A DNA stretch of 64,000 nt, taken from the NCBI RefSeq assembly GCF_964204865.1, contig NC_135263.1, positions 5,768,501 through 5,832,500 of the forward strand, in the 5' to 3' direction. The position numbers and the translations under genes are program-made. Below are positions 1-64,000 of the stretch, piece after piece; position 1 is the first letter of the stretch; each line of letters opens with the position of its first letter. Source of the DNA: Styela clava (Eukaryota; Chordata; Ascidiacea; Stolidobranchia; Styelidae). A model generated the notes under the pieces. The model was not told the origin of the DNA. It worked only from the letters and a program-made list of their open reading frames with translations, and made no database searches.

Positions 1-1439
1 CTATTACAAATGGAATGTATATTAGCAGAAGAAAATATAGCAATTTCAGTTTACTGTGCAACATTACAGGAAAAGAAAACCCGAATTGTAGTGAAGAATT
101 CCAAAAGGTCATCGGATATGATTATCCGCGCGAACAAGGATACATGTACGGCTAAACAAATAGTGAAATCAGAAGGAGGGAAGGGACTTTCCTTCCCCGA
201 CTCAAATCACTTTTATTATTACAAATCAAAGCGCATTGAAAAGCAGAATAGAATTTATTAGCATTAATTTACAACTAGTTACGGGTAAGAATTTACCGAC
301 GGCTATCGCTAATAAGTAGCAACGATAAGTGTGAAAAAAAAACATTTCCTTGCCTTTTTGCGTCATATTTTCCAATTCCCAATCTTGCATAACGCGTGTC
401 AACACCTTTTTGTAAATTTAGGAACGCCGAACCAGCCAATACGTCACGATGAAAATTAAGGTCGCGTTTATCAAACAGCAATATGACAACGGAAGAGAAC
501 GGGATTTCCCGCGGACCGGTAAAAATCCTTTGCGGACCGGCCATTGGGAACCACGGCACGTAGGCCTGTAGGCAAATAGGATGAGACTTAAGAACATGCG
601 TGAACACTGTTTATTTCATGTCTGATTTCGGATCTAGGCGAGGCGCGTGCATTGCACCAGAGACGTTCTAACGAAAGTGAAGATTAATTTCGACAAAGTA
701 ACTATTTGTAATCGTATTATGAGCAATAGCGTAGCCTGGATTGTCGGGTTTTATATATTGCAACCTTCGAATATCGTTTTCAGTGTTAATAAGAATATCG
801 AATGGCGGGTGGCGGGTGCACATCCCAGCGACACCCGTCCACGTTTTGATTGAAAGTATTCCACAATTATTTCATGTTTTGTCGTAATTGTAGGCATTCG
901 CGCCACATTGAATTACAGACGACACGAAAGGATTTAAATCAGCGCCGACTTGAAGAACTTATGTTATTCGGATGAGACGTCCCTCTATTGTTATATTTTA
1001 TTAGTTGTAATCTTAAACAACTTTGTAAACATTCGGCAACAAGCAGGAGAAAAGCGCAACCACGAGCGGGTACGAACAGCGCCAGTATGGACGCATATTA
1101 ATGGATCCTGCCACAATGCTTCACCCCGAATACAACACACAAGTCCTTAGTGACAAATAATATCAAATGTAAACAACAACAGACTCTTAAGACAACTTAA
1201 CAAGGAATGATTAGAAATAGTATAACACGATCGAAGAGCGCGACGGGAAAAAAGGTTACACGCATGAGCGAGTTGATTAGAGTGTTACATGTAATAATGT
1301 AAAGGAAACACAAATAAACTGGCGTTACCGCTTTCTCTTGTCGAAAAACGAATAATATATTTTAATATATTACACAATATAATATATCATTATGAAAAAA
1401 TACAATAATATCTAACTGCTAGAGTGAGTAGACTATCCA

Positions 1440-2387
1440 CATCTAGATGTCTTGATCGGGTATTAGTCTGACCCCCATGATCTCAGACATTCTAAAATCT
1501 TTCAAACGAGACGGTTTTCTTTTTGTTCTGGTTAATCTTCGGAGTGGAAGATGTTCTATACATCTTTACTGGGAGATTCTGCTACTGCTGGCTGTAGGTT
1601 TGGATCTACGTCTTCCAATTCATTGCGTTTGTTGATTTCTTCGGGTATATCATGCGGAGATGTAGGGTCGAGATCTGGTGGTTCATCTGGAATAATTGTA
1701 GGTTTGTCCTCCAGTGCGGGTTCACAGGTAAGATGTTCGTGGCAACGCACGTAATGCTCTATTTCTGATTCTTCGTCATCACTTGAAATAGGTGAACATT
1801 TTCCGTTGTATACCAACCATTTGTTACTTTGTAGCGTTCACTTCGTTTAACTTTGTAAGAATTTTGTCTCAGTTGTGATCTAACAAATTTACTTACTGAG
1901 CACCAATCGTTGTCAACAGCGGTTACTAGATAACGATCCATCGAACATGCTTTACGTCCATCTGTTATAAGGTATACCAGATCTCCAATTTGAATTGGGG
2001 TCTCTTTATGCAGTCCCCGGCTGGGAGCCTTCGTCTTTTCACTGTACAGGTGGTTTTCCGTTCGGGTATTATGCTGTAGGATTATCATTTTGCCATCGTT
2101 TATTGGTAGTTGTAAATTTGTCCATATTTCCCTTGCAGATAACCCCTGGTTAGCCGTGAAATGACAATAGAAAGTGTTACATCAGAAATTCCATATCTCA
2201 TGTGATCGTGGCGTGATATTTCATTTTGGACTTCTTGGATAGCTTTTTCAGCAATTGGGTTTTTGTTCACGTTTTTAGTTCTTCCAATTTGTACTGAAAA
2301 TCTAAAATTCTTCAAAATATTATCTTTGGTCAGAGCAAGAAATTCCGGGGCAGGGTCAGTTCGTATAACTGCCATGCAATTATTCAT
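1440..2387 (-). mobile_element. Gypsy-like LTR retrotransposon pol 3' remnant
   Basis: Three overlapping open frames on the minus strand (2387-2100, 2088-1759, 1816-1556) read as successive parts of the end of a Ty3/gypsy-type pol protein. The first has an integrase-core-like motif (RTDPAPEFLAL, then NKNPIAEKAIQE). The second resembles the integrase C-terminal region (GDLVYLITDGRK). The third is an acidic Pro-rich tail. A basic stretch (RKPSRLKDF) continues in another frame to about 1480. The frame is broken between segments, so this is a dead copy. I saw no gag, reverse transcriptase or paired LTRs around it. The family assignment is from memory of motif layout. Confidence 0.6.
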
Positions 2388-2474
2388 CTAATGGACGCAT
2401 GTCCAAACCAAGTTTTAAAATAGCGTCGCGTAAAGTACTCGCCCGCTCATTTTCTATAATACAGGCTTTGGTGT

Positions 2475-3613
2475 ATAAAATGGTCTTTATATCATACAGG
2501 TCGAGGATATTTCACTTGAAAATAACGTTTCAGTAAAAATATATTTTTGATGCACACATGCCAGACAACGAAGCAGAGTATTTACTAAAACAAATATTTC
2601 ATAAATAACGTTCATAATATATCCGAAAACCACCAAAAGTAAAGATCTGCGACAACTTAGCAGTTATAAAAGCACCCTAAATGTTTTAGTTAATTACTTT
2701 AGGAGGAGAATTCGGCTGAAAGCGCAACACATAACGTCGTGGGGCGTAAATGCGATCAGTTACCTCGCAAAATTTTTAAACTTGTGAATTCAATATGATG
2801 CAACGAAAATTTATTCATTAGCCACACAGAAGGATTATGCGATTCATTTACGGGCTGATATTGTCGTAAAATGCTTCTTCCACCCGGCCTCTATCCGTTA
2901 TTTACTCCGACCGACCGTCGCCAAAACTTGTAGAAACGAGATAAAAAAAATTATTGTATTTTCGAGTGCATCTTATGTTCTGTTGTTTTTTATACGCAGT
3001 AAAGCCACTTTGCAATTGATTGTGGCGCGGCGTGAGCTCTCCGAAATATAAACAAAAAACGGAGAGACTTCATGTACATAAACAGTAAATTACTATGCAA
3101 GAAGCATTGCGAAATATTTTGTGTTGCGCAGTCAGTCAGTTGAACATCTTAATTAAGCAGCGCCTGTAAATGATTTTTTTTGTTAAATTGTTATTGACTG
3201 TTGGTGATTATCAGATGAAACTGGTATGGATGTGGGAGCTTTTTGAAGTTGATTGTTTCCGTATATATATATACTGGGCGTTTGTGTTTCCTTAAGTATC
3301 TTTTGATTTCTATTACTATCTGCAACCTGTCTTGCTACTAGAAATGTGACCGGACAAAAATACAACCCAACAATTAATTTTCACTACAGACATAAGCAGT
3401 TCCGATTTATTAAAGTCGATGCACGAAAAAAACTTTAGCAAACGCTAACGTGACGGAAAGGTACTTTTGCCATGTATTTGGTTTCAATACACAAGAGTTT
3501 TTTCATTTAGTTTTATGAAATGCCATAATGTTATAGTTTTAATTTATTGTTGTTAAATAAAATGAGGAAATGGACTGATCGGCATTTTATCGATCTATTT
3601 GATTACAATCCAA
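2475..3613. repeat. Left arm of a large inverted repeat
   Basis: This arm is the diverged reverse complement of 6287-7800. Anchors: GCATCTTATGTTCTG near 2969 matches the complement near 6895; ACTCCGACCGACCGTCG near 2905 matches the complement near 6970; AGGAGAATTCGGCTGA near 2705 matches the complement near 7560. The arm pair encloses the unknown minus-strand gene. This arm lacks the hAT insertion found in the other arm. The exact outer ends are blurred by divergence. Nothing else that looks coding was seen here. Confidence 0.8.
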
Positions 3614-4405
3614 AAATGGAGTCATAATTACCCAATTTTCCTGTGAATCGGATAGATTATTGATATAAGTATAAAGCGTTCTACTTCTAAAGGTATCTAA
3701 ATGTGTTCTTCCGTCTAATTAGGTTTTGATCAGCAAAAAGTCATTTTCAATTACTCTTGATTCCAGTTCGTTTCATCACATGTCGAAGCATGAAACTTAG
3801 CGGATATTCCGACATCATGAAGAACATTCATGAAAGCTGCAACCTGTGACAAAGTTGGATTTGGGCTCGGAAAATATCCCCAGATCATTCGGTGTCCTGA
3901 AATGTATAATAGTTGTATGACTTTTCTAGGTAGTTTGATACAGCAAACACACGGGAGTTTGCGCGAACTCTTTCTTGCTGCAAATTAAAACAAATATATT
4001 TCTGTAACGTTTCGTCTGACCACAGACAAACTTGCTTGAAACTGCTTTTCTCGTTAAAGTTGAACAATGTATATCTGAAAAAGTCTGTTTTCAGTCAGAC
4101 GAACATTAAAGAAATATATTTGTGTTAATGTGCAGCAAGACTCTTGAATAACTTTAAATAATTATCTTTACTCTTGCTACAGCATAATTGCATTATGTGC
4201 ATACGGATCCACTGGTAGGCAACAAAACCATATAGAAGAAGGATAAGTAGTTAGTCTCACAGAAAGCAATTCTTTCTTGTAATACCGTTATAATCAGCGA
4301 ACCAGTTTGTGTTTTTTGTTTCAGATGCTAGACGACCGCGAAAACTGGGTTGCGTGCATCACAACTGATGACTAGTGTTATATTTTAGGTTTCGAAGGTT
4401 ATGTA

Positions 4406-5568
4406 TTAGATCAATGTAATGCGTGTCATGTCAATGTATAGCTCTTCCATAGCAACAAACATTTCTTTGAAATGAAGGAACTGATGGTCGGTGAGTTCGA
4501 TACAACGGAAAACCTTGTTCTCAACACTTCGAGCCCCATCGCCGTTTATAATCTATTATTATTTACCTTCATCAGCTAATCCATTTGGTGGACAAACAAA
4601 AACCGCGATATAATTTTCATAATCGGACAGAAAAGCGGGATGTCCATCGGCTAGAAAGTCATCTGTTAAAATCGAATACAGATAATTAGAGATCAATAGT
4701 GTAAAACTAATGCTAACAACTTTTCAATTTTTATATATTTTATGAAGAGTTAACTGGTACTTACCCATATCCAATACTGCTTGGTTATGAATTCCATGCA
4801 TAGATCGTAAATGCTCGAGGTGATTGATCTCTGCAAATAGGAAGTTTGCGTTAATTAAAGGGTTTGAAACATGATCTTCAAAAGGAAAAAATATAGTGTC
4901 TAATAATCTAATATATAACGTATATTAATGAGTTTTTCGTGAAAACAACATACCTTTATTCGATTTGTCCATATAATAAATTCCGTTTCTACCTAAGGTG
5001 AAACGAAGATCAAATTCAACAAACCTAAAGAGAACCACGACACAATTAAATAAATAAATCAGAACAAACTACGAGATTCGGATATTTTATTTCGTCATTC
5101 AAGTATCATCAGAAAGCAAAAGAAAAACGTAGTAAACTAATAAAACGGGAGACATTGATTAACAACAATTGACGCGGGGTCGCGAAAAACTCATGAGTCA
5201 TCCAGTCAGCGACACGTTGCCCGCCACCTGTATTACAGCAGAAAATATAGCAATGAAGCGATAGGATAAAAAATTATCTTCAAAATACACAAATCATAGA
5301 AAAACAGCAATAGATTAGATATAAACCACTACAAGAACTATCATTAAAATTCATTCAGAAAGATAGCTACAAAATATATTATTTGTATTGAAAGGTAAAG
5401 CTAATAAAAAACTACATAAAAAAGTAATCGCGGCATGCTTTACCTGACACCTCGTTCTTTCAGGACCACATCAAATCCTGATTCCGTAGTGGCAAAGTTG
5501 GTTAACCTGGCACAAGAGATAATGGAAGCCGCAATATCATTTGTCTGTAGTCCCGTATACCACGTCAT
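4406..5568 (-). CDS. Unrecognised multi-exon gene, possibly truncated by in-frame stops
   Basis: Four exons with good GT-AG borders join in phase on the minus strand: 5568-5444, 5024-4954, 4830-4765 and 4662-4567. The ATG at 5568 has an in-frame stop just upstream. The peptide has a conserved look: it starts MTWYTGLQTND and contains LTNFATTESGFD, GVRFVEFDLRF, HLEHLRSMHGIHNQ, DFLADGHPAFLSDYE and VFVCPPNG. No signal peptide or membrane segment is evident. After the last exon the frame meets three consecutive stops (4561-4553). It then reopens in the same frame for 48 codons (4552-4409, stop at 4406), with protein-like sequence such as HFKEMFVAMEELY. Either the protein ends at about 121 residues, or a short TAA/TAG insertion has cut a protein of about 170 residues. 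A GT-AG intron of 14 nt would shift the frame and is too short. I do not recognise the family. Confidence 0.5.
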
Positions 5569-6117
5569 TTCCGAAAGCTTTTAAATTCAAAAATTCGATC
5601 GATAAAAACAAATCTGTGACACATTCATGGCCGCGCCCCGATGCTTCGATAGGTGCCGCGCTACGTTTAAGATTGAATTAATATTTCAAAAACTATAACC
5701 ATGTATGAGTCAGCGTGTTAATTCTGTACTCGCAAGACGCGTAAAGTTTATTTACTTTAATTGTGATTTAGTACTCAATTAAAAGGTAATAAAGTGTAAA
5801 CACGGAAACATTTTATACTACATAATCTTAATTCTCATTTATTACCTTATTTCCACCCAGACTAGGTCCCGCTCAATTCGTTCTTATAAGGCCCGTATTT
5901 ATTACATAATACCGACGCTGTCACATGCTTACCTTCTCAACGTCAATCTTTATACTCGTTTCAGGAAGGTAACATCTCTGTAATTCGGATGCAGTCGATA
6001 ATAATGCATTTGATAACGTTAATATGAATATCAAAACCCTTGATAACATATTGATACAACACGAAACAATTTCTGCTATAAATATATATATATATATACT
6101 TAAGTTTATGAAGACGA

Positions 6118-6215
6118 CATTTGAACCCACGTACATTTGAACATTTAAAAAAAATGTCCATAGGTGCAGTAGTATGCAGATGCAATTCTCGTGGGTTCAA
6201 ATGTAATGGAACCGT
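6118..6215. repeat. Dispersed repeat, TTTGAACCCACG family, copy 1
   Basis: Begins TTTGAACCCACGTACATTTG and ends GTGGGTTCAAATGTAATGGA, so the ends are near inverted copies of each other. A related copy with the same inner string (CCATAGGTGCARTAGTATGCAG) lies at 34131-34323. It looks like a small palindromic, non-coding element. It sits between the unknown gene and the right arm of the inverted repeat. Confidence 0.65.
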
Positions 6216-6286
6216 TTATGAATATCAAAAGTGCTTTGCTTGGCAAAAATCTCAACCGTATCAGACTAACGTTTCGCATTTGGATT

Positions 6287-7800
6287 GTAATCAAATAGAT
6301 CGATAAATGCCGATCAGTCCATTTCCTCATTTTATTTAACAACAATAAATTAGAACTATAACATTATAGCATTTTGTAAAACTAAATGAAAGAACTCTTG
6401 TTTATTGAAATCAAATAAAAGGCAAAATTAGCTTTTCGTCAAGTTAGCGATTGCATCAATAGATCCGGACTGAACTGCTTATGCCTGTGGTGGAAATTAA
6501 TTATTGTGTTGTATTATTGTCCGACTACATTTCTAGTAGGTTCTAGACAGGTTGCAGTTAGTATTAGGAATCAAATATACGTAAGGAAAACACAACGCTC
6601 AGTATATATACGAAAACAACCAACTTCAAAAAGCTCCCACATCCATATCAGTTCCTTCTGATAATCACCAACAGTCAACAACAATTTAACAAGAATACTT
6701 TTTACTGGCGCTGCTTCAAAGGTGTTCAACTGATAGACTGCGCCACACAAAATATTTTGCAATGCTCCTTGCGATTCATTGTTTAGGTACACGAAATCTC
6801 TCCCATTTTGTTTATATTTCGGGAAGCTTACGCCGCGCCACAATCTATTGCCAAGCGGCCTCACTGCGTATCAAAAACAAATACTCAGAACATAAGATGC
6901 AATCGAAGATACAATATATTTTAATATCTCAGTCCTACAAAAATTAAAGTTTTAGCGACGGTCGGTCGGAGTAAATAGAAGCCGGACGGAAGGCCGCGTT
7001 TCTCGCCAAGATCGGCCAGTAAACAAAACGAATCCTTCTGTGTGACCAAGAAAGTTATTTACTGTCATGCTGCATCATATGGAATTCACAAGTTTAAAAA
7101 ATTCGAGAGCTGAGTGATCGCATTAAGGCAGTGGTCGTCAAACTTTTTGAGACGCGACCCCATTTCAAAAATTATGACGTATGATAAGCTTGTGACGCCT
7201 AGGTATGGCAAAGAAAAAAATATTTCAAACCACTAAAATCTAATCACAGTAAAATCTCATTCCCGAAAACTCTATCACACGCTTTAGATTTCGTGTTACA
7301 ATTTAATTATTGCCGTCACACAATAGCCTTATTATAAAAGATATCACTTTAATTCAGAATACCCAAACTTGCTATGTAGTGCTAGTCAGCTCATTGTAGA
7401 ATGCACGCAATAGAATAATGAAAAATATAACAAGATTACAACGCCGGACACTCGGCGACCCCCGAAATATTCAAGGCGACCCAACTTGGGGTCGCGACCC
7501 ACACTTTGGTGACCACTGCATTAAGGCACCACGACGTTATATGTTGCGCGATCAGCCGAATTCTCCTCTTAACGAAGCAATTAATGAAAACATTCAGTGT
7601 GCTTTTACGACTGCTAAGTTTTCATGGACCTTTACCTTTGGTGGTTTTCGGAAATATTATGAACGTGATGATTATTTATGAAATAATTGTTTTATAAATT
7701 CTCTTCTTTGTTGTCTGTCGGGGCTGCATCAAAAAATATAGTTTCCCTGAAATACTAAGTAAAATATCTTCTATCGATATGTTACAAAGAACTACTGTGT
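6287..7800. repeat. Right arm of the large inverted repeat
   Basis: Diverged reverse complement of 2475-3613. It is longer than the left arm mainly because of the 390-bp hAT insertion at 7129-7518. Without that insertion the two arms align through the insertion point. No coding frame could be supported. Apparent open frames here are not shared in frame between the arms. Confidence 0.8.
7129..7518. mobile_element. Non-autonomous hAT element (390 bp)
   Basis: The ends are inverted (CAGTGGTCGTCAAACTTT at the left; the right end reads ACTTTGGTGACCACTG). The element is flanked by an exact 8-bp direct repeat CATTAAGG at 7121-7128 and 7519-7526. An 8-bp target duplication with CA...TG ends is typical of the hAT superfamily. 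No transposase frame is present. The matching arm of the inverted repeat (near 2745) has only one, diverged, copy of the target. Confidence 0.85.
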
Positions 7801-8636
7801 TCCTATCCGGTCGGGGTTGCGCTTTTCTCTTCTCTGCTTGCGAATGTTTACAAAGCTGTTTCAGATTACAACCAATAAAATAGAACAAAAGGAAGATGTC
7901 TTAACACGGTACGTATGGGTAATGTGATCATTTGGTTGTGAAGATTTATAAGTAGTCGCATTGTTGAAGTGAAGTGAGTTCTTTACACATAAAAATTGCA
8001 TGTTTAATTTTTAAACAAATTCATAATGCTCATCGAAGTTTTCAAGATTTCTCAAGCAAGGTAAATCTAAGCCATTTTTTGTATAATGATTATCAGAGAA
8101 GATGCAGAATGGGTAGCAAGCGGTAGACAAATATCGCAGTGGGAGACAGGTAATTCTTATTATTTTGATTTCACTGTCAGCATCTGTAAACCAAACAGGC
8201 ATATAAAGCAATAATGGAACTCAATACTCCTTGGTATCAGCATAATATTCTTAGACCACGTCTTCTCCGAATTGTGGGCAGGGTGCTAGACGTGGTATGA
8301 CTAGAACCATGCATACTACACGAAAAAAGCACAGGGCTTGATGCAAGCAAATTGCTTCAAACAGTGCTTAGAGCGCGCCTGCGACCGACAGTTCCGAGAA
8401 GCCTCACAGATACAAGCCAGACACGGTAGGTTTAAGATGAATTCAATGATACCAGGTATTGACCGAGTTTCTTGTGCGTAATCTTCCTTTACATCGATTG
8501 GTTCGAGAAATTGCACTTCATAACAGACTTGCCCATTTATCCTCAATGCCTCGATACATTTCTTTATTCCACATCTAAACTACAATTATGGACAAATTTC
8601 TGCCTAAAATAAATTACCTTCAGTTAAATAATTATC

Positions 8637-11322
8637 ATGGAAGTGTCACCACATTGTGCAGCTGAAAAGAAGTACCGGAACATCGCACCTTGGTTGTTGC
8701 ATTGTGTGGGGTTGCCGGGAGATGAATTTAAATCAAGGGGATCTTGCCAGGTGAGGGAATATAGTAAGATATAAATAATATAATAATGAGACATAAACGG
8801 TTGCCCGTAGATATTAATTGAATTTTTTTTTTCAGAAATCTCGTTTATCCAAAGATACTGGAGTCACTTTTAACAGCATTCCTGCAGTCTGTTTCCTCCC
8901 ACGATCGCAAAACCTTGTTACGTCGGAATTTGCAACTCCTAAGTTTCCAGAATGTCGAATTCAGATTCTGGACAAGAAAGGGAAGTTGCTGAACTCATTT
9001 CCGACAGAAGGTAGGAATAAAACATTTCTAAATGTCAATGTGGGACACACGCCCTTAAATATTGACCGCATATAACTTATCTATGTAAAAATCAAGTGTA
9101 TGGTTTGGTGACAGTGGTGAATCGTCAATTGAATGATTTTTTTCGTAGAGGGCATAGTGGGCTACCATATTTGACAAAAGTTTGATTTCTTGGGCAGCTC
9201 CACGTTTGATTATTATACCTTAAATAGAGACGGATACATTTGACAAAAAATCTTTATATTTGTGCGAATCGATATTAATAAGCACCACTGTCTAATCTCA
9301 CTGCATTTACACTGAATTTCTGTAATTGTTGCACTATTTGTCCTATTACTTGTGATAGATTGACGTGAGATATAAGATTAAATGTATGTAAAGTTGAACG
9401 CAGAGGTTCGTCTACGTTCGGAGTATCGCCGGCTTCAGATGACGACTCGTACATCGCAGCATGTACCGGCAGAGGAGTTGCGATTTGGTCTACTGAAGGA
9501 AAATTAGTCGCAAATATGACTAGTGACGACGTACAAAATTGTTGCCATATCACACATATGAAGGTACGATGTATAAATTTACTGTTTTACATTCAATTAA
9601 AACTTGGTATTCCATATTTGCGCTTCATTCCAGAGTTGAATGGCTGTCATTGTATATTATGACATCTATATAAGTGGTGATGCTGCACGAGGGATCCACA
9701 ACGATATGAAAAGAGTCGGAAACATATACAAATAGATCATAATCTTATCGAATTGTCGTTAGCTTGCCAGTATTCAACGTTAGTATGTATTGATTCAGAC
9801 TTTTATAAGTTTCATTTCGTCAAAGGAAACATTAGAGCTGATATTTTGCTAAAATTTTGATATATTTTATTTTTCACGGGAACACGGTTTTTAATTCGCC
9901 AAGCGTGACGGACATTTTTGATTTAACGCGATTCTACGCGAAACTCGGATATCAATTAACAAGTACGAAAAGTACTTTGTTGTGGACTTCATGTCCATAT
10001 ATTTGACCATCACTCTCTTGTTATTTTGGTATTATCTTGCGGAACATATCCAACATTGCATTATTCATATCATCTCCTATAATCTCCAGCCTGATGCCAA
10101 GGGATTTAAACTGTACTTAATGGAATGTTTCGTTTTCAGTGTGGACTTCTGGCAACAACCTGCATTACTGATATGCGAGGAAGATGTGTAACGTTATGGG
10201 ATCAAAGGTCAGGAAAAATTGCGTCACAATTTGCATCGAGACCTGAGATTGTTGAATTGAATCCATTGAAAGCAACACAAAAGATTATAATAAGGTATAT
10301 ACCATAGAAAACTAGAAAATAATGGTTAGCAAGTACACTATCACTAAAGTCTAGAACGCACGTAAAACGACAATAAGACGTCAAACTTATTCAGGAACAT
10401 TTTTTTGTTTAACAGTAACAATAGTATTTTCACTTTTTCAGAAACAACCATATTCGTCTTCCCTGGTTCTTGACATCGAACAGCAAAGATGAAATTTTTA
10501 TTTCAGATCGAAATTCCAAGTGTATTAAAGTTAGTAGTATCTTTCATAAGCTGTTTTACACTACTCTGCTTCTACATATCGTTGAACCTCTTTAAATTGT
10601 TTCTCAGCTTTCTTGGATGTTTATTATGAAAAAGTTATTATTATGAAAAAGTTGTTATTATAAAAAAAAGTTATTATTATAAAAAAGTTAATATTATATA
10701 AAAAATACACAACATGAGCAAAGAACTCAGTGGAGAAGGAATTGAGGTTTTTTAAATGAATTTTGTGAATCCTAAAGAAATTTATAGAGAAATTACAAAT
10801 AACCTAAATAATTGTAGTTTCATTAATTAGTCTATAATCTCTTTGATTTTTATTCTCATATATTTGATTATTAATATTAATTTCCATTTGCCATCTTTGA
10901 CATTCATTTGCTTCTATCTCCGTCCGTTTCAGGTATTCGACACTCGCAATCAACGCTACATCAAGTGTTTTGATACAAGTGGTTTTGATACAAGAGTCAA
11001 GAAATCCATAGTTCCACAAGGACTTTGTACAGACGAAAACGAAAATCTTATAGTTGTGGATAGCAACACAAAATCACTTCTTCTTTTTGACCCAAAAGGC
11101 TCATTTATTCGACCTTTGACCCGGAAGGCGGAATTTGATTTATATGGCGAACCATGGGCGATAGCAATGACAACTAGTCCACAATTTCATCGTCCAATTT
11201 GTAGATCAAAATGCAGAGGAAATGACAATGCACGAACTTTAGCTGTTTCCATGGCAACCCCTAAACCAGCAGTTGGAATTTACAAACTAAGTTTTTGTCC
11301 ACATTACACAAGCTATGTATGA
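8637..11322 (+). CDS. NHL-repeat / beta-propeller-like protein
   Basis: Exons proposed: 8637-8750 (ATG, tentative), 8836-9010, 10140-10294, 10442-10529 and 10933-11322 (stop). The last three join in phase. The peptide carries blade-like repeats of a beta-propeller: IQILDKKGKLLNSF, CVTLWDQRSGKIASQF, DEIFISDRNSKCIKVFD, and GLCTDENENLIVVDSNTKS followed by LLLFDPKGSFIRPL. The pattern 'G-D-nLiVvDs...llfDp.GsFir' is typical of NHL repeats as in TRIM-NHL proteins. No RING, B-box or coiled coil was found upstream, so the protein may be an NHL-only form. Exon 8836-9010 ends in phase 1 while 10140-10294 is open only in phase 0. At least one exon between them is probably missing from my model, or a border is wrong. 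A polyadenylation signal lies 20 bp past the stop. Confidence 0.65.
10618..10700. repeat. AT-rich minisatellite
   Basis: About four imperfect copies of a 16-19 bp unit of the form TTATTATGAAAAAG, in an intron of the NHL-like gene. Confidence 0.75.
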
Positions 11323-11341
11323 TGAAAATGCAAAAGAATTG

Positions 11342-11347
11342 AATAAA
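11342..11347 (+). other. Polyadenylation signal AATAAA
   Basis: AATAAA lies about 20 bp after the TGA stop of the NHL-like gene and supports that gene's 3' end and strand. Confidence 0.6.
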
Positions 11348-11525
11348 AATCATGGAATTTACAAAAATATAAATTTCATTGACACGTTATGTACATATAT
11401 ATACTACTTTTGTGAATTTGAAGGATTAGTCATTATTTATTTCAATTTTTTTCCCAGGACACTAATCTCTTGAACGATCAAAGACAGAATGTATCAATAC
11501 TGTCGCGAGTGTTGGTCCAATTCCC

Positions 11526-11733
11526 GGTACTTCCGTAGTACCAGGTTAGGATTAGGCCATAATTTTATTCCGATTTCCATATTTCAGTTCTATTACCAGT
11601 TCGGGGACTTTCTGTGTTAGCAAAGTGAATATATACCCCTGCACATAAGTTTCAGTCTCTTTACACAACTTGATGTAAGTATGCAAACAAAATTAGTTAC
11701 CTCCATATTGGTACACATACTTCTGGAGCGCCA
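11526..11733 (+). mobile_element. Palindromic MITE, type C, copy C1
   Basis: Starts GGTACTTCCGTAGTACCAGG and ends near TACACATACTTCTGGAGCGCC. It has the inner strings AGTTCTATTACCAGTTCGGG and CACAACTTGATGTAAGTA shared with C2-C6. It is non-coding. The class of the driving transposase cannot be told from the ends. Confidence 0.75.
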
Positions 11734-12059
11734 AATTTTCTCCATCAAAATTCTTGACCTATAATATATTCTAATTATATGGAAAAAATGTGTGACTTAA
11801 CTTAAAAAATTGTGGGAAAAGTTACTTAATTTTTCAATGTCGCCTTCGTACTTTAGTCGTTCACATCGGAAACTAAATAGAATATCATATGATTCGTTTT
11901 GTGTATTGCTTTACAGAAAATAGAACTTTTTTGGCGATCGTCGTTGATTTTTTTCACAAACATAAAACATTCGTGGTTAGGTATGACTGAGGCATTTGAT
12001 TCCGGGAGATTCAAAATATATAAGTCTCATTTTTTTGACATATAGAGTAATAAAATTTT

Positions 12060-12157
12060 GGGCGCTGCCGATGGCGCACAACCTGAACCCTAACCTTGTA
12101 CACATACTATATTCAGGTTGTGCGCCATCTTAGTGCACATCATACTTCCGGAGCTCC
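12060..12157. mobile_element. Palindromic MITE, type B, copy B1
   Basis: A hairpin-like unit: GATGGCGCACAACCTGAACC at the left is mirrored by CAGGTTGTGCGCCATCTTAG at the right. Related copies are at 24691, 41616 and 54265. Confidence 0.75.
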
Positions 12158-15100
12158 AAATTTTGTTGTTTATCTAACTTTAAAACATTATAGCTGCAAG
12201 TAAGGCCACGCGTACTGGCAAATAAGACAGATCTCCAAGCAACTTAGCTGACGACCACAGAAATACTGGGAGCCACTACAAAGCTATCATTTTGTGATTT
12301 TTTTCACATACTTAAATCGCAATATCATTCATTGTTGACCTGTTGTATGAAATATAAAATAAGCATGTTTGCGTTACCACAAACATTCGGCCTCTATCAG
12401 AATAATTAGTTTTTTTACGGCGCTAACTTCCACCTAAAAGTCTTGTTTTATTTCGTGTGAGAATGTTGCTGAATTCCTAAAAATCATGACTAGCGCCATT
12501 TTCCATCTATACATTTTTTGACAAAATATTATTTTCGGTTAAATCTGAAATTTTCAATTCGAACATGTTTATTTCGAATACGCAAACGTCTGCAGCTTCC
12601 CATAAAAAGACGATTTTGTGGTTCATGAACTTCAATTGGGGCTTAGATAAGAAAAGCATCACAGCGATTTATTCACGAATTCTGCAAACATGACAAGGCA
12701 TTTACTGAAACAGGAAAGCAATAATGGGATCCAAGTATTGTAATCGAATTAACCTTTTAAGAACGAATAGTAAATGCTCTCTATTTGTTGAAAAATTAAA
12801 CATTTTTTATACTTTAGCATAAAGGCATTCTTTTTTCAAGCATCGGATGCATATAGGTTTTCCATTATTTTAACCGGAACCAGGTTAATTTTGTTACTGT
12901 CGATTATTACAGATTTATTGGAATATCATTGTCGTATTGCTACTGTGGAAATTGCATTCCAGAACGAATTAATTGAATATGTTGTAATACCATATTGCTT
13001 TCTACTTTAGAAGAAAGAAAGATTAAAAATGCTGTGATTCTTTACAATTATGTGGTCGCAGGTTGAATATCTAAAACCATTGTTTCGCAATCGACCGAAA
13101 GCTGGGGCGTCTGAAAAATTCAGGTTGCTTAGTTATTTCAACTAAAACCTAAAAGTAATTATTTTTCATTGTTAATAAATTTTATTATTCATTCTGTATG
13201 TATTATTTAAGACTAAGTGTTGCCCAATAGTGATTATGGAAGTAGTATCACAGCGTAAAAAAATATTTATTTTAATGCAAACAAATAATAATGTTGAAAT
13301 GATAAAATAAATAATACAAAAATAAATGTTATGTAGGGATGATTGTTTTTTGTATCAATAATTCAATTTTGCGGCCATAAAAGAAACACATGCCGTTTAG
13401 TATTTGAGCATATCTTTGGGTCGCGAGATTTTACAAAATTCGCTTCTTGAGTACAAGTTCCTATGATGGCTATTTCCTATATGATATACTTTGATATGTT
13501 TAAATATTCCCTGACCTATGCAAATAAATCTGAATGAATCTCAATCAAAACACGCCAATACGCGAAGAAGTTTAATTCCATTCTCTTGTGGTAATAAGCT
13601 GTATTAAAATTATATGAACGTTACTATCTCAGTTTTGGAATTCTAAATTAGGCCATTTATGAACAATTACTGCATTACAAATAAATGCCCGAAAGCACTA
13701 CTGATTTCACTACCATTTAGCCGTGCATGTATCCTTGTTTGCGCGAAAACTCATATCCGATGACTTTCTGGCATTTTTCACTACAATTCGGGTTTTCATT
13801 TTCTTTAGTGTTGCACAGTAAACTAAAATTGCCCTGTTTTCTTCTTTAATATTTTCCAAAACAACACATTTTGATGGGGTTCAATGATGACTTGTCGGCC
13901 ATCTACAATTTATAAAATTGCGTATTGCGTCCGATGTTCTAAGCAAACGCCACGAGTCATAGCTTGAATACTGGCCATTCAATTCAAATAATGAACAATA
14001 TTGTGCAGAATATCATGATAAAAAAAAAATTCGTAATGCATATTTTAAACTATGTTTGACTTCCTCAATGACTGTTAACTTTATAATAATTCAAGAGGAA
14101 GTATATTAGATATAAAACTATTCAGGTTTCGCATTTCCTCAAGATTTAACGTTTTCTATCTTCCAATTATTTAAGGTTTGAAGAAGCTTACTGTTGGTGT
14201 CAACTACGTCAAGGGGCAAACTTTGAAGGAGGTAGTGAATAGTATAGAAAAACCGGCAAAGCCCTCTGCAATGAAATGCACATGGTGATTTCGGATTTTC
14301 CGAATGAAGAGTTTGCTATCGATATACAAGCTGTTTCGCTACTCATTGTCCAAATCATCAATACAGATCCAGTGAAATTATGGACAGGAATGAAATAAGA
14401 TCGCAAGGTTGTATACTTAGGAAACAAACCTAAAAAACGTTTCACTCTTTTGGTTGGCTCGGTGCTATTCGCGTGTGCCACCTATGATATCTAAGGTGCC
14501 ACCGAATGCACCGATATTACCCAAGCTAGACTGTACAAGCCTGGCCCGGAAAATAAATAATAAAATACTGTACTTCGAAAGGCCATGATTATACAATAGC
14601 AATTTGTAAATGTTGCCTTTCTTTGTAATATCTTATGACATGTAATACATCGGTGAAATGTATTTTTCTTAAATAGTAGCTGAGTAACGCCAGACCGAAT
14701 GTCTCATTTAAATACGACGAACCCTACTTCCACCTTCTTTTCTGCTTTTATATGGTGGCGGTTTCAATATTATTATCGAAAATCTCGCATGATATTAAGT
14801 AGGCTTTTACAATTGAGTATTTTGAGCTGATTTATTTTTAGCAACCCTAAAAAATTATTGACTATTCACGTCCCGGGCCAGGACACACAAGTACGCAAAG
14901 TATATATATATATCGATGGTAAAATAATAGCGAGAAATATTGCATTTCCGCAGCACCTGAATACTCTAAAATATTTATTCCAAGCCTTTTGGATCGTATT
15001 GATCCATCATACTAATTAGGAACCTAATTTTGCTTGTTGAAGTCATGGACTTAATTTAGTACTTCGCTCATACACAGGTTAAGAATATTTACTATAGGTT

Positions 15101-16412
15101 ATGCGCGTTACTTGAGGCGTGAAAATATTCAATTTCCAAACTGTTGTAGTTACCTATAATTATGATTAATGAAACATATTGTATATGCTTTCTATTATTT
15201 CAGGAAAATCTGCATCTGAATAATTTCGGCTTCAATGTAACTATGTCATCGCTGGCGTGGAGTGGAAGTGCATTTACCACTCCTCCCGAATATGATCACT
15301 AATAGTTAGATTTACTGAACACATAGGGAACAACAAGGAAGACCCCAGGGCTTTACCCTGGTGCCAGATTCATGGCATACGCATGGCGTTGCTTGCATAG
15401 GGAGTATCTTGTTATCTTGAAATTGCTTTGAAATTATTTGGACAATACTTTAATACGGAATTGATATTATCAAATATATATCTATTATTTTAGCAAGGCA
15501 TGCTGAAACGAGACGATATATTAACAATTGTTTTGATAGTGCAAATCGGACATAAATATGAAAAAAATATATATCACATGTCTTCAATTTTATTGATCTG
15601 ATACTCACAAGACTATGAAAATATTCACAATGTGTATATATATATATATATGGGGGGCAGAACAAATGAGGCAGGCGAAGAAATCGTGGGCGAATACCTC
15701 CAAATCTAGAAGAAAGAGAAATTTAAAAGAAATGTAATTCTATAAAACGAGAATTACAAATTCATTTCGCCAGATTGCATCGACTAACTGTAGTTTCCGA
15801 TCAATCTGGAAGAATTTCTGTTATCTACGCATACTTATTTTCGATTCCTCGGGTTGCATTCGACTATGTTTTGGAGAAAACGTGCGACCGCTATGATATC
15901 TTTCTGTTTCCGACAAAACATCAAGATACTCTTCTTTTCTCCGTCAGTGATCTAAGCGTTGCGACTTCCCGATTTTGCCGCTTTAGGGCAGCTAAAGCAT
16001 AGAACTGACAATAGTCAACTTCAATCTCAACTGTTACGTGAATTTAAAGTTTTCTATTAGTTGCTGAAACATTGTATTGTTTTGCAATTTGTATGATTAG
16101 ATAGCGTATATCAGTGTGAGTTGAACAGGCTACCCGTACTGCGCCAGTTATTGGTCCTTGCTGTTCATATATTTGAACATCGCTATCTTGTTCGATCGCC
16201 CTATTGCAAAGTTGAACCGACACAAAGCACACTAAACCCGGTCCATCATCTGGAAGATTTATTTTTATTAGTATTAGGCCGCTCTTTATCCAAATATTTA
16301 TCAGTTGGACGAACGACATTTATTGAACAGTATACGATAAGTACTCGATTCATCACGACATAAAGTATATGCAAAGCTAAACTAGACACTGACAGTGACA
16401 GCAGTCTCAGAC
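12158..16412. other. Gene-poor interval
   Basis: AT-rich sequence with many stops in all frames. Open frames at 14481-14209 (minus) and 15775-16002 (plus) have no recognisable motif, no convincing splice partners and no family resemblance. Short AT microsatellites lie near 14900 and 15640. I see no supportable gene. Confidence 0.6.
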
Positions 16413-16709
16413 CAGGGATGCCAGACTCAGTAATATAAAAGCCAGGCTAGGACACAAAAAGCCAACAATTGCACTATGTACAAAAGTCTCAAGATTTGTC
16501 TGATTTAAAACGAGACTAAATTTTGATTACTGCAACTAAACCACTATCTCCTCGGAACTAAACGTCCTCGGAAGGCATATTGACAATTAAATTATTCAAT
16601 TTGCAACTTTATTTTGCACTATTGTATCAAATGACGGGATTTTGTAAAATTGTTGGCTTTTTTGTTGGCTGACCTGGCTATTTTTGATCTCTGGGATCTG
16701 ACAACCCTA
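16413..16709. mobile_element. Degenerate hAT-like element
   Basis: Starts CAGGGATGCCAGACTCAG. Its right end, reverse-complemented, reads TAGGGTTGTCAGATCCCAGA, which matches the left end of the 896-bp hAT at 28038. The inner part is rich in 'AAAAGCCA' words, as in that element. No clean 8-bp target duplication was found, so this is an old or trimmed copy. Confidence 0.6.
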
Positions 16710-17700
16710 TAACATCAGTCCATTTTTTGTGTATTTGTGAAGACGAAAGAAAAATCGTAGTGAACATTATGCAAGGTGGGCGAAAGTGAGGTAACAGTTG
16801 TTAAAAACAACTGCCATTTTACTTCTGGTCCAGCTTGTATATATATTTTTTATAATCAGGCTTACCCTATGTCCGAAGCAAAAAGACGTCAAGTCAAAGT
16901 GACTATAATTTGTTATATTCTCTTTGTGACAATCCAGCCTTGGTTCGATTCCGAGGCGTAGTAACTTTTACATACTTTTGTGGGTAAATCACGGGCATCG
17001 AATGTTGGTCTTCGCTTCAAATAATGGAAATATTTCTTCAATTCAATAGAAAACTTGCACTTTTTTTTTGGCATTTTTTATGATTTAACAGCAGTACAGT
17101 TTGGTGTGAAATTAACGTATATATATATGTTTCATATTTTATATCATAACAAAATGAAAATTTCTTTCTTTATTCGAACTAGTAAAGCGAGTTGCAAATC
17201 AGCGGGAAAACATAAAAAATCAGGACTGTCCCAACTAAACCGAGACGTGTGATATATATATAATTCAAATATATTCTGGTTAATAAATAAGATGCAAAGT
17301 GAATTGGGTAAAAAAACTATGTAAACACTACTACAGCTAGAAACTTAGTAAAATTGAGAATCAGTGACAATCTTGCCAGAAACGATATTGAGTGAAAAGC
17401 ATTTCATATTCAATTCAGCCACAGGTCTCCCATATCTGGCTGCTGGAATGAGTTGTCCCTAGCGCTAGTTCTAATGCAGTCTTTCATAGGACAATTTAAT
17501 CAACAGAATTTCAGCATTTCTATACTATTTTGGACTTGCCATCAATGCCAGCCCTGACTACCTATACGCGTAAAAAAAAAAAAACGTGTCCGGAAAATTC
17601 GCCGCAGGAAATTTCGTCGTATAGAAAAATTCGCAAGAGCATTTTGCTGTAAAACATGTATATATTTGTGATAAAAAACAGTCAGGTTTATAGGTTAGGG
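16710..17700. other. Gene-free interval
   Basis: AT-rich intergenic sequence with short homopolymer and TA-rich runs. Nothing coding or clearly repetitive was seen. Confidence 0.5.
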
Positions 17701-17951
17701 CAGGGTGGTCCAAGATTGGCAGCTCCGCGGGCCACAAAATTACTTCTGCATTGTTCGCGGACCACAATAGTGCCAAAAACTTTGCTCGTTGAACTTCGCT
17801 AGTTGCCTCAGCAAGCCATAACAATAGTCAATTCAGTGACATTAGTGATGCAACAATATGTCAAAAGATTTTTTGGTTAATTTTATGACGAAATGCGATA
17901 ATGAAGTGGCGGGCCAAATGTGGCCCGCGGGCCTGGGTTTGGACCACCCTG
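17701..17951. mobile_element. Non-autonomous hAT element (251 bp)
   Basis: Terminal inverted repeats CAGGGTGGTCCAA and TTGGACCACCCTG, flanked by an exact 8-bp target duplication GGTTAGGG at 17693-17700 and 17952-17959. The inside is rich in 'CGCGGGCC' and 'GGCCCGCGGGCC' words, as in many small hAT elements of animals. No transposase frame. Confidence 0.88.
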
Positions 17952-18077
17952 GGTTAGGGTATGCTCTTAAATAACGAATCATTTGTAAATAGGGCGATTT
18001 TTCCTATGCGGCGAATTTCCTACAGCGAATTTCCCGAGAACCAAATAAAACAATTGTTAAGCATAGTTTATATAAAT

Positions 18078-21000
18078 CTAACAGCTGAAATAACAAGAAG
18101 ACGATTTGTCGAATACAGGATGGTCGCAAAAGTTTTTGCCTAAATTTCCTAATTTAGTTTCCAAAATCTCGTCCATCCAAAATTTTCGTTTCAAATTATT
18201 ATACTTGAAATCCATGTTTAAATCTCTCCATGAATATTTGCCGAGATTAAAATCTGCGTATTTATAACCAAAAATTTGTTCATTGTAATAACTTCTATGC
18301 AAAGTCCAAACTTTGTTCTTGCTTGTAGTGGTTTCAGGATTCATGCTTTTGTTGCAAAATGGTGCCAACGGCCACTCGAATGAATGTTTCTTTGGGTTTG
18401 AAATATTTACAGATACCTGTGTATGAATAATATGCAGATCAATTAATTGGCAATGTACTTGAATCTACACAAATATGAATGTGTGTACCTCCTCATTGGG
18501 AAAGTGTATTAGATAAATATACAAAATTTCCGGAAAACATTATAATAAATGTGTTCGACGGCAATTCCCTTCGTTAATGAATGTTTGTTTACGTAATCAC
18601 TCGACATATAGGCTAAGTCTGAATCTGAGATGGCGGCGACGCAGTTTTCGCGCGACTTATAGGTCAGTCCACGAATGCCGTACGAAACCTGAGATACTTT
18701 TTTACGCCAATCCTAACAAGACACTCAACGTTGTAGCCATGAATATATCTGGATGGATGAATATGCCAAGTTGTAATCGTGCGCTATCCAGTCCGTGTCC
18801 TTCAGTTTTTGTCGCATTTGGACTTTCGAATTACACCCTAATTATTAGGCATTGTTTTACTTGGCTGTTTTAGCATATTCCATATTTTTTGAGAAATATA
18901 GATTTTCACTACTGCAACTTCTTCGTTGGCAGGGGTTCATATGCGGCATTTTTGGTAGTCCCGAAGTATGTGAACCAAGGTAGCGGACACCGGAACGTAG
19001 TATGTGTACCAGGTTGGGCTTAGGCCTTAATTTTATTTCAATTTTTCTCATTTTAGCTTTATTACAAATTCGGGGACTAGCCAAGTGACTCCCATAGTAT
19101 TTGTAATTGGAATTATGGCCTAACTTGGGACACATGCATACGTTCCGGTGTCCGCCATCTTTGTTCACATACTTCGGGAGTACCGAATTTTTTGACTTGA
19201 CTATTCAGATGTTTTGCGTTTTTTATATATCAACTAGTAATTAGTGAATCTACATATACAAGTAAATAAAACCTGAATAAACATATACACACCGCCAAAA
19301 ACTGTGAAGTAACCCGACTCGAAGTCCAGTCTGACACCCGGGCATTTTTTTCTAGATGTCGTCTCATTGCAAACGTGCGATCCATTGCACTATGATGTAG
19401 CAAAAACGTCGGATCAAAAGCTGAGAAAGCAGTTGCAAGCATCCCATAGTCGCACCAGTTTTTGGGGTCCGTTATTCTGGGAGCTTTGTAACAAAAACAG
19501 TTGTGAATCTGAAATGGAATATTATATTGCAATTTGACGTGACTGGAACACATCTATTACCAAAAAATTTGATGTTAATAATTTCAATCTTATCAATTTA
19601 CAAAATTATGGACCAACATATTGAAATACGCTTCAGTATCCAACGTATATATAGGGTGTTCATAAAGTCTTAAAAAATTTTACAATTGCAAAGGGAATTT
19701 ATCGATATTATATATTGTTTAGGCCCTCACAGATGTATTAATTGAAGTAAAAATATTCAAACAATTACTATGGTCAAAAAAACGACAAACCTGGTCAATT
19801 TGTATTGAGAACTAAAATTAAAATTGTAAAGCGACATGTATGTACAAGTATTCCCATGCACAACTACATTTTTCAGTGCGTGTAGTTTGTATAAAATATC
19901 TGTACTTTCGAAGTAGGTGAACCAAGATGGCAGACACCGGAACGTCGAATGTGTACCAGGTTAGGGTTAGATCATAATTCTATCCCAATGATCCTTTCTT
20001 CAGTTCCATTACGAGTTCGGAAACTAGTCAAGTGACTCCCGTAGTAATTGTACTAGAAATAATGGCTTAACCCAACCTGGTACACACACTTCGTTCCGGT
20101 GCCCGCCATCTTGGTCCACATACTTCGGGGGTACCAAAATATCATCACCTGATCATGTGAATAAGACGAAATAATTCTATCAAAATGAGAGTAATCGTGA
20201 GACAAAAGAGCTCTGGTTGTTGCTCTTTGGAAAAAATTGTCCATTAATACCCCTGGATACCATATTCGACGCCGGGTATACCTGAGAAAGGAATTAGTTC
20301 ATATTATGGCTTGTGTGTAATGTGTATATAGTAATACTGCCTGGAACTAGGATTTGGACCCGTTAACTCTTGCTCAGTAAACAAGAAAATGTTCAGCAGC
20401 GAGAGCTATTTGCCAGCATCGCCCTCAGTCAAGTTTGGACATGTAGTCAAATCCAGATAATGGGAGTGGTGGGGTATTGTTTGAAGAGTTAGAAAAGAGT
20501 TAGACTTTACTATTATGGCATCGTAGGTTCACATCACCCATGGCAGTGGCCGACAAACCGCGTCACATGGGCCAAATTCGGACCACGGACAAGTTTCTTA
20601 TCGTCCCCGGAAAATTTTACTTTAAATGCATAAAACAAAATTCGCTCATTAAATTTATTATGTTTGTTGTAAGTAGCGTAAGCAAGAGCACATATCTGTT
20701 GTATGTCGATCACTTTACGAACGTGGACGTTTAAATTAACACAGGATTAGGAGTTGCGGTGTATAAAAATTTGAGACTAGTGTGGCTACTGTTTATAAGA
20801 AGAAAATAATGTTGCCCGCACTCTAACGTAGTGTGTATATTTGCCACAGTGGTACCCAAAGTTTGCCGACCACTGACCCAAGGTGTGATAAACTTGGTAA
20901 ACAATGCGGAACGGAAAAAATTACGTTCCTTTCATGACCAAGTAGGCACTCCCGCAGTGTGTGTGCCAGGTTAGGATTATGCTATAAAATTTAATTCGGA

Positions 21001-24000
21001 TTTTCATTATTTTAGTTATATTACGAGTTCCGGGACTGTCTGTGTTAGCCAAGTGAATATACCCTATGCCCATAGTCTTTCGTCCCTTTACACAACTTGA
21101 TATAAAGTAGGCGAACAAACTTAGTTACCTCCATATTAGTGAACACACACCTGGAGCGCCCAAAGTAACCCGTTACATATCAGTGATTGGAAAAAATATA
21201 AAAGACTGTCAGGTCTATGAACTGCTAACTCGTCATGATAAAAATATCTCAATTTTCAGAAGACTCACGTATGGTTTGTGCCAGGAATAAATGATCCATG
21301 GAATGGATTGTGAACGTACTTCTTTAGAATGGGATCATATATTTCAGGAAGACGAATTAGGTATGGTATATCAAGAGCTTTTTCAGTCCAATCCCAAAAC
21401 GGAATCCCGAGTGTTTTATTTTTCAAATATCTTTGAAGACCTATAAATGAAAATATCAAACATAAATAGCTATATGCGTGATTCGAAATGTTTCATCCCA
21501 TATAAATAAAAGCAACGTAGCTTAGCTTGCTACTGAACATGCTGGAATGTGTGTCTCCAGTAGGACTTTAACCACGGGTAAAACTAACCGGTTACCCGTC
21601 ACCACTCCCCTAAAATGTCGACTATGCTAATATCCCGGAGACAGAATGCGCATTTGTTAAATAACATTAAATAGGCGCTCTTGGAACAAAATCGTGAAAA
21701 TTTTATTCCGGCCGGAAAACATTTCTGAACTTGATGTTGTCAAATTTTCATAATCAGCAACACCAGTACTTCAATTATTCATTCACATTTACTTGATGTT
21801 TACAAATTGAATTAGTGATATCCTTTTGAATTAAACGACACGGAAGATGCTTTTTTGATGACCTAATCATTTTTGAAGTAATTGTAAAAACAAAAGGAGA
21901 TTATCACTTGAAATGTCAGTCAACGGTCAAGTAAAATCGTAACCGTTAACCATCTAAAAGTTGGTTAATTAACCGATTAACCTTTCCCAGCCCTAGTCAC
22001 CAGTACTAATAAAAAGTCTAACGTTCCTCCACTAAGTATATATATGGTATATGCGCCACTTTCTGGATATTCCAAGCCAATTATATTCAAGTTAGGAACT
22101 GGAAGTGTTTGTCTCAGAATAGGGAATATAAAAAATAACTGAAAACCCGTAAACAAAATTATTATATTTTCATTGAAAAGCAGGGGGCCACGGAGTGATG
22201 AAAGTCTTTGGAAGGCCTCTCCAGAAAGTTTGAGAATCACTGCGCTAATCGATCCTCGCAGTTTCGGGGGAAATTACACAACTAGAATGACACAGATGCG
22301 CGGAACTTACGAATGACGAAAGCGCGGTGACAGTCGAATATTGGAGTGGATTCACAATAGCCATCCCTGGCCCATCTAGAGACGTTATAATCTTACTGTA
22401 GCTTGAAAGGCAAGCACAACTCACCCAGTTCAAACTGTACGATTATCATTCTGTGCCACGGTAAGAATAACGGGTGATGATGCCAACTACAGTGACCATC
22501 CTCGTGATCTTTATACATCTTGTACCAGGGGCAACGTCCAGGCCATCCATGCCATGATGCGATGTTCTGAAAAGAACAACCAAAGAAAAATCCGAATTTA
22601 ACGAATTAAAAAATTAGCTTTCAGTCTTTTTTTCCTAATGAATGAAAATACATTTATTGAAATTTTTTATGTAGATCAGTGGTTTCCCCTCCGCCTATTT
22701 TGGAACTCTTTATTCCTCCCCCACCCCAAAAAAGTTTTTATTTATTCATCGGTACTTGGTTAGTGTTATGCTTAAATCGCACACCTGTATTATGGTAATA
22801 ATAATAAATAAGTAAAGAATAGTTGCAGTACTACAGCAAATACGACAAAATTTCTTCCCAGTTGGGAAACGTGAATTTAGATAATTACCTAAATAATAAA
22901 TTAATACGAGTGAATTGGGTTATACATAGGTCAATCAAGGGGTCACTCAAACATGCTTCGTACCATATATCCTTTCTTTGACTTGTCCTTTTTGAACTTA
23001 GTCATTGCTTGAATCAAGTCATGCGTGTCCTCGTTCGTGAGATGACGAACATTCTTTCTGATTCGGAACTCTGATACATGAAATTAATACCGTGAACATG
23101 ACATTAGCAATAGTTATTTCGGTACTCCCGTAGTATGTGTACCATGTTAGGGTTAGGTCATAATTTTATACCAATAGGTTTCAGTCCCTTTACACAACTC
23201 GATGTGAAGTAGGCGAACAAATTAGTTACGTCCATATTGGTACACACACTTCTGAAGCGCCGTTTTTTTGGTTCTGGTCACGCTATTTGAAAAACAATAC
23301 AAGATCAAGTACCAAGTCTATGAACAAAAAAGTTTTTTGCGAAAAGAGCGAACAAAAATGGGCAAAATTAATTTGAATCATTGTACTACACTACGACTAC
23401 GACTGGGTTCGCCACTTGTCAACACTTACAATACGATTTGGCAGCATTATAGTCTTAGCAACAAAATGATTTATACTTTTCCTATGACAGGTTTTCTGTT
23501 TTGATCTTAAACATCATTTCTTTAGTAAAATTACAATTTCACAATATTTGCCATAAAGATAGGCAAGGCTGAAAGAATGTCGTTAGTCGCTTGCTTTTCT
23601 ATCAATGTCAATTACGGTGCGAATCTGGAAACCGTTACAGAGATTGACTTTCATATGTTGCAACTAATGCACAACGACATCGTTTTGTGTCGTATTTCTG
23701 GTGCAAAACAAAACCGAAAATGGCAAATTGTAAGACGATTGTTTATAGTTAAATGTCAGTGATTTTAAATAAATTACTACCTTCAGTAACCGATGAGCAA
23801 GTTCTCGACATGCTCCCTCTCCCAGCACAAGACCCTGCTGCTTCTCGTCCTCGTGATTTACATATTCGCTCTCTCGTTTGTAATCCTCCCCATTTCGTTT
23901 TTATACATTCACTCCAACGACTCCATATTGACCAAGATGCTAAAAAGAGTTGAATAAACTAGGTTTTATATTGGAATTCGTGGAATCGTGATGCCTTCCG

Positions 24001-26016
24001 TCGATGGAATTAAAAGGAAACGTTTTTTCGCTGGACACGGAATAGACCTTTGGATCATTTTGTTAAATTGTTTCTGTTGTTGTTTGTATTCCTCTTCTCG
24101 TTGTGGTAGAAAAAAATCTCTTTCTCATTAACTATCACTTTTATTCATTTTAAAAATTTCTATGAGCTTTATAAGATTCGTTTTCCACTTCGAAGTTTTA
24201 TGTGATGACATCATCAAAATGAACAATTGCGCGCCGTTTGGCGGATCCGCGATCGGAATTTTTTTATTTCGAAAACTACTGGAAAATATTTGATACTACT
24301 TCGTTTTGGTTTTCGTGCTCATATTTTTCATCATTTTTTTCTTATTTCAGAATAAATGATACTTAAATTTTTAGAGTTTTATTTTCTCTTGTTTTTGTTA
24401 AAAATCAAATTAGAATACATTTACCTCTATGACATTCTGTGGATCCAACAAGTAAGTAATTTTTCGAACAAAAACACTCACAGCATCCATGTTTCCTATG
24501 AATCTTGTAGTGATCGCAGTCAGTGGAACATGCCAGTAAATCTTAAACAATATAGCAAATAGCAATAATAGTGAACAAAGGAGACTGATCTCAGAGATGA
24601 GTAAACCCTAAATGCTAAAAGCTACTTACTGATCCTGTAAAGCAGAGTTGCAAAAAGAAACTCTGGGTTGGGAGTTGCAAAAGAAATCTTCGGTGCCCCC
24701 GAAGTACGTGCACCAAGATGGCGCACAACCCAATAACCATAACCTGGTACACCCACTATGTTCAGGTTGTGCGCCATCTTGGTGCTCATACTTCGGGTGC
24801 ACCGAATTTTTTTCGACACTGACTTATGTTGAAACAAAATATTGATCAAATTCGGACTATACTGAGACCCACCATCACCAAAATGGAGCCAAGATTCAAT
24901 CTTTTGTGCGAAAATATTCAAGCACATCGGTTTTATTAAAGGATTTGTCAATTTTATTTATATATTTTCTGTATTATATATTAAATTTTACTTTAATTTT
25001 ACCAATTGCGTCGTGATGAAAAATTGCTGAAGAATGCTGCTGTAAATCATCATGGTATAGAAATGGCGCAAATTTTAAAGCATTTCATGTCGATACGATC
25101 AGAAAAACAGCTAATAGCTATATAGCAGACATGGGCAAAGTACGGCCCGTGGGTCAATTCCGGCTGGATGGGTAATTCAATCTGGCCCGCCTGATGCCGC
25201 CACAACCAAGCTGAAATCAAATTTTGATGTTTGAGCTAAAAATAGTTCGGGGAATCTGTTGAGATTGTGGTTAAATTTAATTTTCGCACGAAGCATATTG
25301 TTTTCCATTTTTGCTTTGTAACACTGTAAATATTGTTCATAAAATGTAATTTTTTACGTCACACTTACATGGCCCGTCAGAATAGGTGGGAAAAATTTTT
25401 GACTCCTGGTCCAAAAACTTGCCCACCCTTACTACATAGTGAACTCCACATAACCAAATGCTGTGGAAAATCTATAGTAATGAATTTTAGAAAACGTTTA
25501 CAAATTGAAGGACGGTTAGTGAAAGGGCCTCGTTATTTTGAGTAATGGAAATTGACGCTCACTCTTTTCACTGCATCGTTCTTCTTGGCGTAGAACTTGT
25601 AAATACGACCAAGGTGTTTTCTGCATGCTATCCATCCAGTCTTGATCATCGTCTTCATTTGGAGGTTGTAGTATCATAGACTCTAGAATAAAGTTATATA
25701 TACTTGAAATAATTTTGTATGATTGATTAAAATTTTAAGAAAATTTGTTTGAAGGGTAATTCAAATCAAGCATTAAAATCACGGCTTCAAACCCTAATTA
25801 GGATGTTAAAAGGTGTTAATTTGCTCGTTTTTTTTTCGGAAATCTATAATCTTGTAAAAAATCATTTTTTTTTTATTACTCACCGGGGCTACGAGTTTCA
25901 GACCTTACTCCTGGGGATACTTGATACGAAAACTCTCCACGAACACTTACAAAAGCAAAAATAAGAGAAATGACAAAAGCCAAGCACATCCTCCGACTTT
26001 TCAATGGTTTGTCCAT
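18078..26016 (-). CDS. Secreted type-3 copper protein with TSP1 module (copy 2)
   Basis: Ten exons on the minus strand, all joining in phase: 26016-25884, 25682-25563, 24541-24425, 23939-23781, 23070-22964, 22566-22425, 21440-21269, 20281-20149, 19508-19293 and 18416-18078 (TAG). They encode about 545 residues. Order: signal peptide (hydrophobic LAFVISLIFAFVSV), a linker exon, a Cys-rich exon (CDHYKIHRKHGCCECFC), a thrombospondin type-1 module (WSIWSRWSEC), then the copper domain. CuA ligands are His in WHGWPG and in CSWHHHPLFLPWHR. CuB ligands are the two His of HDQIH and the HH of LLHHSAMDR. All six are present, so the protein should bind two coppers and oxygen. Family knowledge: tyrosinases oxidise phenols to quinones and molluscan haemocyanins carry oxygen. 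The trait GIPFWDWT and 'VQFE' resemble the latter group. ATGs at 26088 and 25989 are alternative starts. The gene is intact, not a pseudogene. It faces its paralogue at 35862-43971 head to head. Confidence 0.85.
18954..19184. mobile_element. Palindromic MITE, type A, copy A1
   Basis: Left end GGTAGTCCCGAAGTATGTGA is mirrored by the right end TTCACATACTTCGGGAGTACC. Inner words GACACCGGAACG and CGTTCCGGTGTCCGCC are also mirrored. It lies in the last intron of copper gene copy 2. Confidence 0.8.
19902..20135. mobile_element. Palindromic MITE, type A, copy A2
   Basis: Left end GTACTTTCGAAGTAGGTGAA and right end CACATACTTCGGGGGTACC are mirrored. Same family as A1. Its right edge is about a dozen bases from the 5' splice site that follows exon 20281-20149 of copper gene copy 2. 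Confidence 0.8.
20945..21160. mobile_element. Palindromic MITE, type C, copy C2
   Basis: Starts GGCACTCCCGCAGTGTGTGT and ends ACACACACCTGGAGCGCC, with the type C inner strings TACGAGTTCCGGGACTGTCT and CACAACTTGATATAAAGTAG. It lies in an intron of copper gene copy 2. Confidence 0.78.
23121..23261. mobile_element. Palindromic MITE, type C, copy C3 (internally deleted)
   Basis: Starts GGTACTCCCGTAGTATGTGT, keeps the GTTAGGGTTAGG core, then jumps to the TTTCAGTCCCTTTACACAAC half. It lacks the middle 'ACGAGTTCGGGGACTG' part seen in other type C copies. Confidence 0.75.
24691..24803. mobile_element. Palindromic MITE, type B, copy B2
   Basis: CACCAAGATGGCGCACAACC at the left is mirrored by GGTTGTGCGCCATCTTGGTG at the right, giving an almost perfect hairpin. 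It lies in the second intron of copper gene copy 2. Confidence 0.8.
25126..25431. mobile_element. Non-autonomous hAT element (306 bp)
   Basis: Ends CAGACATGGGCAAAGT and ACTTGCCCACCCTTA are inverted. Flanks CTATATAG (25118-25125) and CTACATAG (25432-25439) differ at one base, fitting an aged 8-bp duplication. It has 'CGGCCCGTGGG' and 'TGGCCCGCC' words. It lies in the second intron of copper gene copy 2. Confidence 0.75.
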
Positions 26017-26090
26017 TGAAATAAATTTATACTGATATATACTAAGTAAGAGAAAGACAACAACGTACTTCAGCATTGACAAAGACATTT

Positions 26091-26165
26091 TGGTACTCCG
26101 GTAGTATATAGACTAGGTTAGGGTTAGGTCATAATTTTATTTCGATTTTCCTTATTTTAGTTCTT
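26091..26165. mobile_element. Truncated type C MITE, copy C7
   Basis: Keeps only the left third (GGTACTCCGGTAGTATATAG, then GGTTAGGGTTAGGTCATAAT) and breaks off after TTATTTTAGTTCTT. It starts just upstream of the first exon of copper gene copy 2. Confidence 0.65.
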
Positions 26166-27039
26166 GGATGTGATTCATCATATCATGATACTGGCATACG
26201 TGAATCAAAAGTTTTGCTGCACAGTAACACAAGTATATTTCATGTAACGTTTCGTCTGACCAAGGGAAGATTTCTTCAGTCATACATAGTTCAAATAATA
26301 CTGGCAATTGCGTTTTGTGTAATGTTTCGCAGACTGTATGACATTCTCTAATAACTGACGTGCGTATAGCAATCAAAGACAAATACTCAGCTGAAATGAC
26401 GCAATTATGGCATTGATTCTCGTGTGTCGTGTAATCTCAATGATTTTTGTTGGAACCGAATTTTATGACAATGTCTCTATGCGATTGAGATCACGTCAAG
26501 CAAGAGAGATACCACAGTGACACCGATTTTTGAATCGAAGCTATTGTAAGCCACCCTCGCATTTTACTCTCATGCAACACACATTGCACAATACAGCAAC
26601 GGCGCAACCCTGAGTACATGCATCTACAAGACCGAGAAGACATTACAAACAGAACTTTACCAGATTCAACATATTAATATAAAAAATGCAACTTTGCTGA
26701 ATACCATGGGCATTATGACGTGGTGTTGCCTCATCGATATATCATTATGCCATGTATTTACATACAGAATTTTAGCTATTGTTTTGCCTGTTATGTATTG
26801 TAAGCATATTTGACAAAACAATAGCGCTTAAAGAAGTCATGAATTTGGATGTATTCAGATTGCAAGAATCAGCTGATCTCGTACCAATATGCGAAAGTTG
26901 GCATCTTGAATAACTAGTAGAACATAACTATTTATTCCGAATTTGAATTTTGTATTGTAAATTTTCTGATAGGACTCAAATCACGTCAGTTCTGCTTAGG
27001 TATGTGATCCTAGCATCATGAAACAACTTTGGTACGTGT

Positions 27040-30004
27040 ATAGCGACACTTAGGTCCGGGTCGCGTCGACCATTGATTGGTCGAGTGACGCATTCCGATT
27101 TTTGAAGCGTTTTTCTTGATTGACAATCGACTAGGGATCTCTCAAATACTTAAAAATATCTCAGATCTTTCTCGGTCTAGTATGCTACAACGATCGATTG
27201 TGAAGGATTGCGCGGCTTTTAAAACCACTGCATGATCTAGCTTCACAGGGTAAGAACAAGCGACAGTCACTCAAATGGACGCCTATAACACTGCAATAAT
27301 TCGAAAGGATAAAATCAGATCCAGCTTCTGAAATAATGCCTGTCCATCCATACTGCAACTCTCTCTTTAGTAATCGACGTCAGCTGAGTGGCAATGGGAG
27401 CCGTCCTTCAGAAATGTGTTGGCGGCGAATGGTCATCTCCAGAATTATTTTCAAAATTACTCAATTTAACACAAAGCAACTACTCCGGTATTTGATTGCG
27501 AACTCTTAGCAGCCAGACGTCATTTTAGCATACAGCTAAAAGATCAAAAATTTGAACTTGTGAAAGATAAAGATGCTTTAGGTAAAGCCATAAAAAAACC
27601 TACTGAAAGATTTATTTCTAGACAGGCACGTCATTTGAAGTAATTTCCGAATATACTGATGACGTCAGACATTTGAAAGTCTGACTTAATACTGTCACTG
27701 ACACATTATCTTGTATTCAAATGAATTCAATTCATCCAAGCATTAACGTCGATAGCTTTTTTCAGCCTCCACAGTCAATTTCTTTGCATGAACTTCATGC
27801 CGCTCAAAGGAACAATCAAAAACTGATGGAATACAGGGATCTCAAAAATCCCATTCTCTCGAATTAGTAGATGTTCCATTCGCAAAACTAAGCGTTAGCT
27901 TAGCATTCGATACATCAGCAGCCAATAGATTAACGCCATTTGTACCCGAATCTTTACGCAAGAAACTCTTTGACAACATTCAGAGTTTAGCACATCCTGG
28001 TGCCAAAGGCTCAACTGATTTGATTTCATCACACTACCAGGGTTGCCAGATCCCAGTGATCAAAATAGCCAAATCAAGACGAAAAAAAAAGCCAGAAAAA
28101 GCAAACAAAAGCCCCATGATTTGATGCCCTCAGCACAGTAATGTCTTTTCCCATTGAAAGTTGTATTTTCGGTTGCTATCATGGCGATTTCCATTTTAGC
28201 GGGATGAAGGGTTTAAAAGTATAAAGGATTAATTGAATGGCAGCACCAGAATCTACATTCGACATAATACAGTTAAGCTGACATCTATATGAAAAAGTTA
28301 AAAAAAAATATCAAGCGGATAGCATTATTCAACAATTCAATATATACACAAGGTTCAGTATGTGATATACCTTAAAACATTCTCTCTAAACATTTTGAAA
28401 CCATCATTTTTATTACAAAAATAAACTAACCACGTGTCGCTTACAGGTGGACTACTGATAGCTAATTTTAGTTAATGACATCGTTCGTGAGACTAAAACT
28501 AAACTAAAGCCCATGGGAAGACATAATGAGTTTAATGACAATTAAGTTATACAACTATTTTTTGGAAACGGAACTAAAAACTGACAAATAACAGTCAAAG
28601 CTAAAAACGAGGCAATATTTACAACCCTGCTTGAACATCTGTCTGAGCAGCTGCAGAAACTGCAATTATTTCTGATTGGTTATGGTTAAGCGTTAAGGCA
28701 ATAGACAAGGAAATCGAAGCTCGGGGAAATCCAAATGTTAAGTAGCTTAATAAGCAATAGGCTATTGTCACACACTAAATATTGTATTTCATATGATTTT
28801 AATAATAGACAATAATAATAATAGAAGAGACTTAAAAAAGCTAAAAAGCCAAACGAAATTCTGACGCCAAAGGTGTTTGAACAAAGCCAAAAATGGCAAA
28901 TTTGGCGTTAAAAAAGACAATATGGCAACCCTGCACACTACGTGTGGCCCAGAATGGCTAAAACATTAGGCAATGGGTTTGTGAATGCGCTAAACGCCAG
29001 CGTTCAAAAGTGCAACGTCATACCCAGATGACAAATATCAATGTCCCATGCGATAGATTCAACACCGTCAATGTTTATATATTAGATCCCCTTGGTTTGA
29101 GCATAGAATATAACTACATTCTGATGTGTGTAGATCGTTCTCCGCGTTGGTTAGAATGCATCCCATTGTCCAATATTTCCGACAAGTTTTGCCAATGGAT
29201 TTGCATTTGGCTGGATATCATATTTTGGAGCACCAAGAAGGACCAAGACAGATTGTGGGAAATATTTCAAGTGCAAGCTTTGGGCAGATCCAATGATTTT
29301 CATTAGGCGCAGACCATTCTAGAACTCTTCCTTAGTCGCCGCATATGAATAGTTTATAGTCAAACGCGCCAATCGCATATTAAAAAATGCTCTTTGCGCT
29401 ATGGAAAATCCTGAAGACTTGTATGACAATTTAGGATTTATGTTAACAAGATGCGCCGATTTTTTTAACAAACTACACAATGTGCCGACCCGAGAGCAGC
29501 CTCCTAAACAGTTATGCAACACACGTCTATATTCGTGTTGATTCTACAAGGAGAGCACTTCAACCCGTCTATATTGGACCAAATAGAGTTATTTCAAGGC
29601 CCAATAAGTATTTTACGATCGAATTCAAAGGAAATCCTTACGAGTTACGACGTATCAACCGATCGCCTGAAACCGGCTTTTCTTATCTTTTGTGACTTCA
29701 AGACTCCCCCAGCTGTCAAATTTCACCCTTCTCCAATGGAACCGCAGTCAAAACCTGATAGCGACATAAATAAAATAAATAGCGACACCTAGGTCCGGGT
29801 CGCGTCTCCCGTTGTTTGATAGTGTGACGCGTTACGATTTCGGGGCGTTTTCTTGTGACACGCACCTCAACTGCAACAGAAATCTTCTGCCTCAAACTAA
29901 GTCTTTTACTGGCATACTTACTTTTACTGAAACTTTTATATTTTACTGTTATCGTTTTACACTGAAGAATCTAATACACAACCAAGATTTTACTCGTTTT
30001 AACT
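27040..30004 (+). mobile_element. Broken Ty3/gypsy-like LTR retrotransposon
   Basis: Two diverged direct repeats, about 27040-27225 and 29780-30004, share TAGCGACAC.TAGGTCCGGG and look like LTRs. Between them, on the plus strand and in several broken frames, are relics of the end of pol. They include an RNase H-like piece (AARRHF, 27500-27640), an integrase zinc-finger-like piece (about 27935-28030), a core-like piece (CVDRSPRWLECIPLS, 29128-29175) and a C-terminal piece (VDSTRRALQPVYIGP, 29537-29583; DRLKPAFL). Gag, protease and reverse transcriptase are missing. An 896-bp hAT element splits the integrase region. The copy is clearly dead. Confidence 0.75.
28038..28933. mobile_element. Nested non-autonomous hAT element (896 bp)
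   Basis: Ends CAGGGTTGCCA and TGGCAACCCTG are perfect 11-bp inverted repeats, flanked by an exact 8-bp duplication CACACTAC (28030-28037 and 28934-28941). The inside is AT-rich with 'AAAAGCCAAA' words and no long frame. It interrupts the integrase relic of the gypsy-like element, so it is the younger of the two. Confidence 0.9.
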
Positions 30005-30309
30005 AGAGGGTTGGGAGCGGATAGTGGAAGCCCAGTCTCGGCGCTCACGGAGTCATAGGAAAATACTACCACTAACACGGATTAGCTGCATGCAAACGTG
30101 ACTTACAATCAATAATGTATTATGCTATCACAGAACAAGAACCCACTATCCGTTTTATGTGGATCTTAGAACAGTGATACTTCCGGTACAAAAGGTGTGT
30201 TTATAAGCTTAGTCATGCCGAAATTAGATTGTCAAGGGTTTATACTTATAGTATGTGTTAAATAATAATGTTACGATTCAATGAGACGCAATTGCATGCA
30301 ATCCATACT

Positions 30310-30520
30310 AGACTAGACCGGCTCGGCGGTGTGGCTCATCGTGCTAAGCGTTAGGAATACGCCCGCCACCGCATCTCTGATTGCCCCTCCCCCGGGGTTA
30401 ATATGTGAGTCCGAGACTGAAATCAATACGCAAATCGTTGGACTTTAACAAAGAGAATTTGTATAATACCCGGTGGAACTGGTGTAAGATAATAACCTAC
30501 GTGGATCTTCTCGTAATGGA
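30310..30520 (+). mobile_element. tRNA-like SINE candidate
   Basis: The segment GGCTCGGCGGTGTGGCTCAT, then CGTGCTAAGCGTTAGGAATA, resembles the start of a tRNA gene with an A-box. It is followed by a C-rich loop and a weak B-box-like region before GTGAGTCCGAGACTG. A T-rich run and an unrelated body follow. It is not a functional tRNA because the arms do not pair cleanly. I know of no second copy in this window, so this is tentative. Confidence 0.4.
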
Positions 30521-30798
30521 ATCACGATAAAATTATTTTTTTTTTATCTCACGATTGTTCGAAAGAAATTCGAACGCGTTCTCTTTTGTATCGAACCCAC
30601 TATCAGCGGGTTTCCTCATTTCAGAAAATGCTACACGCATAAATTACATAAACTTACAACACTTTCGGAACGACAAATATTGTTAGCCACGGTGAACGTT
30701 ACCCATTTGCTGTGGTCGCTTGAAACAATTAACAATGGGGTTCGCTAGAATCCACTCAATCTCACCACTGCTAACTATGCGCATTTAGGCATTTTTTC

Positions 30799-31009
30799 GG
30801 CGGTCGAGAAGGGTGTGTTCAGGTATGGAGGGAACTCATTTTGTTCGCCCACTTTACATCAAGTTGTGTGAAGGGATGGATGGGAGCCTATGGACAGGTG
30901 GTATATTCACTTGTCTAACACGGACAGTCCCCGAACTCGTAATAGAACTAAAATCGAAATAAAATCATGGCCTAACCCTAGGCTGGTACACACACTACGG
31001 GAGTACCCA
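30799..31009. mobile_element. Palindromic MITE, type C, copy C4 (reverse orientation)
   Basis: Reads as the reverse complement of C1: TTTACATCAAGTTGTGTGAA, CCCCGAACTCGTAATAGAAC, and the right end ACACACTACGGGAGTACC. Confidence 0.78.
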
Positions 31010-33044
31010 CTTTAGGGCATTTTCCAGCTATCAGTCCTGTATTAACTTCATAAAAGACTACGAGATAAAGTTCTGTCGGCAAAATAAGGATTCCTAATCA
31101 TTTTCAATACATAAATCACATATTGGGTGTTTAAATGTTTGCCAATACTAAACATTGGTTTCAGGAATGAATTCACGTGAAAACGAAAACAAAGCCAAAC
31201 GACCTGAAAATATTTGGAAGAGGTTGATGATTGCCCATATTTGTTATTATAGTGAGTCAACGTAGAACAACCGTCTCGGTATAAGATAATAGTGATTTCC
31301 GCATACATGATAACGGGTATTAATATAGTACTGTCTCTAATTATATAACAATTCAATATGGTTTTCTGACAACAGAACATAGTTCTCTATTTCAGTTAAA
31401 ACAATTATAAAAATTATCATATTTTTAATCTATTTACTTCACCTAATTGGGGTCGGTCGACCTTGTAGTAAGCCCGCCCCTTCTGATAATATTTACCAAC
31501 CGTTGTTTTTTTCATACTGCAATGTGTATTTTATTGATATTCGAAAATAAATTATTATCTATTTATTCAAATTGTGATTGATTCCTCTGTAGCAGGCATT
31601 TATATGAGCATTTATAGGGTGAGCATTTACAGGGGTCCCATTCATTTGGCACGCGAGCGAATCCTCAGAAACGAGATCATTTCCTCCAGATAAACAGCTT
31701 CAAGACTCTGAATTATTTGATGGAACTCGGTGTTCGTTTATTTATTAAATTATCATTTTTTAATAATCTGTTATTTATTTAAACTATTTTTGTCTTTTCA
31801 TGACATATGGCTACAAAGAAATATATTATGACGTAACAACTGAGAGAGCTCTCGGCAAGTTTTGTCGAGAAGAACACAGCACCCATTTGGCTACATTGTT
31901 ACGTAACATAGTTTGCCTGTGCCACCCTTTTCTTAATTTCTGATTGATTTATGAAAGTGGTTTTTAACCCCTGGGGTTTGGTGAAGCTGTTCCAGGGGTT
32001 CGGCAAAGGTCCCCTGAAACAGTTTTATATTATGGGACTTTTCTATTACCTCATGTACTAATTATGCAAAAATAACTATAGTTCATAGCAGATTAACTTA
32101 GCTGTATGTATAGCTTCGCGCAGATAAAAGTTTCAGTGGACCGGACGATATTCTTAGATTCAAGCACGTTTTATTAAAAAATCTCCACAGATGTCGCGCG
32201 TTTTGGTGTTTATTATGATTTACTGATAAATCGAAGATAGGCAGTAAATATACATAAATGAGAGCAAAATCAGCGCGTGTTTGAATTTCATTATGTGAGA
32301 AATTTGCGACAGAGAATAATTAATTGCAGAGCTTTGCTTGAAATTAACATCATCCGTTTCAGAAAACCTCGATATGGCGCCGAGTCATATCGTATCGAAT
32401 TACTTGTACTACCAACGTTTCTGAGGCATATTATCCTACTTTAAATTTTTAAAGTCGCAATATTTTTTTTATCCGTTTTCGCCTTTTCACCCGCATAACT
32501 TATACAACGAAAAACGCATGCTCCCTACACTCTTGTGACAAAACAATATTATATTCATACGGGGTATTGGCATTTAAGGTTAAACCATAAAGTTCATTTT
32601 CCAAAGCTTTGCACGAAATTAGCTTCCCCTTTATAAACTCCGTGATTCGGATGGCATTCCCGAGAATCGTGTCTCAAAAAATCTCTGTTCCCAGTCATGA
32701 ACTTTATTAAGTCTCGTAACAGGGGTAGCCTGAGAGATGAAACCAGTAGTTCTTGTATTTCTTAAAAGTCACAAAATATAAACCAAATGTAAAATCTCTA
32801 TCAGCGATAATGAAGCAACAGAAGTCTCACTGATATGGAGTGAGAAAAGTAATCAAATCCATTTGTCGGACTGATATTTTTCAGAATTGTGAATCTGTCT
32901 GTACATGTTTTAAAGGGCTAATATTGTGTATTTTTGCTTTGTAGTAAGGCATTATTTTCAATTTCACGCGAAAGAATTATGTCGTTAAATTTATCCGATT
33001 TTGACACGCGAGCCGTAAAAGGTTGCCCACCCCTATAGATTTTT
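31010..33044. other. Gene-free interval
   Basis: AT-rich intergenic sequence in the head-to-head region between the copper genes. A small 'CCCCTGGGGTTTGG...CCAGGGGTTCGGCAAAGG' hairpin-like stretch near 31970-32010 looks like a hAT edge, but no partner end was fixed. No gene is supported. Confidence 0.5.
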
Positions 33045-33259
33045 CGGCGCTCCAGATTTGGTATACCAATACGGAGGTAAATAATTTTGTTCGCCTACTT
33101 TACATCAAGTTGCGTAAAGGGACTGAAGCCTATGGAAAGGGGGTATATTCATTTGGCTAACACAGACAGTCCCCGAACTCGTAATAGAACTAAAATAAGA
33201 AAAATCGGAATGAAATTATGGCCTCACCCTAACCTGGTACACACATTACGGGAGTACCC
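33045..33259. mobile_element. Palindromic MITE, type C, copy C5 (reverse orientation)
   Basis: Starts CGGCGCTCCAGATTTGGTAT and ends ACACATTACGGGAGTACC, with TTTACATCAAGTTGCGTAAA and CCCCGAACTCGTAATAGAAC inside. Confidence 0.78.
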
Positions 33260-34130
33260 AGTTCTGAATATTTTATATCATTATTATCCATTTCTGCCGT
33301 CAATTGTTATTTTATTATTAGGTAAACAATTATTAGAATCCGATTCGGAAGTAAAACTACTTCGTTCTTTTCTACATTTCGTATTTTAAATTGAATGCGT
33401 TTAATTTATGCCGATGTTTTTTATTTATTCATCCTGTTGAATATGTCTGCGAGTTTTGATAATCTAGTTTCGATTTTTTTCATTTCGTTAATTTATGTTT
33501 CACTGAAACTTCGCTTAGTTTGGCTAAAATGTAAACCCGTAGTTCCCCGCCTAGCCTATTTTGGAACCTTTCAATCCTCCGTCAGTATACAGAAAGTAAC
33601 CTATACTTTGTTTATTCAATCTTCAATAAATCCTTATCTAATGTCCTTATCAAGAGTGCAGGTGGCACTTCCTCTTTTGTACAGTTTAAGTAGTGTATAA
33701 TATACATAATATCATGATTATAAAAAAAAAACTGTAGAATATTAGTATTGCTATGGCAAATGCAAAGCAAAATCAAGATTCAAGAACGACGAAATTATTT
33801 TCGGTTGGAAAATGTTGATCTGAAATCTAGAATATTTTTATACAAGCTTTGATATTATAACCCACCAACACTATGCTTGTAATCTAGTACAATCCGACTC
33901 TTCCGGCATTGCATATTTTTTAGATGCTCAAACATGTTGGATTTAGGAATTATCAAATAATAAATCAGAGTGATAAAATAATAATAAACAGTTTTATAGT
34001 AAATACAACAAATACATTTGAAGCTTCCGTGATTAAAATCCAAACGTCCAATGAGATATCGTTTCTACTCAGTAGCGTAGCCAGGCCCAAATTACGAGTT
34101 TTTTTTCAACATTTCTTGCGATTTTCGCTC

Positions 34131-34323
34131 CTAACCCACGTACATTTGAACCCATGTGTATATCCGCGGGTTCAATCTATACGCGGGTGCTAAAAACCCA
34201 TGGGTTAGGGTTAGTATGGGTTCAAATATCCGTAAAACAAAACAAAAAAATTCCATAGGTGCAATAGTATGCAGGGGCAATTGTCGTGGGTTCAAATGTA
34301 CGTGGGTCAAATGTAATGGAACC
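34131..34323. repeat. Dispersed repeat, TTTGAACCCACG family, copy 2
   Basis: TAACCCACGTACATTTGAAC at the left and GTTCAAATGTACGTGGGTC near the right end are inverted. The inner CCATAGGTGCAATAGTATGC matches copy 1 at 6118-6215. It also carries CCCATGGGTTAGGGTTAG. Confidence 0.7.
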
Positions 34324-35861
34324 GGATTTCACAACTCACTTGCGGATTTCCGACGAAAACACGAATCTGCACACGCTTCGATAAATACCTAAGTGGTGTT
34401 TCTCGCGAGTTCTCACACCGAGGAATAATTTTTTTTTCTGTTTGGTGTCAATGGTGGCAACCCAAATTTTCTAAATTGAAAAGCGGCAATACAAAATACT
34501 AAAAATAAAAACGAAGAACACCATAAATTTTGTTTTATGATGGTCCGCGATCGATTAAAAACGCTTTTTCGACATTGCAAATCGCAAAATTCTGGATGCT
34601 ACCGTACCGGGGCATTTTCCCTTAGGATTCTTTGCTTCACTGCCGCCACATTGGTATACGTACAGTACTGCCGTAGGGGTTGTACGAACAGCTCAGATTT
34701 GACGAATTCACAAAAATACGAATCAAAACAAAATATAATCGGACACTTTACCACGCATTTTTGTGTCCACGGATTGTCATCGTATTTTCTGAGTAGTATT
34801 GCTTTTATTTCGTCAACACAACCGCAGATTAAAATGATCACAATAAAATTAATAATTAACCATGGCGATGAATATGCATTTTTGATTTACTAATATACTT
34901 TAAATATATTTTTAATAAGTACTAAATCAAGTTGAACTTTCTAAAAATTTATAGCAGATAGTAGGATTTTTCTAACGGCGATAACAAATTAGCAAGATCG
35001 CAAAAAATATGTATCAAAACTAAGTATAATCGGACAATATATTCTCACATTATTATGTTCACAGATTGCCATTGTATTTTTTGTATTTTAGAGAAGTAAT
35101 GCTTTCATCTTGTCGTAATTCGACGCAACCGCGAATTATCATGAACACAATTAAGTTAAAATAGAAATACATCTTAAATTCTCGTCGTTGTCATGGATTG
35201 AATATTGTGCGACAGAAAAGGCCATTGTTGAAATTCGTTAAAATTCTGTTGTGTTCGGTTTTATTGCCTGTTCACACAGAGTATACGGTTGCAATAAACG
35301 CACTATGAGTCCGCAAAGGGTTTCGCCGGTGAGAAAATAATCAGCGATCAAAAAAGGTTGGGAAACGCTGGTCTAGCTAGACATACTCTTCCGTAAGTAG
35401 AAGTAGCTTCCTTTTAAACTTTGGGAATCGCTCCATCTGGAGAGATGACTCAGACAGGATTTATGAGGTAACGTTCATTATATCCTGTGCATGACAACGG
35501 CAAATGAAGCGAAAGTTAGGAATGAAGGATGAGTTATCGTGCGCTTTTTGATAAGCCAAAGTAAGAATTGCGGCGCGGTACATTCTAAGATTCGGCTTCA
35601 ATGGTGGTTGTAATGCTTTTGCAAAGCGGTGGGATATTTTTAGCATAAAGCAAAGCAAAAGTTACGGTTACCTGTGCGAAAAAATCAATATCAGGCTATT
35701 GAAAATTTGATTAGCGTATAGTAGTTTATCAACTACCTGATTATACAGATATACATTTAACATACCGAGTTTTTCACATAATTATATTTATTGTATTGAG
35801 TTTAAATGGCCCGTTTTCTTGTGTAGTTTATTTAATTAAGTTGGAAATTAATAATACAACA

Positions 35862-38800
35862 ATGAAGTTAGTCTTGCTTCTGGTTTTCGTCTCGAGAATT
35901 GCATTCGGCTGGACCAAATTTGATATGGAACAATTTGTATCAACTGATCGTCGGGGCTCTGGTGAGTCGAAGCAATCGTTTTTTTTTTTATGTAACTCTG
36001 CTACATCGGTTACGGTGGGTGTAGACAATTTTTTGTGGGGGCGGAAAGCTACTCAAAAATGATCATCTTTGTTAGATTTGTCATTCCCCGCCATATATTG
36101 GATATTTACATTTCTTAATTTGTTTAGAGATTGCGATTCAATCCTCGTATTTTCAACGTGTTTTTGAGTAAAACATACTTTCGCCTTACTATCTGTTATT
36201 TGTAGCTTATTGTTATCTAGTTATTTTTGGCGTGGGCGCGAGACCTGAAAAATTCTAAAAATGGGGCGCTGCCTAAAATAAAGTTTGAGAACCACAGGGC
36301 TAGAGAATTTTAGAGCAATAGTACATGTGGTCTGATGTATTTCAAACTTTCTAAAAAATTTTATTCAGAACCTATGATTCTACGACCACCAGAGGAAGAC
36401 AACAATGGGATTGTCAACGATAATCAAAAAACATTTTGGTCTTATAAAGAAGCGCTATACCACGGAACAAGATGTCGCGAAATGAGTGAGAAATTTATTA
36501 TTTTGTTTGTCTGAGATGAAAGTATAAGCTAGAAGAGCCGATAAAACGACTCAATCATCTCGCAAGCTGTTTCTCTATAGATTACGAGCCAATGTCGGGA
36601 ATGGGAATGGTTAGATAGGTTTTCGTTTCAGATACATGGATTTTGATTTCTCATATCAAAACATATTTATTCCGTGGGTTCCATTTAACAGGGCTTCATG
36701 TCCTTGGAAGTTCATGGATCATAATTTCATATGTACGTTCCTGTGCGCGTAACGAAACTGCGTAATTGTTTACATATTAGGTTGGCATAATACTTTTTTC
36801 ATACATCTGTTGTCGTTTTATTTAGTATTTTATTTTATTTTTAAAATCAGAAATTACCAAAAATCGGTCTCGATTATAAAGAAACCTGAATATACAAAAA
36901 AATAACAGATCACAAAAATACACATAAATCGTAGAATGTTAGATTGATCTGATCAATTAAATATCAATTATCACTTACTTAACAAGGTTTGTTAAATCAA
37001 ATAAAAGAATTTTTGTTTTGTTTCATGCGTGAATCTGGAGCTAAAAAATCTTGATATGACCAAAAGTTTGCTTTTGCGAATTCAGTAAGAAATAACTTTA
37101 ATTGTAAATGTGGAATAATACTTAAAGTATATTTTTTATCCTAATTTAGATTTACTGAGTTGTTCAGTTGATTGCGATCACCATAAGATATATAAAGAGC
37201 ATGGATGTTGCAAATGTGTTTGTTCAAAAAATTATGCTCTCTTTGGCTCCACGGAATGTCACATAGGTAGGCTGGAATAAAATTTTGGGTTCTCCCGTAG
37301 TATTTGTGCCAGGTTAGGGTTAGGCCATAATTTTATTCCGACTTTCTTTATTTTAGTTCTATTACGAGTTCGAGGACTGTTTGTGTTAGCCAAGTGAATA
37401 TAACCCCTGCCCACAGCTTTCAGTGCCTTTACACAACTTGATGTAAAGAAGGCGAACAAAATTAGTTGCCTTCCATGTTGGTACACACACTTCTGGAGTT
37501 TAGTAAAAACAAGTTTTAGGTTGATAATTTTTGTTCTCTTATCTAAACAAACGATACATTGAAGTCGCTTCTTGCATTGTTGATTCAGCATCTTGGTCAA
37601 AATGGAGTCGTTGGAGTAAATGTATAAAATCTAAATGGGGAGGATTGCAAATGAGGGAAAGAATATGCAAATCACGCGGTAAGAAAACACCAGCCGTTTG
37701 CGAGGGAAGAGGAAGCATTTCGAGGACTTGTGCACCTATTACAGGAGGTGAAAGACTTTTTCCATGACCCATTAAAAATCGCGATAAAAAAATTTCGTGT
37801 TTAATCACAAAAACCTAGAAAATATTCAAATAGAAAGATATAGGTTTGAAATAATATTTGTTTGTATATCCATAATGATTTATAAAAATTTATAACACCC
37901 ATCAGAAGGAAAATATTCCGGGCGCTGAATGTCATTTGTCTGTCGTCTTTATTACTTGAAACTCATAGTATTTTACATCTACGTAAACATAGTAGGTTGT
38001 GTTTACGAAGCGTTTAAAAAGAAGTTTTGTTGCCACTTGATACGCGATATCACCGTGATTTCAATCGAATACCAACAGTCATGACGCATTGGTTTGCTTT
38101 TAATTTTATAAGTCATTCTCATAGAATTCAGTTCCTAACCCGAACTAAAATCACTTAGATCACACAACCGATGAGATGAGATCCCATACCAAAAAATAAG
38201 CCTTAAATTTTTTTCTCAGGGGAAATTCTAAATAAATATCGAACTTTACAATTTTGTCGTGTGGGATAATTTCGATTCTTAATAAACTGTTTATATTAGG
38301 GTTGTACTCGTGTTTGTATCTTAATGAGAACGTGCTTGTTCAGAGTTTCGAATCAGAAAGAATGTTCGTCATCTCACGGACGAGGAAATGCATGACTTGA
38401 TTCAAGCGATGACTAAGTTAAAAGCTGATAAATCAAAGAAGGGATTTCTGGTATGTATTGTATAAAGGTAATATCACAAGGTTGAAAATGTCGCAAAAAC
38501 ATCAATACATCGCAGGTTAAAATGTCGGGTTTAAATCCAACGCACCCAGTGTGCGAGAATTTGACAATTTCGACCGTACAAACTATGGTGGTCTTGAAAA
38601 TTTGGAAATTATTAAATATATGCATGTGGTGCCGGTTTCAAAAAGCGTCACGTTTTTTTGTCATTGTATTGGGTTATCGTAATTTGGTACAAAGCCCTCG
38701 CCACTGATGCAAAAATGTGAGATCTCAGAAAAGGACCCCGCTACTTTTCAAATAACAAATTGGTAATTAGCCCGTTTGGGGTTAAGAATGATTTGAAATT

Positions 38801-41800
38801 TTGAATTTTTGTAATCTGCATTCCTAACCCAAACTGGTTAATTACCAATCTCTTTTCAGCGTTGAGAGGTGTGTTTATTGCGGGGAACGTTGTACAAAAG
38901 ATCCCATATTTTTACGAACTCATGGAATCCCACACAAGCATATTTATTTACTCGGTTCTCGGATTCAAGTCCCATGCCCCACCTCACCCAGGGTGTAATA
39001 AATTGGATACAATGTAAAAAAAAACATGAGGTTTACTGGATGAACATGTAAAACTCAGCATTTTTATTCTGTTATCAACATTAACAAAAAAGTTCAAGTG
39101 AATTTCCCCTCAGCTTAGTTGCGACGTGCGTACTTTCACGTCCTTCCAATATCCTGTTTCACTCTATCAGATGCGTCAAGTCAGGAAGACGAAATATTAT
39201 ATACCTCCAAACTATACCATGCATGTAAAGTATGAAACACTATTTTTACCGTTTTGACTATTTTTATTAAGTTTTTAGTTCGCCCAAGGTATCTGTTGTG
39301 ACAATATATATATATATATATATATATATGTTGAGATGGAATTCTCGCGAGTCGCGATGATACCCCGCCTTGCCCCTAACCACCTTTTCAGATGGCCATA
39401 AATGTAGTAGCATAGCATAACTTTTTCTGTGATAATTACGGTTGTCACCGACAATAACAGTAGTTTAGAAACTAATTTTTCTCTTTTATTAAATATTTGA
39501 ATCTTGGGTGTCTCTGCTCGATAACCAATTTTGCCTCCCCGCGTCTTCCATTTTCAGTAGAATTGTGTGGTTATCATTTTTCTCCGTATTTTCTGGAATA
39601 AAGAATTTTTTCACTGGTTGGACAAAAAAACTTGGCTCGAATATAACCAAAGCCACTTATTCATTTTCGAAGCGTTGGCACAATGCCTAAACTTTCCGCC
39701 CTCACACTATTATAAGGCTGGCATTGTTAAGGTCTTTGTAAATGCTTGCTAATCGCCTTCTATTTTACTGGGCAGAATATCGCATCGTGGCATGGTTTCC
39801 CTGGACGTTGCCCATGGTACAAGATGTATAAAGAACACGACGATGGTCACTGTAGCTGGCATCATCATCCTTTATTCTTACCTTGGCACAGACTGATAAC
39901 TGTACAGTTTGAAATGAGTAAGTTACTTCAAACACAGCAATATTGATATTCAAATTCACCATCTAGTTCAATGATACATTGGATCATATAATTCGTGCGA
40001 GCAATTCTAAACCCTTAGCGTTGCAAATTCAATACCTGCGTACAATTTATTATCTATGTCTATGGTGTTACAATTCCCTAACTCCTAACAGATAGCTTGT
40101 GCGAATCGAACAACGCGTGTCATAAGATCAATCACCAAAATTATTGTGCCTGCGACTACTGGAAAGCCTATGTTAAATAAAGGTGCGGCCCGCGGTTTCA
40201 CCCAGGTATTTGTATCTGGCCCTCCTGTATTAAAGGTTGCACGTCACTAATGCAATGTGTTATCATAAACTACACCAATCACAAAAAATTGAAACATTCG
40301 AATCGGAACACCTGAAAGTTTTATGGGGAATGTCAGAAAACATACTTATATGATTACATTATCCTCGTGTATTTGATTTTATCTTTACATAGTATAATAT
40401 ATACAATGATATAAATTTTCGAATTTGAATTCAAACTTGCAGAACCGCTGACTTGGACTTCAGTTTCTCTTTGTCTGACATATTTATTGTATAAAACAGT
40501 ATTATTGTCTGGTTACATGCAAAATTTACAGTTTGTCTTTGTCTGACATATTTATTGTATAAAACAGTATTCATTGTCTGGTTACATGCAAAATTTATAC
40601 ATTAGTCATTTAATGGAAGCACACGAAGTGAGCCTATATGTCGAGTAATATGCACTGGATTCTTTTTTAAATTTTCAGATTAAATCATGATGGGATAGGT
40701 TACAAACTGAGATTCAAACTGTTGAATAAAAAAAATATTGAAATATATTTATTTAGGTCTTCAACGATATTTGAAAAATAAAACTCTCGGAATACCATTC
40801 TGGGATTGGACTGAAAAAGCTCTTGACATACCATACCTGATTCGTCTTCCTGAAATATATGATCCCATTCTGAAGAAATATGTTCACAATCCATTTCATC
40901 AAACCCATATACTAGCTCTAAATCAAACGTGAGTTAATTATTTTTCACCTTTCATTTTATTTTGATAATACATCTTCTACCTGTTTGTTGTCGTCGTGTA
41001 TTTATTTGTGTCATAGCCTGCTATTTTTCCAACGGTTATACTGTGGTTATGATGTCATAATTGCTCCGTGCTTTTTTTACCGGCCTGCGTGCTTGCTATT
41101 GCTTCCTGTGTTTTAGATTTTACTTCATTAAGCTGCGTTTTACTAACCTTTTACTTTGCCGTATGATGAACTGTATATTTCTTTCAAATAGGGATTTTGT
41201 AATACTGAAATTTTTTTAGGCTTCAACTAGTACAACTAATTTATTGCCGAGAGCCTTTTGTGTTTCAAGCAAGGTTTTCATAGCTGCCAATTTACATAAA
41301 CATTTTGTACTTTAAAACCTATAAACCATTTTTGAGAATATCATGTCGTTTAGATAAAAGCACTTGTGTATTTAATATTAATGGCGTTAGAACAGATTTA
41401 ATAATACCGTTATAATTCAGGCACACGAGGCGTCGGATATGGTATCCAGGCGTTTTAATGGAACACTTCTTCCAAAAAGCAACAACACGTGCACTTTTAT
41501 CTCATCATTATTACCATTTTGATTCAATTATTTCTACTTATTCTCATGACCAGGTGAGAAAATCTACTTTTATCATAAACGGTTGTTTACACCAAATATT
41601 CTCAAAAAAAATTTAGGACCTCCTGAGATATGCGCACCAAGATGGCGCACAACCTGAACTCAGGTTGTGTATCAGGTTAGGGTTCAGGTTACGACATCTT
41701 GGTGCGCGTGCTTCCGGAGTAACAGAATTTATTTCAACAGACCTTATGGCACGCCGAAGGAATGACGCATACATGTAGTAATTTTTTCCCCTTTTCATTG

Positions 41801-43971
41801 TTAAATTACTAATTCAATGCCGAGCTATTCTAAAACAGCTGGACACAAAGCTGGTATCAATCCAATCAGTATTTTTACCGGATTTGTTTAGTAAATCTGT
41901 AGTAAAATATTACGAAAATGGTTTTGTTTTAAATCATGTAGTATTTATCAAATACCTAATATTTGTGTATTAATATCTATAGATACTATAGTAGGCTACT
42001 TCTATTTTCAAAAACGACTAGACGTTACTGTTGTTGTTTTTTATTAAAGCTGTGTGCTTCCACGACTTCTAATCTACAAACTTGATTTCGTAATTCTTGA
42101 AGTTGTGTTGTTGTTTGTCGTATACTCTGTCTATATATTTCGAAAGAAGCACAGCTCCGCCTGATCACTTTGAATCAATGGCTTACAACCTTTTAAGCAC
42201 ATTTCTCCTTTTGCGTTTTTGTAACTCTTTATTTGCCTTTTTGAACGAAAAATGGATATTTTCACGTCACTACACTTACACATTCTGTTTCCGTTTAATG
42301 GATCTTAAACTAGCTATTCTTGAAACATTTTATATACGAAATATATACTAATATATTCATTTAGATTCATAACTGCTTCTGCTACGATCCACCACGAAAA
42401 ACTGACCCAGCTGGATGGTGTAACATAGGAATGCCCACAACAACGTTCGCCTCGTACGACCCAGCGTTCATGCTTCACCATAGCGCCATGGACCGCGTAC
42501 TTGTCATGAGAAGACACTTAGAAGAGGATGCGGGTGTTACTGATTGGACTTCTAGTCGGATAATTTCAGCGTATCCGGAAGTATGAAAAATTTGTATTAT
42601 TTTTTTGGGGCCCCCGAAGTATGCGAACCAAGATGGCGGACATCGGAATGTAATATGTGTACTAGGTTAAGGTTAGGCCATAATTTTAGGTATAAATACT
42701 ACGTGAGGCTCTTGGCTAGTCTTCGAACTGATAATAGGACCAAAATAAGGAAAATTGGAGAAAAATTATCGCCTAACCCTAACCTGTTACCCATGTTACG
42801 TTCCGATGTCCGCCATCTTGGTTCGCATACTTCGGGAGCACCCTTTTTTCATGATTTCAGAATATAAAGATGTATTCATATTTGTTTTTATATTTGTCTA
42901 CTTTAGTATATTCTGATAAAGAGTGAATTTAAATTTATCCCAATCATCGACACAGTCAGATTTATAGTACATCAGGAAACATAAATATAGACTTCTGTCA
43001 TTTGAGGAGTCTAATTTGATTTCGAGATACGACATAAAAATACCTATAATATCAATTTATTCGTACTTTGAAACTCGTTGCAACCTAGGATAATACGAAA
43101 GCACTGAAACAACCAATTGGTAATTTTTTACCATAATAAAATTTGGAACGTCAATTTGCCTTGCTGTGGTAATTGTCAGCGACTTCAAAATTGTAGACTT
43201 TTGACAGCTTCACGTCAATTACCGTATTTCATTTATATCAGAAAATATGTTCTTTAGCAGGGATTCTCAAACTCTTGATGTTACGAAGCCCGTGAAGAGC
43301 TTGACTATTATTTACAGAGCCTCATATAAAACTATCTATTGGAATTTATAGATAATGTCATATAATAATTACCGTCTTCTTGCCACATTTTGACGCTACC
43401 GTTGTCAGATTTTATTAATGCCGTTAAAGCTTTTTAGCTCACGAAGCCCCTGGGTTTCTCTTATAGCCCTAGTAGCGCTCCGCATGGAGCACGTTAAGAA
43501 TGTTTTTTGGTATACAGTTATTACTACACCTCTTCATTCACTATGTTAAATACATCGTGGATATTTTATTGCTGATTAGTCAATTTTATTTTTCATGCAA
43601 TTTCCTATAATTGTCGTATCTTTATGATTTAGGTATATCACGACTACTCCAACCCGATGAAACATTCATTCGAGTGGCCGTTGGCGCCATTTTGCAACAA
43701 AAGCATGAATCCTGAAGCCACCACAAGCAAGAACAAAGTTTGGACTTTGCATAGAAGTTATTACAATGAACAACTTTTTGGTTATAAATACGCAGATTTG
43801 AATCTCGGTGATTATAATTGGGAAGATTTGAAAAAAGATTTCAAGTACAATAATTTACACAGGCAATATTGGAATGATGAAGTTTTCGATACACAAATCG
43901 GACGTCTAGGTGAAAATTTCTGCTCTCACCCCTCTTACAGCAAGAATTCCGCGTGTTATTTTAGTTGCTAG
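35862..43971 (+). CDS. Secreted type-3 copper protein with TSP1 module (copy 1)
   Basis: Ten exons, all joining in phase and giving 533 residues: 35862-35961, 36369-36485, 37150-37266, 37589-37747, 38344-38450, 39776-39917, 40757-40928, 41421-41553, 42365-42580 and 43633-43971 (TAG). Residues 1-16 are a signal peptide (MKLVLLLVFVSRIAFG). About 34-112 is a linker plus a Cys-rich exon (CDHHKIYKEHGCCKCVC). About 112-165 is a thrombospondin type-1 module (WSKWSRWSKC). From about 166 comes the type-3 copper domain. CuA His are 206, 229 and 238 (WHGFPG; CSWHHHPLFLPWHR). CuB His are 347 and 351 (HDQIH) and 387 (MLHHSAMDR). GIPFWDWT follows CuA, as in molluscan haemocyanins and related tyrosinases. 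The likely role is an extracellular phenoloxidase (defence, tunic or cuticle hardening, or pigment), but oxygen transport cannot be excluded. The first four introns are all phase 1, so the N-terminal modules are exchangeable cassettes. It ends in a Cys-rich tail (SACYFSC). Confidence 0.87.
37287..37499. mobile_element. Palindromic MITE, type C, copy C6
   Basis: Starts GGGTTCTCCCGTAGTATTTG with CCAGGTTAGGGTTAGGCC, then ATTACGAGTTCGAGGACTG and CACAACTTGATGTAAAGAAG. It lies in the intron before the TSP1 exon of copper gene copy 1 and begins about 20 bp after the donor site at 37267. Confidence 0.8.
39305..39329. repeat. (TA)n microsatellite
   Basis: About twelve TA units, in an intron of copper gene copy 1. 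Confidence 0.9.
40462..40600. repeat. Two-copy tandem repeat (about 68 bp unit)
   Basis: CTTTGTCTGACATATTTATT and the following ATAAAACAGTATT...GGTTACATGCAAAATTTA occur twice in a row with few differences. It is intronic and non-coding. Confidence 0.9.
41616..41722. mobile_element. Palindromic MITE, type B, copy B3
   Basis: GCACCAAGATGGCGCACAAC at the left is mirrored by CATCTTGGTGCGCGTGCTTC at the right. It contains CAGGTTAGGGTTCAGGTT. It lies about 60 bp after a donor site in copper gene copy 1. Confidence 0.75.
42607..42843. mobile_element. Palindromic MITE, type A, copy A3
   Basis: CCCCGAAGTATGCGAACCAA at the left is mirrored by TTGGTTCGCATACTTCGGGA at the right. CATCGGAATG and CGTTCCGATG are mirrored inside. 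It lies in the last intron of copper gene copy 1, the same intron as A1 in the paralogue but at a different position. Confidence 0.82.
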
Positions 43972-45246
43972 ATTTTTTAGGTCTTTCGTATTAAAAAAAT
44001 GTTAAAGTTGATATTTTCGACTTCATTCGGGTTTTAGTTTCATTTATATATATTCCATTCAGTTCATTTGTATATATTACAGAAAAAAATAGAACCGAAT
44101 ATTTATTTTATCAACCCACATTTTAGACTCATTTTTTCGCGTTTTGTGTTGTGTAGTTTTTCTCAGTGTTCCATTAGCTATCTTCCGATACTTCGAGCAC
44201 GTAACCACCTTTTTATTTAATTTTGGTTTGAAGTGTTTTTGTCTTATACTATAATTACCATTGTGTATCAAGAAAATTACGTAAAAGCCAATAGATTTAT
44301 ATGTTCGTTACGTTTTGTATTTGCTAAGTTTTTTCCTCAACTTTGTTCATGTTGGGACTTCGAATCACGTTTGAAACTACGTCACTACGAAATCTCAGAA
44401 CGTTTTAACATTGATGCATGAATTTTTCTGAATAATTTGACTTCGACCATTAGTTTTGTACAAAATTAAGCTATTTTATAATATGATTAAAGCAAAGTTC
44501 ACTCGCCGATATGAAGGTCAGTCATTGTTGCACTGCTAGAACGGACTACAGCGCCACGTTTCAAAGGTGTGAAACCTGAGCCTGCCGAAAGCTATTGATA
44601 TCACTCACTATTAGCTAAATTGAATCAATATATAATGTTATATTTATTGTCTAATATTTGTTACCTCATATTCAAGTACACGCAAATATATAATATACAA
44701 AACGACATTTCTCTTCAAGTCGCGCCGGCTGCTCTAATTTTGCTTGAACCTTTTAGTTATCCTCGATCACCTTGGTATCCCCTTCTTCTGGCTATGAATT
44801 CAACATATATACTTTAAAAAAATAGGTGCCACAACATTTGCATCAAAACCATCTTATCCTAATCAATGTCGCATCGTCAAATGTGATGCAGTATGTGTAT
44901 ACATACTCTCAATGAATTTATTTGAAGTTTAAAAAAAACTTGCGAAAACGAAAAAATAAGCAACGAAAACATAATTTTTGAATGATTACCATGATACTGA
45001 AAATCGAAATCATACCTCAAACCGCCTTGTAAACGAAAAAAATGGGGTGAAACGTCCATGGGGAAAAAAGGTTGCACCCATGTACCGAAACACAAACGAG
45101 GATTTCAATTGATGTTTTGAAACAAAACCAGATCTAGTTATCACTAGTAGTTTTTTTTGCCTAGCAACGACTTCAATTTGCACTAAACACACACTCGGAA
45201 TTCTGGTTGAAAAATATTCATAGTTTAAAATGTATTTAAATATTTT
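43972..45246. other. 3' flank and intergenic interval
   Basis: AT-rich sequence after the copper gene stop. No canonical AATAAA is close to the stop, and TTATATATATATT-like AT runs are present. No gene or clear repeat was seen. Confidence 0.5.
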
Positions 45247-45913
45247 GGTACTCCCGAAGTATGTGCACCAGGTTAGACTTAGGTAATAAATTCAGGTACA
45301 AATACTAAGGGAGTCACTTGGCTAGTCGCAGAACTCATAATAAAACTAAAATAAGGAAAACTGGAATAAAATTATGGCCTAACTCGTACACATACTACGC
45401 TCAGGTGTCCGCCATTTTGGTTCACATCAGAGTTGGATCAATTGTAATTGATGCAATTAATTACAAAATTTTCATGTAATTGTAATGATGGCATTTTCAT
45501 TCTGTTTAATTGTAACTGTAATTTGCTAAAATTTTCTTCCGAAAACTGTGTTGAACCCCTTCCTGCACCATTGTCAGAATTTTTAAAATTTTTGAGCAGA
45601 CTGCGACATGCTGTAACAACTGCAGAAAGAAAATCAAGTTCTCAACCAAGGCTTCGTCAAACTTGATGACGCACTAGAAGAGCTGTTCATGGGGTCAGAA
45701 ACTTTTCGCAGCCAAACCTTCATCAAGTGCAATCCAACAGTTTTTGAGCAAGTGAAAATGTAAATACCAACCAAAATGGTATAATTGTAAATGTAATTTG
45801 ATATTTTTTGCAAGGAGTAACTGTAATGTAATTGAAAAATTTAGGGGAGTAATTGTAATTGAACTGAATTGACGTAATTGATCCAACTCTGGTTCACATA
45901 CTTCGGGAGTACC
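45247..45913. mobile_element. Palindromic MITE, type A, copy A4, split by a hAT element
   Basis: Left end GGTACTCCCGAAGTATGTGC and right end CACATACTTCGGGAGTACC are mirrored. The right part is interrupted after TTTTGGTTCACAT by the 464-bp hAT at 45428-45891. Without that insertion the copy is of the normal type A size. Confidence 0.85.
45428..45891. mobile_element. Non-autonomous hAT element (464 bp) nested in a MITE
   Basis: Perfect 16-bp inverted ends, CAGAGTTGGATCAATT and its complement, with an exact 8-bp target duplication GTTCACAT at 45420-45427 and 45892-45899. The inside has many TAATTGTAA words. The short open frame inside (45448-45666) shows no transposase motif. Confidence 0.92.
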
Positions 45914-46017
45914 AATATTTTAAATCTAAACTACCTCAATATGCAGCATAATTAATTAGCAGACAATAAGAATTTTTATAACAAGAAGACAGATGAAAAG
46001 AAAAACGTAGATGTTAT

Positions 46018-46023
46018 TTTTAT
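46018..46023 (-). other. Polyadenylation signal AATAAA
   Basis: AATAAA on the minus strand, about 50 bp past the stop codon of the YME1L-like gene. Confidence 0.5.
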
Positions 46024-46071
46024 TCTCGAACCTGGTTCCATTTGGAAATTTTTCTCGTTAAGTTTACAGAT

Positions 46072-48042
46072 TCACATCAAAACATCAACGGCTGGTAAAT
46101 CTTTAGCTGACGGCAATATACTATTCGGGGTTGGAGGGATTTGTTGCGATTTTCTTAGATTTGCGATAGCTTCAATAGAATTTTGGGTGAAAAGAACTTT
46201 CATTTCTTCCTGGGTTAGGGTTTCATATTTCAAAAGTGCTTGGGCAAGCAGTTTATGTTGCTGACCATATTTAGAAAGAAGTTTTTTGGCTCTTGTGTAT
46301 GAATCAGTTAAAATTGTATTCACTTCAGTTTCAATAATTCGTTTGTTTTCTGGACTCACGTTGTCATAATCATACGCAACAAAACCTAAAGTTTCTGACA
46401 TTCCAAAATTACAAACTAGCTTATAAGCGAGTTTTGTAGCAACATCTAAATCATTAGATGCACCTGTTGTAACATTTTCTTTTCCTGATAGAATTTCCTC
46501 TGCTACTCGACCTCCCATTGCAACATCAATTTGCGCCCGAATTTTTGCATTTGTGGTACTCAATTCATCATCCCGAGTTGGAATTAATGATGTATGTCCC
46601 AAAGCCCCACCACGTTGAGAAATAGTCACTTTAAAGATTGGCAAAGCCCCTGAAGTATGGTAGGCCACAAGGGCATGTCCCGCCTCATGGAAAGCTGTAT
46701 TGAGCAATTCTTTTTCTGTCCGTAATCTACTTTTGAGTTCAGGGCCCATTCTAAGTTTATCCAAAGCATGCTCAAAATCTTCCATTTCAACAAATTCTTT
46801 ATGTAATTGAGCAGCACGAAGAGCTGCCTGATTCACTAAATTTGATAGATCTGCACCAGTCATGCCCCCAGTTAAACAAGCAATGCTATCCAAGTCAATA
46901 TCACTGTCATGTACAGTTTTTTTCACATATAATTCCAAAATTTCCTTTCTTCCTTTAATATCTGGTGGCATGACATTAATTTCGGTGTCAAATCGACCAG
47001 GTCTTGTTAGGGCCTTATCCAACACTTTTCCCATATTGGTAGCACCCAGTACAATAACGCTTTCCTTGCTTTTAAACCCATCCATTTCTTGCAGAAGTTG
47101 GTTAATAGTTTGCCTAGCATACGGCTGAAGAGGGGACGATGTTCTGGCATCGCCACATGCATCTATTTCGTCAATAAAAATTATACAAGGAGCGTTTTCT
47201 CTTGCTTCAGCAAAAAGACCACGAATTCTTGAACTCCCAACGCCAACAAACATCTCATCAAATTCTGACCCAGACGCGTAGTAAAATGGTACTTTTGCTT
47301 CGCCAGCGATAGCTCTCGCCAGCAAGGTTTTTCCTGTTCCTGGAGGTCCAACGAGCAACATCCCTTTCGGAAGTTTTCCACCAAGATTTGTAAATCGATC
47401 TGGATCTTTTAGAAACTCAACAACATCTTGTAGCTCTTGTTTTACTTCATCAATACCCTTAACGTCATCAAAGGAAACGTCAGGAATCTCAGCTTTAAAA
47501 TCTGTTTTTCCAAATGAAACGAGTTTCTTTAACGGACTAGTTGACGCAAACTTGATCGAGACTGTACCTAATAAAAAGATGACTATTGAACCAACAATAA
47601 TCACTTTAATCAGAAATTTTCTCAAATCATTGATTTTTGCTTGATTTCTGGCTGCTGTTGATTGTAACCGTAATCCTTCTTGCAGCCCTAGTCTTATCGA
47701 AATTGCCTCTTTCTGGGAAAGCTTCAGTCTTTTTGACAAGTCAGAAACAGTTTTATCGACTTCGTCTTGTGACACCTGTTTATTATGAAGAAGCTGCTCA
47801 TTGGTTTCTTGTGTATTTATTGGGGCTCCACTGCCCCTGACCTGAAAAAATCGAAACGCAATACTGGATTTAGAGACATTTGTGTGGGGATGTATCAGTT
47901 TATTGTCATCAGAAAGTATCCGATTTACTGCAGATGAATGATAGCCGATTATTCCAGATCTTGTATGAGGAATATTTTTAGTAATTCCATGTGATGTAAT
48001 CCTTCTGCATATGAGAACACAAGAAGCTCTTTGTATGGACAT
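46072..48042 (-). CDS. YME1L1: ATP-dependent zinc metalloprotease YME1L-like (mitochondrial i-AAA)
   Basis: One uninterrupted frame of 656 residues. An N-terminal basic, Arg/Ser-rich segment fits a mitochondrial presequence. A single membrane segment lies at about 143-163 ([16 protein letters not shown]). The AAA+ domain has Walker A GPPGTGKT (232-239), the pore-loop area with MFVGVG (about 264), Walker B IIFIDE (287-292) and the second-region-of-homology arginines in TRPGRFD. The peptidase domain has the zinc motif HEAGH (452-456) and a later acidic ligand in GASND (about 531). In this family the protein forms a hexamer in the inner mitochondrial membrane with its active side facing the intermembrane space, and degrades and processes inner-membrane proteins. 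One membrane segment and the SGSEFDEMF string favour YME1L over the two-segment AFG3L2/paraplegin type. The length is somewhat below the vertebrate protein. There are no introns, unlike its neighbours, which suggests a retrocopy that kept a full frame. Confidence 0.92.
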
Positions 48043-48379
48043 TTTCCGTATATAAGAAGGAGCAATTACAATACAGCAATAGGCTACTGTATAATTCTGA
48101 TAATGAACAAATTTGAGAATAATAATTTCAATGACAACTTGATAAGAATATAATATTGTAACTTGAAGGCAGGAAAAAAAATGTTTTTGAATATTTCTTT
48201 TATTGGGAATGAAGTTAGTCTACTATAAATCTAACTTTTAATTAAATTTTGGGTGTCAACCTGTATTTTCATATTTGAAATAACCAAATATCCATGGTTA
48301 TTGTACAGAACGAAGGTTCTGGATATTTCAAACAACTTTTTAATCGAATAAAGAAATAAGAGAAAGAGTCATTTCATTT

Positions 48380-51300
48380 TGTTAAACCAAGAAAAAATCA
48401 ATTAATATTTCAACAAAAATACGAAAGAACATTAAATTGACCCAAAATTTAAATAAGATCTGCCCTTAGAGATAAAAAAATATTTTGGTTTTGAATGGAT
48501 ATTTTAAAAACCGCACTGGGTCTTTGCACTAGGGTCTTTCATGGAGGGCTCACTTAAAATATTTCAAAGTCTATTTGCGAGTAGTGGGGATTAAATAACT
48601 GTAGTCTACTCAGTATAAGTACGGTACGGTATCTAACTGTATTATGATTCCTCGGCACTAAGCTACAAATCTTATTGTCTCTGCTGTACAGTTGTAAATG
48701 ATTGGACCGAGTTACCGCTGTACCGGTACCGCACCCCAGCCGGCCCACACTCACCCTGCTCTCAACGGCTTAACAAAAACAACCATTGTAGGCTACTGGT
48801 GGGTTCGCATCCCATGCAGGGATGGTTATGTGCGAGAGGATTGCTGGACTCCTCGCCGTCGTTGGGTGGTTCACATAACCGCTGGTCGGTTATGGCTTCC
48901 TCCACCACCAAGTCCATGCTTCCGAAAACAAACAATATAACTAATCCCATACCCGACTTGGAATGGTAACCGGACGAGAGGCCGTGGTTCGCCATATGGA
49001 TAAGCCGTCTTATCGGCTTTCCTCTCCCCCGGGATAAATACGTATATCCTATCCTATCCTGGTAATCAGGCAAAATGTCCTGGCTGCTTGTCAACCATGC
49101 TCTATCTCCCGCGGTAGAATATAGGGCAACACACGAAAATCCAACTACTGAACTAACCACAGGCCGATATGGGGCTATTGGCTTCCACCCATGATTCGAT
49201 GAAATCTGCTGAAATTTCAGCCAGAATGCTTTTACATATTGCGGCACGGTGTAACGTGCAGCAGATCCAAGCTGTAGACTTGCATGATTAGATAGATAGT
49301 TTATTTTGAAAAACTCCATAACAAACATTAATTAATGGAGAATTCTGGAGAGCGAGCGAAACCTATTAAAAAGTTTGAAACATGAGAACCAGCACCACAT
49401 ACATATGGATTTGGAATAATAGAATATTTTGGATCATTGTAGATAACGAAGAAGGTTCTGGATATTTCAAACCTCTTTGCGATGGACCTTTCCCCGAGCA
49501 TCGACTTCCTTGTTTACTTCGTGACATTGGCCAATCAGCAAATTGCAGAAAAGAGATGTAACAATGCTCCTTTTCGCATCCGCTCAGACACTTTTCTCAC
49601 TCAGACCAATGACATTAAACAACATGATGCGCAACTCCACCATTTTTGGCCGAAGATCGTATCCGATAGCACTCTCCAATGCACATACTTGACGAGACGA
49701 AAACGAGCGGATGTGTGCTGCTTTCAAGGAATAGCACGAATGGTGTTCGTGCCTGCTTTGACAGTTGTTGTCGATTTTAAGGATATTTTGTAAAGTTGAG
49801 GTAGAAAGAAATTGGAAAAAGGTAAGGTAAATACTATTGTTGTATATCACTCCCGGGCATCGCACTGTTTAGTACATGTGGGAAAGCCAGCTTTTGTCAA
49901 ATACTACGAAGTTATTAATTCAGTACGGTACGTAGTTGTCCATTTGCCGAAATTGCATATTTACTTACCCCTTATGGTTTCAAATAGTTCATGCACCTCC
50001 AGTTAGATTTTTTAATCAGTGAGGATATATACTCATTGCTGTAACATACTATTGCTCAATAACTTTTATTTGCGTATTGAATCAAAGGGTTAACAAGTTC
50101 ACCTAACATTTTACTCATACCGGTCTATATTGTATAGTCTGATCTCTCAAGTATAAGAATGCTTGTAATTTTCTGACTAAACCCTTTTATTAGTTGGTTT
50201 ATATACCAAATTCAGTAAAACATATTTTACATAGACATGGGATATTGGATTTATTAGCTTTTTCATTCTAAATCATATAGACTGCTTTATTTATTCTTAA
50301 CGAAAATTAATAAATCTCCTCTCTTTCTTCAGATGTGAATGTTGTGGAAAAACCTGTCTAGCATTGTGAGACTCCTGCAGCACAAGCGCAATAGCAAAAA
50401 TAGTAAGTATATCAATCAAGAAATTAAGCCGACATAAAAGCAAAACTTTCAAGTATTCGTCTAATCTCAATTTCCTATTATTTATTCACAGGACAACTGT
50501 AGCAGAAGGGGAGATATCAGAAGTCTGGCGACATATCAGTGACAGTGTGATTCCAAGAAATATAATTAGAATACTCCATAAATGTTCGCAATAGAAGAAC
50601 AACCTATGGAGGCATGCAAATGCATTTGACCCTCCGGTAGAGTTGTGTATGGCCCCTACATCCTGCAAGGCTTGAGGAAAATAACTAAAAATTCCAATGC
50701 GTAAGATTGCATAAGCGGTCTTTTTGGGAAAAAGCACAAAACATGCCAGGCATACTTAAAACAGCTTTGAAAAATGAGGATTTCGGGTCACTCACTACAC
50801 CTGTGTTATATTTGGTCCATCAACTTTTGGTAGTACTGTAGAAGAAATTCAGGAAAGGGTATAATCATGATTCATGATAAAATACTGGTATATATTTTGG
50901 ACAACTTCAATCTAGACCAAACTCGCGGCCCCAGAGAACTTCCAGTGCGGCCTCGAACGCTTAATAATAATTGTAAAAGTATTTTGGAAGTTTTTTTCAT
51001 CTAAATGTAACAGATTTTTCAAACTTTTTAAAGTGAAATTGAATATTCACACAGAAAACAATTTACTGAAAGTAGTTTTAAAAAATTTATTTTTTTGTTC
51101 ACATTTTAACCCATTTAAGAATACACATCAAGCTAGCAAAAGAATACTTGAATAAAACACTTGAGTGATTAAATTAAACGCAAAGTACATGAAGAAGGTG
51201 GCATTTTCGAAGAAAATGGGAGTTGCAATATTTCTGCATTTCACAAAATTCTCTGAAGCACATTGTTTAATTTGTCATATTTCCATCAGTACAATGAAAA

Positions 51301-52365
51301 AACACAATAAGCTTAGCAGTCAATATGACAAATTCGAAGACCAACTTCGAACAGAAAATTTCCATATGTTTGTATATTAATATAATTATACAACTTTTTT
51401 GTTACTAAATATCAATAATAATTCAAGCAATCCTATGCCATGCAATGTGGCGCGAAATGTCTTGTCGAAAAAATCTGTCATTTGTTTTTTTACTGATCTA
51501 TACATGAAATGATAAAAGTAACTTTTTTGCAATTACTGGAATTAATTAAACATTCGCAAAGATCCAGATTAATCCATGATCATGTGACCTCGTTAGTTAG
51601 AGTTGGTACTATAAAATTATTTCATCCTGGCTCTAGTATGCTGGTGACACAAAAAAGATGCCAAACGTCAGGACAAATGTAATTAAAAAACATAGAGTTT
51701 ATATTGTAGTATTTTTGTTAATTTTAGGTTCATATATTTAGATTAAGTCATTTTTTAGTGTATGTATTATTCTTTCCTTATCCAAAGCTTGTTCAAAAAT
51801 GATTTTGATGGTTGTACATAGAGTTTTATGATTTTTTGTAATAAATACAGTAACTTGCAATAATAGTGGAATGCAAATAATAACATGAAATTGCATTTGA
51901 AATTAAAGAAAATAATAAAACTTAATCCAACTGTTTAGTTGCATCCTAATATATGTCACAAACTAAAACTATCTTGAAAATATCTTTCAAGTATACATTA
52001 TCAAAAACTGTTTGCGGCCCTTTTTACAATTTCCAACATGCAATGCGGCTCTCGAAAACCCATGAGTTTGACACCACTGATCTATTCTAGACAATTCAAG
52101 CATTGCTTTGGGAAATAATATCACTTCAATTAAATTGAAAAAAATCTTGCCGTATTAAATACAAAATCGTTGCTATCATAAAGGTAAACCAATTCAGCCA
52201 CTGGCAATATACTGGCCTTCACAAAGCAATGGAGGCAAAATTGAGAGTTCATGAGCTATGAACTTTTGTTCTTTTCTTTGTCTTGAACTTTTCATACTCC
52301 ACAGCCCCTATTAATTTTATTTTTAATTTTAATTACCATGTGATGGTCATACATATCTTTAACTT
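48380..52365 (+). repeat. Repeat-rich block, direct duplicate copy 1
   Basis: Two long parts of this block recur downstream in the same orientation: 48380-48710 matches about 54160-54690, and 49607-52365 matches 57442-59779. Shared anchors include CATACTTGACGAGACGAAAA, TTCATGCACCTCCA, GAGACTCCTGCAGCACAAG and ACCCATGAGTTTGACACCAC. The interval 50720-51010 is absent from copy 2. No frame is kept open in both copies beyond about 80 codons, and none has a family motif, so I treat the block as non-coding mobile-element debris. Confidence 0.85.
48780..49060. mobile_element. SINE-like repeat, copy D1
   Basis: Core GAATGGTAACCGGACGAGAG, then GTGGTTCGCCATATGG, AAGCCGTCTTATCGGCTTTC and CTCCCCCGGGATAAATA, ending in ATCCTATCC repeats. 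The same core occurs at 56105 and 57222. It has promoter-like tRNA-style words (GGTTCGC) but no complete tRNA fold was seen. A 188-codon open frame crosses it on the minus strand and looks like chance. Confidence 0.7.
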
Positions 52366-53674
52366 GTATTTTCTGTAATGATGTATTATCTCAATGTGTC
52401 AAACTTTTAATTAGTGTGCATATTTTGCTTCCAGATGACATAAATGTATTGTCTTGTTTATTACCTCAGCTTGGAGTATTGACAAGAAAAAGGTGCCAGT
52501 AAATTCTTTGTTATAATCAGAATTCACAATTAATAGGAATTATAAACAGTCACCAATCAATGAGAATTACATGCGAAATCCCTCACAATGAATTTGTCCA
52601 AAGAATTCACCTACTAAGGCAAGTTCGATAAGTGCGAACTTTGTGTTATGGAATTGTATCACAGCACCGTTAAGAGAAGTAAAAACAGTTTTGCTGTTTT
52701 GTATGACACCCTCTTTAAATGAAATTTCAATGTTTAAGCGCAAACATTAAAATTACTACCTTTGAACTTTGTCATTATCTGCAAAATGTCCCACACAAAT
52801 CTTTACGCTATCGCGTTTATAATCTTCTCTGATAAAAAAAAAGTCTATGATGTCCAATTTACTCTTTACAGCTTGTATGTCATTCCAGCTTTCCAAGTGA
52901 GCAAAACTTCTTAGATATAGAGATTATTTTCTTACGTTACAGGCGCAAAAAGGCAGGTACTAAACGTAAAGAGGACGCCGATTAGCAAAAGCAAGCGGAA
53001 AACGGTCGCGAAAGGCGACGAGAAATATGTGCATTGGAGCGTATCATGAAATACAATCTTTCGCATGTAGTCTTATGGAGTGACGTCAGAGTTGCCTATC
53101 ATGTTGTTTAATATCATTGCTCAGACAGATTTTCAAGCGTGGTCGTAAACATTATCTCGTTTTCGCATATTTGAACTCTATTCGTTAGTTTTCAGTTGTG
53201 TTTTGTAAAATTAAATGTAAATCAAATAATTTAATTGTCACCCTGTCTTCCTGGTGGTTTTAATTTAATTGCAGTAATAAAAATTAGTGTAGAAATAGCT
53301 GTGACAGACTAGGCTAAAATTCTTTAACGAAACTTTTAAAAAACAGATTGTTGTATGCCAAGAATCATAATAATAGTTTGAAACATATACCTCATTTCAC
53401 AGGCGCCAACTCGCAAAAGCACTCTTAAAATAGCCCCGAAAAATTTTGCAATGGTAAAGTATAATCCATGATTTGTGCATATACTGCTATGGAACATCCA
53501 ATCCATTTACCAAGCTTGTTTTTTAGTAAAAAAAAATTTGTCACTGTGTTATTTTTGCAATATAATTGAAGTAGGCCCACAACATCACCATTTTTCGTTA
53601 GCGAGTGTTTTAATCCATATACCTGTATAGGAAAAGCACATACACGTCTCACATTTTAATTTGAATTTATAAGT

Positions 53675-53871
53675 TGTTGCCCGATGTTACATCGTGTTTT
53701 TGTTTTATTCTGTTTTTGGGGGACGGGCACGTACTTGTACGTATTTAACTTTTTTATTAGGTTATGCCCGTCCTCCAGGTCCTCTGTATTTTGTTTGTCC
53801 CTTTGTTGTTGTTTTGTGTTTTGTTTGTATCAGAGTGACCGAATAAAATTGATTGATTGATTGATTGATAT
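53675..53871 (+). mobile_element. 3' end of a non-LTR retrotransposon
   Basis: Contains a hairpin pair GGACGGGCACGTAC / GGTTATGCCCGTCC, then AATAAAATTGATTGATTGATTGATTGA. A short tandem-tail ending of (ATTG)n type is typical of CR1/L2-like LINE 3' ends. A second copy lies at 57040-57220. No reverse transcriptase part remains. Confidence 0.7.
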
Positions 53872-54264
53872 AGAAAGAATTTTTCGGGGGTCAAAGGTCG
53901 GGGAAAGGTCCATGGAATGAAGAAACAAGAGAGCTATGCTCAAATATCTGGACAGGTAGAGTGGCAATAATTTAGATGACGTCATAGCGGGAAAATTTTT
54001 TTTATCTTCAACCACTGAAAATATCAAAGCAATTGGTCCAGTATTCGAAGAGAAAAGCGATTTTTTAAAAATGGAGACGGAGACAAATAACAATAACAAC
54101 AAAATTTTGAAACGATCGTTATGGCCACTAAACGTGTCCAATAAACGTGTCCAATAAGAAAAGAATCGATCAATATTCCAACAAAATACATTTTAATATT
54201 ATTGAATTTATGCAACATTCACAAAAACAAGAAAAACATTAAATTGACCCGAAAATTAAACAAC

Positions 54265-54382
54265 GGGACCTCCAGAAGTATGCGCACCAAGATGGTGCAC
54301 AACCGGAACATACCGGTAGTGTGTGTGTACCGGTTAGGGTTCAGGTGGTGCGACATCTTGGTGCGCATACTTTTTGAGCACC
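54265..54382. mobile_element. Palindromic MITE, type B, copy B4
   Basis: GCGCACCAAGATGGTGCACA at the left and ACATCTTGGTGCGCATAC at the right are mirrored. The matching place in the duplicate block (about 48455, after ATTAAATTGACCC) lacks it. Confidence 0.8.
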
Positions 54383-54699
54383 AAACAACGTCCACCTTTG
54401 GGAATAAAAAGATATTTTGGTCTTGGATGGATATTTGAAAATTATCAAATAACAGAATGAAGAAATTAGACAAAAACTTTTCAAGTCCTGTTTTAATAGT
54501 TAGCACTAAGTCTATCTCGTAGATGGCACACTTGAAATATTTTAAAGTCCATTTGTGAGTAGTATGTGGAGATCAAATAACTCTAGTCTACTTAATATAA
54601 GTATGGTAGACTACCTACTTATATTTTGATGCCTTGGCACTGAGCTATAAGTCTTAATGTCTCTGCTGTCGAATCTGACAGTTGTATATGATTGATAAG

Positions 54700-56104
54700 C
54701 TTTACCCAGACAACACTCACCCTGCGGTCAGGGTTAAACGTATATATTCACGGTTAAACAACCATTGCACGACTACGCTCTATCTAGGCATGAAAACAGC
54801 GATAGACAAAAATCCCACTAAGCACAGGCCAAGTTTCATGCTTGCATCCAAAAGTGCAGGAGTATATATCTAAATAGTAAAATTGCCCCCACTAGTTATT
54901 GGGGAGTCTTTGTGGAATATATTTTTGGAAAATATAAATATTTCAATCGTTTTTCTATTTATTAAATAATCGTGTTTGGTCGATAATGATACCTCGTTTC
55001 CATGGTAACCAGGTATTCTATTATCAAGGAGAACTGTCAAAATGCACTTCTGATCATATTCTTCACTTCTTATTTACACATCGGTTTCCTTGTCTTGAAA
55101 ATATCCTTTTATAAAGTAATGTTCATTTTACTTAATTTCATGGATGGCGCCATATCCAAAATTAATCAGAATATGCTACTGTACACGTGTGCCAAGTTTC
55201 ATGCTTGCTTCCAAAAGTGCACAATTCCATCATTTTTGAGTTCTTATTCGCTGGACTAATACTGTCTGGCTGAAAATATACTTTCATTACAAGTTCTTTC
55301 ATACAAGTTGGATGTGTTTATGTGTGCGTTACTAATGTGTCAAGGGTTACCTACGGAAGTAGATAGACAAGACAGCCCAATAAGCCGAAATAGGACCTGT
55401 AGAACCTTTAACTCAGGTGTGGGCAATTTCTTTTCTGAGTGGCCGAGTGGGTTGGATGCGGATAACAGACTTGGTTACTGGGCCAGATGATCAAAACTCA
55501 ATATGATTAAAAACGGTTAATTTACAAATCACTAGACACAACAATTAATTACAGGGGCTGGCAAATTACGGCAGCTGCATATAGAGAAAGTTGATAGAAA
55601 TGGAAGTTGCTTTTCAGTGATGTAAAGTAATAGGTATTAGCAGGAGGAGATAATTTAATTTGAGTACTGTAATAGATAGCTGTACAACAGTGGTTCTCAA
55701 ACTTTTTATCCGTAGTTTTTACGTCATTATCGCCCTCAAAACATGAAGTTAAAAACAAATGTAATTAAACAATTAAAAAATTGACTAATCATTGTGCATG
55801 ATATTTTCAATAAGATGGATGAAGATAAAAATTTTTTTATATTGAAGACATTTTAGTTAGGTACAATCTCAAATCATCATCAACTTTGATTTCATTCCTT
55901 TTCTACCAAATATAATGTTAGAAATGAAAGTTCTACTCAGTCAAAAATGACTTGCATCAATCTATACTCTCAGTAACATTTTTGCAATATCAACCGAAAA
56001 CTAGTTGTCGAGCATCGAAACCTGAAGTTCATTTTTTAATTACCGTAAACAAAACAATACATGACAAAACAAACAAATATACGAAAAATCAGAAAAGTGG
56101 GTAA
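54700..56104. other. Gene-free interval with hAT-like edges
   Basis: AT-rich sequence. CAGTGGTTCTCAAACTTTTT at 55688 looks like a hAT left end, but no partner right end or target duplication could be fixed. No gene is supported. Confidence 0.45.
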
Positions 56105-56190
56105 CCTGGACGAGTGGCCGTGGTTCGCCATGGTTAAGCCGTCTTATTGACTTTCTTCTCCCCCGGGATAAATATATAAATCCTATCCTA
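56105..56190. mobile_element. SINE-like repeat, copy D2 (partial)
   Basis: CCTGGACGAGTGGCCGTGGT, TTAAGCCGTCTTATTGACTT and CTCCCCCGGGATAAATATAT match the 3' half of D1. Confidence 0.7.
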
Positions 56191-57039
56191 ACCACTAGAC
56201 ACAGGGATTGAATCACAGCACAGAATTACACACATGACCATGCTTTTAAATGCAAAAACGTGCGATGTGCGGAATCTGGGATCTCGATATGGTCATTGCA
56301 TTATTTGGCGCAAAAATACAAACATTTCACTCAGACTTGACTTCTAATTTATTCCTTCCTAAGTATAATAAAATACATAATTTTTTGATCTCTCGAATTA
56401 TGTTATTAAGTGAAGTATATATAAGAGGCATTATTGCCAAAAATTCGCCTTGAGCAGTAAAAAAGTTTGGCACGCAATGTTGCCTTTAAAATAATCTACA
56501 GTAAAACTTCTTGTGGTATATTATAGATCAGAGGTACTCAACATCCCGGGTGAAAGGGCCGCATTTTAATCACAAAAGATGCGACGGGCCGCAGAATGTT
56601 ATTGTCATGTATTTATACTAATTAATTAATTTATTAGTCCGATACTGATGTTGAATATGCTTCTTGTATCCATTTTTATTCATTCTAAAACATAGTTAAC
56701 GGATAGCATTCGTAAGTTTGCAGTTGCAACTTCTCCCCTAGCGAGAGCTATGACAAAATAGGAAAAATAGAATTATACTCAACATGAACAATGTTACGAT
56801 TCTTTTATTGTAACGCGCATTTCCGAAGGGAGATAGACGAAGAAAACAAATAATTAACTAATCCGTGGAGACCATTACATTGTAGAATTCTGAATTGATT
56901 TTTGCCGTCTCATGACGTGAAAATTGATTCATTGATGGTTTATATTAAATTACATATATTTTCTAATGAAATTACTTGCTATTATTCAAGTAGTAGAAAA
57001 TTACCAACGTTATCCTCCCACCGCTTAAAATGATTTAAA

Positions 57040-57220
57040 AGGTATTGCCCGATTTTATATCGTGTCTTTTTTTTATTGTGTTCTTTTGACTGTTTTTAGT
57101 GGACGGGCACGTACTTGTATGTTTTTAACTTTTTCCTTAGGTTATGCCCGTCCTCTGCATTTTGTTTGTCCGTTTTCTGTTGTTTTGTTTCTTTCAGAGT
57201 GACCAAAATAAAATTGATTG
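57040..57220 (+). mobile_element. 3' end of a non-LTR retrotransposon, second copy
   Basis: Same order as 53675-53871: GTATTGCCCGATTTTATATC, GGACGGGCACGTACTTGTAT, GGTTATGCCCGTCC and AGAGTGACCAAAATAAAATT, then GATTGA. It runs directly into SINE-like copy D3. Confidence 0.72.
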
Positions 57221-57221
57221 A

Positions 57222-57425
57222 ATCCCATACCCGACATGGAATGGTAACCGGACGAGAGGCGGCGGTTCGTAATATGGTTGAGCCGTCTTGTCGGCTTTCC
57301 TCTCCCCCGGGATGAATATGTAAATCCTATCCCATTCTAACAGGGCGAGAGGCCGCAGTTCGTCATATGATTAAGTCAATTTATCGGTCTTCCTTTCCCC
57401 GAGATGAATATGTAAATCCTATCTT
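57222..57425. mobile_element. SINE-like repeat, copy D3 with a partial tandem unit
   Basis: GAATGGTAACCGGACGAGAG core as in D1, ending GTAAATCCTATCC. A second, diverged half-unit (GGGCGAGAGGCCGCAGTTCG) follows and ends the same way. Confidence 0.75.
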
Positions 57426-59779
57426 TTTTTGCACGTGCAATCAATGACATTAAGCAACATGATGCGCAACTACGGCATTTTTGGCCGAAGATCGTATCCG
57501 ATAGCACGCTCCAATGCACATACTTGACGAGACGAAAACGAGCGGATGTGTGCTGCTTTCAAGGCATAGCACGAATGGTGTTCGTGCCGGCTTTGACAGT
57601 TGTTGTCGATTTTAATGATATTTTGGAAAGTTGAGGTAAAAGGAAATCGGAAAAAGGTAAGGTAAATACTATTGTTGTATATCACACCCGGGCATCGCAC
57701 TGTTAAGTACATAAGGGAAAGCCAGCTTTTGTCAAATACTACGAAGTTATTAATTCAGTACGGTACGTAGTTGCCCATTTGCCGAAATTGCATATTTACT
57801 TACCCCGTATGGTTTCAAATAGTTCATGCACCTCCATTTAGATTTTTTTTAATCAGTGAGGATTGAATCAAAGGGTTAACAATTTCACCTAACATTTCAC
57901 TCATACCGGTCTGTATTGTATAGTCTGATCTCTCAAGTATATGGAGCCACGAATGCTTGTAATTTTCTGACTAATTTCCTGTATTAGTTGGTTTATATAC
58001 CAAATTCAGTAAAACATTTTTTACATTAAACATGAGATATTGGATTTATTAGCTTTTCCATTCTAAATCATATAGACTGCTTCATTTATTCTTGACGAAA
58101 ATTAATAAATCTCCTCTCTTTCTTTTCTTCAGATGTGAATGTGGACAAACCTGTCTAAGCATTGTGAGACTCCTGCAGCACAAGAGGCAATAGCAAAAAT
58201 AGTAAGTATATCAATCAAGAAATAAAGCCGACATAAAGCAAAAGTTTCAACAAATCGTCTAATCTCAATTTCCTATTATTTATCCACAGGACAACTATAG
58301 CAGAAAAGGAGATATCAGAAGTCTGGTGACATATCAGTGACCGTGTGATTGCAAGAAGTATATTTAGAGTACTCCATAAATGTTTGCAATACAAGAACAA
58401 CCTATAAAGGCATGCAAAGACATTTGACCCTCCGATAGAGTTGTGTATGCCCCCCACATCCTGCAGGGCTTAAGGAACATAACAAAAAATTCTAAAGCGT
58501 GAGTATGCATAATAGATTTTTCAAACCTTTTAAAGTGAAATTGATTATTCACACAGAAAACAATTTACTGAAAGTAGTTTTGGAAAATTAATTTTTTTTG
58601 TTCACATTTTGACCCAATTAAGAATACACATCAAGCTAGCAAAAGAATACTTGAATAAAACACTTGAGTGATTAAATTAAACGCAAAGTACATGAAGAAG
58701 GTGGCATTTTCAAAGAAAATGAGAGTTGCAATATTTCTGCATTTCACAAAATTCTGAAGCACATTGAACAGAAAATTTTCATGTGTTTGTATATTAATAT
58801 AATTATACAACGACTTAGTTACTAAAATCAATATCAATAATAATTCAAGCAATCCAATGCCACGCAATGTGGTGCGAAATGTCTTGTCGAAAAAATCTGT
58901 CATGTGTTTTTTTACTGATCTCTACATGAAATTATAAAAATAACTTTTTTGCATTACTGGAATTAATTTTCGCAAAGATCCAAATTAGCCCATGATCATG
59001 TGACCTCGTTAGTTAGAGTTGGTACTATAAAATCATTTCAGCCTGGCCTCAGTATGCTGGTGACACAAAAAAAGATACCAAACGTCAGGACAAATGTAAT
59101 TAAAAAATCATTGAGTTTATACTGTAGTATTTTTGTTAATTTTAGGTCCATATATTTAAATTAAGTAATTTTTAAAGTATGTATTATTCTTTCCTTATCC
59201 AAAGTTTGTTCAAAATGATTTTGATGGATGTACATAGAATTTTATGATTTTTTGTAATAAATACAGTAACTTGCAATAATAGTGGAATGCAAATATTAAT
59301 ATGTAATTGCATTTGAAATTAAAGAAAATAATGAAACTTAATCCAACTGTTTAGTTGCATCACAACATATGTCACAAACTAAAACTATCTTAAAAATATC
59401 TTTCAAGTATACATTATCAAAAACTGTTTGCGGCCCTTTTTACAATTTCCAAAATGCAATGCGGCTCTCGAAAACCCATGAGTTTGACACCACTGATCCA
59501 TTCTAGACGATTCAAGCATTGCTTTGGGAAATAATATCAATTCAATTAAATTGAAAAAAATCTTGCTATATTAAATACAAAATCGTTGCTATCATAAAGG
59601 TAAACTAATTCAGCCACTCGAAATATATTGGCCTTCACAAAGTAATGGAGGCAAAATTGAGAGTTCATGAGCTATGAATTTTTGTTCTTTTCTTTGTCTT
59701 GAACTTTTCATACTCCACAGCCGCTATTATTTTTTTTTAATTTTAAATACCATGTGATTGTCATACATATCTTTAACTT

Positions 59780-61446
59780 TTTACTCACATGTCTGTATGT
59801 GGAGAGTGATGAATACAGTTCGTTTTCTAAGGATCTCGTTGCCTCTTTACTTTGGTTGTGCAGTTACTAGAAGCTGGGAGATTGCGCATAATTCTTCAAG
59901 GTGGGGGCGGATGCAAATAGGACTCCACTACAACAACGTTGAGTGGATTGGAATTCACGTTTCAACTTTACAATAGATAAAAACGAAAAATAAAAGTAAC
60001 TGATTATAGAATCGGGAAATCTCAAGTAAGTTTTGAAGCGTGCCAATTTTAGATGGAAAGGTATTGATAAAAGAAATAGTACGTGTTCGCTCACCCAAAA
60101 GTAAAAAAAGTAATTAAGGCACGCACGCACACACACGCACACAATCATCGAGACATGATAAGGTCGGAAGTGAAAAAAGCGAGAATTAAAATCAATCAAA
60201 TTACTCAGTAAAAAGAAAAATATACAAACAAATGAAAAAGAAGTAAGTAAACTCTTTTACCACATCAAATTAATAATTTTATGAGGGTTGCCAAATTGGA
60301 TACCGAATTAGCCAACATGAATAATATACTGTGGATAGAAAAGTATTCCTCGTCAAGCTGATTATAATTGGAGTCACTTAATGCGAAATTGCCCCATTAG
60401 TATTGCCAAGTTGGATATATGAAGAAGTGGGCTATACCTGCTTCACTGACCAAATAGAAGCCAAAACTAGCCAAATTAGCGTCCAAATAATTTTAAATAC
60501 TAATAATCAATGACAGTACAGGTAATTATAAGTAAAATTAATTAGGGCGTGATTATGTTTGTATTTCAAGTTAATCGATTAAATATTTTTTTTTTCAATA
60601 TGTATTAGAATTGATATTTGATTTACTTTATGTCCCACCAATGATCTAATCAAAATATTTTTTATAAAATAAAAAAAAAGTCAGTTGGTACTTGCTACTT
60701 GGTACATCTATTTTTACGCGTGGGAATTTTCTTCTTTGACTGAGATCAGAGGTATCTCTGCCTATTGCATCTGCACGGCGTAACGTTAAAAGGAATGCAT
60801 TAACACGAGGTTTCAGGGATTACCGGTTTAACTTTCATTTTCTTTCTCGTAGTCTACACCTAACCTATATACCGTATCGTTATCAGTAATACTGATGCTC
60901 CGGTGACCAGCGATTTTGCATCAGTATATCTCATTCGACAGCGCAAGTCTAAAAAAGTATGATGAAATTAAAACCGGAACGTTTAGATTTTTATGCCAGA
61001 ACTACGTCATTTCAAAATAGATTTTATTTCGATTCATTCGCAAAAACAAATTAAACATATGTTCAGGAAAGATTGAAGGCAAAGAAGCTGGGAAGTGAAT
61101 AACACTAATAAAATAAGTTTAAACCCTATTAGGCGCGTTCACTCACCGACATGGCGGACTGAAGAAGAAAGCAAGAAGTCATACAGTCATAGGCTGAACA
61201 TGAATATTGACGGAGGCCATTACTCAGGCGTTTCACTTTGTAGTCAGGTTGCCTGCAAGTTTTTTTATAAACAAAACTGTGAACTAAAAACCAGCTGTGT
61301 GTGTAATGTCAGAACTGCAGTATGTGGCATTTACACAAAAAATTCTAAAATGAGGTTTGAATGCATGTTGTCGTTCCATTACAGGACTACTAATTGACTT
61401 CCAAGTTATGATCAATTTGCATTATTAGGCTTCCCGCTGCTTGTCA
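59780..61446. other. Gene-free interval
   Basis: AT-rich sequence with a CACGCACGCACACACACGCAC simple repeat near 60120 and 'GCCAAATTAGC'-rich sequence at about 60285-60500, like the inside of the 896-bp hAT. The open frame at 61095-61397 has no recognisable motif or splice support. Confidence 0.5.
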
Positions 61447-61972
61447 TGATTAATGGACATGTTCCGGATACGATATGTCAAGGATACGCATGAGTGACCT
61501 CGGCGATACGCTCCAGTGAGCACTATAGGATTTTACATTTTCATCTTCTTCTCGAGAACGACACTACTTAGAGACTTGAAATTTACATCACATGCAGATA
61601 ATAAGTCCCCCATCATAAATTGCAAATTTTATGTATGACTGACCACGCTTTCACGCTCCAGTGAACAAAACGCGTTTTCAGTTTTTTTGCGATTTCTCAA
61701 AATTGATACATGCTATTGGGTTGAAATTCATAACAATGATTAATGGACATGTTCCGCATACGACATATCAAGGATACGCATGAGTAACCTCGGCGATACG
61801 CTCCAGTGAGCAATATAGGATTTTCATCTTCTTCTCGAGAACGACACTACTGAGAGACTTGAAATTTACATCACATGCATATAATAAGTCCCCCATCATA
61901 AATTGCAAATTTTATGCATGACTGACCACGCTTTCACGCTCCAGTGAGAAAAACGCGTCTTCAGTTTTTTTT
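61447..61972 (+). repeat. Two-unit tandem repeat (about 289 bp period)
   Basis: Each unit runs from ATGATTAATGGACATGTTCC through GGATACGCATGAGT, CCTCGGCGATACGCTCCAGT, TCTCGAGAACGACACTACT and GACCACGCTTTCACGCTCCAG to AACGCGTYTTCAG. Unit 2 has a small deletion. Within each unit the short word ACGCTCCAGTGA occurs twice. It lies about 370 bp upstream of the UBR5 start codon. Confidence 0.88.
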
Positions 61973-62339
61973 ACGCGGGAAGTCTGTAAAAGCTGCACGC
62001 AGCTCTAGTTTACAAATAATATTCCCGCGAATTTTATATTCTTTTGTTCATGTATGCTGTTTAAGACTTTATTCTTGTGATGTGTTCTTCCATTCATGAA
62101 AATGTGGGTTAATCGGCACTAGCGCTGGTTCCATCTCATTTTCGTAGAATTCTAATTTTTATTTCTTGAAGATGGAAGTAGTTGACTGAATAAATGTTCT
62201 GAATTACTATAATTTTCAATCACAAATTTTTATGTCACAGCTCATACGCTTCAGTATAGTGATATACATAAAAACGTATATAGACCTACGATTTTTACAA
62301 AGTACAAAAGGATCAAGTGGTGTGGTAATTTGCTCACAC

Positions 62340-63663
62340 ATGTCGAAGTCCAGCATCCACTTTATTGTTCAGAAGTCACCTGCTAATGAAGAACAATTTC
62401 AAGAGAAGTAATATGGAATTTCTCTATTTTATAAAGTTGTTTTAGCCTTTACTTAGAATGGTATTTCATATTTATCCTGTCATATAGAAATATAGTAAAG
62501 AGTAAAGACGGCTCAATCATATGTTAATCATGTCACACCCTTTGGTTACCTATGTTGGGTATGGGAGTAGCTGAGAATTTTTTGCTTCAGATGCATGGAC
62601 TTGATGGTCGAGGATGATGTTACTGCCCAGTTGTTACATGAAGTGCTAAGAATACAGCAAGCCTCTTGCACATAATTATTCCCCCAGTGGATTTGAATCC
62701 ATGTTGCTTAATGGTGCAAAGGCAAGTATGTTCTAAGCACACGCAACCTCTGTGTAATTGAATCGGTTTTAAATAGCTCATCAGATAGTGCAAAATTAGT
62801 GTGTTCTATATTAAATTGTTGTTTTGTCGGTAATTAGAATCAGTATGTTGTATGATACTTGAATGTGTGTTCTGTAATTTTTTCATTAACTTGTAAATAA
62901 CGATAGAAAACTTGTTTTCCAGGTTACAGGCTCTCAGTGAAAAGAGAAGTTTCTATGCACCGTCCATCGAGGATGTACCACCAGTCCTACAAGAACTTCA
63001 ACAATATGAGATAAGGTTTGCCCTGACCAAATATTATCTATGTCTAATATGTTTCATGTATTCAACTCACTTATCTGTGATAGTAACCAGTAATTTGATA
63101 GTTTCGGCCAGGCGTAGCTAACGTCTTTTGCTGGATGGCTCAACACTGTATTTTCATCATGAAAAAGAGGAATATGGGTCATAGATTCATCCACAGTCTG
63201 CATCAATGAGGAACTTGCTGTTTCGTTCCACAAGTCTTAATAATCCTAAATAACTCTTAATGAAGCGATTTTTGCTACTTGACTATTTAAAATTCATGTG
63301 GGAAAACAATAATTAATGTGAATCGAAAAGCATTAATAACGTCAAGAGTTGAATTACTTTGTTACGTCGTGAATATCGTTATTGTTGGTAGTAACTGCAT
63401 ACCCAATAATATATATGCCACTCATTTGTCTCTTACACTCTAAACAAGTCTCTGTACAAGCCGCCACTGATATCTTGTTTTATATATTTTTATTATCAGG
63501 CAATGTGTGGTTTCATCGAAGCATATTGCTTTTCTTCTCGAGGATGGAAGAGTCTGTCGGGTAAAATATTTTGCCCACGATCCACAAGAAGAACCTGAAA
63601 TTGAAGCAACTACTACCACAGCTACATCTGGTGCGAGTAAATCAACATCTACAAGTAAAACAG
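62340..63663 (+). CDS. UBR5: UBR5 E3 ubiquitin ligase, first three coding exons (partial)
   Basis: Exons 62340-62407 (ATG), 62923-63015 and 63500-63663 join in phase and give the first 108 residues. The gene continues past the window. The start MSKSSIHFIVQ, the stretch LQALSEK, and above all RQCVVSSKHIAFLLEDGRVC match the known N-terminus of UBR5/hyd proteins. There, a short start segment is followed by a 'CVV...FLLEDGRVCR' stretch that opens the RCC1-like region. The third exon ends in a Thr/Ser-rich low-complexity segment. In the family, UBR5 is a very large nuclear HECT ligase with UBA, UBR-box and MLLE domains that marks proteins for degradation; those domains lie downstream. Splice borders: AA|GTAATA, AG|GTTTGC and G|GTGAGA, with acceptors TTTCCAG and TTATCAG. 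The second donor (GTTTGC) is weak. Confidence 0.85.
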
Positions 63664-64000
63664 GTGAGATATCAGTTTATCTGTTTATGGTATAATATTT
63701 TGATAATTTCACATACTATAATAAATCATATGGAAAGAATAACTTTCACTTTCATATAAGTGTAGCAAACTGAAGAATAGTTGATCAAACCTTTTCAACT
63801 TTTGAACTTTCAAGCATTTATAGAGTCTGATTCAAAATTCTTAATTTGTTTGTATTGCGGACTTTCAATGGTGATAAAGTGAAACAAAACTTAAAAAGCA
63901 TTAATTTCTATTAAAGAAAGCACATATATGCGAATGTTGTTTTTTTTAATTTGATTTTCAAAGTCGAAATTCTTCAGAATTCTGGATCTGAATCAGATTG
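63664..64000 (+). other. Intron of UBR5
   Basis: AT-rich sequence after the GTGAGA donor at 63664. No further UBR5-like exon was seen before the window end. Confidence 0.6.

Follow-up and report, generated by a model that had tools for sequence, protein, structure and literature searches.

The window, the stretch of 64,000 nucleotides analysed here, contains a head-to-head pair of complete genes with ten exons each, at 18078–26016 on the minus strand and 35862–43971 on the plus strand. Both are TSP1-alpha-tyrosinase genes, modelled by exon search and joining of the exons and, for the plus gene, also by spliced alignment. The minus gene has exons at 26016–25884, 25682–25563, 24541–24425, 23939–23781, 23070–22964, 22566–22425, 21440–21269, 20281–20149, 19508–19293 and 18416–18078 (133, 120, 117, 159, 107, 142, 172, 133, 216 and 339 nt). 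Its start codon may be any of three in-frame ATGs, at 26016 (exon 1 of 133 nt, giving a protein of 545 aa), 25989 (106 nt) or 26088 (205 nt). The plus gene has exons at 35862–35961, 36369–36485, 37150–37266, 37589–37747, 38344–38450, 39776–39917, 40757–40928, 41421–41553, 42365–42580 and 43633–43971 (100, 117, 117, 159, 107, 142, 172, 133, 216 and 339 nt) and encodes 533 aa. In the joined models all 18 introns are GT-AG, the phases run 1,1,1,1,0,1,2,0,0 in both genes, and exon lengths are identical in eight of ten exons. The original prediction of two ten-exon genes diverging from a 9.8-kb spacer, with eight exon lengths in common, a second exon of 117 nt (plus) against 120 nt (minus) and phases in agreement throughout, is thus borne out by the exon search and the completed models.

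Chance is ruled out as the source of the matching lengths: a length-guided search found each internal exon at its predicted length between AG and GT and in frame, and a purpose-written spliced aligner, queried with the minus protein alone, recovered where the internal exons of the plus gene begin and end. The match is far beyond chance, yet it is normal for duplicated genes, since a third paralog 4.8 Mb from the pair on the same chromosome (C18) also keeps exons of 117 nt (with the acceptor picked by eye), 159, 107 and 142 nt, followed by 178, 127 and 213 nt where the pair has 172, 133 and 216. Nor is the pair an assembly duplicate, because the copies are just 70% identical and seven of nine introns do not align. 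A search for an inverted repeat extending past the genes gave no match longer than 120 nt at E 1e-10 between the left and right flanks of the window. Rfam and tRNA scans of the window returned nothing. Of eight frames compared with Pfam, four had one or more families; the other four, window frames of which two lie in the spacer repeats, had none at E up to 0.01. A frame for an AAA-M41 protease neighbours the pair, at 46072–48219.

Protein domains and the tunicate host

Each protein starts with a signal peptide, predicted from the hydrophobic N-terminus in a hydropathy scan, and a short linker. A cysteine-rich module and a single TSP1 repeat follow, and then a binuclear type-3 copper domain with a short tail at the C-terminus. 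The cysteine-rich module is encoded by exon 3 (24425–24541, minus; 37150–37266, plus; phase 1-1) and is not recognised by Pfam; no EGF family was found in either protein at E up to 1, and the cysteine-rich exon occupies that place. The TSP1 repeat is encoded in both genes by exon 4 (23781–23939, minus; 37589–37747, plus; 159 nt, phase 1-1). Pfam TSP_1 matches at this expected place had E values of 0.0013 and 0.00028 (19.3 and 21.5 bits, just below the 21.6-bit cut-off), and a PDB search, run with the minus protein only, matched solved thrombospondin-1 at E 5e-7. Exons 5–9 encode the type-3 copper core (19293–23070, minus; 38344–42580, plus), which has the CuA motifs SWHG, CSWH and PWHR in both proteins and the CuB motifs HDQIH and LLHHSAMDR in the minus protein, HDQIH and MLHHSAMDR in the plus protein. 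The Pfam Tyrosinase matches are strong (2.7e-18 and 7.2e-21; 67.6 and 76.0 bits), and the alignment and motifs confirm that all six copper histidines are kept in both proteins, as had been claimed. The published alpha/gamma copper pattern is present in both window proteins and in the third paralog, although its spacing fits the gamma subclass too and its Phe and Asp are common to all subclasses (PMC3658974).

The identity of the host bears on the family assignment. The genome contains a GH6 match (35.4 bits). It also has a cellulose-synthase frame (PF03552, 28.3 bits) followed on the same strand by a GH6 frame (42.4 bits), the two lying within about 3 kb. The combination of CesA and GH6 is not known from animals other than tunicates. 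The cellulose-synthase frame ahead of the GH6 frame means that the host genome is very probably that of a tunicate. A search of the assembly for COX1, as a second test of the host, gave no match. The idea of a trematode eggshell tyrosinase, suggested by GC content, by repeats and by the tyrosinases of flatworms, is rejected in view of these two frames together.

With a tunicate host and a TSP1 repeat and tyrosinase domain combined in each protein, the window genes would belong to the tunicate TSP1-alpha-tyrosinase family, already described as Tuphoxin, a secreted phenol oxidase of morula blood cells (PMC9395347). In that description, two Tuphoxin gene lineages are reported in 8 of 11 species studied, and the Ciona ‘hemocyanin’ XM_026835721.1 has its TSP1 repeat encoded by exon 4, as in both window genes (PMC9395347). 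In the wide sense of Tuphoxin, then, the window genes have the TSP1 repeat with tyrosinase, the very probable tunicate host and the TSP1 repeat on exon 4; like Tuphoxin as published, they are predicted to encode secreted alpha-type enzymes related to mollusc hemocyanin. In the narrow sense they differ. The same source reports a Cys-x-His motif in Tuphoxin and hemocyanins, in which the cysteine is bonded to the second CuA histidine, as well as EGF_CA domains ahead of TSP1 in S. canopus Tuphoxin (PMC9395347); the window genes have neither the bonding cysteine nor a recognisable EGF_CA domain. At 533 and 545 aa they contrast with a calculated 103 kDa for the mature S. canopus protein (PMC9395347). 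Pfam recognises no cupredoxin-like tail in them; this domain is described as hard to predict in Tuphoxin and absent from one of its two clades (PMC9395347).

Paralogs, age and gene conversion

The third paralog groups outside the window pair in a tree (support 96/97 for the pair and 97/97 for the pair with the third paralog). The two window genes thus share a common descent, and the third paralog is a relative outside the pair on the same chromosome. Its model, which begins at exon 3 and stops short of the C-terminus, is 55–56% identical to the window genes over exons 3–10, and its TSP1 repeat scores 14.6 bits in Pfam, lower than both window proteins. A separate TSP1-tyrosinase group comprises five genes on chromosome C10 and one candidate on C5. 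Within the C10 group, two genes form a head-to-head pair of their own that is younger than the one in the window; their copper domains are identical at 236 of 240 residues. Cys-x-His is absent from all three C18 genes, which have CSWH instead, but is kept in the C5 gene and in four of the five C10 genes, all five of which retain their copper ligands; by eye, with their EGF-like frames and Cys-x-His, the C10 genes look closer than the window genes to Tuphoxin as published. The fifth C10 gene, L034, is without this histidine and has lost other copper ligands (WQR for WHR among them), so metal-site loss does occur in this family. For further matches on C6, at 1.55 and 1.56 Mb, no usable gene model could be built. 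All of these gene counts are lower bounds, since the six-frame Pfam search, with 16 exon matches, missed the window pair itself.

The alignment of proteins and codons that the original prediction had proposed gives 372 of 533 residues identical (70%; 79% in the copper domain) with dN 0.198, dS 1.11 and dN/dS about 0.18 (NG86). With dN of about 0.20, dS above 1 and this identity, the pair is, by these estimates, an old, constrained duplication. We infer that it arose on this chromosome, with inversion, and that both copies are probably functional enzymes.

Divergence is not uniform along the genes. A stretch of exon 10 (18243–18389, minus; 43660–43806, plus) is identical at 142 of 147 nt, and the pair may have swapped short coding stretches here and in exons 5–7 by gene conversion between the inverted paralogs. 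Because per-exon dS is often saturated, we used silent-codon identity in its place. In the exon-10 stretch 41 of 43 silent-informative codons are identical, compared with 166 of 279 elsewhere; for exons 5–7, where the third paralog is not raised, the counts are 84 of 111 inside and 123 of 211 outside. A best-fragment permutation test, run with three mismatch penalties, gave p values of 0.0002, 0.0005 and 0.0014, and a 51-nt identical run was reached in only 9 of 5000 shuffles. However, the stretches were chosen from the same data ahead of the inside/outside tests, seven of the nine introns do not align, and the matches in introns 8 and 9 involve sequence also present at other places in the genes. 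The third paralog, moreover, is also raised in the exon-10 stretch (20/28 and 20/27 inside, 92/200 and 73/195 outside), so constraint at the codon level could account for part of the identity there. We put conversion at slightly less than an even chance; it is compatible with the reading of the pair as an old duplication. A further proposal is that the C18 lineage forms a separate TSP1 phenol oxidase subclass with its own signature (CSWH lacking the Cys-His bond, HDQIH at CuB), in which gene conversion keeps selected exons of the inverted pair alike whilst the rest diverges into two enzymes. This we advance only tentatively, as a rather unlikely elaboration.

The spacer and its regulation

The spacer between the start codons (26017–35861) measures 9,845 nt if the minus gene starts at 26016, and 9,872 nt if it starts at 25989. 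About 2.6 kb of it consists of nested dispersed repeats (27143–29775), identified by genome search: an outer element at about 27143–28037 and 28934–29775 encloses a further repeat some 0.9 kb long. These repeats have at least 94 matching pieces in the genome, the window's own included, with 40 of 1251 candidates scored. The spacer also has two copies, at 30793–31012 and 33040–33263, of a dispersed repeat some 220 nt long. The 2 kb upstream of the plus gene and the 2 kb upstream of the minus gene show no similarity to one another (best E 0.49).

The shared regulation that had been suggested for the pair thus finds no support. Head-to-head order has been retained although the copies are old, as it might be if both genes were co-regulated by a single bidirectional region within the spacer; however, a plain inverted duplication also gives this order, as the younger C10 pair illustrates, and here the genes stand 9.8 kb apart with dispersed repeats between them and dissimilar upstream regions. 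Co-regulation is accordingly improbable. Since repeats occupy part of the spacer and the upstream regions are unlike, each gene most likely has a promoter of its own.

Proposed function and implications

In ascidians, phenol oxidases are credited with hardening the tunic and arming the blood cells. If the window proteins act in this way, their copper pair would bind O2 and oxidise phenols to quinones, which might form cross-links between tunic-matrix proteins or serve in defence by blood cells. By analogy with what has been proposed for Tuphoxin, the TSP1 repeat may hold the enzyme to the matrix (PMC9395347).

An alternative is that both genes encode oxygen carriers rather than phenol oxidases. 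Urochordate alpha proteins have been named hemocyanins (PMC3658974), and mollusc hemocyanin units, with which the window proteins share the H2(8)H3 and H1(3)H2 copper spacing, are the best solved relatives of the minus protein, the only one searched against the PDB. However, mollusc hemocyanin has several copper units, a beta-sandwich after the copper domain and Cys-x-His, whereas each window protein has a single tyrosinase stretch and a TSP1 module, lacks Cys-x-His and contains no beta-sandwich (cupredoxin-like) family that Pfam recognises; we consider this alternative improbable. That one copy is degenerating or catalytically dead, as the loss of ligands in L034 might suggest, is very improbable given the six copper histidines, open frames, intact splice sites and low dN/dS of both window copies.

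In conclusion, the two genes probably encode secreted tunicate phenol oxidases of the alpha type, having arisen by an old inverted duplication, and are likely to have separate promoters. Of the original interpretation, the inverted duplication with two constrained reading frames and complete copper sites is supported, and shared regulation is not. As an old inverted duplication within a known tunicate gene family, the pair is more ordinary than surprising. It nevertheless belongs to a genome in which TSP1-tyrosinase genes form two groups on different chromosomes, both of which include a head-to-head pair. The contrast between C18 and C10 raises the question of whether loss of the Cys-His bond changes the enzyme, and the duplicates of different age, namely the C10 pair, the window pair and the third paralog, would lend themselves to the study of how labour is divided between copies.

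Gene models and divergence of the pair

When translated frames of the window, which spans C18:5768501-5832500 in an assembly of 376.6 Mb and 379 contigs, were compared with one another, exons matching across opposite strands were found. The joined exon models describe a plus gene at 35862-43971 (+), encoding 533 amino acids, and a minus gene at 26016-18078 (-), encoding 545 from the ATG at 26016; ATGs at 25989 and 26088 are alternative possible starts. The internal exons of both genes, at the lengths originally predicted, are each flanked by AG and GT and read through without a stop, and a purpose-written protein-to-genome spliced aligner recovered the internal exon boundaries of the plus gene from the minus protein. 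Two intact ten-exon genes with agreeing phases had been predicted to lie head to head, each with all six copper-binding histidines, and this is what we observe: 18 of 18 introns are GT-AG, intron phases are identical (1,1,1,1,0,1,2,0,0) and neither gene lacks any of its 6 ligands. Because exons 2, 3 and 4 of each gene are phase 1-1 with lengths divisible by three, skipping or shuffling any one of them would leave the reading frame intact. In PMC9395347, TSP1 of Ciona is placed on exon 4, and TSP1 exon 4 is possibly skipped in one Halocynthia transcript.

The two proteins share 372 identical residues over 533 aligned codons. For the whole pair dN is 0.198 and dS 1.11 (NG86), or 0.189 and 1.60 (YN00); over exons 3-10 the values are 0.150 and 1.08 (NG86). 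The duplication behind the pair is old and constrained. Seven of the nine introns give no alignment between the two genes, and the matches in introns 8 and 9 fall in sequence that recurs elsewhere in both.

Silent divergence is spread unevenly. Overall, 207/322 silent-informative codons are identical, with differences between exons (chi-square p 0.0005) and a best fragment at permutation p 0.0002-0.0014; one stretch of exon 10 is identical at 142/147 nt and 41/43 informative codons, and exon 9 at 13/39. Gene conversion would explain this pattern. Identity of the pair is also raised in exons 5-7 (84/111 vs 123/211 elsewhere), where a third paralog, found by protein search at about C18:10.6252-10.6289 Mb, 4.8 Mb away, is not raised against either gene (40/89 vs 72/139 and 40/86 vs 53/136). 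Constraint could lie behind part of the silent identity in exon 10, since the third paralog is raised there too (20/28 and 20/27 inside the stretch; 92/200 and 73/195 outside).

The spacer and the head-to-head order

The spacer between the two start codons (window 26017-35861) is 9,845 nt long. Dispersed repeats nested in one another take up about 2.6 kb of it (27143-29775), with at least 94 pieces in the genome including the window's own, and a further repeat, about 220 nt long, is present twice and has relatives in introns of the pair. At 27040-29860 a second repeat, some 0.9 kb long, splits the outer dispersed element, which is bracketed at 27040 and 29779 by direct repeats, each 82-86 nt long. 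No similarity was detected between the 2 kb upstream of the two genes (best E 0.49), and the outer flanks give no match longer than 120 nt at E 1e-10. With no shared upstream sequence, no flank match and a repeat-bearing spacer, we take the head-to-head order to be what an inverted duplication left behind. The data support such a duplication, whose two copies kept constrained reading frames and full copper ligands; the further suggestion of shared regulation finds no support. Just past the plus gene, at 46072-48219 (-), an AAA-M41 protease (PF00004, PF01434), which we take to be YME1L/FtsH-like, is encoded by one uninterrupted frame 715 codons long.

The order is not unique in this genome. A second head-to-head TSP1-tyrosinase pair, L031 and L032, occupies C10:16858988-16861366 (-) and 16880120-16882666 (+), its TSP1 exons about 19 kb apart. 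Their copper domains are identical at 236/240 residues, and five pieces of their DNA, introns included, agree at 79-93% within the 8.4-8.5 kb common to the two loci; judged by these sequences, this pair is much younger than that of the window. Two diverging tyrosinase genes, by eye of another kind (SHEGPAFLTWHR), lie at C9:8970826-8971978 (-) and 8976362-8977515 (+). We found no account of a head-to-head order of such genes in the literature searched, where most subscription papers are absent, and PMC9395347 nowhere uses the term 'head-to-head'.

Relatives within the genome

The third paralog is identical to the two window proteins at 248/440 and 242/440 residues. Its exon 3 is 117 nt, like those of the pair (acceptor picked by eye), its exons of 159, 107 and 142 nt have the same lengths, and the following three measure 178, 127 and 213 nt vs 172, 133 and 216 in the pair. 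Five further TSP1-tyrosinase genes lie on C10 at 16.859-16.932 Mb; in the one run against Pfam, L031, TSP_1 scores 25.3 bits, above cut-off. C5 carries one candidate, its TSP1 part recovered only partly. A tree built on 11 rows, nine being gene models from this genome and two hemocyanin units, makes the plus and minus genes sisters (support 96/97), unites the three C18 genes (97/97) and places the C10 genes with C5 in another group (97/98). Being unrooted between these groups, it is silent on whether TSP1 was joined once or twice. A 159-nt TSP1 exon is common to the three C18 genes and L031, L032 and L033, which favours the view that TSP1 may have been joined to tyrosinase once; the models of the remaining C10 genes, L034 and L035, have a TSP1 exon of other or ambiguous length. 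L034 (C10:16912000-16921900, -) has changed ligands, with WQR for WHR, a CuB lacking HxxxH and FIHS for LHHS, and is likely a non-copper relative among these paralogs.

Elsewhere, a tyrosinase domain at C3:6426341-6427099 (+) lies within one open frame of 690 codons, its relatives being intron-rich. At C2:17.864-17.921 Mb, a stretch of about 57 kb, several dozen TSP1-like matches share one strand and may reflect either a single TSP1 protein of very large size or clustered genes.

Copper site and family

Cellulose synthase joined to a GH6 domain is a mark of tunicates. In this genome a GH6 domain (35.4 bits) and a frame for cellulose synthase (PF03552, 28.3 bits; glycosyltransferase PF13632, 60.9 bits) are neighbours on one strand, the latter lying upstream by about 2 kb; COX1 had no match in the assembly. 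Both window proteins carry a tyrosinase domain (Pfam 67.6 and 76.0 bits; cut-off 22.6), with TSP1 slightly under its cut-off of 21.6 (19.3 and 21.5 bits). Among solved structures the top matches are mollusc hemocyanin units, and the minus protein also matches thrombospondin-1 (E 5e-7). The copper ligands are spaced H2(8)H3 in site A and H1(3)H2 in site B; a Phe stands four residues ahead of H3 in each site, and an Asp four residues beyond the H3 of site B. This is the pattern that PMC3658974 gives for type-3 copper proteins of the alpha and gamma subclasses.

The second CuA histidine lies within CSWH in all three C18 genes, which therefore lack a cysteine two residues ahead of it, and their CuB starts HDQIH. 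The four ligand-keeping C10 genes and C5 have CxH and one extra residue between H2 and H3, with CuB reading HGGAH, HGAPH or HGGPH in the former and HNTIH in C5. In hemocyanins a cysteine two before the second CuA histidine bonds that histidine, according to PMC3658974 and PMC9395347; we infer that CxH would denote such a Cys-His bond and CSWH its absence. Tuphoxin, described in PMC9395347 as a putative secreted tunicate phenol oxidase from morula blood cells, joins TSP1 to an alpha tyrosinase, which its authors term a tunicate innovation, and they distinguish two tunicate clades. The cysteine is reported there for Tuphoxin, whereas the C18 genes are without it. The window pair adds new members to this already known tunicate family, and the C18 copper-site variant is worth testing.
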